Below are positions 1 through 64,000 of a stretch of DNA of 64,000 nucleotides, piece by piece. Source of the stretch: Sinonovacula constricta (Eukaryota > Mollusca > Bivalvia > Cardiida > Solecurtidae). The notes beneath the pieces are model-generated. The model had not been told where the DNA came from and did not search any database. It was given only the letters and a program-made list of their open reading frames with translations. Location: assembly GCA_007844125.1 (NCBI GenBank), contig CM017567.1, forward strand, positions 32,692,165 through 32,756,164, in the 5' to 3' direction. A program made the position numbers and the translations under genes. Numbering within the stretch: position 1 is the first letter of the stretch; each line of letters opens with the position of its first letter.

Positions 1-285
1 GACCCTAGCGCCTTTTTTCTTGTTGTTCAAATTATGTCTTATAGGTTCTTTATGGAGCTGTAAAGCACATTATTTTTTTTAAAAATAATTGTCTATTAAG
101 ATTTGTATTCAGGTTTAATTATATTAAGTCCAACTGCATGTAGAGATTTCACAGATCAAGCATGGATAGAATCTATCCATTTAGTTTGAGGTTTTGCACT
201 TCGGATTGTACGCTAGTAATTTTGCTATAAAACCAATGTATTTCGAGTAGAACTTTCCTTAAGAAAATCTTTGTAACGTCAAAAA
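1..285 (+). repeat. Dispersed repeat copy 1 (cut by window edge)
   Basis: It matches 16,830-17,150 in the same orientation and about 21,155-21,425 in reverse. Shared landmarks include TTTATGGAGCTGTAAAGCA, GTATTCAG.TTAAAT, TTTGCTATRAAACCA and AATCTTTGTAACG. As the copies at 17 kb and 21 kb are palindrome mates, this is an independent third copy and so a separate dispersed repeat. No coding sequence is seen. Confidence 0.75.
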
Positions 286-834
286 TTATTATAAGTATTT
301 TATAAAGTAATGTTAATTATTTACATTGTATTCTTGACATGTTCACAGAAGCAACAAAGAATAAGATATGAAACCTTGAAGATTTTAATTTCAAAGGTAA
401 CGGCATTTAGAATAGGTATTCACATGTAATAATATCTCCCCATATTGCCCTAATGACTAAGAATGCCTTTAATCGCGAAATGCAAACAGATTAGATGCGT
501 GGCTGTTATTATGTAAACGTTCCATAGTCACAGAGATCACAATGACAAAATAGTACACGAATAAAATTCGAATTCTTAACACGATAATTTCAATTCATTA
601 CTAGAAAATCCCAATAAATTATATGTAAACATTATCTATACAAGATGCAAATTTGGTCTGATGTTTCAATATTCTTAAGCGACATCCGGTTCGACATTTT
701 GAAGAAGTATTATGAACAGATGGGTAATGCTATATGAAATACAACGACGAACGGGCGATATATACAAAATAGTTATAATATTTTCAATTAAAGATACTTT
801 GCACATTTAAATAGATTTAAGTCTTCACTTTGCT

Positions 835-945
835 CTATTTCTCATGACAGTTTTGTTTTGGCTTTTATATTTGACTGACATGTAAATACATTTGTCATGT
901 GCCTTTTCTAATTTTAATATATGTTGCAATACTCATACGACCTTG
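835..945 (-). repeat. GTCGGCAAAAGG-family repeat fragment
   Basis: Reverse-complement fragment of the dispersed family: CATATGTCAAGGTCGTATGAGTATTGCAACATA, then GCACATGACAAATG and ACATGTCAGTCAAAT. It pairs with the right-arm copy, which is split into 45,880-45,912 and 52,950-53,050 by a 7 kb insertion. Confidence 0.7.
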
Positions 946-3821
946 ACATATGTTTTTTTTTTTATTTATTTCGTCCTAGAATACTGAAAATGACCGATGA
1001 CTTTGAAGGGAGTTTTCTAAACTTTAAACTTGTCATTTGTACTTGGATTTAATATTAGAAATTTCACTACTGACATTTCCCACATATATATATTTCTTTT
1101 ATGAAATTGAATTATGTACCAGTGATCTGTTAGTAACTATAACTTCATAAGGTGAACTTTTGCGCTAATGACTTTCCCACTTCTATAGAAATAACCTATC
1201 TGAAGTTTTATAAGGTGAGAAATAGAAACCTGCCGCTCTTACAAAAATGCGATTAAAAATACCAACAAAAATGGTATCGTAATAATATATTCTTAAAAGG
1301 GAATGCATGTTTTCAATCGATTGTACATAGTATCATTTAAGACCGTACAATATTATTAGTATTTTAAAGTTTGTTAAATGCAAAACCATCTGCTCAAACA
1401 GTGACATCAGTTAGCTTCCATATGAAAAAGTTAATGCAGATACAGATACTAATTTTAATTATACTGAGAGCTTAAAGTGTGAATTTTGTCTTACCTTACA
1501 AAATTAAGTACCTGACCTGAAAATAGTGATCTGCTAAAATACTAACGAACTGCGTTCACTTACTTGTTTCCATTTACATCCTACTGGAAATTAGAATGTA
1601 ACCTCCAGAGATTTTAACCTTTGGAAAAAAACGACAACAACGCATTTACATTTTATGAATGAAATTTGTGTCACGAATTAAATAACAACTTCCTTGTGTT
1701 ATATTATTATCATAGTTGTTGATATTACAATAATTCAAATGCCTCTTGTGGTGCTGATTGTATTGACTTTTAATTGTATTCTCTTTCAACTGTGTCTCCT
1801 TAAATAGTATAGTTTTTATATTGAAAAACATTTCATTTAGTTCTACTAATCATGTTTCAAGTATTTTCAGATTTATGAGGTAATGCCGGAATTATTGTCA
1901 AATATAAATCCGGACATTGACAATGTACTTTATAAAACCAACAAGTCGTATTATTATCACATCATTTCAATAAAGCTTATTTCACCTTTACACGAATCGG
2001 TGCTGATATAATTTCTCTTAGTTCTACAGACATCAAAGCCCACGGAACAATTTGTTAACATGCCTTTAACCCAACCATGAGCTCAATCTGTTAAATTGCA
2101 TTTTACAGGAAGGACTGTCTAGACACAGTGGTATCACATCCAATCCAAACATTGTTAAAATACGCTGTTTAGTGAGAATACGTCTTGGAAGGCAGTGAAG
2201 TTGATCAAGAGACAAAATTTATTAGGCGAGTCGGCGAAATTTTTAAAAGAATCACGTATTTTAAAAAGAGAGACTTAATGAGTGTAGCTTGTGTGACTTT
2301 ATAGTAAAACACACATATATTCTAATAATGAATGGTTGGTGTATAATTTGTTCGTTAGCTACCTATAAAGATGCGTTGACTAGGTGCATTCTGAAACAAA
2401 ATATACTTTGACTCATATAAATAAAGTGGCTGTCCGCTTTAAAATTTAACGTGATCATAAAGTTTAAACTCCTACCCATTCTTACCAGGTCTGTTGTTTC
2501 CTGCATTTAGTAAACTGATAAAATGGAGCGTTGAAACACTAAATTTATTTCTTATATGCTTAAATGTAAAAACTATGTTGTAGTACATAATCCTTAGATA
2601 AAATCTATATGCACATCCCAGTATCTATGAATGACTAGTGTTGCCCGAAATACAGGATGTGTGCATTTTTCGTGAAATCCGGAAATTCTGAATTACTGCA
2701 TGGATGCACAACTGAGAAACGATTACTTTCTAATCGAGGAAACGCTCTTAGCACACATAAACATAATAAATATGTTTGCGTAAAAATTAAGTATCAAAAT
2801 TGTAGAAATGAATATTTTGTTTAATCATAATTAGCATTTTATAGCCCAAAGGAAACAAATATAATCCAACAAATTTAAAAATTGTACATGAAACAAAGCA
2901 CCAACCATTATTAAGTCAGCTTTTAATATATAGGGAAGTATTTCTACGCTCACCTATGAATAGCGATTTCAATATGTCCAACTCGCGATACGTTTGTTCA
3001 ATTACCTTAATGAAGTTTAATGCTGTCTTTCTTGGTTCTTACACAGTAATGTAAGGCGACAGTAAATAGTTTTGCCCTCTAATTGAATTTTACTATCATA
3101 AATCCATAAATGTAACAGATATAAACGCGAACCTAGGAAAGTATTCATAAATCCTTTTATTTCGCTGTTTAAAATTTTGTTAGGAATTGTTAAGTTTACA
3201 AAATATATTTTGATATTTGCAAAGCTCATTTTTGACCTTAAAATTTACACACAGAATAAATACTATAAAATATTACCTAGACCTCTTCAGTAAAACAAAA
3301 TATTTGCTTATTTATTCTTTCTGAAAATGATTAATATCAGACTAAACAAATCTATCATCATCTGCTTGTTCATAAACATAAACAAAGAGTACATTTTCAC
3401 ATAGACTAAAGGTATAGCTACACGTTATTCACCATGATAATAAGATTAAAGTTGCCATATAGAAACTCACAAACGAATGCAAAGCATGTTGACACCGTTC
3501 TCGTTCAGAAGAGTTATGTTAACATAAATCTTACAATAATTGTTTCTATATTATTTTAACCTGCGATCCGATGTGTTTTATCGTTTAAAACTTTTATTTC
3601 TAACTGGTATTCAAGCTTAATTAGGCACCTGCGATTTATCAAAACAATAGAAACAGTTAGAATAAACGTCATTAGCTGATTAATATCTATAGAAAGGGCT
3701 AATCTATTATAATTAATAAGAAAACAACTTTTGCTGAATTGGAGTAAATGAAATAACAATACGATTGCTGGTAGTCAATATGAATTTCAAGAGGATAACA
3801 TAAATACCTCCAGACATGAAC

Positions 3822-3893
3822 GTTTTCGCTTCGACCGGGACTCGAACTCAATGGTTGAATTGTCTGCGAATCTATGAATTCGGAAACGGGCGA
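3822..3893 (-). repeat. tRNA-derived SINE head (relic)
   Basis: On the minus strand a B-box-like GAGTTCGAGTCCCGG is followed by GAAGCGAAAACG. The same layout (B box, then GGGGCGAAAAC) occurs at 61,500-61,590, so both probably belong to one SINE family. The A-box half is weak. It is present only in the left arm. Confidence 0.55.
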
Positions 3894-4589
3894 TACTTTT
3901 TACTTGTGAATACATTAAATGGAATGTCATTAGTGACCCTCATACTAACAAATCAACCGAAGTAAACAATTAAAACAAGTGCCTGCTTTTTGCTTGTGGT
4001 ATTCGATCATCCTGCTTTGTCCGACCATTGTTCACCATATTAAGTACCCAAGTCGATGACGGTTTTTGTTTTGTCCTAAACAAATTAACAACATATACTG
4101 AAAATTAAGTTGTCAAATGTTTACAAAGTTTACTCTAAAGCTATTTGAACTTTAATCAATAATTTCGTGATAAATTTCATGTATTCCATTTGATTTTGTT
4201 TTGGTTTTTGTATACAATATACTTATTATCAAACCAACAATTTTACGGCATCGTAAGCACTTGAAAATATTTATTAAATAAATTGCTTGATATGCCTATG
4301 GTTAGTTCATCCACTAAATAGAAATAAAACCAAGCTCTCTTATGGTATGAAACGGCGAACTGATTTCTGCATTTAATTTAAAGCGATAATGTAATGTAAC
4401 ATTCATTTTGAACTTAATCATGAATAGTTAAATATTAAATGTAATGCAAACAATGTTTATTTTTGTTGTTGTTTCACTTTCATGTAAGCCTAACAAACAG
4501 TTGCCAAGAAAGAAATATGTGTCAGTTAAATGGTTAAAATATAGGGCGTGTATTAAACGAAATAAAAGGCATAGCACTTTGTTGGAAGA

Positions 4590-4700
4590 ATAAGTAAGTA
4601 AAGAATGGGACCCGCGGTTGGAAGTGAACCAACAACCTTTTTAATACATAAATAATAGAATTGATTTCGCCAAACAAACAAAGATAAGCGCTCAATGTAC
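4590..4700 (-). repeat. Possible degenerate tRNA-like/SINE fragment
   Basis: The minus strand has GGTTGTTGGTTCACTTCCAA followed by CCGCGGGTCCCA, a B-box-like stretch in a locally GC-richer patch. The A box is not convincing. Confidence 0.3.
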
Positions 4701-7034
4701 CCCAAGTGCATATTTCTATAATGGTCAATAATAAGCCTGCGTAGTTATAAATAGTCACGTTCGTTTGACACTGGCCGACTTTATATGCAAAGCGTATATC
4801 AGGTTTGAACTATCATTGAAGAATATTTTTTAAAAGTAAATATCTGTCATTTGTAATACCAAATCATGTTTTCGTTAAATTTACCTATCCACTTCGATGA
4901 GTTGAAATTGAATAAAAACTGTAACCTACAACATCGGTCACATAAAAATCTAGTTTACGTTCTATTTTGTTTCATATAAATCTTTTACATAATTACTAAG
5001 AAATAACAAAACGCAACTTCTGTAAACCTTTATCAACTGATTTCCTGTTAAACTTTGACTCACGCGTGTTTATATCTTTGCATTCAATCTGATTCTACTC
5101 CTATGCGTAAAATATGAAGATCATATAATAAAAATATTAGGAATAAATCTTACCTCTAGCTCCTTCTTTATTCTTATTCGTTATCGCTTCTGATAAGACA
5201 ACAACATTCAGTATCAAATACGAAAGTTCAAGTTATGCTGTCATGGTCGTAGTAAAATACTCGGTAAAAGTGACATCATTTTAATTGTGGATTTCCATCC
5301 ATCATAATGCCATATGCCCGGCTTTGTCGTTTATATCTCCATTTCACATGTTGTCTCTGCCATTCCTCATTTTACTTCACAAAAATTATCGGTTGGAAGA
5401 TATATTATAAATATTTTATATTTATAGCTCGTGTTAAAAAGTCCCAAAATGATCAACATTTATAATAAACCAATATAAGACATTCCATCAGTGATGTATA
5501 AAGGATGCCAGTTTTGATTGTGTTAACCTGAAAAAATCTAAGATTTTAAATATTGATAGGAAAGTCAACCATCTGTCCTTGAGCTGTGTTAGGCCAGTAT
5601 GAACACGCTTGTTACGACCGGTGTCGCTATTTAAAATTTATTTATAAACTGGCATGTTTACTAAACGACGAAATGGTGTAACAGAAAGAACAAGCCATAT
5701 TTCTATTTATTCTTCTGTCGAAATAATTTATGTATTTCTCTTTGTTCTGTCATACCATTCTTTAATTCACATAAATTAAACATTTCTGTTATTATTTATG
5801 TAGTTTGCTTTAAGGTCATCAAAGATACGGACCTTACTTTCCAAATAATACAAAGAGTGTATGTTCATATATAACAACACGACAACGCTATATTCAAATG
5901 CAGCATTATAGCCTAGATGGAGTCTTAAAACTAGGGAAAGTCGAAACCAGTTAGACCTAAAGTATCCCTGAAGAGCAATTAAAAGTAAACTGTGTCGTTT
6001 AAGTGCCAAAAGCCTTCCTAACATTTTGTCAGAATAAAAATATATTGTGTTTTCCGATTTGATAAATGCCTCCAAATTTAAAGCTACAAAAACAAATGAT
6101 GAGTAAATAAATCATGAATGGAAAATACCTGACGGTTCGGGGCGAAATTTTACATATTCCTATTGTTAACATTTAATTGTAAAGAGTCCACGTTCATTAA
6201 CTTTTTCTAAATATCCCACCTAACATTAAACTATTAAATTATATAATTAGCATTGTGTTAGAATGTAATAAGAAAACAAATATCAGAAGTATGCACATAT
6301 ATATACATATATAATTGGTGTACTAAAATATCTGGTAATAACAACATGGCGCCTTCGAGATCCTACTAAACACATGTAGGCATACTTTTAGTTTCCATTA
6401 AAAGACCTTATCGCATGTCAATATTAATTTAATTCCAGACTATATACTCTTATCAAAAATGCATTAAAGAAATATATTCACACTTAATTCATATATTATT
6501 GCCTCGCACAAGTTTGACGAACTGTAAAGAAAGAATTGGGGAAAACATTTAAATACGTTTTAAGTAGTTTAAAGAAGCAATATCTATATTCTGTATTCTT
6601 TGCATTGAAAGTGATCGAATAAATCATGCTTTATATGAAATTAAGTGTAGAAATACATGACAATATTGCTTTTTTAACCTACACTTTGTATAACTAAATG
6701 TAATGAGGAAAAGTCTAACCCTTAGAAAAACATAGAGTTACCTTAAATTTAAACTGCAGCGACAGACACTTAATTACAAGATAGGCATATTTCTAAGTAG
6801 TTGCAATGACCTTTTGATAGATGCGTGCTTTATATAAAATGCCGCAAATAACATACAAGATACAGAGCATAAAGCTTAAAGTTTCGTTGGTTACATTGGT
6901 TATAATGTTTGCAATGTATTCAGAACACTTGAAAGTCCAGTTCATTGAGTAATGTACTAAAACCGTCGTATTAGAAATACTACAACTAAGTTTATCTGAC
7001 ATACCACAAGACAAATGCACAGACAGATTATTGT

Positions 7035-7770
7035 AAAATTGACAAAAGCACTGAGAAAAATTTAGCGACTTAAAACTATTAGTCGGCAAAATGACACAAT
7101 GAGATTCCTACACCTGGTTTGTGGCGAATTTCCCTATTTTTTAAAGTTTTTTTTTATTTAAAGAAAGTGTTAATGAGATATAAAACATTCCAATTAAGTG
7201 AGCAAACCAACAAGCGACTGCATTGATATGTCAAAGAAAACCATTTACAAATATAGCAATTACTATAATAAACTAAGTAAATGTGCACAGTCTGGAAAAA
7301 AAGAATTAGAAAAAAAGTAAGACATTCCGTAAGGAAAGATTGAAATAAGTACGTCAAAGCAATGTCGATAATATGAAGTAATAAATTGCTTAATACGACA
7401 GAAATGCAGTGCGTCATATATCAAAAACTAAGATATAATTTTCCAACAGGAAGGACATTTTAATCTTTAAAAAGCAATTAAAACTAGCGAAAAAAAATAT
7501 TTGTAAATCGATAATAGGCATAAGATAAAAATAAGGATTTTCCACGAATGAGAAGTTAAATAAGAAAAGTAAACAAAATCGGAAGCAATACATTCTGTGC
7601 AATTCCACGTTAAGGACTGCTCACGTTGTGTAGCATCAACGATATCGGGCACTACCGGAGAGATTAAGAAACATAATTATTTTATTGCTAGTCCAAATTA
7701 TGATTTCAACTAATCGTCTTTAAGTAGTACCAACAACCTGTCGGTCAGCGTGGTGACAGGCACATGGTAA
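7035..7770 (+). repeat. GTCGGCAAAAGG-family repeat, about 0.7 kb copy (left arm)
   Basis: It aligns in the same orientation with 39,090-40,000. Shared landmarks are the AGTCGGCAAAA / CCTGGTTTGTGG start, the TGTGCAATYYCACGT block, ACTGCTCA.GTTGT, the GGGCACKACYGGAGAGAT block and ACAACCTGTC.GGTCA. The reverse-complement mate is 34,960-35,660. It is non-coding: frames across it are poor and not shared by the copies. Confidence 0.65.
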
Positions 7771-8234
7771 CAGACATTAGCATTCCCCATTTCTGTAAGA
7801 TTGGAAAATGTTACCCATAAAATTAAATATTCTTATAATATTTCCATTCACAATTTAAACAGGGCATTCAGTGCAAAATAAATTGTGCAGTTTTCTGGCA
7901 ATCCTTAATAAAGTTTGATTGTGCATGGCAAAAACTAAATAAGTAATAACTAAAAAATCTTAATTTTATAAATATTCTTTAATATGATTTTAGATAACAA
8001 AAAAAAACAAACTCAATATGCATGTATTCCTATAGTTATATGTTAAATGATTAGGAAAGAAGGTTCAACTCAAAATTTCCATATTGCATCTTTGTCAAAT
8101 TGCTTTTCCTCCGGGCCAGTTGTTGTACATAATTTGTCTGAAGAGTTGTACCATGCTTTGGGTAATTGACAAACTAAATTTACAAACATTAATAAACAAA
8201 GATGTCGTTTTAAATTAATTTGGAAAAACCCTAG

Positions 8235-8345
8235 AAATAAATAAGAATATATGACAAAGTCCTATGAGCATTGAAACATATACCAAACCCTGAAAAGGCA
8301 CAAGCCAAAAGTGAAGGTAAAAACAATTCTGTGATGAGTGTAGAA
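8235..8345 (+). repeat. GTCGGCAAAAGG-family repeat fragment
   Basis: Contains AAGTCCTATGAGCATTGAAAC, AAAAGGCACAAGCC and AAGTGAAGGTAAAAACAA, as in the fuller copy at 29,720-29,990. Its palindrome mate is 33,990-34,125. Confidence 0.65.
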
Positions 8346-11204
8346 GATATGCTCACATAAGACGTTGCCTTACAGATATTTATGCAGGCATGTTGTATAT
8401 AAGCTATGCACACTTCTAAAATGGCTGTCTGCAATCGGCATTAGCTTTATTCAGTTTCCCTAGACAAATAAAGTTAAATGAACGTAAGGATGGAATCGCC
8501 TAACTGCAAAGCCTGAACATCAGCTAGTATTTATTGCTAGAGTGAAATAAAACATTGCAATGAAATAATAAATTCCAGGCACCTTATACAGTGCGTACAA
8601 GTGAATTTGAATAAATAATCATGAGTGCGATGTAACCGGTTCTCACCACTTTTCCATACTGTCGTATTGGTTAGAGGGATAAAACACTATGTCCTGGTAT
8701 GTGACAAACATCCCTGTAATGATGCAAGAAACAAAACTGCCTTCGACTTAGAAAAGGATCAACAATGTCTCTTTGGTGAAGTCTGATACATATCGACTAC
8801 AGCAGACGGAATGGCAGCTAAATGACACTGAGAGCTCGTTATGTAAGCAATTCTGATCGATACATCAATTTGAATACACAATGTAAAACATCAAGGAAAC
8901 AAAACTTGTACCTGGATACGTTAAGCAACATATAAAACAGCTCTATTATTTTAAACAGTTATTTCAATTGGAGACTTTAATGTGTTTTAGTAATCTATCA
9001 TCCAGTGTTCTTTTCTATTCCTTCAATAATCCAAGCGTTTGATTTCAATCTTGAGTGCTACAAAAAAGGTTTGATTTTCAATGCATTGTGGTCCAGAAGA
9101 GGTTTTAAATTAGCTGTAACCAACAGTAAGTTTGCTATTCCGAAGTATCGCCATAGAACAACGGAATGCACACCGTATAATGTTTCAACAATTGTGTCAG
9201 GTTTAAGAAATTCGATATACTTTTTAAATAGGCAAATGTATATAATTTATACATGTAACAACATATCGTTATGTTATTTGGAACATACTCTCCATAGCAA
9301 ACCCCAAGATTTTCTAATAATATTTACTGCATGAAATATATGTGTTGCTGCGGGTCAAAATACGTTATCTTATTTTACTTTTTGCTTTTGGTCTACTTGC
9401 GCCTGTCTGTTTTGGCAATATATTATATGCTGGAATTGAATGAACCTGAAAAAAAGTTAATAAGAACAATCCCTTAGCCATTAAATATTCTTTTCCTGAT
9501 TCTGCAAAAAAAAAAAATCAATGTTAAGTTTAAGAGAATACGACTGCATGGATATTTGATTTGTAACGAAAACGACTTTTATGAGAATGTCGATTAAATT
9601 CGATTTTTATGATGGCTACTTTATAGGTGTTGTTGTTGTTATGTTTCTGTCCTCGTTAATGTTGTTAATATTGTTGTTGATGTTCTTGTGTGTGTATTCA
9701 TATTTACAATGAACCTAACACTAAAAGATGAAAATAATTTATGAATTTTTTAAACTAGTTTGCACAAGCTTAAAGATGGTATCCGACACTTGTCAATTTG
9801 ATCCAAATGTTGATATTTCTCAAATAAACAAATAATTGTAAGCAGTCAATGATAAATGCTCACTCGCCTATTGTAAACATGTGTTTCCTATCCAAGCCAC
9901 GCTGCAGAGATAGCTATTTTGAAAGATAGAAAACCACGTTACCATTTACTTTTATATAGTTATCAGGGTAATACACTCTGACGTCGATTTGTATTTTAGC
10001 ATCGGACTAATGTCCCGTTTTTTGTGGAGTTGGAAATACTGATATTTAAAGTATTTTTGCGATAAGTATCGCCCAGCAATAAAGTTAGTAGTTCAAAATT
10101 GTCTTTATAACGACAAAATGATGGTTTTATGCCCAAAGCGGCGGTTAGATATTGGTACATGTATTTAATATAGGCAAACTGTCGGATACCACTTTTGACA
10201 CTATTGTAGTTTCGCCGAAAGTATTGTGACGATTCTGTTAGTCTCTAAATAAAGCAAATACATGGACCAGACCAAAAAGCAAATTTGTTTTACAGGGTGT
10301 AAAAAAATATCAGTTTAGGATTTTGTCGTTTAGAATTTTGTTAATCAAACAAGAATAACTACACCACCTACTGCACGGACTGACATGAACCGGATTATCA
10401 CTAACTGTTTCTTAATTATTTTAGTATTTCAGAGGAATGATTTTTAGTCAACAATCTAACTCAGTAACTATCTACCGATGAAAGTAATAATTACATCCAG
10501 ATCTAATAACAAGAAATAATCAAAGCAAATAAATGCTGTTGAGTTAAAGTTTAAAAACACTTTTGCCTAGCAACAAACTGACAAATACAGTAAAACCGTC
10601 TTGTATTGATTTTCTTTAAAAATGCCATCAAATGTTCATGGCTTAAAATTATATGCAATACCGAATTATCTTCGGAGGCATGGGAAAAGGTCCGAATACG
10701 TATAGTAGAAGAGAGCATAACATTTAACTCGTAACAAATTAATTTAAATTAAACAAATCAAGCACACACATAACATTAACTAGTTTCTGTCGTTGAAACG
10801 CAATCATACTTCATTTAATGTATTTAGCAGATTGCATAAGACAAGTGCGCTGCCATGCATCATTAAACGGGCAAGCCGATAAGAAACAATATTATTCATG
10901 TAAGACACCTCCGCTTATAAAGGATTTAAGAATCATATTGTCGCATTATCTTCTTCTGTATAAATTCATCAGATGTCAATAATGATGATGAAATCAAGTG
11001 CATTATATTTTTGCTAACAAATGCTGAATTATCACTAGGAGAGCAAGGATTTCTTAAACAAAACGAAGAATTTATTACGAGATGCATTTTTTATTGTTTA
11101 AGTATCGGACACAATTTATATACGTTGTGTCAGGGTGGAGTATGTATAAGGCGCATCTTCAGTCTTGATCAGTCTAGATCGTTACTGTATAAATAAGGAA
11201 ATAT

Positions 11205-11440
11205 AACACTGTCCTTTGAGTATTGCAACATGTACCAAAATTTGAAAAGGACGCAACGGCATTCACAGGTAAGCCAGCAGTAAAAGTTAGTCTTTGAAGG
11301 GACATTATACAAAGTAAGCAGACCTATTAGTTATCGTCACAGAAAGACTAGTCAGCAAAAGGGACCGATTGACTGGGGTGCTTAAACCGGTTTTACAGAG
11401 CTATACCCTCGCACTTTATGAGGTCTTTCTCAAATGCAAG
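11205..11440 (+). repeat. GTCGGCAAAAGG-family repeat (left arm)
   Basis: It runs from GTCCTTTGAGTATTGCAACAT, through GGCATTCACAGGTAAGCC and GTCAGCAAAAGGGACCGA, to GGTGCTTAAACCGGTTTTAC and CCTCGCACTTTATGAGG. The mirror copy is 29,470-29,690, and a same-strand sister follows at 29,720-29,990. Confidence 0.7.
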
Positions 11441-13860
11441 CAATGGAAAAAATATTTCTTTGTCTGAATAAAACAAAGTTATGGCTTCGTTACGAGAAAG
11501 CAGTGACATAACTTAAATATAATGTTCACATCGTATTTAGGGGAGAGTAATATTAGTTACTATTATAAGAACCACGACAACTGTGATTGTAAAATTAATT
11601 TTTGGAATCAAGAAAGAAATGACCAGATAATGTAAATGGTTTAGGCATCATGTTCATGTTGGAATTGAGGGACCAAAGTCCAATGTTAATCAAAAGAAAA
11701 TACATGAAATAATCTTTCTAGTCTTCTTACATCTGGCGTTTAGTAGTCAAACTCCCGACTAAAACGAAATCAAGAGAAAAAAGAAAAGTGTAATGACATT
11801 GTTCTTAACTGTTAATAAACTGATGCATGCTAGAAATGTCAACTTAGTGTGTCATTCTAATACCGAACATAAATTTCTTGTCACACAGTGGGTATGCATC
11901 TCACGTTTGTCTTTGTCTATGATATTTTTAAAAACAATTAAAATATATGACAATGTCGGTAAATGTAAAATTATATCGTGGCTTAAAGACTCTCAAATAG
12001 AAGCACGCAAAGACAATTAAATTAAACATAGAAGACAAATTAATCTATTTGGCTTCCTCTAAACATCTTTTAAATGTTTCAATGTATCTGCGAGGCCTCT
12101 TTCTGATCACGATAACGGACAAATAAAATCCACATCACATTAAGATTTCAGGACTATCTACAAGTAGAAAGGATTGCAGCGCACAGAAGCATTTATTTTA
12201 CTTTTACCGATACTGGCATTACAGTTTATATATGTTCCTGTAAAGGAGGTGCACGAGGTGCACATAAATACTACTTTTTTACTGTTTTATACTATGTTAC
12301 TCATAAGCCCCCATATATTTTATCAATGAATCGAGACTGTACGAGAATCTATGGGTTTTGTGAGTAACCAAATTAATATTAAAAAGTAGCATAACATTAT
12401 TAAAACGTTTATATTGCGTGTATTCTTTTCTGATTTTCATACATTTTATAAATTGAACTTATTTCACTTTACATCGAGCAATACTAAACTTCAAATACGA
12501 CCGTACTTTCAGATGCTTATTATTAAATATTAAGTCTAGTTCTTTTGTCAGATTGTAATATATGTAAAAACATTCATAGAACCTAGTAGTATCTCCCGAT
12601 TCATGAAAAGTAAATTTCGCATATTTCGTTCACAGTAAACAGTCGAAAATGCTGTCCCTTTTAATGTGCGTATGAAGAATGAAAATCGAAAATTACTCGT
12701 ACATTAATATACATGAGCATCAATACAGAAAAATAACAATTAAAAGACATATTCACATTTAAGCTTATCTAACAGATAAACCGATTGCACGTCGTAAAAA
12801 GGAGGTCCAATTGCAAATGCATTACAAGTGACCATTCTCATTCAAAAGTAAATAATGTGAAATTTATATAGGTAAATTATATTATATGTTATGCCACCTT
12901 GTGCAATCATCGATCAACTGGTTATAAATTATAATTAAAAATACTAATAACAATACAGAATTTCTCAAACACAAAGCATAGTAAATGATAATCAAGATGC
13001 TGATAGCTCCATGTACTAATGCATTATTGAGCTTGTCATGTTTAATCCACGGTGTCCTTGAAAGAGTTTTATTGGCTAGCTCTAATGCTAATTTGTCCTA
13101 AAGCATGCAAACAGCTCTTTTTTTAATCATAATGTTACTTGGACGCATTTGTTTAAATTGTTCCATTCTGACAAGATACTAAACTAGCGGGAATCGAAAT
13201 TATATTAATAAATGAAAATTTCTGCAAAGTTACAATCACTGTCATTCTGAAAGCAATTAGACCAACTATCTTTTATAAAGATGCACAATTTCCTACCACA
13301 AAAAAATAACCAGGGTTATGGCATTTCAAAAAAATGGCTGCACTGTAAATTGTAGACAGCATCTATAACGTGCAAAAGGCTTAAGTGTTATACAATTTAA
13401 CAGTTATTCGGGCGCTCGTGTCCGAGTGATTACAGTCACTGACTCATCATCCTTTTTCTTAATTTATGCTATAAATTTAAGTGTAAACTAAACCTTAAAA
13501 AAAGACCGTATATACAGCGATGTTATATGAAATGAGTGCAAAGAAATGTACTGAATGAATATTATGTGTAGACCTTTATACCAGAATCGTCTTTAAAAGA
13601 TAACAACTACATTAATGATATTCAAGAAGGGCAGTCGAAAGTACCTTAGGGATATATTGATATTAAGGTAATATCTATTCAGCGTATTAGGCAGAAAGAA
13701 ATCCACGGTCCCACCTTAATGCTTTCTTAACTGTGACACAAATAGGACAACGATTCGACATTATTAGCACAAATATAGAAAAATTTCAAACGCATTTAAA
13801 AGTAATCTCTTCTGCTACTCATTTGTGCAATTTGTAACAAATAAATAACTTTTCATACAT

Positions 13861-13908
13861 ATTTGTGTGTATGCCTGCGTGCGTGCGCGCGTTAGTGTGT
13901 GGGTATTG
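13861..13908. repeat. (TG)n-rich microsatellite, left-arm copy
   Basis: A TG-rich run interrupted by GCGTGCGTGCGCGCG. The right arm carries its inverted counterpart at 24,573-24,636 as a longer CA-rich run, so the tract predates the inverted duplication and has since changed length. Confidence 0.8.
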
Positions 13909-16829
13909 TGATTTAAAATTTGACATTTATTAGCCTGCTTCTAATAAGAATACTCTTTTTTTTTCTTCTGGCTTTATCCCACAATCAACGTTTGGCATTT
14001 GGCATCTAAAATGAAAGAAAGAATTATTTTAAATGGTTGTCAAAGAGTCAAATGTTTACATAACACAACTTAAATGATTATTACATTTTATTCGTTCTAG
14101 AATATATAGTTTTTTCCCAGGTAATGTGTTTGCTTTTGTGACAGAGACAATGACGACAACAAATACTATATGATTTTTCATTTAAATTAATAAATAATTT
14201 AAGTTTAATTTCCACAAAAACCGCTACAGAAACTTAACATTTCGTTGCAAGATTTAATAATTTGTTTAATCCATTGTAATGGATCTATAGGTTTATCTAC
14301 GTATAAATAAAGTGCATATGCAATATCTTTAAATTGTTATTTTAGAGCTTTCCAGGTCTATGATCTTGTGACGAATGGTGTTTACATAAAAAACCTTACA
14401 GAATTTTCTTGACCACCTTGTTCATTGTTGTTTCAAACTATGAAGTATATCACTTTCTGAATGAAATTATTGTAAATTTCACGTATAAAAAGTTGAATTG
14501 GCTAATTTATTAGCACATACATGCATACTATCTAGACATTGTTTACAACTCAAACGACGATCCGTGTAGTATAGAAAGAGTTAGGTTACATAATTTGATA
14601 ATTATTAATGTTTTTGTTTATGATTAAATAATAGAATCTCTTGACTATGTCGAGTAATTCTAGTTATAGTTTGAGTCGTATTAAGTTGCTGGAAGTTCAT
14701 AAGTACTTACTGATTAAAATCCCTTTCAACTTCTTAAGGAAGTAGTGGGAAAAAGCAAAGTCATTAACAATGTAGCAGTGCAAAACTGTTTTTACTGCCA
14801 TAACTGGTCTAATCTAAAATCATTTAGACAATGTTCAATCCATTGTCTTCGTCTCGATTTATGATTATCCTAATTATATACGTGTCCTTACACAAGAGTA
14901 CATTATAACGTACGATTGCATATTAGTTCCAAAAATGAGGGTAAACTATTTTAATGGAAAAGAACCTTGGTTATTAACAGTTTAAATAGGCTACGGAGGA
15001 AAATTATTTTTGGCTAGCACATGAGCATCACCAACATGTTTGCTACGACTTATGTATAATCAGATATATAACATATTCTAATAAAGGTCATTCTAATAAT
15101 GAATTATATGTTCATACTATTTAACAAAAGGAATGATTAGTGTATACATGGGAGGAAAATCTACACTATTGCATAATTTGTCTATGTATTATTCCTACAA
15201 ATATATTGTTAAATGAATAAAGGATATGACGTCATCTTTAAGTACATCTTGACCACGTACCGTGCGTCATTTTTACTCATTTGTATTGTTAGTATATACA
15301 AAAATCAGGCAAACATAAATTATTTGGTTTGAACAATGATGTCGTTTGCGTGTTTCATTGAGAAACAGCTCCTCATCAATATTATTTTTTATTAGGGTGT
15401 GTATGACTGAGAGATTAGCCATCGCTGGAGATTTTCCTTTGTCAATATTATAAGGCAACTAACTCTGATAAACAAACGGTATGTCCGACAAACCTGCTAA
15501 ATATTTATTTTCTGTTCACAGTTCAGATCAGTTTGTCTATACTTGTTTTACCAGAACGAGTCATGTCCTTTTTTTCATAAAGCATTTGTTTTGAACTGTT
15601 AAATTTATTATCTTTCTGTAAGTGATGTAGTTTCTTAAACTTATATCTGTCTGCAATGTTTTTTCAAAGGAAAAAAAGTAACAATTTAGTGTACATAATC
15701 AAATTAAGAGAAATAAAAAAACGATTTCTGACCTGTGTTGCTTTTGCACAAAACACTTAAAATAAAAGTTATTCTAGAATAGTTAAAACCTTTTACCCAT
15801 GAATAGGTTTACCTTTTATATTTTTTCTTTTGAAATTTGAAAACGCCAATGTAATATCAATTGAATAAAAAGACGAAAAAGAATGGTGAACTAGGTGATC
15901 TAACTAGGACTAAAGTAAACATCACAAAATGTACTCTGATTAACGAATCATCGGGAGTTTTTTTATTGTTTATTGTACAATAGATCTACAATGAGAAGAT
16001 ACTTCAATTAAAAGTTAAAATCACTGCATTAATAGCAGCCATAGAAAACAATATAAAAGGTTAAAGTGTTTCAAATAGCCTAAATGCGTTTGAACATATA
16101 TGATGGAAATTGAGCTGGGAAGTGACGATATACACTCACTATAAGCAACTACAGTTTGAATGATAAAAGCGCATTCTCAAGAAACAAAATCAAACCAAAT
16201 TTCTTGAATGAGAAGTGTACAATCATAAACATGTTCTTTTATACAAAATGTTAAAATTAGTAACTTCGTTGTCACGGCTAATTGAATTGTACGGTTTCCG
16301 AAATTATTGCATAAGTTTTTAAACAATCAGCCTTAGAAGAAAAAATAACCAAATTCTATAGAGATGTATACGTCTTTACAATGGCAGGATCTATATACGA
16401 ATGTAACTTGAATGTCAAATGGCCAATTTACCAGACGGAGTAATAGATTACCGACTATCATCTACATATTTTCTAATATCGGCATATAGCAAGATCCAGC
16501 CTGATTTGTATCTTAAATATAATCAACAAATTGAAACGAAGATCGTGTGTGGCACGATTAATAATATCCTAAACCTGTTTTAAGACTGCATTATCTTAAT
16601 GCATTTTGCATATAAAACGACACTTTTAAACCAGCAGGCTTATTGCCATATGCAATTACTGGTAAACATTGAACTTTCATTCATTTTAACATTTAACATT
16701 TTTGTTTTGGTTTTGCCAGACCGCCAATGGACCGATTGCTTTATGTGCTAAGAAATTTAAATTTCATTCTCTAGAATACAGCATCACTTTAACAATATTA
16801 AGGGTCGTTCACCTGCATATAGTTATAAA

Positions 16830-17150
16830 CGTTTACTTTATTGTGTCTTAACGCCTTATCTCCCAAAATACACGTTGTTTGAATTTTTTATATGTCCTTT
16901 ATGAAGCTGCAAAGCAGATTTTTTTTAAAGAATCTTGAAAGTGTTTTGAGATTCGTATTCAGATTAAATTAATATCGAATCCGACTGCCGGTAATATTTT
17001 CACAGAACAAGTACGGAAAAATTGTACGCATTTAAACTGAAGCTTTGCATATTGTATTTTACGCTTTTTATTTTGCTATGAAACCAGTGTCTTGCATGTA
17101 GAAAGTGACTTTAAGACAATCTTTGTAACGGTAGAAATTATATAGCCAAG
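16830..17150 (+). repeat. Dispersed repeat copy 2 (left arm)
   Basis: Homologous to positions 1-285 (same strand) and to 21,155-21,425 (opposite strand). The inner part, from the GAAGCTGCAAAGCAG block to AATCTTTGTAACGG, is best conserved. Non-coding. Confidence 0.75.
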
Positions 17151-18439
17151 CAAATTCTAAAACACACGTCAAAAGACATAAATATCTTGTACAATATTTT
17201 TAAATGTCCATTCCCGATATATATAACACATTCTAAGACGTTTATTCTATAAGTACAGTTCTGTTTATTATGCACTTGTCGTAATTCTTTTTTAAAATAG
17301 ACAAAAATGCTGAGCAATATACATTCCTTACTCTCATTTAATTACATAGAGGGTCATTTGGCAACAAAACAAACATTTGATGTATATTCCTTATATACTT
17401 CGCTGATATATTGCCGTTTGTATTCTGTATTCAAAGACTAGCACTAAGAGACAAGTTAGAACGGACTTGCTTAATATGAAAAAAGCTGATAAGCTTCGAG
17501 TCTTGTCGTACTTGTAAAACCCTAAATCTGTTTTGCAAATGTAAATGATCCATCTTTAGTTTACATATGTAAATATCGGTAGTTGGTTTCTGTGCAGTAA
17601 AACTATGAAATTACATTTTGAGCAAAGAGAAATTAGTGGCCATTTAATTGAAACCGTATTTCAACATTAAAACTTAACTTTTCATTAATTTTGCATTTAA
17701 TATATTGTGTTATTTTTCTTTATATTATTATGATATGCATCGATGGAATATTGTCCTCATATATTTACTCTACCGTAAACAAAGTATGAATAACAGTCAA
17801 AACTGTGTACATAGTGGTCTTTATAAATAACTCGGCGCACGTTATTTGATCACAAAATATACGGTAGCTGATCGCATTTCATTTTATTGTAGCTGCACAG
17901 CGGCGATGGCAAAATTGTACTTTAAGGCTCGGGTTTATATTATCCGGCTGTCGGTCAAATGATGACAGACTGAGTATAGGACGTATCTATGCATCTTAAA
18001 TCCAGCTTGAACATATATAACATTATTGAATTTAACCAGGAAAGCGGTTTGTTGCGTGGTAGCATTTCCATAGCGTTTGTAAAGTTAGAGTACATTTATA
18101 TTTTATCATGTTCGTCACAATTAACAAAAATAATACTTTTAGATTAAACTTATAATATACACATAGTATAGACAGAAATGCTATTTGATTTGGGGCACAC
18201 GTGACGTAGTGATAAAATCGCCAACAAAAGTATCTATGCATCTTAACTGTTACCTATTTATAGCATTTATAGCATTATTGAATTTTACAAGGAAATCTGT
18301 TTGTTGCATGCAGTATTTTGATAACGTTTGTTAAGTTAATTGAAATATTTGTATTTTGATCAGTTCTATTCGTCACAAAAATACCAGGATATTTTAATTA
18401 CATGTATATGTTTATACACAGAACTCCAAATTGATTGGA

Positions 18440-18662
18440 GGCGTCTTTTATGTAGTGGTAAAGTCACCGACTTGAAATTCCACTACACCCTTAGCCTTTC
18501 ACTTTGTGGGTTCTAGTCATGTTCGGGGAAAAGGACTGAATGTGGAAGGCCTTTCAGTTGACCTGCAGTTCGCCGGTGTTTGGGGATTTCCTCCACCAAG
18601 ATAGCTAGACGTTGCCATAATGGTCATAACTGGCCGCTGCGATGAACTTCAAAAACAAAACA
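18440..18662 (+). repeat. tRNA-derived SINE (left arm)
   Basis: The head has an A-box-like TGTAGTGGTAAAGTCACCG and a B-box-like GTGGGTTCTAGTC about 50 bases on. The body runs through TTTCAGTTGACC, GTTCGCCGGTGTTTGGGG and the end AACTGGCCGCTGCGATGAAC, then an A-rich AACAAAACAAAA tail. The right arm keeps only the head-like part (20,040-20,100). Confidence 0.7.
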
Positions 18663-18759
18663 AAAGCATAGTTGATATGTTCATATAGATTTTTAAGTTT
18701 AAATATTAATAAATAAAGGTGCTATTCTTAGTCAGAGGAATAATGATAAGTGCATGATT

Positions 18760-19550
18760 TGTACAAAAATATATTTATAAACAAATTTTATAAATATAAC
18801 TAAAAAGATGAATAAAAATGAATAAGTGCAAAAATAAAATGTATATACTTCATTAAGTCGATTTAATTCCATCAGTATTTTCTAAAAACTTTATCATATT
18901 TTAGTCCAAAGAGAATGACCCTACTCACTCTAGGCTAGTCTATTAAGGCTAGTAAATGATTAAGCCCATTGTTAATTTGCAATTTACCCTATAACAATAC
19001 AGCTGTACTTACTCGCGCATTGCTAAAAATACCAAAGTCAAATGTAATGTCTTAAACGGCAACGAAAGTGCCCGTCTCTGTGCAGTTTTTGTGTCATGTT
19101 TTCTTTTCAAATTAAGCAGCGCGAAAATGAAAATGCAAACGAACCTTTGTTTAAGAAATAAATTGCGTGAGAAACATCACTTCACATCTTTGCGTCTTTG
19201 CAACATGTCCCCAAGTTGAAATTTCAGCAAAGTTACAACCAGCGGCATACAGATAGAATCTTAAAAAGCTATTTTACAGTGCATCAGTACTTTAAACCAC
19301 CAGGGTAAGATATTCTCAAATGTTAGAAATGCTTACATTTCTCATTGACATGACCTTCTGGTTAACCTTGTTTTTATCAAATACATGGGGTTTCTTGCGA
19401 ATTCAGGATATTTTAAGATCAAAGTGTTACATTTTAAAACATCATTGTTAGTACCAAAATCGTTGAGAATATTTCTAACCGTTCATATTAGGTTCTTCTT
19501 TGAACAAGTTGTAAGTTAATTTGTTTTTATGATTATCAATGCTAAGCTTA

Positions 19551-19642
<92 letters not shown>

Positions 19643-19964
19643 TTCACATAAATTTTATGCAAGAACTTTCCGAGTTAATGACCTTGTGACAGGTTACACA
19701 TCTAGTTTATATCATGTTGTTTTAAAGATTCCTTGTAAAAGGTACAACTCTAACATAGTAAAACATGCATTGCAAGTATTAATTGAGTCGATTTCACATT
19801 TCCTTTTAACGTTTACATTATTCAGATCTTTAAAAGTAAGCATAAAAATATGGCTAATTACGAGTTTGATTACTAAAGAAGTGCTTAATTATTTACCAAC
19901 CTTATATTTGTTTTCAAAGTTATATTTAGAACATTTGTTAAGCTATATATTTTTACGTATAATT
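18760..19964. other. Spacer (loop) of the palindrome
   Basis: This stretch between the innermost paired blocks (left 18,725-18,750 with right 19,972-19,995) shows no clear inverted partner. It is AT-rich and holds the long (TA)n tract at 19,555-19,639. The open frame that follows the tract (to 19,976) is AT-rich, has no recognisable domain and is probably chance. Confidence 0.75.
19555..19639. repeat. (TA)n microsatellite, about 42 units
   Basis: An uninterrupted alternating TA run of 85 bases. It lies inside the spacer, close to the palindrome's right arm. Long TA runs readily extrude cruciforms and stall replication, which is relevant to how the inverted duplication arose. Confidence 0.98.
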
Positions 19965-20034
19965 CGTAAAATTTAATATTATTCCTCTGACTAAGCATAT
20001 CAACTTTATTTCTTTATTAAGAATCCAAACGGTG

Positions 20035-20102
20035 AAAGGCTAAGTGTTTAGGGGTTACAGGTCGGAGACGATATCACTACACCACGTGTGCCGCCAAACA
20101 AA
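20035..20102 (-). repeat. tRNA-like SINE head, right-arm mate
   Basis: On the minus strand, GGCGGCACACGTGGTGTAGTG leads into a B-box-like GGGTTACAG region read as its complement. It pairs with 18,440-18,505. The body and tail present in the left arm are missing here. Confidence 0.5.
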
Positions 20103-21154
20103 GAGTATTCCTGTCTATACATGTAATAAATGTAAATGCAATCTAAAAGTATTATTTGTTTTATTGTGAATAACATGATAAAATATAAATATACTCTAAC
20201 TTTATCAACGCTATCAAAATACTAACAATCGAGAAACCGGTTTCCTGATAAAAAAGGCTATAAATGTTCAAGGTTGCATTGGGGATGCATAGATTCTTCC
20301 TATACTAAGTCTGTCAATCATTTTATCGACAGTCGGATGATGTGAACTGGAGCCTTAAAGTGCAATTTTGTCATCGCCCGTTGTGCAGCTACATTAAAAT
20401 GGAATGCGATCAGTTACCGTATATTTTGTGAACAGATAACGTGTGCCGAGTTATTTATAAAGACATTCAATACCATTATGTACACAATTTTACTGTTATT
20501 GATACTTTTACTGAAAAGTAAATATATGAGGACAATATTCCATCGATACAATGATATCATAATAATTCAAAGAAAATAAGACAATACATCCAAAGCAAAA
20601 TTAAAGAAAATTTAAGTTTTGATGTTGAAATACAGTTTCAATTGATTTTCCACCAGTTTCTATTAGTTCTAAATGTAATTTTATAGTTCTACTGCACAGA
20701 AAGTAACTACCGGTATTGACAATATTTACATATGTATATTAAAGAGGGATCATATACATTTGCAGAGCAGATATACGGATTTACAAGTACGAAAAGACTC
20801 GAAGCTTATCAGCTCTTTCCATATAAAACAAGTTTATTCTAGCTCGTGTCTTAGTGCTCTATCTTTGAAACAGAAAACAAACAACAATATCAGCGAAATA
20901 TATAAAGAATATACATCATACATCAAAATTGGTCAGATTTACATTCTATAGAATTTATTTATTATAAGGAATGTATTTTGTACAGCATTTTATCTATAGT
21001 TATACGAAAAACAGCATATACATAATAGGCAGAGCTGTACATTTAAAATAAACGTTTAATAATGTGTTAACGTATCGTTGAAGGACGATAAAAATATTGT
21101 TCTTTGATAAGATATTAATGTCACCAGATATCATTATTACGTCTTTAGGCGTGT

Positions 21155-21425
21155 ATTCTAGAATTTGCTTGGCTATATGATACTCTGCCGTTACAAAGAT
21201 TGTCTTAAAGTCACGTTTTATACGGAAGAAAAATCTAGAAAAATCATAAGCGTAAAATACAATGTGCAAAGCTTCAGGTTAAATGCATAGATTCTTTCCA
21301 TACTTGTTCTGTCAACTTTTTATCGGCAGTCGAATTCGATAATTTAATCCGAAAATGAAACGTAAAACACTATTTGTTTCAAAATAATAACCTGCTTTGC
21401 AGCTTCATAAAAAAACCGTACAGTT
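21155..21425 (-). repeat. Dispersed repeat copy 3 (right-arm mate of copy 2)
   Basis: Reverse complement of 16,890-17,160: CCGTTACAAAGATTGTCTTAAAG pairs with CTTTAAGACAATCTTTGTAACGG, and CTGCTTTGCAGCTTCAT also pairs. It was inherited with the palindrome rather than independently inserted. Confidence 0.75.
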
Positions 21426-22857
21426 TAATTAGCAGTGACAACAAAGTTACTTATTGTTATATTTAAGGAACTTGATTTGATATTGTTTCTTCAGCTCAAT
21501 TTTTATCATATATGTTCAAATACATTTAGGCAATTTGAAACACTTTGATATTTTTATATTGTTTTTTAAGGTTATTACCAATGCACTGATTTAATTTATT
21601 AATTGACAATACGTTCTCAATGCAGAATTACTAGTCAATAAACAATAAACAATAAAACACTCTCGACTATTCGTTAATTAGAGTAGATTTTGTGATGTTT
21701 ATTTTAGTCATAGATAAATTCCATAGTTTTTTATGATTTTAATGATAAACAATGCGTAAAATGCTCCAACCCAGTTAACTATGTATGCATGATTCTTGTA
21801 TATACTAACAATTCAAATGAGTAGACATTGCGCGACGGACGTGGTCAAGATGCAGTTTAAATGACGTCATACCCTTTGTTCATTAACAATATATTTCGCG
21901 TCAAAGAGACAAAGACATAGACAAAACAAGCAATAGTGTACATTTTTCTCATGTATACACTAATAATTCCGTTTGTATATTAGTATGAACATATAATTCT
22001 TTATTCGAATGAGCGTAATAAGACTATGTTGTATATCTGACTAAACATCGTAGCAAGCATGTTACTGATGCTCATGTGTTAGGGAGACAAAGAATCATTC
22101 CCCCCAGTGAACTATTTCAACTGCAACTAACCAAGTTCCTTTAAATTAAAATAGTTCACCCTCGTGTTTGGAACTCATATCCAATTCTATTATATAATGG
22201 ACTCTTGTGTAAGGATACATATTTAATAAGGATAATCATAAACCGAGACAAAGATACTAGCTTGAACATTATCTAAATGAATTCAGATTAGCGATAGTTT
22301 TAGTAGAATAGCCCAGTTATGGAAAGTACACTGCAATATTGGTAATGACTTCAACGTCACATGATCCCCCTAACTTCCTTAATAAGTTGAAGGGAATTTT
22401 AATCAGTAAGTCCTTATTAAATTCGACCAACTTAATACGACTCAAACTAAAAACTGAAATTACTCGTCACAGTCAGGAGATATAAGTATTTAATCATAAC
22501 CAACACCTTTATTATTATTCAATTATGTAATCTAACTCGTTCTATAGCTAATGCACTAATTACAAAACAGGTCTAGATAGTAGGTATGTACGTGCTAAAA
22601 TATGCCAATTCAATTTTTTATACTTGAAATGAATTTTCCATAATGCAACAATTTAATAAAAAATAACAAAAAACAAACAAACTGATTTACGCAATCCCAA
22701 GCTTTCGGAACAACAATCAACAAGATGGTTAAAACATTATGTAAGGTTTATATGTTAACAACGTTATTAACACGATCATAAACTGGGGAAACTGGGAAAG
22801 CATTTAATAACAATTGAAAGCTTTTGCATACGCACTTTATATATACGAAGACAAATA

Positions 22858-24150
22858 TAGAATACCAGGTAAGTGTTGATATAGATAAATGTTATCATGC
22901 TTGGTTAAGAAAGTCAGAAAGCACGAGGCTCTGCCGACAATAAACATATTATTTCTTTTATTTTATTTACATTACACATAAGGTTGTAATTTTATTGATA
23001 AGGATAATTAAAAATAATGGTTGGAAAATAACAACAAAAATCACACCCTCATGTAATGTTGTACATGTAGTGTGTAATGTCAAGGCCATGTAACACTTAA
23101 GTTGCTACACACATGGGGTTAAGAAACGCGGATTACATTTATGGTTTGTGTGTTTGTGACTGTATCAAACAGTTTGCTCATGGATTTTAATTGTTGAAAT
23201 GATATTGAAATTCTGAACATTGAATATGGCGCCATAAAATTGCGAAGATAGTTGTATTTAGACGGTGGGATTTGCGAAATTTGGGGAATTCTTTAAGTTT
23301 AAGTCTAGATTTGTGCAGTAAGCTGTATTTGGGTCACCTAAAGATAGAGCTCTGCCTTGACCATTTGAATGTTCATCATGTAACGACATCATGGTATGGC
23401 CTCAGATTAGGCAGCTGATTGCTGCTTTCTGAGACAGTCACAGATTAAAGATCAATTTCCTTCTAAAAATGTTGGGATTAAAGCCAAATTTTGCCTCGAA
23501 ATCATCGTAAGTCATCTCTACAACAGCTTAGGTTTTCTCTTGATTCTTCATTACATTCTCTCAATTCCTACCATATAACATCAAAACAACAGGGACTCGC
23601 ATAATCTGACATTTTGACAGTTTTTACTTTTGCAGTCTACACATTCGTTCTTTTATTGATTTTATAACTATTCCTAAACAGTTTTAACCATTTGCCTGTA
23701 TTACACTTTATTTCCGATTTTTGCAAGTTTTTTAATTTTATTTTAAATGTTCACATTTTCATTAATAAATCTTTTATATAAACGTTTTATTTGCAAATTT
23801 TCTATATCATTGTTAAATAAAACTTCGCCTTATTGTGATGAACTGTCCGGTTAGCTCAGTCGGTTAAAACGCCTCTTCTTAAATATTCAATCCTGCAGGA
23901 TAGAGATCGAAACATCGCTCATCCGCCTTTTTTAATGGCCTCGTATGATCTATTTAACTGATCATTATATTATGGACATGTTTGGGGTGACCACAAGCAT
24001 AATTACGCGATAAATGAGTTTCGTTTATGTAAACATTCTTGATCGTTTCGTAAAAAAGTACTCCGTCTTCGAGCGGGTGCGCGAATATCGCTTGATAAAG
24101 CTTATCTTTATCACACGGGTTATATCAACCTATATTTACAGAGATGGTGG
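22858..24150. mobile_element. tRNA-containing inverted-end element, copy B (1.3 kb)
   Basis: This block is absent from the left arm, where flanks matching 22,850 and 24,152 are adjacent (about 14,290-14,310), so it is a clean insertion. It matches 57,025-58,565 over most of its length. The left end (GTTGATATAGATAAATGTTATCATG) resembles the reverse complement of the right end (GTTGATATAACCCGTGTGATAAAGATA), as expected of terminal inverted repeats. Inside are a gene-fragment-like stretch on the minus strand (about 23,440-23,610, starting ATGTCAGATTATGCGAGTCC) and a tRNA-like head at 23,845-23,922. No transposase is seen, so it is probably non-autonomous. I could not assign a superfamily. Confidence 0.75.
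23845..23922 (+). repeat. tRNA-like sequence inside the mobile element
   Basis: GTCCGGTTAGCTCAGTCGGTTAAAACGCC is a good tRNA 5' half with an A box. The 3' half is decayed: GAGATCGAAACATC replaces the B box. The same head occurs in the sister element at 58,270-58,340. It is probably a tRNA-derived SINE relic rather than a working tRNA gene. Confidence 0.6.
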
Positions 24151-24572
24151 GATAAATCTGTATATCAAATTACAATGGATTGAACAAGTTGTTGAAACAT
24201 ACAACAAAATGCAAAGTCTATGCTGAGGTTTTTGTCTAAATTTAAATGACGTTGTTTAAATAAGACAAACCTACAGTATTTGTTGTTGTCATTCTTCCTG
24301 TCACAAAAGCAAAGTTAACGCATTACCTGGAAGAAAAGTATTCATTCTAGAGGGAATGAAATGTAAAATTCATTTTAGTTGTGTTATGTAAACATAGTAA
24401 TCTTTGACAACCATTAGACTTTCTTTCTTCCATAATAAATGTCAAATGTCCATCATTGATTGTGGAATAAAGCCAGAAGAATAAAAAAAAAAGAGTAATC
24501 TTATTAGAAGCAGGCTAAAAATGTCATCAGTCGAACAAAACAAGCAAAATTCTTCAAATCACAAAACAGACA

Positions 24573-24636
24573 CATGAAGGCACACACACACCCCCCCAGA
24601 CTCACGCACGCACTCACGCACGCGCACACACAAATA
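24573..24636. repeat. (CA)n-rich microsatellite, right-arm copy
   Basis: CA-rich run with CACGCACGCACTCACGCACGC interruptions, the inverted counterpart of 13,861-13,908. Confidence 0.8.
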
Positions 24637-25044
24637 TGTATAAAAACAAATTCTTCATTTGGTACAAACAGCAAAAAACAGTTTAAAGAAGATTATTTTA
24701 ATTTGATCTTTATATGCGATTAAAATAGTTCTTTACTTGTGCTAATAATATCATATCATTGCCTTATTCGTGTCACAGTTAAGAAACATTAGGGGTAAGT
24801 CTGTGTTTTTTTAACGATTGCTCTCTGCCTAATACACTGAATATTTCCCCAAGCTACTTTCGACTGCCCTTGTTGAATATCATAAACTCTGGTGTTATCT
24901 TTTAACTGACGATTCGAAATGGTAGTAGCCTGTTCAGAAAGGTCTTTAAATAATATTCATCCAGTACATTGTTGTTCTCATTACATATATATCGCTGTAT
25001 ATATTCTTGTATATTTAAGGTTTTGTTTACCCTTAAAATCATTA

Positions 25045-27735
25045 GTATAAATTAATATAACAGTGTGAGAAAAAAAGTAACATACTTGTTATACATTCAT
25101 AAACATTATTGACCAATAGCCAATGACTTACCAATAGGAATATTTTCTGCAATAAACAAGAGAATATGTTGCAAAATCATAATGAGCTTTGCTATATCAT
25201 ATTTTTGCATTTAGCACTCATCAAGTATTGGTATTCATAATTATCACATAACTTACGGTGCGAGCGTGAGGTAAGATTCATGCGTTATCTAACGTCAGTT
25301 TATGCTTAAATATATGATCAAGTAGTATCCACATTTTTTAATGTTTCCGTATATTAATCAGTGTTATTGGCTGCAAATATGCCAGAAATTCCTTAAAGTA
25401 ACAAGCAAGGAAAACATGAAGCGATATTAATAAAACTTTATATATACGATACAACATTCGCATTCAATCTTTTCTCACACGACATTCAATTTATTGACAT
25501 TATGAACAAGGTATCTTAATTGAGAATGCGGCTCTTAAGAAAGATTATAAATGGAGATTCGAAGTTCACAATAAATTAGCTGTTCTTACTAAAATAGCTT
25601 GTAGGTCTGTAGTAACACAATCTCAAATCAACTAACGGACAATGGACAATGTCCGTGTCAAGAGACCGGTCGCAATAACTCAGGAGGTAGAGCGTCGACT
25701 TGCGGATCGGGAGGTCGTGGGTTCGAATCCCGGCCGGGTCAAACCAAAGACTTTAAAGTTGATAGTTATGACTTCCCTTCTAACGCTCGGGGCTAAGGGG
25801 ACAGCATTACGCCTAATTCGTCGGTGTAAGTATAATGACCGGCCGGGTTCAGTCCCCGGGCACCTCATAAGTGCCCATGTGCTATAATGATAGAAATGTC
25901 GCTGCGCAGTATCGGCAAAAATGCCGGGCTAATTCCATCCCCATTCCCGTGTTAAGAGCTATTTGATCGGTAACTTCTAGAATCCGTCTAGAAATATTAA
26001 CCCTTGTAAGTTAATATGATATAGACATACATGTATATTGCAGCGAGAAACGTGTTTCTGAAGGCAATTAATTGGCAGTTTGTTGATACCGCTACTATAA
26101 TCCATTTATGTTATCTTTTAACTTAGTTTTTTAAAGTCTTTGTATATTTGGTTTAGGAATATGTTGGGCATTCAAACAGAAGTCTTTCGTAAAATGACCT
26201 TAAAGTAATTGTTAGACCAAACAGATACACAGAAAGCCGAATTAAACTAAACATATTTCCAAAAGCTTTCTTTTATAGTGACTTTGTTGAACATTTTCGC
26301 TTTAATGTAAAAGAGAAAACAACAGTATTTACTCATTACCATTGGAACGTCTCAGTTTCTAAACTGTGTGCGTACTAATTTGTGTACATTAAACTTTTTA
26401 AAGATCAGGAATATATATATATACAGGAAACAGAGAAATGCTAATACTGGCAACAAAAATCTAAGTTTATCATCAGCAATATAAATTTATATTTGTTTCT
26501 CAATTTCGTTTCTTACAGTGTACTACTTAGCATTTCAGTTTCTTTCTTAAAAAAATGAACAAAATTTGCGCTATATGTAAATGGATTTGTGCAAGTTAAG
26601 ACAAGTGTTTGTTGATAAACATTTGAATGAATACTTGTTATTTTGAATGGAATAGACAAATGATTCATATAAGCTGGCTACTTACTTAATTTCTAGGTAA
26701 CCAATTAATTCATACAATGTATACAATTATAAAAAACACAGATTATGTACGTTATTACTTTTTAATTTGGTATACTCAAAATTCTTATTGATTTCTTTCA
26801 TTCAAGGCAAAACTGAAAAATAGAATGAATTAAATCCTCTTAGAAAAAACAAAACACAAACCGACACGTTGAAGCAAGAGATAAAAATGTTTTGCTGGAT
26901 TGTCACACACACAAATTACAAGTCATGTTACATGTCCATAGTTTGTCTTGAAGGAAAATCCGGGTTCTGATCGTAAATCTTATTCATATAATAGCCGTAA
27001 ATATACATTTGACTTCGATGATCGTTACGTTGTCTACAATTGACAATAATTGCAAAAATGTGTGTGGTAATTAGAAGGCAAAATATACATATTAGACAAT
27101 TTAGAGTTCGTGAAAGAATAGATCCTTTAACCCTTCATGCATTTATCATATTTAATGCTTTGCAACACCATTTAAAGAACGCCTTTCTATAAACCATATA
27201 ATCCAAGAAATGTACATTTATGATAATAAGGAAAGAAGAGAGACAAAATCATTTTATGCCTTAGAATCCATGGTTTACGAAATAATCTTGCAATTAACAA
27301 CATGTTCTAGAATTGATATTTTTATCGGAAATCTGAAGCAGTATACTGTAAAAAGCAGTAGTCAACACCTGTGCGTCTTTGATTAAATTTTTGCCATTTT
27401 CCTCTCCATCTATTTATACACGTTTTCACATAGCAATACACAATATGTCAATTCATTTTCATGCCAGAGCAATATAGTACAAACATTTTCTATTGGTAAC
27501 ATTGATAATATCGACAATGACACATCCTGCCAAAAAATATTTCGTATATTTGGGACATAAATTGATAAATAATTTTGAAATGAGTAAACAGTATAACTTG
27601 AGAAATCATAACTAAAGCAGCGAAGGAATGATGAGTTACAAGTCAGTGACTGTAACCCCTCGCCCACTAACGCCAGAATACATCTTACAAAATATAACTC
27701 TGATGCCGTTTGCATGTTATAGATGCTATATACTA
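25045..27735. other. 2.7 kb right-arm-only block
   Basis: The left arm continues from about 13,480 to 13,330 where the right arm runs from 25,040 to 27,740, so most of this block is an insertion here or a deletion on the left. It contains the SINE at 25,662-25,990. The rest is AT-rich, and I recognise no gene or element ends. The open frame at 27,410-27,751 (minus) has no recognisable domain and lacks exon-like composition. Confidence 0.6.
25662..25990 (+). repeat. tRNA-derived SINE
   Basis: The head has an A box, TAACTCAGGAGGTAGAGCG (25,676-25,694), and a perfect B box, GGTTCGAATCC (25,720-25,730), spaced as in a tRNA. The body (ACTTTAAAGTTG, then CTTCCCTTCTAACGCTC) resembles the body of the SINE at 55,058-55,360. 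A second B-box-like GGGTTCAGTCCCC lies near 25,846. It is much more GC-rich than its surroundings. Open frames across it on both strands are by-products. Confidence 0.85.
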
Positions 27736-29469
27736 TTAACATTGCAACCATCTTTGAAATGTCATAACCCTGGTTAATTTTTTTGGTAGGAAATAGTTCA
27801 TTTTTCTTTAGGATTTTGGTTTAATTGCTTTCAGAATTACAGTAGCTATAAGTTTGGAGTAATTTTCAATTATTGATATAATTTCGATTCACGCTAATTA
27901 AGTATCGTGTCAGAACGACGCACTTAAACAAATGCGTCCAAGTAACATTATGATTAAATAAAGAGCTGTTTGCATGCTTAGGACAAATTAGCATTAGTGC
28001 TAGCCGATAAAACTCTTGCAAGGACACCGTGGATTAAACATGACAACCTCAATAATACATTAGTGCATGGAGCTATCAGCATCTTAATATCATTTGCATG
28101 TTTTTGTTTGAGAAATTTGTTTCACTTGTCTCTGATTCGGAAATATTTAAAACACCTTCATCTTGACTCATGTATTGTGTATTAGTATTTATAGTTATAA
28201 TTTATAATCATTTATAATCATTTGATTGATGATACACAAGGTGGCATAATATATGATACAATGTACCTATATAAATTATTTACTTGTGAATGAGAATTGC
28301 TACTTGTAATGCATTTGCAATCGGACATTTTACGACGAGCATATCTGTTTATCTGTAAGATGAGCTTAAAAGTAAATGTGTCTTTTAATTTTTTTCTGTA
28401 TTGATGCTAATGTCAAATTATGTACGAGTAATTTTCGATATTCATTCTTCATACGCAAATTCAAAGGGAAAGAATCTTAAAATTGCAAATGGGTGTTGAT
28501 TTTTACTGTGTGCAAAATATGCGAAATTGACTTTTCTTCAATCTGGAATACCAGGTTTTATGAGTATTTTAACATATATAACAATCTGACAAAACGATAG
28601 ACATAAGAAAATTCATGCAAGCTAAACTGAAATGTAACAGATTAATAAGTTGAACACATTTAAAGATGAAAAAGAAAACTAATATTTTCTTTACTGAATA
28701 TCCTTTACTGATATATTTTTAAGGCACTTGCCTCAAGAAAATGCATTTATTGAGCGATGACTTTAACTTCAAATTACTTATCGCACTTTGCACTTAATAA
28801 GGCTATAAAATAGACTCTTTGAAGTTTAGTATTTCTCGATATATAGTGCAATAAGGTCAATTAATAAAAATGCAAATAAAAAAGAATACATGCCTTATAC
28901 ACGTTTTAATATTGTTATGTCAAATATTATTATTAATTTGGTCACTCACAATCCCCATAGATTTTCATACATTATCGTTTTCTTATGAATATATAAATAT
29001 ATACAGATGTAAAATAAATAAATATTTCTGTGCGCTGCATTTGGTTCTACTAGTATTTAGTCCTTTTAACTTGATGTGTCATATATTTTGATTGTCCGTT
29101 ATTGTGATGAGGAAACGGCCTCTCTGATACTTTGAAAGGATAAGAAGATGTTTAAGAGGAAGCCAAAGAGATTATTTGTCAAGTATGTTTGATTTAATTG
29201 TCTTTTACGTGTTTCTATTTAAGAGTATTTGTTAGCCACGATATGGTTTTACATTTACCGACATTTTCATCCATCGTATTGTTATGAATATTTTATGAAA
29301 ATATCATAGGCAAAGGCAAACATGAGATGTGTACTAAGCATATAATCATTGTGTGAATAAGATTACCGTTTAAATTGCGGTATCAAGAACGGCGGCACAC
29401 GGCCCATATAATTGTCTTACTGTTACTATTATCTCTCGACGAAAACTGTGTTTTATTCACATAGACCAA

Positions 29470-29690
29470 TTTTCGTTTCATTGCTTGCATTTGAGAAACT
29501 CCTCAGAAAGTGCGAAGTTAGAGCTCTGTAAAAACGGTTTAAACACACCATTAGGTCGGTCCCTTTTGATAAATGATCGGTCTAAGATGGTAACTGTTAG
29601 GTATGTTTACTTTGTATAATCACTCATTACAGATTTGTTCTTATGTTCTTACATTTGATGTTGGTTTGCCTGTGAATGCCCACGTTCTGT
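29470..29690 (-). repeat. GTCGGCAAAAGG-family repeat, right-arm mate
   Basis: Mirror of 11,205-11,440: TTGCTTGCATTTGAGAAA, CTGTAAAAACGGTTTAAAC and GGTCCCTTTTG pair with the left arm. Confidence 0.7.
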
Positions 29691-29719
29691 ACCTTGCTAT
29701 ACCAGTAGGACTTTGTCAT

Positions 29720-29995
29720 ATTTTCTTATAGTGACTGATCGATAAGAATATACGAAAAAGTCTTATGAGCATTGCAACATATAGCATACCATGAGAAGGC
29801 ACATGACAAAGGCATTCACATGTCAGCCAAATGTAAAAGTAAGAACAAGTCTGCGGTGAATCATTTAACAAAAAGAGCAAAACCAACAGATCCCGACTTG
29901 GAACGGCCAGTCGGCAAAAAAAACAACAAAAAAACAATTGGTGTACTTAAACCGGTTTTACAGAGCTCTAACCTCGCACTTCCTGATTGAGGATA
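29720..29995 (+). repeat. GTCGGCAAAAGG-family repeat, best-preserved copy
   Basis: It reads AAGTCTTATGAGCATTGCAAC, GAGAAGGCACATGACAAAGG, ACATGTCAGCCAAATGTAAA, then CTTGGAACGGCCAGTCGGCA, GGTGTACTTAAACCGGTTTT and CCTCGCACTTCCTGA. It sits head to head with the arm copy at 29,470-29,690 and has no separate left-arm partner, so it inserted after the duplication. Its open frames are not conserved in other copies. Confidence 0.75.
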
Positions 29996-31869
29996 ATCCT
30001 TGTCCATGCTCTACTCTGACAAAAAGTATGTTAATTGTATCTGATTTAGTTTTTAAACCTAATGTTGTCAGAGGTGGCCTTATTTAGAGAAGTTCAATTC
30101 CAATAAATTATCAGACAAACTATATTCGGTCAACTTAATTAAACATGGTAAAGTAAACATCTTGTAATAAATATTTCGTTTTTTTTTCAATACTACTTCT
30201 GCCAGTGATGAATCAGTATTTCTTGGCAAAACATAATGCACTTGATTCCGTCATCATTATTGACATTTGATGAATTCATAGAGCAGAATTTAATGCGACA
30301 ATATGCGTCCTAAATCCTTTATAAGCGGACGTGTCTTACATAAATAAAGATTGTTCCTTATCGGCTTACCGTTTAATAAAGCATGCAACGCACTTGTCTT
30401 ATTTAGCGATAACAATGCAATCTGCTAAATACATTAAATCAAGTAAACTTGTATTTCAATGACAGGAACAAGTCAGTTAATACCTTTGTGCCAGCAATTA
30501 CAAGAGCAGATACATACCTTATTATAGTAATTACGTAAATAAAAAGAAGTTTCTCAGTAGTTTGCTCAATCCACTGTATTATTTTGTCTGCCACATGCAC
30601 GCGGAGTCTCATTGAAATTCTGCTTGGAAAAGTCCGATGGCAAGTTTTTCTATAAACAAGTAAAGTACGGCACTTGTATGCCTTGAATTTTGGTTATGAA
30701 ATTGTTGTAGTTTAATATATTGCTATATTATTAACTCTTACTTAAAATTGTTAATGTTACGTTGTGTATGTTTGATTTGTTTAATTTAAATTGCATTTGT
30801 TGCGAGTCAAATGTTATGCCCTCTTCTACTATGTGTATGTGGCTTGTCCCATGCGTCCAAATATAATTAAATATAATTCGGTGCTGCATATAATTTTAAA
30901 CAATGGACATTTCACGGCATTGTAAATCCTTCAATAACACTACTGTTTTTCTGTTTTTGTAGTTTTTTAGCAAGCAAAAATGTTCAAGAATTAAACATGA
31001 ACTCGACGGCGACCTTTCATTTTTTGCATTGTTGATTTCTAGTTGTCAGATATAAATGTAATATTTTTTTTTTTCATTGGTAGATGGTTACTGAGTTGGA
31101 TTGCAGCAGTTAGTGATAACCCGGTCCCTGTCAGTCCGTGCGTAGGTGGTGTGGTTATTCTTGTTTTATAAACAAACTTCTAAATTCGTTAAAAACTCAA
31201 AAAATATTTTTACACCCTGTAAACAAATTGGCTTTTGGAGCTGTTCCATGCATTTGCTTTATTAAACAGAATCGTCAGAATACTTTCAGCGAAACTACAA
31301 TAGTGTTAAAGGTGGTATCCAACTGTTTGCCTATGTTAAATACATTTCCAAATATCTAACCACTGCTTTGGAGAATAAGAGCATGCTTTTTGCATAAACC
31401 CATCACTGAGTCATTAAAACACAATTTCAAACACAAATTTTATTGTTAGCTTGTACTTATAACAAAATTACTCTAAATATAAGTCTTTATAACTCTATAA
31501 ATATTGGTTTCTGCTAAAATAGATATCGAAGTCAGAGCGTATTACCCGGAAGACTATATAAAAAGTAAAATCGTCACATCGAAGTAAATCGACATTCTCT
31601 TAAAAGTCGTATTCGTTACAAATCAAATATGCATGCAGTCGTCTTCTCTTAAACTTAACCTTGATTTGTATATGCAGAATCAAGAAAGGAATTTTTATTG
31701 GCTAAGGGATTGCTGTAATTAACATTCCCTCAGGTTCATTCAATTCCAGCATGTAATATATTGTCAATACAGGCAGGCGCATGTAGACCAAAAGCAAGAA
31801 GTAAAAGACAAGATAACGTATTTTGACACGCAGCAACACACATATTTCTTGAAGTAAATATCACTAGAA

Positions 31870-32920
31870 TACCTTGGGTCTAGCTATGGAGAGTAAGTTC
31901 CAGATAGCATTATGAAATGTTGTTATACATTATAAACATTTGAACGTTAAAGATGTATATCCTATTTTATAAAGCATATTTAAAATTAGGATATGTTGCT
32001 GCAAGACAAATGTTAATATATAAGAAATTTAATGTTAAAGGTTAATGCTTCTTTTTATACTAATTGCGGATTAAACCAGCATGTTTTTTTTTTAAATTTC
32101 TATTCTACTTATTCCCGTGTAATTCACGACGCATTCTTATCATGCTTTCTTCGTTACATTTATATAAAATGCTTAAAATATTTTTGATGTACATGCTTGT
32201 ATGTCCCTTATGTGCATTTGACAGTCTATGTGTGTTTGTTTGTTTATTGCGTTAATCGTCCCACCAACAGTATTTCAGTTGTCTGGAGACGGTGACAGTC
32301 TATATTTATATCAACTATGACTATGTTATAACAAAAACATATATGTAAAGAAAACATACAGATATGGATGTAAGCCTTCAGTGAACGTAGAAAAAATGTC
32401 TACATTTGTGATCATGCCCATTTTTTAAATAACGTAGAAATAACTGATTACTATTTATTTTATGAGTAGAGAATAAGTCTCCGTACATCACGATGAAATA
32501 GCTTATCAAAGCCCGTAAAAATAAGTATTATCTGAACATTCGGGTAACGGAATAAGAAATGTGATAGCTAAAAATTGTTTGAAATATATTTTCTTTTCTA
32601 TTGAAAATATACAAATTGTAATGCTTTGAATATTTATGAATATTTAAAGCACTCTACATTACTGGTCCATTCTTTAATAGTTTCATTACTAATGCAATAG
32701 TTGTTATATTTGTAGTCTTTATCAGTTTGAATATATCATTTGGATAGGAAAAGACGAGAAATGGCCTATTTAAATTACCACAAATATTTAAATTTGAACT
32801 TCTTCTAGACAAAGTCACAAATAGTAAATGATAAAGTGACAAAAACGCAGAGACGAGACATTACACAAAAATGGTAAAAGCAACAGTGACGGCCTTGGAA
32901 CAATCATTCGGCAAAAGGAC
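31870..32920. other. About 1 kb right-arm-only block with two repeat pieces
   Basis: The left arm passes from about 9,300 to about 9,230 while the right arm runs through this block. It contains a SINE tail (32,230-32,299, minus) and a GTCGGCAAAAGG-family copy (32,640-32,945). No gene is seen. Confidence 0.55.
32230..32299 (-). repeat. 5'-truncated SINE tail
   Basis: The minus strand reads GTCTCCAGACAACTGAAATA, then CTGTTGGTGGGACGATTAAC, then CAATAAACAAACAAACA. This is the same tail as the SINE at 55,058-55,360. The tRNA head is absent, consistent with 5' truncation on insertion. Confidence 0.75.
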
Positions 32921-32945
32921 CGACTCGTCTAGTTTGCGTAAACTT
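32640..32945 (+). repeat. GTCGGCAAAAGG-family repeat
   Basis: It aligns with 38,930-39,130: both carry CAGAGACGAGACATWACACA, then GCCTTGGAACAATCATTCGG or GTCTTGGAACGGTCAGTCGG, then CAAAAGG.CC.ACT. The two copies share about 200 bases. Confidence 0.65.
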
Positions 32946-33989
32946 ATGTTTCATTTCTTTCAAAACCTGACACACGTTATACACTGTGCATTCCTTTGTG
33001 CTTATTTTTTCTATAGGGATATCTCGGAATAGCAATCGTACATTAATTACAGCTAATTCAAAAAAAATCCTCATTTGGACACAATGCATTCAAAATGAAA
33101 ATATGAACGCTACCTTTTTGTGGTACACAAGATAGAAATCAGAGGCTTGGATAATTCAAGAAGTAGAAAAGAAAACTACATGCTTGGTCTCTCATACATG
33201 TAAAGATATCATTCTGTCTGCCTCAGTCGATTTGTATCAGACTTCACCAAAAGAGACATTGTTGATCCTCTCTAATTCGAAGGCAGCTTTGTTTCTTGCA
33301 TCTTTACAGCGATGTTTGTCACATACCAGTACATAGTGTTTTTCCCTCTAATAAATACGACAGTATGAAAAACTCGTGAGAACCGGTTACATCGCAACCA
33401 TAATTATGTATTCAGATTCACATGTACGCACTGTCTAAGGTGCCTGGTATATATTATTTCATTGCAATGTTTTATTTCACTCCAGCAATTAATACTAGCT
33501 GATGTTCAGGCTTTGCAGTAATGGGATTCCATCCTTACGTTCATTTTAGTTTATTTGTCTAGGGAAACTGGATAAAGCTAATGCCGATTGAAGTCACCGG
33601 AGGCTTCTTTAGCTTCTTTACAACATGCCTACATAAATATCTGTAAGGCAACGCCTTAATGTGAGCATCTCTTAGTTTAAATATCAAATGGATTTGGACA
33701 CTTCATGCAACTGTTTAAGTTAAAATCACAGTATACTAAAGAAATTAATATAATAATGATTAATGATTAATCACTGTATTTAATATAAATATACGACATT
33801 TTTTTGATATTGCTATTGATATTATTGATAAAATGTACTGACTTGATGTAAGAAAAATATGTAGGTTAATACTTAGTATGGTAGGACGTTAAGAGATTCT
33901 AATTATTGAAACATTTTCGATTGCAAATGGTGCACTGGTATGTTGAATCCAAAATTTGAATGCGATTTTCCAAGTCTGTACCTGTTCGA

Positions 33990-34125
33990 TTTTCACTTTT
34001 TGTTAAATGTCTCATCATAGATTTGTTCTTACTTTTACTTTTGGCTGGCATGTGAGTACCTTTGTCATGTGCTTAATAAATGTTGCAATTCTCATTGGAC
34101 TTTGTTATATATTCTCACTTATTTT
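33990..34125 (-). repeat. GTCGGCAAAAGG-family repeat, right-arm mate
   Basis: The reverse complement contains AAGTCCAATGAGAATTGCAAC, GCACATGACAAAGGTACTCA and GCCAGCCAAAAGTAAAAGTA. It pairs with 8,235-8,345. Confidence 0.65.
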
Positions 34126-34371
34126 TAAGGTTTTCTCCAAATTAATTTAAAATGTCAATATATGTCGACAAAAAAGCATTTGACACAAATGCAATAAGAA
34201 AGGTTTGAGTTAAACCTTCTTTACTAATCATTAAACATATAACTTAAGGAATACATGTACATTGAGTCAATTTTTTATCGAAAATCACATACTAAAGAAT
34301 GTTTATAAAATTAAGATTCTTTAGTTATTACTCATTTAGTTTTTTTCCTTTATTAAAGAATGCCCTAACCT

Positions 34372-34640
34372 TCAATATTTTTTTATGAAATAAATTGATA
34401 TACCTTGTTTTAGTACCAGTTCTGGCAAATAAATTAATTTGTGAATGACAACTTTATCCTGCACAAGCACGCTTGTTATGGTAATCTCATGGTATCCCCA
34501 TTGTACGTGTGCGTGCGGGTTTGCGTCCATCTGCTTTTCAACGATTGCTTGTAAAAAGACTTTCTGTAAGGCTAAAAAGACGGGCTCAACATTAGTTTTC
34601 TTAATTACCATGACAGGGATGCCGCCCGCGCCACCTCATA
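34372..34640 (-). CDS. Candidate coding exon or gene fragment, unidentified
   Basis: A block of raised GC content, absent from the left arm, is open on the minus strand from just after a stop near 34,637. The frame begins GGAGGIPVMVIKKTNVEPVF and continues through KQMDANPHAHVQWGYHEITI to about 34,372. A consensus-like donor (AAACAAG then GTATAT) occurs near 34,407. No good acceptor is seen upstream; the only AG is in an AT-rich, not pyrimidine-rich, context. The plus strand is also open here and ends in an excellent donor (TTACAAG then GTAAGTA, at 34,668-34,669), so coding strand is uncertain. I prefer minus because its residue composition is more protein-like, whereas the plus frame is cysteine-heavy. 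I recognise no family. Confidence 0.3.
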
Positions 34641-34959
34641 TGATATTTATATATACCAACTTACAAGGTAAGTACGAATTCGACAAAAGGTGAATATTTT
34701 AATATTCGAAACCATACTCTTTAAACAAAATAAATGTTACTATATGTCCCTGGTTGTAGCTTTCCTCACAATAATATTTAGTTTTATAAACACTTTACAG
34801 TTTTATGCACTTATAAGCCATCCTGCATCTATGCCAATGGTCCTATCTTAAGATTGACACAATTAAGGGTCGCAGGAACTTTTCACACCTCTTTGCAACA
34901 TTTCTTAGAAATGGTTTGTTGATGTTTACATCATGTTCTATAGACCCTTTTACAGTCAA

Positions 34960-35660
34960 GCATTTACATTGCTTTGAAAATTCACGCTGACTGACAGGTT
35001 GATGATACTACATAAATACAATCAGTTAATCGATAATTAGGACAATCATTAAAATAATTCTGTTTCTTTATCTCTCCGGCAGTGCCCGATAACGTTGACG
35101 CAACACAACGTGAGCAGTCCTGAACGTGGAATTGCACAGGATGTATTATTTCCAATTTTTGCTTGCTCTACTTATTTAACATTTCATTTGTGGAAAATCC
35201 TTATTGCTTTTATTTTATACATTAAATCGATTTACAAATGTTTTCCCCTGCTGGTTTGACTTGTTTTTAAAAGATTAAAATTTCCTTCTTGTTAGACAAT
35301 TATGTATCTTAGTTTTTTATATATGACGTCACTGCATTTTGTCGTATGGAGCTATTTATTAGGTCATATTATAAGGCATTGCTTTGACTTATTTATTTCA
35401 AACTTTCCTCCTCTCAGAAGGAAATGTTCTAATGCTTTTTTCCATATTTTGCATATTTACTTAATTTGTTATAGTTACAGTTATGTTTGTAAATATTATT
35501 TTTTTAAATACCAATGCAGCTGCCTACTGTGGGTTGGCTCACTTTATAGGAATATTGTTCCTACATTTCGAAAACACTAAAACAAAATGCGAGTTGGTGA
35601 ACCCGCCACAAACCAGGTGTTGGCATTCCATTTTGTCATTTTTCCGACTGAAAGTTTTAA
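34960..35660 (-). repeat. GTCGGCAAAAGG-family repeat, right-arm mate
   Basis: Mirror of 7,035-7,770: ATCTCTCCGGCAGTGCCCGATA, CGTGAGCAGTCC.GAACGTGG and CCACAAACCAGGTGTTGG all pair. The part at 34,860-35,000 also matches 39,910-40,090 in reverse, confirming a dispersed unit that is more than a palindrome block. Confidence 0.65.
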
Positions 35661-37429
35661 GTCGCTAACTTTATTGCCTTTTTTTCATTGTTTTGTCATT
35701 TTTTCATTACCCTATATGTACGTTCGTCTTATGTCAGATAAAATATTTGTGGCATTTCTGATAAGACCGTTTTAGTACATTAGTCTATAAACTGGAGTTT
35801 CTAGTGCTCTGAGTATATACAACATTATAACCAACGTTACCAACGACACGTTGTATGCTCTGTACCGTGTATGCTATTTGGATCATTTTATATAAAGCAC
35901 GCGTCTATCAAAAGTCATAGCTAATAATTTAGTGTCTTTCGATGCAGTTTAAATTTAAGGCAAATATATGTGTTTCCAAGGGCTAAACCTGTCCTCATTA
36001 TTTCGTTATACAAAGTATTGGTTAAATAAGCATTATTGTCATATCTTTCGACAATGAACTACTATAAAGATTGATTTATTCGATCACTTTCAATGTAAAG
36101 AAGACAAAATTAGCCACTTCAAACTACTTAAAATTTGTTTAAATGTTATCCCCCATCCTTTTTTCACAGATCGTTTATAGTCAGATTTGTGCGAGGCATT
36201 AAAATATGAATTTAGTTCCGTGATTATATTTCTTTAATGCATTTTTGACAAGAGTACAAAGTCTGGAATAAAATGAATATTGACATGCGATATGATCTTC
36301 TAATGGAAACTAAAAATATGCCTGCGTGTGTTTAGTAGGATTTCTGAAGACGCCATGTTGTTATTTCCGGATGTTTTAGGTATATTTATATAATTTATGT
36401 ATATTTCTGATAGTAGTTTTCTTATAACACTCTAACACAATGCTGATTAAATAATTTACTAGTTTAATGTTAGGTTGGATATTTAGTTAAAAATTCAAGG
36501 CCGTGGACTCTTTACAATGAAATGTTAACAATGTGAATATGTAAAGCTAAGCTTTAAATTTGGTGGCATTTATCAAATCGAAATATAAAATTTAATTTTC
36601 ATTACTTGCAAAATCTGACAAACATTTTAGAAACGCTATAACACTTTTGCCATTTAACGACACAGCTTTCTTCCAAGTGCTCTTCTGGGATATCTCAGTT
36701 TAAGTGGTTTCGCCTTTCATGAGTATTAAGACTCCATCTAGGCTATAATGCTGCATTTCAATATAGCGCTATGTTGTTATAAATGAACATACTCTTTGTA
36801 TTATTCAGAAAATAAATTCCAAAACCTAGAAGCAAACTACATGAGGGATAACAAAAACATTTTTTTGTGTGTGAATAAAAGAATGGTATGGCATAACATA
36901 TAAAAATCATTAAAACGTTTCGACCGAAGAATGAATACAGATCGTCGTCTATAAACGCACTCTCCGTGCAAACTTATAGAAACAACACGTGCAAACAATA
37001 GGAATACAATACAATAACATAAAGAATTAAATTATTTCTTCTTTGAATGACAATGTGTAGTTAAGCTGTTTTGTCGATAACTATAGCTAATATACATATG
37101 CCGGCCACAGTTATGAAAAAGCTGAATTTTGGAAGCACACAATATTGACCCTGCATGACCTTAACGACTCGCAATCAATTATTCTTGCCTGGGAAAACGT
37201 AGTTTGTATACAGAACACATGCGCATGCCTAATGACTCTATATGCATCAATTGCGTCCTGACATGCATCAAATATTAATATTATTACTGTAAACTGTTTA
37301 AAGTGGAAAGTCATTATATAGCCATAATTCAGATACAATGTTTATACAGGAAAAGCAGTTTTATGAATCAACAATGCCGCGTACAAATATCACTGATTGA
37401 CTATAAGAAAGGGTTAAATATGTTTGCGA

Positions 37430-37490
37430 ACTTTTGTTAGGTCAAGTGCTCCACTGACAATGCATTACCTACTAGGCCGAGATATTTGCG
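37430..37490 (-). repeat. Weak tRNA-like/SINE head
   Basis: The minus strand reads TATCTCGGCCTAGTAGGTAATGC followed by AGTGGAGCACTTGACC, similar to an A box and anticodon arm. The B box is poor (AAAGTTCGCAAAC). Confidence 0.3.
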
Positions 37491-38498
37491 ATATCCTGCG
37501 CGTGGCATCTGCTGCTCTGAACCAGGTTATGTAATAATCTATGTATTTTGTATCATCTCAGCATCTTAGTCTAAAGATAGCTTACTATACGGGTTTCGCG
37601 GGGGAATGGCGAACCTGGGATTTTAAATTCATATCACACGGGTGTAAGAGGTAGTACTTAATTTCAATTCGGTTTATTTTGGTCAAATCTGGTTTCATGT
37701 ATGAGCATTTATTTTAGACTTAATTTGTAAACTGCATTCCTGTAGATGTAAATGTAGTTACTCTAATGTAACTTTTGTCCCAATGTGCACTTTATATTGA
37801 GAAAAGGTTTGCATCCGAAAACCTGTCCGCTTCCAAATTACATCGTACATTTGATTTAAAGTAGAATAAATTGACTATTGATTGCAATCCTTTTGCCACG
37901 TAAGGGTAAAACTTACCACCTTAACAGCGCTTCTTAGAGCTTTTAATATAAACCCAATTAAGCGTTTAACAAAGATGTAATTTAAGGTTTGCTTTATTTA
38001 TGCGGCACGTTATGCTATTGTCCGTCCACAGTATAACACTATGACCCGCTGCTATGAACTAAACTAAGCAAATTAATATAAGACAGCAAATGTCACTTAA
38101 AATCCACGAGCTCTTTGAACTATTTTTTGTACAAAGATTATAAAGATCGTATTTATACTGATATCTGTTTTCAATAAAAGTTTATCGCTCAAAGCGCTTG
38201 AAATTTATTTGGGCTATCCTTTACAAGTATGCCACATCATTGTGCCTTGTTTGATTGATGCTTCTCACGATAGCTGTATTTAATGAGTCATTGTAATCAG
38301 CCTCAGGCAAATAAGCTTAACATCAAATATGGTAGCGAACGACGATATGTGACGATATGTGCTGATTAAAGACATTTTATATATGGTTTAGTTAGCATGA
38401 ATGCCAAACAAGATTTAAGTTATACAAGCGTACAATCTTTTTTAAAGATGGAAGATTGAATTTTATTCATATCCATATAAACTTTCTTCAATAACTCA

Positions 38499-38612
38499 CA
38501 CAGACTTACACACAAGTGCACACGCAAGCACACACATGCACACACACGCACACACACAGACAGACGCACACACAAACACACGCACATACACACAACACAA
38601 CACACACACACA
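38499..38612. repeat. Imperfect (CA)n microsatellite
   Basis: CA-rich run broken by single substitutions. The minus-strand frame through it is a low-complexity artefact. Confidence 0.9.
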
Positions 38613-38899
38613 AGATAAATAACTGAATAAAATGTACCGGACTAGCAATTCTAAAGAATCAGGTTGTACAGAACATCCTTTATGAAATAGACATTCGCAG
38701 AGAATTCCTATAATCTTTTTGCCATAGCACGTAATGTATAGCTAGGAAATGTATGATTTGTAAGAGTATAGCCTCTGTATGTCTGGCTAGGCAGCTAATA
38801 ATAGATAACAATAGCCTTGTTGAGGAAGTTATATATCCTATCATATGGAATTCTTCATCTTTTATCATTTTGTGTCACAAAACTACAATAGCCAGCAGA

Positions 38900-40100
38900 C
38901 ATCTCGCATAATATCTAGCATCAAAAAATAATATTTTATTTTGAATAGGTAAATAAGAAAAGGTCCTATCAAAACTCTAACAGATATTTAAATTTTATCT
39001 ACCAGTAGACAAAGGCAAACAAGGTAAATGCAAATGTGAAAAACAAATAAACACAGAGACGAGACATAACACACATAAAGAAAAAACATCAGTTACCGTC
39101 TTGGAACGGTCAGTCGGCAAAAGGGCCAACTGTGGTGCTTAAACCTGGTTTGTGGAGCGCTCCAGCCTCGCACTTCCTGAAGGTTTTTCTAGCAAACAAA
39201 CAGTGTAAATAACAACATCCCGTCAAAGTGAAACAACTAACAGTAAGCACCTCCATCGGGAGTTAAAACAAATACATTGAACTTATATACATACATTACA
39301 ACTAGCAACAAAATAAACTATAAACATATGTACAGTATGTACAGTAGATAAAATCCTCGGCAACGTAAAAACAAAAATCCCAAACGAGAGATCAATTTGA
39401 AATAAAACAGCACATGCGCTGATATATTATAAGATATAGGAACAGATAAAATAGCCCAAGCGCTGATATATTATAAGATAATATAAGAACAAATAAAACA
39501 GCCCAAGCGCTGATATATTATAAGAACAAATATACAACTGATATACAACAAGATCAATTTAAATATGCCATGACGTCATGTTCTAAGAGTGTCAAAAGTG
39601 AAATGTAAAAAATACGAAAGAAAACAACGAAATTTAGAAAACAACCTACCAACAAAATAAAACGTAGTATTGTTAAGAGCTAATAAGTTAAAAAAAAAAC
39701 AGTTCATGAAAAGCCGAGGATTTATCCGCAGTTGGTATATTATATGTAAGAAAGGTACTAAAATCCCGATGTTATACCTACTGTGCAATCTCACGTAAAG
39801 GGTGTGGAGACTGCTCAAGTTGTCTCACCTATACAGGGCACGACTGGAGAGATGAAGAGACAAGAATTCCAACAGTAACTGTCCAATTATGGCTTTAAGT
39901 CACTGTTTTCATATAGTCTCAACGACCTGTCCGGTCATCGTGTAATTTAAAAGCAATGCAAGCTTTTGATTGTAAAAGGGTCAATGGCAAGCAATGCAGT
40001 ACAACGTAGAATTTCCGGGTTGTAACCGTCTGCAATACATTTTCTGATAAGTTTTGTAAAGTGGTCAGAAATGTTATTGAGACCCTTAATTGAAATCAAG
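38900..40100 (+). repeat. GTCGGCAAAAGG-family repeat, longest copy
   Basis: The head (CAGAGACGAGACATAACACA, then GTCTTGGAACGGTCAGTCGG, CAAAAGGGCC, GGTGCTTAAACCTGGTTTG and CCTCGCACTTCCTGA) matches copies at 32.6 and 29.7 kb. The remainder (39,590-40,000) matches 7,420-7,760 in the same orientation. Together they suggest a parent element of about 1 kb. No open frame is shared among copies, so the family is probably non-autonomous. Confidence 0.65.
39415..39530 (+). repeat. Local tandem repeat, three units
   Basis: Three successive units contain GCGCTGATATATTATAAGA, with ACAGCACATGCGCTG or GCCCAAGCGCTG variants and spacing of about 45-60 bases. The third is shortened. Confidence 0.8.
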
Positions 40101-43100
40101 TATTTAAAGAGGCATACTCGAGCATACTAGTAAAACATGCATTACTGAATTAATTCATTTGAAAATATAAATAAATATAGCATTTCAAAAGACGGTTTAG
40201 GCCGCGATTAATACGAACATTTATAAACCTGATACATTGTCGTATAAATATAGTGTGTTCATACTGGCCTAACACAGCTCGAGGATAAATGGCTGATTTT
40301 CCTACCAATATTTAAAAACATGGCTTTTTAGGATAATACAATCAAAATAGGCATACTTTGTACACCACTTATTGAATGTCTTATATTTTTTTTTATAAAT
40401 GTAGATTATTTTGGGACTTTTCAACACGGGTTATAGATATGAAATGTTCATAACTTATCTGAGGAAACAAGCACAATGGAGAAACAAAACACAAGTACAT
40501 TATGATGATCATCTCATTTCTGTTAGAGTTTATAGAATAAGACAATATGAACATAGTATCAAGTTACATGCGTTGAAAATTGTTCTTGATCTTATTTATG
40601 GTAGACATACAAAAGCAATAAAATATTTATAAATTTAAGCTACTTACCTTACTTATACATGGAACAGATTAATTCACCAATGGCTAGAACCGAAAGTACT
40701 TTCTGTGTCCTTGTCATTTATTCTCCCCAATGCAATCAGCTTTATTCTTTATGGTTTGATTAATCTTTCACTTTCAAGAATATCACTCCAGTTGTGCGTT
40801 TTAATGTACATACAAATATAGCCTGTTACGTTCATGTACAGTAAACTAACTGTATCCAATATCTTGATTTAGAACGTTTACTACATATGTTCGATTGCAA
40901 TCATCGTTTATTCTTTTCTTTATCTATAAAATTGGTAGATTTGTTTCTTTAAACTAAAAGTATTCAACAAAAGTATTGGCAGCAATGTTAGCACCAATAT
41001 GCATTTAAAAACTACATTGTATTATGTTACAACTCTCTAATCTATAAAATTATGCATATTATGTCAACTAACATATATAATAAAAAATACTAGAAAAAAT
41101 ATTTTTTTGCTTCTGGTGTAACGTTCTTTAGAAGAATATGGCTTAATCCTGACATACATACATGTCTTTTCAAAAGATTCCGTCTGTTATCGCTGCATCA
41201 TTTTTTATACATTTCAGTATCAGTCAGCCGTATAATTATCCGTATTATGCATTGTGCGGTTACTGGTTAACCGGAAAAGACGGCACAAACTATGTTTATC
41301 CAAATCGGATTCTTACAAGGCATGTGCATCCAGGCAACTAATAAAAACTTTCCGCATTGCACGATTAAATGCACCTCAGGAAACTATTTTGTTCATTAAT
41401 ATTTTCAAGGAAACGAAGCAGCGCTCGGCATCCAGACTTTGTGTAAGGAGTCTTCTTCTTAATAGTTTACTTCAACGCAACATAGCTTTTACTTTCCCTT
41501 AAACGAAATTATTTGTACACACACAAGCTGGATTTAAATACCAGATCCTTATGAGTTTTTAGAACTTTAGTTTAATCTTTTAAAAGAGGAATTTTGTAAG
41601 TGTTTAACTGTTTTTTTTTTTCACTGAATTATTATTCGAATTATAATTGTTATTATATCTGAAAATGAAAATCTCATAATGGAAACTTTGGTGGTAACAA
41701 ATCGTGCAATTGTCTCTAAAGGATGACTTACACAAATTGTCAAATGAAGACGTACATATTTATTAAATTCTGTTTTATGATATTTTAAGAACATATGCAG
41801 ATGACTTCGTGTGCATCAAACCTTACAAGTCCTAAACAAACACATAAATAAAATGTCTAAGTTTGCCTAAAACACCAATTAAAAGATGGTATAAGAGCTA
41901 AAATATATTTTGAGACACTAGTAAAAGTTTAACATTAACAACACGTACAGAACTATGAATTTAATTTGCTTTATTTTGTACATGAGAAATAAATTGAAAA
42001 AGTCCCTCAATTAATTTTTAATACTAAATTCTTTACTTTGGTTTAAATCAAATGAGAAATTAATTGCGATGCCAGCTACTTACAATGAGTCTATGGTGTT
42101 CTTTTATTGGAAGTTATTTGATTTGAAGATATTTTATTCTCTCGCTACTCTTATTACTAATTTAAAGATAATTTTCTCTTGTAAACTCAAATTACGTGTA
42201 CGATTTTACAAAGTGAAACTTACACTGCCTGTTAAGGGTATATCATAGACAATAAACGTTACAGGTTAGTTGTTTTATCAGTACACATCACTGTATGTTA
42301 CAGAAAAAATATTGCTTTTTAAACCTTAACACCTTTTTAAATCCGTGATATATAATATAATAATATGATATATATTGTAGACCATATTGGATGAAGAATG
42401 TGTCACCTCACATTTTTAATATAACGACCATGTAAGATGTTAAATTACTCAATCAGATATTCGAATTACTAAAGTTCTCAATCCGAAAATACATTTACGA
42501 TGCACGAGCTTTGAAAAAAATGGCATCATGTATGTTGTATAATCAATACATCTGTTAGGTTTATCTCACGAAATGCATAATTACTACCAACATTTGTATT
42601 GTTATTTCATTAACTCCAATTCAGTAAAAGACATTTTCTTATCAATTATAATAGATTAGCGCTTCTTATAGATATTAATCAGCTAATGACGTTTATTTTA
42701 ACTGTTTCTATTGTTTTTATAGATCGCAGGTGCCTAATTAAGCTTGATTATGAGTCAGAAATAAAGAGTTTGAACGTTGAATACACATCAGAATGCAGGT
42801 TTAAATATGAATGTAATATCAGATTTATGTTAACATAACTCATTTAATCGAGAACAATGTTCGACGGAAGAAAATTGTATTGTATACGTTTGTAAATTTC
42901 TATATAGCAACTTCGAATCTTCTTATCATGGTGAATAATATGTAGGTATAACTTTAGCTTCTGTAATAGTGCACCTCTTTGTTTTTGTTAATGATAGATA
43001 GTGGTAGCTTTGTTTAGACTTGAATTTATCATTTTCAGAAATAATAAATAATCTAACATTTTGTTTTATCCTTTTAATTTAAGACATTATCGTCTAGGTT

Positions 43101-45879
43101 ATATTTTATAATATTTATTTCTGTGTAATTTTATAGTCCAATATCAAGCTTCGCAAAAAAAAAACAAAGTATATATTGTTAACTTTATTCCTTACATAAT
43201 TTTAAATAGAGAAATAAAACGGATTCGTGAATACGTTCTTCGGTTCTCGTTTATGTCTGTAACATTTATGGATTTATGTACGATATATATAATTAAAAGG
43301 CAATAAAATAACTATTTATTGTCTTTACTGCTACCTAACGTTATTGTGTAAGACCCAAGAAAGTCATTTTTATTATGTTCTTGAACAAACGCATCGCGAC
43401 TTGGACATATTGAAATCGACATCCATATTTGAGAATTGAAATACTTTCAATGTTTATTAAAAGCGGACTTAGTAATATTTTTTCTTTATTGGTGTTTAGT
43501 TTCATGTGCCATTTTTAGCGCACACAAGAGTAACAAAATGACACCCGTGTATATTATTATAGAGATTCTTCCAGAATTATAATTACACCCGTGTATATGA
43601 TTGTATTGATTCTTCCAGGTTTAAAAGTTTAAGGAATAGATCTTAAAGCGGTTGTAAATGCAATTATTGCATTTATTTATTTTCTCTTTGTTTTGCTTCT
43701 GGGCTATAAAATGCTCATTTTGTTTTGAAAAAATCAATTTAAATTTTGATACTTAATGTTTACGCAGACATATTTATAATTAAGTAGTGCTTCGATATTT
43801 GAAAAATAAATAGAATTGATAATATTTTTTATAAATGATTATTTAAATGTTTTTCTTTAGTTTCTTGAATGAATATTGTTGGTTGCTTTGGTCTTGACTC
43901 AAAATAATTGTAATACATGCTCGGTTATAATGGATTTGAAAAAAAATAGGTTTCCTTGCTGGGTCTTATTAAAAAAAGTTGAGCATGCTGTCAGAATTAT
44001 GGTAAACAGGCATTTATATCATATGAAGTCTACTTTTAGGGTAAAGCGGAAAAGACTACATTTTGTTATTCTTCGTCGTTTCCATGATTACAACGCAATG
44101 GTTTCTCAGTTGTTCACCCATGCAACAATCCAGAATTTCCGCATTTCACAAATAAATGCAACCATCACATAGTTCGGGCAACAATAATATTCATAGCTAT
44201 TTACTTCGAGGGATGTGCATATATATTTCAACCTGCGATCATGAACTATAACATAGTTTTACATTTAAGCATACAAGAAATATATTTAGAGTTCCATTTA
44301 AGCATAGTTTACTAAAGGCAGGAATCAACAAACGATTAACATATTAAAAAGAATAAACCGATAAATGTAGTAGATTGTATTGTTTTAATTTTAAGTGTTG
44401 GACGTCAATATGGAGTAATGTATATTTGAATGATTTTTTTATTATATTTCTAAGAATGGGTATGAATTTAAACTTTGTAATCGCGACAGGCTCTTTATTT
44501 ATATGGATCAAAGTATATGTTGTTTCAGAAGGCGCCTAGTCAACGCATCATTATAAGTAGCTACCAAACATATTATACACCGACTACTCATTACTAGAAT
44601 GCATGTGACTTTACTATAAAGTCACACAGGCTACACTCATTAAGTCTATCTTTTTAAAATACGTGATTTCCTCTTTGCTCTTACGTCGACTTTACTAATA
44701 AATGTCATCTCTTGATCAACTACACTTCCTACCAAAACCTTTTCTTACTTAACAGCGGTTTTAACAATGTTTGGATTGGATGTGATTCTACTGTGTCTAG
44801 ACAGTCCTGTAAAATGCAATTAAACAGATTGAGCTCATGGTATGGTTGAAGGCATGTTAACAAAGTGTACTGTGGATTTTGATGTCTGTAGAACTAAGAG
44901 AAATTATATCAGCACCGATTCGTGTAAAGTGAAGTTAGCGTTATTGAAATGATGTGATAAAAGTCGTTCTGTTTTTATAAAGCGTGTGTTGTCAATTCCC
45001 GGACTTTAATGTGATGATAATACCGGCATGACTTCATAAATCTGGAAATACTTGGAACATGTGTAGTAGAACTGAATAGAATTGCTTGTCAATATAAAAC
45101 GATACGATAAAAGAGACACTTGTGAAAGAGAATACAATCAATAGTAAATAAAACGAGCACTAGCAGAGGCATGCGAATTCTTGCAATATCAACAACTATT
45201 ATATATAACTCAATGAAGTTGATATTTAATTCGTGACATAAATTTTATTTATAACTTTGTAAATGCGTTGTTGTCGTTATTTCCAAAAGGTTGCAATCTC
45301 TGGAGGTTACATTCTAATTTCAAGTAGGATGTTAACGGAAACAAGTATGTGAACGCAGTTCGTTATTATTGTAGCAGGTCACTGTTTTCAGACCATGTAC
45401 TTTATTTTGTAAGGTTGAAGCAGATAATTTTTGCATTAAACACACTTTTAAAACACAACTAAGAATGTAATATTGAACGGTATTAAATGATACTAGACAA
45501 AATCGATTGAAAGCATGCATTCAGGCGGTAATGTTTTCCTTTTAAAGAATATATTATAGATACCAGTTTTTTGTGTTGGCATACTTAATTGCTTTTTGGT
45601 AAGAGCGACAGATTTCTTTTCTCAACATTACAGCAAAGGTCCAACCTTGATGTAAGTTTATAAGCTTACACAGCACCATCAACTGGAGAAATAATCACCT
45701 GCACTTTCATGAATGTGTAAATATTTATAATGCTTAAGAATGTGATAATATTGCCAGTAGTGGAACTTGTAATATTTAATCCAAGTACATCTGGCAAGTT
45801 TAATGTCGAGAAAACTCCCTGAAAAGGCATCAGCCATTTTTATTTCAGTATACTAGGACGAAACAAATAAAAACATATG

Positions 45880-45912
45880 TCAAGGTCCTATGAGCATTGC
45901 AACATACAGTCC
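45880..45912 (+). repeat. GTCGGCAAAAGG-family repeat, left half of split copy
   Basis: AAGGTCCTATGAGCATTGCAACATA, then diverges. The remaining half resumes at about 52,950. The uninterrupted partner is at 835-945. Confidence 0.75.
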
Positions 45913-45929
45913 TGGCACCATACCAGTTG

Positions 45930-46125
45930 TCCAAAACATCGCATATCGTGCGTATTTCTATCGTAAAGGTATCGTATGGCAACGTAGTCTATCGTGTAAC
46001 GTAATAGGCCTATCGTAAAGTAACGTAACGAGCCATATCGTAAATGATACATCGTACTGTAACGGAACGTAACGCTTTTGAAAATACCGTGGTATCGTAA
46101 CGGAACGAAAGTATGGTAACGTAAC
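45930..46125 (+). repeat. CpG-rich degenerate array of ATCGTAACG-like motifs, array 1
   Basis: Short variable units such as TATCGTAAAG, TATCGTGTAACG, ATCGTACTGTAACGG and GTATCGTAACGG follow one another with no fixed period. CpG is frequent although the surroundings are AT-rich and CpG-poor. The array ends GAATTGAACTGTGCCTTG. Two overlapping minus-strand frames crossing it are by-products of the motif. A related array lies at 52,722-52,928. Confidence 0.8.
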
Positions 46126-47001
46126 ACGAGGAGAATTGAACTGTGCCTTGAAATAATTCTTTGATACATAGATACATATATTGTGACATTTTTCTAATGA
46201 CATTATCTTGGTCATACAGAAGTTCACTAGAAATTTAAAAGCCATAATAAATGCCTTACAAAAACAAAGAGAAGTTTATGGTTGTAAGCAGAAACTAGAC
46301 TATATACATTTCCGGTACATACATACTTTCGATTAGCAAATTAATATTGCACACCTTCGAACTTATTACTTGAATGACAATATGCGTAGATTGAATATGA
46401 ATGGACGTTTAGAAAATATTCATGAAAACTAGGATTCTGGTTATTTGCCCACGTTTTTATGGGAAATAAAGAGCAGTAAGACGTAATTGGAATAAACATA
46501 CAGCTGTAAAAAACTAGCTATGATACAATCAAGATCTATGTCAGATTATTGAAAAGAGGTTTGTCTCAAATATGGTATTCAAATGATACGGCTCATATAC
46601 AATGAACATTGTTGATAAATAACTGGACATTGTGAAATCATCTCTGATATTCCGACAAGTTAGTTAATTGTAAAGCTAGCTTACTTATGTCATCGCTGTG
46701 CACAATCAACACTGATAGAGTCTCTTCGCCAATTTTTTTAAACGTGTAAATTTTATACATATTTATGCGAATTTTAATAAACTTGAAAGCAGTTAAGTGC
46801 TCGACGGAAATTCAATAAAAGTTCGTTCACAGGTGTAGCAAACAAATTAATATAAAGCCACTATTCTTCTGCCAGTGATGTGATCAAAAGTTTAAGGTGT
46901 GAATGTGTTTGTCAAAACAATGTGCTAGTATCATAAATAACAGTTAACATCTGACATCATGCCCTCTTTATTTCCGTACATTTTCCCGCCCTGCCAATCA
47001 C

Positions 47002-47009
47002 GTGCACGT
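47002..47009 (+). repeat. Target-site duplication, left copy
   Basis: GTGCACGT directly precedes the transposon's terminal TAGGGTGG. An identical 8-mer follows the other end at 50,033-50,040. Confidence 0.85.
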
Positions 47010-47261
47010 TAGGGTGGCTCTTAAAATGGAGATTTTTCAAAAATCAATATATTTTAAAGTCTTACCCCTCAAATGTGTTCCATTTGATGAGAAAACACTT
47101 TGTGGAAAGTTTAAACAATATATTTTGATATTTAGAGGTAGCTCAATGACCTTGAAAATCAGAAAAATAGTAAAAAATAAATAAAATGTCTATATTTTAT
47201 ATGTATACTTTTTTTTCAACTGTACATCACTTTTTGTTCAAACAGTTTACAATACTTTAGT

Positions 47262-49281
47262 CTAAATGTTTCCACCAAAACAAAACAGAGTTTTAGGGCA
47301 CATTAGTGTTTGTTTCCTGCTATCCGGATATAATCTCCGGTGTTCCTCAACGACTTGCAGTAAGAACTGCAGTTGAGTTTCATTTTTGGTTAACAGTCCA
47401 CTATTCTCCTGAATCAGAGCAACACCACGCTCAGCTTGATCACTTCAACTCTTAGAGACTCCAGTGCTTCTCTTGCTTGTTTGAAATCGTCTCTATCATG
47501 CCACGCATCTGGATCAACATCGAGAAAGTCATGCGGAAAATCCATCATTTGAAACAGTTTCATAGACCTTGGTGTAACAAAGTCATGTAGGTTGTTGTCT
47601 GGGAGTGATTTAAGATCAACTGATGCTTTCTTGGAATGTTGTTCATCTTGGTCAACGTCCATCTTTAACGCCTCAATCATACTTCGTTTTGTAGCGGAGC
47701 TGACATTACAATAAAAATACGCCAGGCCGACAAGTTCTGGAGACAGGTACCATAAGTGGTTGAATAACTTCAGTGCTGTGGCCTTCGAGATGTTTTCATG
47801 AATTGATTTGTACTCAAGAAGTGACATCAATAATTGTACGTCATTAGAAGGTGCACACACTGCCTGAGGTGATGAGAACCACGCTTTCAAGTAGACACGA
47901 ACTACAAACACACACACGTCACGCAATCCTCGTTCTTCTGCAGGGGTAAGCTTGAACTGAGCCTTGAACATCCAGATTTTGAGACTGTATATAACCGTGG
48001 ACATCGAACGTACATGGTGCATTGCACCTGGTGACATGAATGACACTCCACGTGCAGGAGCTGAACCAAGAAACACGATCACAAGTTCCAGGAATTCTTT
48101 ATAATCGTCTCTTGGCAGCTTCTGTTCAAGATACGTGCTGGCATAATGTATGGTGCTTTGTCGTATGTCTTCCACAAGACTTGCCACATCAGAAGAACAC
48201 AGGCACCAGCAAGTCTACCAGTGTTGGAGCTAGCGGGCTTGAACCCTGTTGCCAATTTCCCAGTCTTCAATTGCCTCAAATACAGCAGCAGCCTGAGCTG
48301 CACCAGTCGCAGATTCAAGCTTAGCAACTGTCAGTAGTTGTGAAACATTTTTTTCCTGTCGCTAACTCTGGGAGGCTGTCAACCTTTTCCTTTCCATTCA
48401 AATCTTTAATAAGCTTTCCATCCCAGTGAACTAAAGAGGAACATTACTCTGATTTTCTTCCTTTATTACTACAACTCTCTTTTGTCGGAATTCCGATCTG
48501 TTTCTTCTTATTGTGGATCTGTTAATAGCAAGTTCATTAACATTTTGGCCCAAGCTTTTTGCTGTTTCGGTAATGACCATTGTAGCCTGTCGGTCTGATA
48601 CTTTAGTAATATCTAGAGTCATTGCAAGTTATTGTGTAATAACATTTTTCACCCTCGTTTTCCTTTAACTCCACGAGTAACATCACCCCAACAGCCCCTA
48701 CACATTCTTCATCCAATTTGTCACCGTCTTCTGCTGAGCTGGTATCTGTTGTATCAGATCTTCTTGTCTGCATTCCTATTGTTCTTTTTGTTACCCTTTT
48801 CTCCTTATCAGCTAGCGCTTGATCTACTCCGACCATTGATCGTTTTCTTCCTTTTTTCACGCTGGGCTAGCAAAAGATCATTATCTTCTTGTAATACTGA
48901 TAGACTGGTAAGAGCGTTGGCATGGGCAACATCAAAAAGTTCATCAAGCTTGGAAACAAAGTCTGCCTCTTTTGCAAGTTGAGTTGGTGAATTGGTTCGA
49001 CCTTTGTTTTTCTTTAAAAGTTTCCACTCTTCAAACACTTTCTCAAGCTTAGTTTGACAGTTCTGGTGATCCTTTATTGGAAGTCTAGCTTTCAACCAGA
49101 ACTTTGCTATTTCTGTAATAGTAACTGCTGATGATTGTTTAATTGTTTGTTTTAGTTCAATATGGTGATGTAGAAAAAGTCCAAGAGTCATACGCAATGA
49201 TGGTAGTTTGCTGCCCGTTAAAACGGTTACTGGTTCACCAAGAAGATACAACTTAGTTTTGGATCTTGTTGCCTTTGCCAT
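47262..49281 (-). pseudogene. Degraded DDE-type transposase gene
   Basis: The start chosen is the ATG at 49,281 (MAKATRSKTKLYLLGE). The N-terminal part is open for 157 codons, then the frame moves near 48,810, 48,610 and 48,430. HWDGKLIKD (about 48,410-48,430) looks like the first catalytic-Asp block of a family of invertebrate transposases I know from many uncharacterised database proteins. SSNTGRLAGACVLL (about 48,190-48,230) matches the block after the second Asp, but here FDTT is replaced by FKPA, so that Asp seems lost. The longest intact piece (47,414-48,187, 257 codons) carries PRDDYKEFLELVIVFLG, PGAMHHVRSMSTVIYSLKI and LWYLSPELVGLAYF. A further frameshift near 47,430 precedes a C-terminal LTKNETQLQFLLQVVEEHRR stretch ending at the TAG at 47,262. 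The gene is dead through several frameshifts. Confidence 0.8.
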
Positions 49282-49358
49282 TGTTTATGTCTTAAAGTAA
49301 TGTACATTACAGATACAAGTTCTTCATTCTTAATATTTTATTGACACTTAATTGTGTG

Positions 49359-49392
49359 TATTATTATTATTATTATCATTATTATTATTAAT
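49359..49392. repeat. (ATT)n microsatellite
   Basis: ATT repeats with one ATC interruption, inside the DNA transposon upstream of the transposase start. Confidence 0.9.
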
Positions 49393-50032
49393 AAATAATC
49401 ATTATCAAAATATTGTTATCTGAAACTTTTATTGTACTGTTTTGTTCAACATTCAAGTTAACTTGCCAAAAGAAGTGTGTTTACATAAGAAGTAAATTAC
49501 TTTATACTTGCTTGGTAAGCATCAGCTTAGAATCCACATTCCTTTCCTGATCATTTACAAAGCATCATTTCGCCATAACTTTAAATCATTTTTAATTTGT
49601 TCACACTGTTATTTTTTATATTTATAGCTGATTAAAGATAGTTCATGTATAATCTTTGCTTTCAGTGCTTTGTTGCTATTCTGTTCTGAATCACCACTGG
49701 AACTGGTGTTGTTTGTAACTTGATTTCTCCCATTGTCTGTCGTCAAACCATAATTGAGTAATAACAATGTGTGTTATTCAAGTTGAAGGAAATGTCAATT
49801 CTGCATGCAGTTTGTAATATAAACAAAATCTAAACCACTGAAGCTTCACATGATAATATCCTGATTTTTTCAACTAAAAACCAGAAAACCTAAAATTTCA
49901 ATGTCATTGAACTACCTCTAAATATTGTTTAATTGTGCTTAAATTTGGCCAAATATGTTTTTTTACATAAAGGAACACAATTAGAGGGTAAGAAACGAAA
50001 AAATCAAAAGTTGCAAAATAAGGACCACCCTA

Positions 50033-50040
50033 GTGCACGT
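50033..50040 (+). repeat. Target-site duplication, right copy
   Basis: GTGCACGT directly follows the transposon's terminal CCACCCTA. Confidence 0.85.
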
Positions 50041-50252
50041 GTGTTAATTCCAATTAATTTTAGCCGTTCGTTGTGTTGATTGTTGTGATCCTTAACGTGT
50101 TGACCGGAGGTGTTAATTGGTCTTTTCTTAAATCGATTTCCTCTTATAACGAAATGGTCCTTTGTAAATCTTTTTAGGATGATGAAGCCATTTACATAAT
50201 CTCCTAAAATAACTAGCGCACATCGGCGTGTACCTTGACGGCAGTATGGATA
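50041..50252 (-). pseudogene. Candidate host exon interrupted by the DNA transposon
   Basis: On the minus strand a pyrimidine tract and TATTCTTTTCAG precede position 50,252, and the following frame is open: YPYCRQGTRRCALVILGDYV, then NGFIILKRFTKDHFVIRG, then NRFKKRPINTSGQHVKDHNN. It runs into the 8-bp target duplication. If the transposon and one duplication copy are removed, the frame continues on the other flank (below 47,002) for roughly 20 codons before a stop. The composition is protein-like, but I recognise no family and found no clear upstream exon. If it is real, the insertion has broken its coding sequence or entered the last exon. Confidence 0.35.
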
Positions 50253-51059
50253 CTGAAAAGAATACAGTTGAGGTAACAATAGAAAATGATATAATATCTA
50301 ATCATTGCAAAAAGCAAGTCAGCAGACATATATAGTCTATACAGTCTCCTGTCAAAAGGACCTCTATGCCTTTATAAAACTAGGGTGGATACCTAGCCAT
50401 GGAGAAAGAGTTATAATTAATAAAATAAATATAATAAATAACGCAAACATTCAGATATTTGGATATGTTGGTAGGACTCTCAGGTCAATATTTAATGCTA
50501 CACTATTGTTAGTTTAGAATAGTTTTTTTTTAATTTAAACTAGGATCAAGCTACCCTGGTAAAGAATGCAAGCTCACCAATAGGAACTGTCCTTAATGTG
50601 ACATAGAGAAAAACTTTAACCACGTGCTGTTTTGGTTAAGGCAGCACACAATAGCAAGAGATGAGTTACAAAGACCTATATTATTCACACGTGTCTTTGC
50701 TTTTTGTACCAGCGGAAAATGGCAGATTTAATAAAAATGCAACACTTTTATACCTAGAAGATATTACATACATTAAATTACATTTAATTCACTACTAAAA
50801 TATATATTATATACGATATACTAAACTACCTGAATTACCAACCAAAGCTTAACTACTTACACACTTTTCCCGTACTTTTTTCACTTTAAAACATCCTCGT
50901 AACTAGTGTGTTATTTAACGTGTTATTTGTTCATAATCATCTGATTTCATGTCGACTTTTAGTTCAAAAAGTGCCAGCTCTATTAAGGAGTAGAAAACAT
51001 TTCAATGGTGAAAATGTAAAGAACAAATCTGAGAGGTGTGAATGACTTTAAACAAAGAG

Positions 51060-51420
51060 CAGTCATAATCTTCCGCCAAATTGGGGTCCAGCCAATCAGA
51101 GAATGGGTTTACTAGGAACGTTTAGATTTTGAAGAGACTTCACCCCATCACGTGTCTTGTGGGTTTGGAAACTTTAGTCATTGTTTGATTTGGATATGAT
51201 ATCGGTTGGAGATTGTATTAATTCAGTTTATGTAGGTGTTATCCTATATTATTAATGAAATATTTAATGAAATGCATTTAGTCTAAAAAATTAAGAGCGC
51301 GTATTATAAGTTCTGCTTTGTCGAGAGGGGTGGGGGTGGCCTTATTTTCTTCACCTAGGTAGCTGGATCCGAGTCTGAGTCTAGTAATATTCAATCATAG
51401 GCTACATTATGATGGTGAGT
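51060..51420 (+). promoter_or_regulatory. Promoter-like patch with CCAAT box (speculative)
   Basis: GTCCAGCCAATCAGAGAATG contains a textbook CCAAT box (51,092-51,098), with ATTGG in inverse orientation just upstream. Around 51,409 the sequence ATGATG is followed by a consensus donor GTGAGT, as in a short first exon. No downstream coding exon was recognised, and the neighbouring sequence is a LINE relic, so this could equally be transposon sequence. Confidence 0.2.
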
Positions 51421-51539
51421 TCCAATCTCCATATTCATATCAGAGATTTTGCTTAACATTTGTATTTTAGTATTTTAATCTATATTTTTCTTTGATAAGT
51501 TCTTGTCTATTCTTGCCTGTAAATTGTCAGAAATGCTTG

Positions 51540-52030
51540 TAAATAACTAGTAGAGCCGCGGTAAATATTCATTGTTGATCGGCAATATTGTTCTATTTGA
51601 ACACATTTTATGGGTTATAATTAACAGTTCGCATCTAATATAGACTGTCTATTGTCTAGTATAATTTTGGCCTTATTTCTTCATTCTGTTGATTTTCAAT
51701 CATAAAAACTTCTGCTCCTATAGCATTTTTGTTTGTATCCTTGCTACCATCGGTGTAGATGTGGATGTTAGTAGCGAATACCTCAGTACTCAGTATTTGA
51801 GTTGAGTTGAGTTTAACTAAGGGAATAATCTTATCGATTGCTTCGATTACGTCTTCTAAATTTGTTTAATGTTAATGGATTTGATCCCTACATGGAACGG
51901 ATTAAGTGGAGGTGTTAATTTGTCGGTTATTTGTCTAATTTTGTGTCAAAATAATACAATTATTATTTAATAGCTCTGTTTTGAAATCGTTTTAGTTTGT
52001 CAAGTTTCTTTTTCCCGATTGACCCATATG
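51540..52030 (-). pseudogene. LINE (non-LTR retrotransposon) RT/RNase H relic
   Basis: Reading the minus strand from 52,028, YGSIGKKKLDKLKRFQNRA matches the WGS...L.KL.R.QNRAL block after the fingers-palm region of non-LTR reverse transcriptases. About 210 bases further, ATNIHIYTDGSKDTNKNAIGAE (core 51,740-51,760) matches the first catalytic block of an RNase H domain (IYTDGSK...GAG). About 150 bases on, IFTAALLVIYK resembles the FQAELLAI helix of RNase H with its Glu lost. Order and spacing are right for a LINE ORF2 C-terminus carrying RNase H, as in the Jockey and I groups. Stops and frame shifts separate the pieces, so it is an old fragment. The 5' part and tail were not found. Confidence 0.75.
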
Positions 52031-52721
52031 CTACTTTACCTTACCGAATTTTTATTTAAATAGTGTTTGAATAAGGGTTGAGTATGAGACAATAATATGT
52101 TTCTGATGTTATTTATTTTTTAGCAGCTTGTCCATTTATGTAGGTTATTTGGTACATGCACCTACAAATCACGTAAGCGATTATAAGCTCCCACACAGAT
52201 TGCCACTTTTATGACACAACGTTTCTATTCAAATTAGACGGGCAGTGGTCATTTAGCTGAAGTGCATAACACCTGCATCTGGTCTGAAGTCATGTCATAC
52301 ATGTATGAAGAACCCAGCACACATAATCTGGCTGTGAAATTTCACTTCAGTAAAACGCAGATACGGATGCGGGGAATAAGGGTAGAAAATTGGAATACGT
52401 GTATAGAAGAATGGTGTAAGAATGTTAGTAAATTACAAATTTAAATTAATTTGTCTTAACATAGTACATTTTTACACACTTGTTCAATGTTAAAGCAGGG
52501 TATCATATTGCCTTCACTTACTTATCATTTGCCTACACATTTTACCATTAAGACGGAAATATTTGTATTGTCTCATTTGAAAGGTGTGAAAAAATTACTG
52601 CCTATATGCGCAGGAAGTGGGCCCATAGGGCAGAACGATTTGGACTAAACCGAGTTGGTACAGTATAAATAGACTGATTGAACCTTTACTTTAACAATAT
52701 GCCGCTTTTGCCATGGTATTT

Positions 52722-52928
52722 CGTGTAACGTGACGTTAACGGAAACCGTACAATATGTTGTATCGAAGCGTACACCGTTTCGCATCGTAACGTGTAGATT
52801 TTCTATCGTAATGCATATTGTGTATGGTATCGAACCGTAACGTGTATGGTATTGTGTAAAAACCGCTCATGGTATCGTACATCGAACGTAATCGTACCGG
52901 ACGTAAATCGTATCGTGTGACAACTGTT
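52722..52928 (+). repeat. CpG-rich degenerate array of ATCGTAACG-like motifs, array 2
   Basis: Units such as CATCGTAACGTGTA, CTATCGTAATGC, GTATCGAACCGTAACGTG and ATCGTACATCGAACG recur irregularly. It has the same orientation and character as 45,930-46,125. It ends GTTCCAGAACTGTATCTT, similar to the end of array 1, and abuts the right half of the split GTCGGCAAAAGG-family repeat. Confidence 0.8.
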
Positions 52929-52949
52929 ACGGTTCCAGAACTGTATCTT

Positions 52950-53075
52950 AAAAAAAAAGCACATGACAAATGTATGTACATGTTAGTCAAATATAAAACA
53001 AAAAAACAAAACTGCTTCGAGAAATATAGCAAAGTAAATAGTTACCGCTTTTGAAAGTCAGTCGGGAAAAAGCCT
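52950..53075 (+). repeat. GTCGGCAAAAGG-family repeat, right half of split copy
   Basis: GCACATGACAAATGTATGTA, then ACATGTTAGTCAAATATAAA, then AAAGTCAGTCGGGAAAAAGCC. It mirrors 835-890 of the left arm almost base for base. Confidence 0.75.
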
Positions 53076-53079
53076 AATA

Positions 53080-54390
53080 TGAACACTCATTACTGTTAAG
53101 CTAAAATCAATCAATTTATTAGAATAACTATTATTCGACAAATTTTCTGAATAACATCTGAGCTAAGTCAATTTGCTTACAATGTCACGTAGCGGTATAA
53201 CATGTTACTAGAATCCTGAAAAGGACATGACGATGCTGCAAAACAATGTAGAGGCCCCACCAGTGAAAAACTAGGACTACTTTTTGTTATTCTCCGAGTG
53301 TTATATAGACAAATCAGTAGTAATGACTACTTATCAAACAAAACAAATCTTGTCATTTAACCCGTCTTAAATCAGAAAAGTGAAACAGAGAACAACAATA
53401 TGTGTACCGACGAAAAGCTAAACTCATTATTTTCGACTGACGTTTATGAATCAGCAATTAAATTCAGAATGTGTATTTCTCACGTCATGTGTCTACCATC
53501 GCGAGTTCTTACTGGTGTTTGGTCAACGTTTTTTTCAGGTTTTCATGAATATTCTTATCTGAAATTTTACCGAAGATTTCATTTAGAAATATTCTATTCA
53601 CACGCATTAGCACTGTTTGATGAGAAAAGTTAGCTTCTCTTTTAGTTCTAACAATGTCTGAATCATACAATAAGTTTGACTATGGTAAAGAGGCTAATGA
53701 CCAAATTACGTGCATTTAATAAGATGCAAAATTTCAAGTCAATATAGTGTGGTTTGAAGGTTAGAATTTATCACAGCAAATCTCGATAATCAAGTGTGAA
53801 GGATTACTTTCTCTTATTACCCATCTTTCATTGAGAAAGGGTAAATATTCAGTTGAAATAACGATTATCTTATTATATTTCAATTTAAATCAAATAATTT
53901 ATTTAAATAAATCGTGCACTATGTTTATTAATTAAAGTCATTAAAAATCATTTCAGTGTCATAAGTTTTAGTTCAATGCAGGATTTTGATTATTTTAACA
54001 GTCAATAAGAAAGCTCGGATCTTGTAAAATAATCCCTTTATAAGAGAATCTGATATAGTTTACAGAAAAGAACGAACTTCTTCCTAAATTGCACACAGGC
54101 TGCATTAGCACTTTTTCTAATTGAGGCTTTTAAAGAAACCTGTTGAACGTGCAAAACTAATAATTAAAACAAACAAAAACAACAATATGTTTAAGGTTCT
54201 GTTAAAATAGCAAGGACTTATATATTTCTAAAAGATACTTAAGATAATGGATTTTCAACTTTTATGACAGCAAATTCACCATCTTGTTAAAATGTTGTTG
54301 CAATCTAAATTTTATAACTTTAGAGGAAAACATACAGACTTAAAATCTTTTTAAATGTAAAACGTACTTACAGTTAAAATATTTTCGTAT
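53080..54390. other. Right-arm stretch without clear left partner
   Basis: AT-rich. The left arm passes from about 830 to 770 while the right arm runs through this block. The open frame at 53,400-53,633 (plus) has no recognisable domain. Nothing else is seen apart from a short (ATCT)n at 54,388-54,403. Confidence 0.5.
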
Positions 54391-55057
54391 CTATCTATCT
54401 ATCATCGTTGCATTTCATATAACATAGCTCATCTGTTCATAAATATTCTTCAAAATATCGAACCGAAAGTCGCCTAACAATATTAAAAAAAAAACAACAG
54501 ACCAAGTTATCATGTTGAATACATACAGTTTACACTTAATTTATTGTCTTTTTACCAGATCTATAATGAACTGAAACTATCGTGTAAGGAATTCGACGTT
54601 TATTCTTGTCTAATGTTGCCAGTGTGATCTCTGTGGCTATGAAACGTTTACATAATTGCAGCACAGCATCATATCTGTCTGAATTCCGAGATTTAAGACA
54701 TTCTTAGATTATTTCGGGCATGTGTTATACCACTACATATTTTTTCTGTTCATTTTGGAATACTTCTTCTCATATTGCCCGTGATAAAATATATCCTTGC
54801 AAGATGTGTCATAAACATTTGTTCTTTCTTAAAAACGGTCAACTATGAAAAGTTAAAATATTTTTCTTCCTTTAACGATGATACACTATTAAATTCTTTT
54901 TCATTGCGTCAAATATTATACACATGAAGTACACTATTTGATAAAAATATGATATGCAGAAATTTAAATTTATCTTATTCTAGTGCAAAGTGACATTTCT
55001 GTTTCATGTTTCACCTAACCTTCTTGTTTTATTTTATGTCACATATAAAGTAGTCAC

Positions 55058-55360
55058 GGGACGTGGTAGCGCAATTGGTAGAGCGTCGGCTCAAGGTACG
55101 GGACGCCCCAGGATTCGGGCCGCGAGATACTAAAGTCGTTAAAAATGGTAGTGGTATAGCTTCTTTACTGACGCTCATGCAAATATAAGGGTAGTTCCAC
55201 GACTGGTTGGTCCGGTGTCTAGATAATGTGACGGAGTGTAGTTTCATGCCAGGTGTTCACGACATGCTATACACAGTGAAGGCAGCACTATATCTGCTTC
55301 AAGTCGACACCGTCTCTAGATAACTGAAATACTGTTGGTGGGACGATAAACCCAATAAAC
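55058..55360 (+). repeat. tRNA-derived SINE, near full length
   Basis: The head has an A box, GTAGCGCAATTGGTAGAGCG, and a decayed B box, AGGATTCGGGCC. The body has ACTAAAGTCGTTAAA and CTTCTTTACTGACGCTC, as in the SINE at 25.7 kb. The 3' end is CTGAAATACTGTTGGTGGGA followed by CGATAAACCCAATAAAC, a tail I associate with bivalve SINEs. It lies just outside the visible end of the palindrome. Confidence 0.85.
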
Positions 55361-55364
55361 ATAC

Positions 55365-57020
55365 AAAGTAGTCACTCTTGGTCGAAACTGAAGCTTTTGT
55401 GAAAAAATTGCATTACAAAACCTAGTATAAGAATAATCTTAATTTCAATTCTTTAAAGATGTAGGTGGACGATAAAATTCGTCTATGCCTTATTACAGGT
55501 GCAAAATAAGTGTATTTCTATTGTAAGATTTCAAATAAGATTTTTTACGGTATGTTTATATAATGTTAACACAAGATGCACTTTAAAACATATTATCTTC
55601 AATGATACTATTGGGAATGTTATCAGTAAAATTATAGTTTGCAGTTTCCTCATTGATCATATTTGCTTGTACATTACTTTGGAAATTTCGATATATTGTT
55701 CTTAAGGGAAATTTCCGGTAGGTAAAACATGCACTGATGCTATATATTTGCCGTCAAAATGGTTAAGAAAAATACATTTAAAGTGCAACGTTTTAGTTTT
55801 TGCATGAATTTGATTGTAATCTTTTATTAAACACACACAATAGAAGAAAAGACTCAAAATATTTTTACCGATGCATTTCATTGAGCTCTTTTACGTTTTT
55901 TTTTATATTTTAGAAATATGTTTTAAGTAGTCTGAAGTTTATATCTTTGAGGACTTAAACGTTATGGACATTCGTTAATATTTTGCTTTTTATTCTCTAT
56001 CAGATAAATTACATATAGACACCCATTTTTGAAACAAGAAATATAACAAGAATTTAGCACAATAAAACATTATAAAGTCTATTTCTTTGTAGTGATAAAC
56101 ATTCGCATACAGACAGTCGTCTGTTTGCCAAATATTCAGACAGATATAAACCCTTCAACCGACCTAGTTCTATATTTTAAATTATTACTTTTTGGCACCT
56201 GATTACATCACGATGCTGTTTTATACGCATACAATCAACCTTTAGAAACATTATCACCTGTCAAGAGCTCTTACCTCTCGCTGTCTGTTTTCATTCCTCA
56301 AAGCAATATACGTAAATAAGAATATCCAATCTAAGTAGGACACTTAAGGTAAGCACATTAATCGCGGTATTAATACCTGAACAAACCTTTATTATTTTCT
56401 ATTTAGGCTGAAATAAAACATGTTAGTATAACAACTATTTACTTACAATGATAATTCTTTACGAAGAAAATTGCCGTAATTTTCTAAATACTTTATTAAC
56501 TTTTTAATTTCTTCTTATATTCATATAATTCTGCGAAAGGATAGTAATGACTTCATTATTGACATTCATTTATTCGTCTGTTAGAGTACCTTTTAAAAAT
56601 CATACTTTAAACATTTTGGAAAAAATTACAACTACACTTTAGAATATTAGCTAGTTAAAATAGTCATTAAAGCTCACATTACGAAGATTCATGGTTGTGT
56701 GTGAAACACTGTCGATTACTTTTAAGAAATGGTATGCGCATTTGATGCAAACTAAAAGAAAGACTGAGTCACGTGAAAAACGAAATGGAAATATAATTTT
56801 GCTTCAGAATAAGATAAATTTCATTTTTGCGTCATCTTTTTTTCATCAAATAAAATTAAAAAACAAATAGTTTTAAAAAATATATTTTTTCTATTGAAAT
56901 GAGTTCATTCTTCGTTTCATGCACTTAATATGGTTTCCTGAAGGTGAAAGACACGTGACTTTAAATATATCCTCCCCAAAATACACATTGTTGCCATGAT
57001 TTGTATCAAATGTGTATACA
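55365..57020. other. No recognisable feature
   Basis: AT-rich sequence. Open frames are short and low-complexity, and I recognise no gene or repeat end. A CCCCAAAATACACATTGTT stretch near 56,977 resembles CCCAAAATACACGTTGTTTG at 16,863, just upstream of dispersed repeat copy 2. Confidence 0.6.
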
Positions 57021-57024
57021 TAGA

Positions 57025-57170
57025 GAATACCAGGTTAGTGTTGATATAGATACATGTTATCATGCGAGACTAATAAAATCAGAAAGCACGAGGCTCAGAC
57101 GAGTGCTTTCTTTGTTTTCGGGCCGAGCATGATAACATTTATCTGTATCAACACTGACCTTGTATTCTTT
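57025..57170. repeat. Long hairpin at the left end of element copy A
   Basis: Outer arms 57,028-57,068 and 57,123-57,168 are inverted (TATAGATACATGTTATCATG with CATGATAACATTTATCTGTA). An inner pair, AGAAAGCACGAGGCTC and GAGTGCTTTCT, extends the stem. Copy B keeps only the left half. Confidence 0.75.
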
Positions 57171-57807
57171 TTATCCCACCATCAAAAGTTTTTTTTTAAA
57201 ATGGATTAAAAAGCGAAACATTTAAATTTACCGCTACTGCTTTTCCCCTACATGATCTGATATTCTAATGCAATACACGAAATTCATGCGCGGGCATAGA
57301 GTAATTCGGCTATAAGCAATAATTCTATTTTACAATTGAAAATAAGACAAAAAACATGTTATTTCTTTTATTTTATTTGCACTAGACATAAGGTTGTAAT
57401 TTTATTGATTAGGATAATTGAAAATAATGATTAGAAAATAACAACAACAAAAATCACAACCTCGTATAAAGTTATACATGTAGTGTGTAATGTCAAGGAC
57501 GTGTTACATTAAAGTTGCTACGCACATTGCATTAAGAAACGCGAATGACAATTGAGGTTTGTGTGTGTTTGTGCTCATGGATTTTAATTGTGGATGACAT
57601 TGAAATTCTGAACATTGAACATAGCGCCATAAAATTGCGAAGATAGTAGTGATTTTGACAGGGTGAATTGCAAAATTTGGAGTAATGCTGGGATTGGAGG
57701 TGGTGTGTTGGTGTTCGTGTATAAGTCTAGAAACTGTGATTTATTAGGACACATGTCCAGATCTGTGCAGTCAGCTGTATTTTCTTCAACTAAAGATAGA
57801 ACATTAT

Positions 57808-58075
57808 CTAAATCATTTGAATGTTAATCATGTAACGACATTTGATAATTAGGCCTGTCCTCAGATTAGGCAGCTGATAGCTGCTTTCTGAGACACTCAC
57901 AGATTTAAGATAAATTTCCTTCTCAAAAATATTAGGACTAAAGCCAAATTTTGCGCGAAATCCTCGTAGCTTATCTACAACACTGCTTATATTTTCACAC
58001 AATTCTTCATCAAATTCTTTCAATTCACACCAAATAACAACAAGGACTCGCATAATCTGACATTTTGAGATTTTA
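57808..58075 (-). pseudogene. Gene fragment carried by the mobile element
   Basis: Copies A and B both carry ATGTCAGATTATGCGAGTCC on the minus strand, followed by related sequence for about 200 bases. In copy A an open frame of 81 codons starts one base off that ATG (MRVLVVIWCELKEFDEELCE, continuing FRAKFGFSPNIFEKEIYLKS). In copy B the conserved ATG reads MSDYASPCCFDVIW before a stop, so the two copies are broken at different points. The pattern suggests a once-coding exon, either element-encoded or captured from a host gene. I do not recognise the family. Confidence 0.4.
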
Positions 58076-58269
58076 TTGTTGCAGACTACAAATTCGTATT
58101 TTTATTAATTTTATAACTATTCATAAACAGTTTTAATCATGTGCCTGTATAACATGTTGTCAAGATTTTTGCAATTTCTTCTAAATTCGTACATTTTGAT
58201 TAATTATTTTTTTTGTATTTTTAATTGTTTATTTTTTTTAATATAGAATTTCGGAAGACTGCGATCAGG

Positions 58270-58340
58270 GGTCCGGTTAGCTCAGTCGGTTAAGATGCCG
58301 CTACTTAAAATTGCTGCATGACAGAGACCCCGCTCAACCT
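58270..58340 (+). repeat. tRNA-like sequence inside element copy A
   Basis: GTCCGGTTAGCTCAGTCGGTTAAGATGCCG is a good tRNA 5' half. The 3' half (GACAGAGACCCCGCTC) lacks a proper B box. It is the sister of 23,845-23,922. Confidence 0.6.
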
Positions 58341-58604
58341 AACTTTTTTAATACCTTTGTTTGCTCTGATTAACCAATCTTTATATTATGAACATTTTGG
58401 GGAGATCACAAGAATAATAACGCGTTAAATGAGTTTTGTTTCACGCAAACATTCCTTATCGTTTCGTCAAAAAGTAGTCCGGCTAAGAGCAGGTGCGCGA
58501 ATACCGGTTGATAAAGCTCATCTTTATCACACGGGCTATATCAACCGATATTTAAAGAAATGATGGGAATAAAACAAGCATAACGTGCTTAGTGTAATGC
58601 TTCT

Positions 58605-58808
58605 TTAGCTATCCGATATGTTAGATCTATGCAGTTCTACTATGCCATTTGTTACTGCAAAATCTATAGCAGTAACATTTGCAATAAACACGGTATTTGA
58701 AAGTATCATAAGAACCCCCGCTCCGCTATGATCATCTTGCATCACTAATCTATCGTTAATTGTACATGGCCTGACTTTTTTATAGACTCTCGCTTTCTCG
58801 TTGAGCAT
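58605..58808 (-). CDS. Candidate exon, weak FAS1-like C-terminus
   Basis: A 67-codon frame of protein-like composition is bounded by stops, with a TAA just before its first ATG. An internal AG (after AAAGCGAG, near 58,785) could serve as an acceptor. The stretch NTVFIANVTAIDFAVTNGIV recalls the end of fasciclin (FAS1) domains, where a V.N..V...D....NGVIHVID pattern occurs, but the final HVID is absent (ELHR). The preceding VRPCTINDRLVMQDDHSGAG is not recognised. It begins directly after the mobile element ends. Confidence 0.25.
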   Translation of the reverse strand: MLNEKARVYKKVRPCTINDRLVMQDDHSGAGVLMILSNTVFIANVTAIDFAVTNGIVELHRSNISDS

Positions 58809-58809
58809 T

Positions 58810-61250
58810 TACAGTTTATGGGCGTTTGAGAGGAACAGACATTTAAGATCCTTAGCACCTCGTGCTGTAATTGTTCAGGTATAAAATTTGCGATATTTCC
58901 ATTATGAACTAAGCAAGTTGTGATCTAAGATAATTACTATGTATATTTGGTGTTATTAGCAATGATTTCAAGATGTTCTGACGATTTGTTTAACATCTGG
59001 CTCTGAGCATTTCTTTTTCACTCACATCAGTCGGCATCTGTTGAACGCCCCCTTACAGTATAGTATTTCTTTGTCGATATGAAAGCTGTTTAAAATAAAA
59101 CCATCATATGCTTTTTATGCTATGATTCCGGGAATATAGAGACTATTTCTTATGACTTTATTTAAAAAAAAAGAGTAGTGATATGATATTATGCCGAGAA
59201 CATCATAGAAACAGGTGCTTACCAATAGATATTACACGGATATATAGAGTACAGTTATCTATACATACACCTGGCGTAAAGTTGAGACAAACCATAATCC
59301 CTTCTTATTTTGTTGCATAAATAGCATAGTTTTTTTCCGTTTATAACCAGTTTAAATATATAACTATATGTTTGAATGAATGTTTTTAAAAACAATCTCA
59401 TTCCTTTCTTCTTTCTATTTAACAGCCACTCGTGTAAGCAAATGCATAATAATAAAATGATTTTACCAGATGTTTACTTTAATAATTTAATAGAATATTT
59501 AATCAGGAATAATAATTTTTAATACTTCGTTTAAAAAATAAATATAAAATATAACTGTACATTAGATTTAGTAAGTCATCATGCGGTAATACAAAAAAAT
59601 TCAACCTTTGCCATCGTTTACATTCTTATTCAAGGCTCTCTGTCCTGAAATATTACCAACCACCAAGCACCCTTAAAATGTTTCAGAATAAAAGAAAAGA
59701 AATACATAGAATCAACAAATTCTGTTTCATGACAACAAACAAGGAGCAACGAAGCACTGTCGTGGGTTGAAATGGAACTTGAGCAGTAGTATGTCAGCCT
59801 GATTCAGGCAGCTGCAGACTATTGGATATTTGACGATATACTGTATGGCTGTAGGCTGACCCAGCTGCGGAGATTGGTCTGAAGAAATAAATGGTGTACA
59901 GAGACTGTTGTTTAGACGTCTTAGTTTACACGATACAAAACATAAACTATATGACCGAAGGACTAGTGTGTCTTGGATCTGACGATTAAAAGTTGAAAAG
60001 TTAACTTTTGTGATCTAAACCTGTTCACAAGAATACCTTGTGCTCGTAGAGGAATATACTGGTGTTCTATGGTATAGTTCTGTAGATACCTTTACTAGCG
60101 ACAGGTATGTTTATTTGTCACTTTTCCATGTCTGTTGTATATCCATACTTGTTTTATCATAAGCTAAACTACAATATTAAAATGTTTAATATAGATCAAA
60201 CGACATAAACAGTTGCCAATATAAAATACAGCTATAAAGCACGGATTGATGACACATGAGTTATTCACTATGAGTTTTTAATAATTATTTTTATTTTTTT
60301 GGAGAAAGAGTGCATGCTTTTTTTCCTCTAGAATGTAGAGCATGCAAGAATTCTTTTTTACCGAAAATTTCGTATTAAACCCGAAATTGTAGCTCTTGCT
60401 GAGGAAAAAACAAACAACAACACACAAATATAATAGACCATGAATATGATATACGAAAATCCACATTTCTATAACATTAATACAGTATGATGTGTTGATG
60501 AAGTAATCATAATAACACTGTTTTAGGATGGAAGATATTTCATCGGACATTTATATTTTTAGAAATAATGGTACCAACAATTATTTCAAATGATTATATC
60601 ATACTAAGAAAATAAAATGTAATATTACAAATCAAAGTAATCTCTCTGTGCCTGTTCCCCGATGACATTATAATTCGCTAACAACAAGAGGATCCCACTT
60701 AAAACGAATGTTTCGGGAGAAAACTAAATGTTCACGCTGTAATAGAAATCAAATGAACGTTGATTGCTTGTCATTTCGCTTAAACATTCCCCGAATGTGA
60801 TAAAATTGCCAATAGGTGTTCAATTAATATTTATCTTAGCAGTATCAGAAGAAACATCTAGGTCCTTGTGATTGCAATCAACAAAATATTTACACTGAAG
60901 ATCAAACCAGTGATTTTTAGATGCCCGACATGCATGCAGTTTCAATAACTGTCAATTTAATTTTGTTAGCTATTGCAGATTCAGAAGATGCACAAATAAA
61001 GTTCTGGGTACACAAATATGTGTAAGTGATATTAACTGTTTTAATATGTATGGTTTTCTAAAGCTCCATTTAGAGCAATTGTTTAGAAATTCATTTATAA
61101 CTAACTTGAGCATAGCTTTTCTTACCCATTATGGCTTATTTCTTATGGCAATTATGTACCGACTTTTGTGAACAAGTAACAAATTACAAAATGTGTGAAA
61201 CAATTACAACACTAAAACCTTTTAAATGTATTTATTGTATGTGAGAGGTG
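58810..61250. other. No recognisable feature
   Basis: Mostly AT-rich. A moderately GC-richer stretch at 59,740-60,110 ends in a donor-like GCGACAG then GTATGT (60,098-60,110), so a non-coding or 5' UTR exon is conceivable, but no coding frame supports it. The open frame at 60,278-60,550 (minus) is AT-biased and featureless. Confidence 0.5.
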
Positions 61251-61259
61251 CCTTTCTGC

Positions 61260-61430
61260 CTTTTCAATTACCGGGCAAGATAATGAGCATATGATGACGC
61301 AGTGAATGGCTGTGTGCAAGGCCGCCTATCGAGATTGATTGAGGCAAGGCAAGAGGCATTGTTTCTTTCTGTTAAATCGCCCGAAACAATTAGTATCAAA
61401 TTAATGACGCCAAGCTAATTAATAATTGAG
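61260..61430. promoter_or_regulatory. Enhancer-like block with clustered homeodomain-type sites
   Basis: It contains GATTGATTGA (61,332-61,341, like a PBX-HOX site), GCATTGTTTC (61,357-61,366, SOX-like) and a dense group of TAAT/ATTA cores at 61,387-61,428 (ACAATTAGTATC, AAATTAATGACG, CTAATTAATAATTG). Base composition is more balanced than its flanks and no repeat copy was noticed. Calling it regulatory rests on motif content only. Confidence 0.25.
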
Positions 61431-61625
61431 GAAGACCACAGACATAAGTCTGTGTAGATCCACCGGCGCACTTCATGTGAGCTGGAAAGCATCTCCACAA
61501 GTTTTCGCCCCGACCAGGTTTCGAATCCACGCGTTAAGGATCAGCGCAGATACGATTTTTATGTCGGCCGATCTTACTGCTCTGTCAAAGGGCCCTTATC
61601 GTTTGTTTAGGGATTCGCTCTTAGA
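61430..61625 (-). repeat. tRNA-derived SINE (minus strand)
   Basis: The minus strand has an A-box-like AGTAAGATCGGCCGACAT and a B box, GGATTCGAAACC, then GGTCGGGGCGAAAACTTG and a short body ending near ACACAGACTTATGTCTGTGG. The head is shared with 3,822-3,893. The plus-strand frame through it is a by-product. Confidence 0.65.
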
Positions 61626-61629
61626 ATAA

Positions 61630-62340
61630 TACATATTACAAGATATTTAAAAGTCTGCGAAAACTTAATATCTGATTACTGATAATGAAAGAATAACAAG
61701 TGTTAACAAGTTATATAATATATACATATGTACATGTGTGATTCTTGCTCTCCAATGAAATTGAAAATTTCGTTAATTAACAATAGAACATAGGTTCCTG
61801 CAGCTTTGCGGTTTCTGTTAGTTTGGCTTTAAACTATTATTTGTGTTAATGCTAATGTTAACATACTTATATCTACCACGTGTTTAATATCGTACGACTA
61901 CAAATGGAAATATGATGACCAGGATCATATGCAGTTGCTAGATATTTATGTCTAGATAATTCAGACATCAAGAGAGATATTTCTGTATAATGGAATCAGT
62001 TGTATGTCATCATTTCATATGACACCTTAAACCAAATTTCACAATAAAGATTCTGCGATACATTTCTGATTTTATTTTAGGTGGAGTTGATTTTTGATGA
62101 ACGATGAATAACAAAGATGGATAATCTTCTATTATCTCTCTTTGACAAATACCTCGTGTTTTAATTTAACAAGCACTATTCGTTACATATATTTTTGAAT
62201 CCATCTGAAGAAAACACATTTATTGAATTTGAATTAAAAATATCAGTAGATTTTGATAAATTATCACAGACGTTTCTGCACTTTAGCCATTGTTCGGCTG
62301 TTATCCACGTCATTTCGTGAGCACACACACCACAAGTTAA
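61630..62340. other. No recognisable feature
   Basis: AT-rich sequence with no supported gene, repeat or splice-flanked frame. Confidence 0.5.
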
Positions 62341-62352
62341 ACATTAGCTCTC

Positions 62353-62574
<222 letters not shown>

Positions 62575-62952
62575 TATATACAAATATATATAGATGTGTG
62601 TGTGTGTTCAACGGCTAAACTGCACATTTGTAGTGACATGTTATCTAGTTGCCCTATTCTTACGTGAGGTAGATGAATTATAACGCTATATAGTTTCTGA
62701 ATTGTCTTATACCTGCGCAGATGTTTACATTTTGCTTACATTTTTGACCGAAAATGTTGTCTTGTCTTAAAATACATACGAAATAATCAAATGAGTAGAA
62801 TAAGCACATAATACACATATATCTAGAGCAAACCCTTTTTGCCTGTGTTTAAATCTACACAAAATATAAACATAAGTATAAGAACATGCATCATATTTTC
62901 TTGCATTCATTATTATCACATATTTCTGTTATCTTTTATATATTTGTCGCAG

Positions 62953-63199
62953 TTATTGCGATCAATGCGATATCAAACATATGGCCAACATAGCAAACAT
63001 AAAAGGCAACAGAAGAATGTTGAGTGCGGTAATTGATTGCGCCAAGTGCTTTGGTAACATAGTGTTAACAATAGCAGCATATTGGGTACAAGACAAAAAG
63101 GAGTGCTGTCGGGTCAACGTGGAGCCAGTCGACTTTACGATGAGTAGGGTCATGGCACAATGGGGTTGGAATTACATTTCCGTCTCCACTTTGTTGAAG
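62953..63199 (+). CDS. Internal exon, class C GPCR/ANF-receptor-like
   Basis: A 247-base exon fits well: a long pyrimidine-rich tract and TTTGTCGCAG precede it, and it ends TTGAAG followed by GTATCG. The frame is open throughout (82 codons after one split base) with GC content above the flanks. Residues run YCDQCDIKHMANIANIKG, then RRMLSAVIDCAKCFGNIVLT and IAAYWVQDKKECCRVNVEPV, then DFTMSRVMAQWGWNYISV. The last stretch aligns with the FFRVVPSD...AM..I...FGWNYVSV block of the extracellular ligand-binding domain of metabotropic glutamate-type receptors, in the right order. The typical YASTAPDLSDKSRY block is only faintly present, so the receptor subtype is unclear. The neighbouring exons must lie outside the window or be too short to see. 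A degenerate copy cannot be excluded, but no stop or frameshift is present. Confidence 0.5.
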
Positions 63200-64000
63200 G
63201 TATCGATATTTACGCCTTAATACTCTAACGTCCTGCGTAATGCATGATTAACCTCTGCTCATGAGGTATGGGACATTTATAGCATCTCGCAACCTGTGTC
63301 AGTTAACTTATGCATTTTCTAGTAAGGTCAAAGTATAGTACATATAATGAATTCGAGGGTAAACTGTTGATCAATAAATCCAATGGTGCGTTGTTTTAAC
63401 AGGTTTAAAAGATACATAATATATTCTGTGATTTGTCTGATACTGTCACTATAGACGTGGATAACACATAAGATTGACTGTCAATTGATGTCGAATCTTT
63501 TAGAACCGCTCTATCATTTTCTTCTTTAAGCAAGAGTCAATAAATGTGACCTTGAATACGCAAAAGGCGAGAGTTACAGTCTTTGAATTGCTAATATGAT
63601 CAAGCTGATGTTGATATCGATTTGACCTTGGCATCCAAGATACGATTGAGCATTCTTGCTAACGTTGTCTAAACAACTTCGTGACAACATATATTCCATT
63701 TGAATGATATAGAGTTTTGTACTTTTTTCAGCCACTTTCATTATTGAAACAATCGACGAAATTTCTGCACCAGGATATAAAATAAGCTAATTAATGTATT
63801 TATATTAATGAAGTAACGAAACGAACTGGCAGTTATCGTGGAAATTTTCTAAATACAAAACAATTTCATTTTAGATATAAGATATAAAGCAAAAATACTC
63901 TTTCTAGAAAAATAATCAGATCTAGTAGACATATTTGGTGCTGTGACATAAGAGTCATTGTCTCTGTCAACATAAAAAGCTAAGAGGTTTTGCACGATTT
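63200..64000. other. Probable intron following the exon at 63.2 kb
   Basis: Begins with a GT donor and is AT-rich with no further exon or repeat that I can support. Confidence 0.35.

What the first reader, a model, noticed from the sequence alone, without database searches (positions are those of the whole stretch)
400..54770. Giant, ancient, imperfect palindrome spanning most of the window
Dozens of blocks pair in reverse complement and strict mirror order around a centre near 19.1-19.4 kb. They run from the spacer out to 500-760 with 54,400-54,660. Conserved blocks look about 80-90% identical, for example about 10 differences in 110 bases between 17,821-17,930 and 20,350-20,460. Arm-specific transposon insertions show it is old. 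It is far larger than typical foldback transposons, and the left boundary lies at or beyond the window edge. A transcript through it could form very long imperfect dsRNA, a substrate for ADAR or Dicer. Origin by fold-back template switching or an inverted segmental duplication is inference.
Basis: seen in the sequence. Interest (0 to 1): 0.85.

Follow-up and report, generated by a model that had tools for sequence, protein, structure and literature searches.

The report
Old inverted duplication, no visible function
A stretch of DNA was copied in reverse beside itself long ago, and the two copies have since drifted apart and come to hold different extra sequence, including a jumping gene; the structure looks real, but nothing found here shows that it does anything.

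Summary
The window contains a collinear, imperfect palindrome: left arm about 303-18,801, right arm about 19,918-54,874, spacer 18,802-19,917. 25 of 28 left-right inverted BLAST matches lie on one mirrored chain; 20 dinucleotide shuffles gave none at that cut-off. 13,375 positions pair at 83% ungapped identity, K2P 0.19. The right arm is nearly twice as long because of right-only sequence, including a 7.0-kb element with terminal inverted repeats where the left arm runs through. No convincing exons were found (not every ORF tested), no significant strand asymmetry between arms, no excess of long identical tracts. Best reading: an old inverted segmental duplication in a eukaryotic, probably animal, genome (inference), decaying without recent arm-to-arm gene conversion. 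A dsRNA/ADAR/Dicer role is neither supported nor excluded; the longest perfect duplex is 52 bp. Identity is patchier than chance (variance 2.4 times binomial in 200-column windows), so local constraint or old conversion remains possible. The outer left boundary, copy number elsewhere and assembly correctness were not tested: the genome search did not complete.

The parts
303..18801 (+). Left arm of the imperfect palindrome (24 blocks, 13,375 left positions paired); its outer end may lie beyond the window
18802..19917 (.). Central spacer, 1.1 kb, not matched between arms, with a perfect (TA)n run of 42.5 units at 19,555-19,639
19918..54874 (-). Right arm, reverse complement of the left arm, 35 kb long because of right-only sequence
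45907..52943 (-). Right-only 7.0-kb DNA-transposon-like insertion with terminal inverted repeats (CAGTcCTGG...) and TA on both sides; its ORF at 47,417-48,214 (-) has 77 relatives at E<=0.001
22862..24150 (+). Right-only 1.29-kb stretch; the flanking left blocks overlap by 14 bases (compatible with, not proof of, a target duplication); relative outside the palindrome at about 57.0-58.6 kb
25061..27640 (.). Right-only 2.58-kb stretch holding a tRNA-like, SINE-like sequence near 25,660-25,950 (recognised by eye from recalled features; ARAGORN listed no tRNA in the window)
36943..40251 (.). 3.3-kb right-arm stretch facing only 89 left bases; 39,091-40,092 is an inverted, more diverged (61-65%) copy of parts of 34,860-35,670 (left partner about 6,980-7,750)
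9626..9944 (.). Left-only 319-bp stretch; the flanking right blocks overlap by 11 bases
8344..8813 (+). Block with the highest identity, 90% to 33,210-33,673 (-)

Best explanation
A largely non-coding segment of at least about 18 kb was duplicated in inverted orientation next to itself, leaving a spacer that is now 1.1 kb (the structure is shown; the event is inferred). The two arms then diverged to about 0.19 substitutions per aligned site and came to hold different extra sequence, more of it in the right arm (shown; which pieces are gains and which are losses in the other arm is shown only where an element is recognisable). The palindrome as such most likely has no function; it may persist because divergence, insertions and the spacer removed the near-identity that makes long palindromes unstable (inference).
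For: Mirrored chain of 25 of 28 inverted matches, none at that cut-off in 20 shuffles. 83% identity and K2P 0.19 over 13,375 positions. Of 23 junctions between blocks, 6 show right-only sequence with left blocks overlapping by 2-32 bases and 1 shows left-only sequence with right blocks overlapping by 11. The 7.0-kb insertion has terminal inverted repeats scoring 22 against a maximum of 13 in 200 shuffles of its ends. No convincing coding signal. Identity does not vary with distance from the centre (rho 0.08, P 0.51, 66 windows).
Against: Identity is overdispersed: variance 1.5 times binomial in 50-column and 2.4 times in 200-column windows, with 100-column tracts at 93-96%, so parts may be constrained or once converted. 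The codon scan has somewhat more segments scoring 20 or more than shuffles (22 against a mean of 12.8, maximum 22, in 60), so traces of old coding sequence are possible. Block overlaps can also come from alignment over-extension. Copy number elsewhere untested; no reads seen.
Confidence: 0.8

Rival explanations
1. Functional long-hairpin RNA locus: a transcript through the spacer folds into imperfect dsRNA that is cut by Dicer or edited by ADAR.
For: The geometry allows it; 25 perfect duplex stretches of 21 bp or more, longest 52 bp; 100-column tracts of 93-96% identity.
Against: Six mismatch comparisons between arms all have |z| below 1.3, and the pooled count (798 against 856; z about -1.4 by hand) is not significant; arms of 18 and 35 kb with much unpaired sequence; no excess of long perfect runs over shuffled columns, a null that ignores gaps. 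The asymmetry test is weak.
Confidence: 0.05
2. Assembly artefact: two highly diverged haplotypes joined in inverted orientation.
For: Erroneous scaffolding can create artificial palindromes (PMC7953838, passages).
Against: 17% divergence with large arm-specific stretches exceeds animal heterozygosity known to me (recalled); no N in the window.
Confidence: 0.06
3. Two independent insertions of one large dispersed element in opposite orientation.
For: The arms contain smaller dispersed repeats, and one arm segment has a further diverged copy at 39.1-40.1 kb.
Against: 25 of 28 matches form one chain over at least 18 kb with no convincing coding content; the third copy covers about 1 kb only. Terminal features at the arm ends were not tested.
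Confidence: 0.07
4. Palindrome maintained by arm-to-arm gene conversion, as on mammalian sex chromosomes.
For: Patchy identity.
Against: No perfect run beyond 52 bp and mean identity 83%, against over 99% in mammalian palindromes (PMC8981503, abstract start in listing).
Confidence: 0.02

Closest known systems
Mammalian sex-chromosome palindromes
   Same: Large inverted arms
   Different: Those keep over 99% arm identity by gene conversion (PMC8981503 and PMC3723533, abstract starts in listing); this one is at 83% with no long identical tracts
Caenorhabditis inverted paralogous gene pairs
   Same: Inverted duplications in an invertebrate; arm identities quoted in the passages include 83.4% and 95.7-100%
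   Different: Those involve gene pairs and appear maintained; one locus has 2,207-bp arms (PMC1803023, passages). Here no gene was recognised in the arms, which are at least 18 kb
Gene-bearing palindromes of Adineta vaga and Folsomia candida
   Same: Collinear reverse-complement blocks on one chromosome
   Different: Those were defined by collinear annotated genes (PMC7953838, passages); here no gene was recognised in the arms
Foldback transposons
   Same: Inverted-repeat arms with a spacer
   Different: Smaller and mobile (recalled); mobility of this structure was not tested

Membership tests
Inverted segmental duplication | Two long collinear copies in opposite orientation at one locus | tested here: met
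   25 of 28 matches mirrored
Inverted segmental duplication | Sequence not a high-copy dispersed repeat | not tested
   The genome search own did not answer
Conversion-maintained palindrome | Near-identical arms or long identical tracts | tested here: not met
   83% mean identity; longest perfect run 52 bp
Foldback / TIR transposon | Defined ends with target-site duplication around the whole palindrome | not tested
   The left end may lie outside the window
Long hairpin RNA (hpRNA) locus | Transcription and phased small RNAs | not testable with these tools
   No RNA data held; an indirect strand-asymmetry test was not significant
Inverted paralogous gene pair | Coding exons in both arms | tested here: inconclusive
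   Best codon-scan score 34.5, reached by 8 of 60 shuffles; 22 segments of 20 or more against a shuffle mean of 12.8, maximum 22. 20 arm ORFs gave 0 Pfam matches above cut-off; not all arm ORFs were tested

The most novel reading that the evidence does not exclude
The unevenly conserved tracts (93-96% against a mean of 83%) are under selection as paired sequence, making this a giant imperfect hairpin RNA locus or a structure kept for long-range pairing.
Probability: 0.05. Interest if true: 0.6.

Novelty: new member of a known kind. Interest (0 to 1): 0.3.

Why it matters
It is a clear example of an old, apparently non-coding inverted duplication whose arms serve as each other's empty site, so some of the insertions and the divergence since the event can be read from one sequence. 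It also shows a long palindrome that decayed rather than being homogenised.

Tried and rejected
Coding arms: a codon-substitution scan gave top segments of 5-50 codons on both strands (the longest, 50 codons at 3,586-3,735 (-), lies in an ORF without a Pfam match). Against 60 column shuffles the best score is ordinary (8 of 60 reach it), while the number of segments scoring 20 or more equals the shuffle maximum (22; mean 12.8). Pfam: 29 distinct ORFs tested, of 277 of at least 50 aa in the window; 0 matches above cut-off. Four ORFs had only sub-cut-off matches, best PP-binding_2 for 48,811-49,284 (-), 20.6 bits against 32. In one search most ORFs lay in insertions or outside the arms, so searches were added for the arms.

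Selenoprotein link: one SECIS_1 match at 39,857-39,920 (-), 39.4 bits against a cut-off of 35, in right-only sequence; the related stretches at 34.9-35.1 kb (inside) and about 7.6-7.75 kb (inside) gave none. tRNAs: none (bacterial-code setting). Terminal inverted repeats: 12 one-arm stretches tested, 1 exceeded its shuffle maximum, 2 more exceeded only the 95% level, 9 did not. Transcription asymmetry: not significant.

Literature: one search found 0 papers. Searches (palindromes, inverted repeats, hairpin RNA; mollusc SINEs) were seen as listings, two of them capped (15 of 17, 8 of 36); no listed title or abstract start describes this locus. Passages only were read of PMC1803023 and PMC7953838.

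Organism: not identified. The ORF in the 7-kb element has relatives in Artemia franciscana (best 63% identity) and in unnamed sources, best 85%; as a probable mobile-element protein it does not place the host. A mollusc was only a guess from recalled SINE-like features and base composition.

Full report
Observation. BLAST of the window against itself gives 35 inverted matches at E<=1e-5. Of 28 that join the two sides of 19,360, 25 fall on a single mirrored chain with 9,857 of 10,106 bits; the 3 off the chain involve two dispersed repeats and one local duplication. Twenty dinucleotide-preserving shuffles gave no match at that cut-off, best 41.9 bits. I chose 24 blocks (23 of the 44 inverted matches, and 1); aligned globally they contain 13,375 distinct left positions paired, 83% identical without gaps, 971 transitions and 1,296 transversions, K2P 0.19. 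Global alignment flatters identity, so the true divergence may be higher.

Anatomy. The left arm is about 18.5 kb, the right arm 35 kb, the spacer 1.1 kb with a (TA)n run of 42.5 units. The length difference comes from right-only sequence. Of the 23 junctions between neighbouring blocks, 6 have right-only sequence where the left blocks overlap by 2-32 bases, and 1 has left-only sequence where the right blocks overlap by 11; this is the pattern expected of insertions with target duplications, but overlaps can also come from alignment over-extension. One further junction (-238) is a local duplication, and the remaining 15 have gaps on one or both sides without overlap and could be insertions or deletions. 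The clearest case is 45,907-52,943: terminal inverted repeats (score 22; maximum 13 in 200 shuffles) with TA on both sides, at a place where the left arm runs through. The other 11 stretches tested did not exceed their shuffle maximum. The stretch 22,862-24,150 has a 75% relative at 57.3-58.6 kb outside the palindrome.

Content. Ten stop-to-stop frames of 110 aa or more exist in the window; three lie in the arms outside the 7-kb element (5,776-6,111, 8,981-9,334 and 27,410-27,820), three in that element, one in the spacer and three beyond the palindrome. A codon-substitution scan of the paired arms found only short segments; its best score is reached by 8 of 60 shuffles, but the 22 segments scoring 20 or more match the highest of 60 shuffles (mean 12.8), a slight excess that might be remnants of old mobile-element genes (the cause is inference). 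Twenty arm ORFs gave 0 Pfam matches above cut-off, as did ten chosen mostly elsewhere (one ORF is in both sets). The ORF at 47,417-48,214 (-), inside the 7-kb element, has 77 relatives at E<=0.001, which fits a mobile element (inference).

Evolution. Identity is uneven: variance 1.5 times binomial in 50-column windows and 2.4 times in 200-column windows, but unrelated to distance from the centre (rho 0.08, P 0.51) or to GC (rho 0.07, P 0.60; 66 windows). The longest perfect duplex is 52 bp and 25 reach 21 bp; shuffled columns, a null that ignores alignment gaps, give a mean of 46 such runs and a mean longest run of 45. There is therefore no sign of recent conversion. The six mismatch comparisons are balanced, |z| below 1.3, and the pooled comparison is 798 against 856, z about -1.4 by hand; no significant transcription-linked asymmetry, which is weak evidence against strong germline transcription.

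Interpretation. The simplest account is one inverted segmental duplication followed by largely independent decay and insertion. Mammalian sex-chromosome palindromes are held above 99% identity (PMC8981503, PMC3723533: abstract starts in the listing), and Caenorhabditis inverted gene pairs look maintained (PMC1803023: passages); this locus differs by its lower identity and by the absence of recognised genes. PMC7953838 (passages) warns that scaffolding errors create false palindromes; the divergence and arm-specific stretches argue against that here, but reads are needed. No absolute age is given, because neither the species nor its mutation rate is known.

Verdict. A striking structure of an ordinary kind.

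Noticed in passing
39857-39920 (-): Rfam SECIS_1 match, 39.4 bits (cut-off 35); no selenoprotein frame was looked for.
   Followed up: partly
34860-35670 (+), 39091-40092 (-), about 6980-7750 (-): Three related copies of a segment of about 1 kb; two are palindrome partners, the third is a more diverged copy in right-arm-only sequence.
   Followed up: partly
22-289, 16874-17141, 21186-21445: Dispersed repeat of about 265 bp, one copy in each arm and one at the window's left edge.
   Followed up: partly
853-957, 8239-8312, 11193-11313, 29744-29848, 33968-34115, 52944-53044: Short dispersed repeat of about 100 bp; two of the three left-arm copies lie in blocks paired with a right-arm copy, so those probably predate the duplication.
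   Followed up: partly
62354-62574: Long (AC)n microsatellite, 98% matches, outside the palindrome.
   Followed up: no
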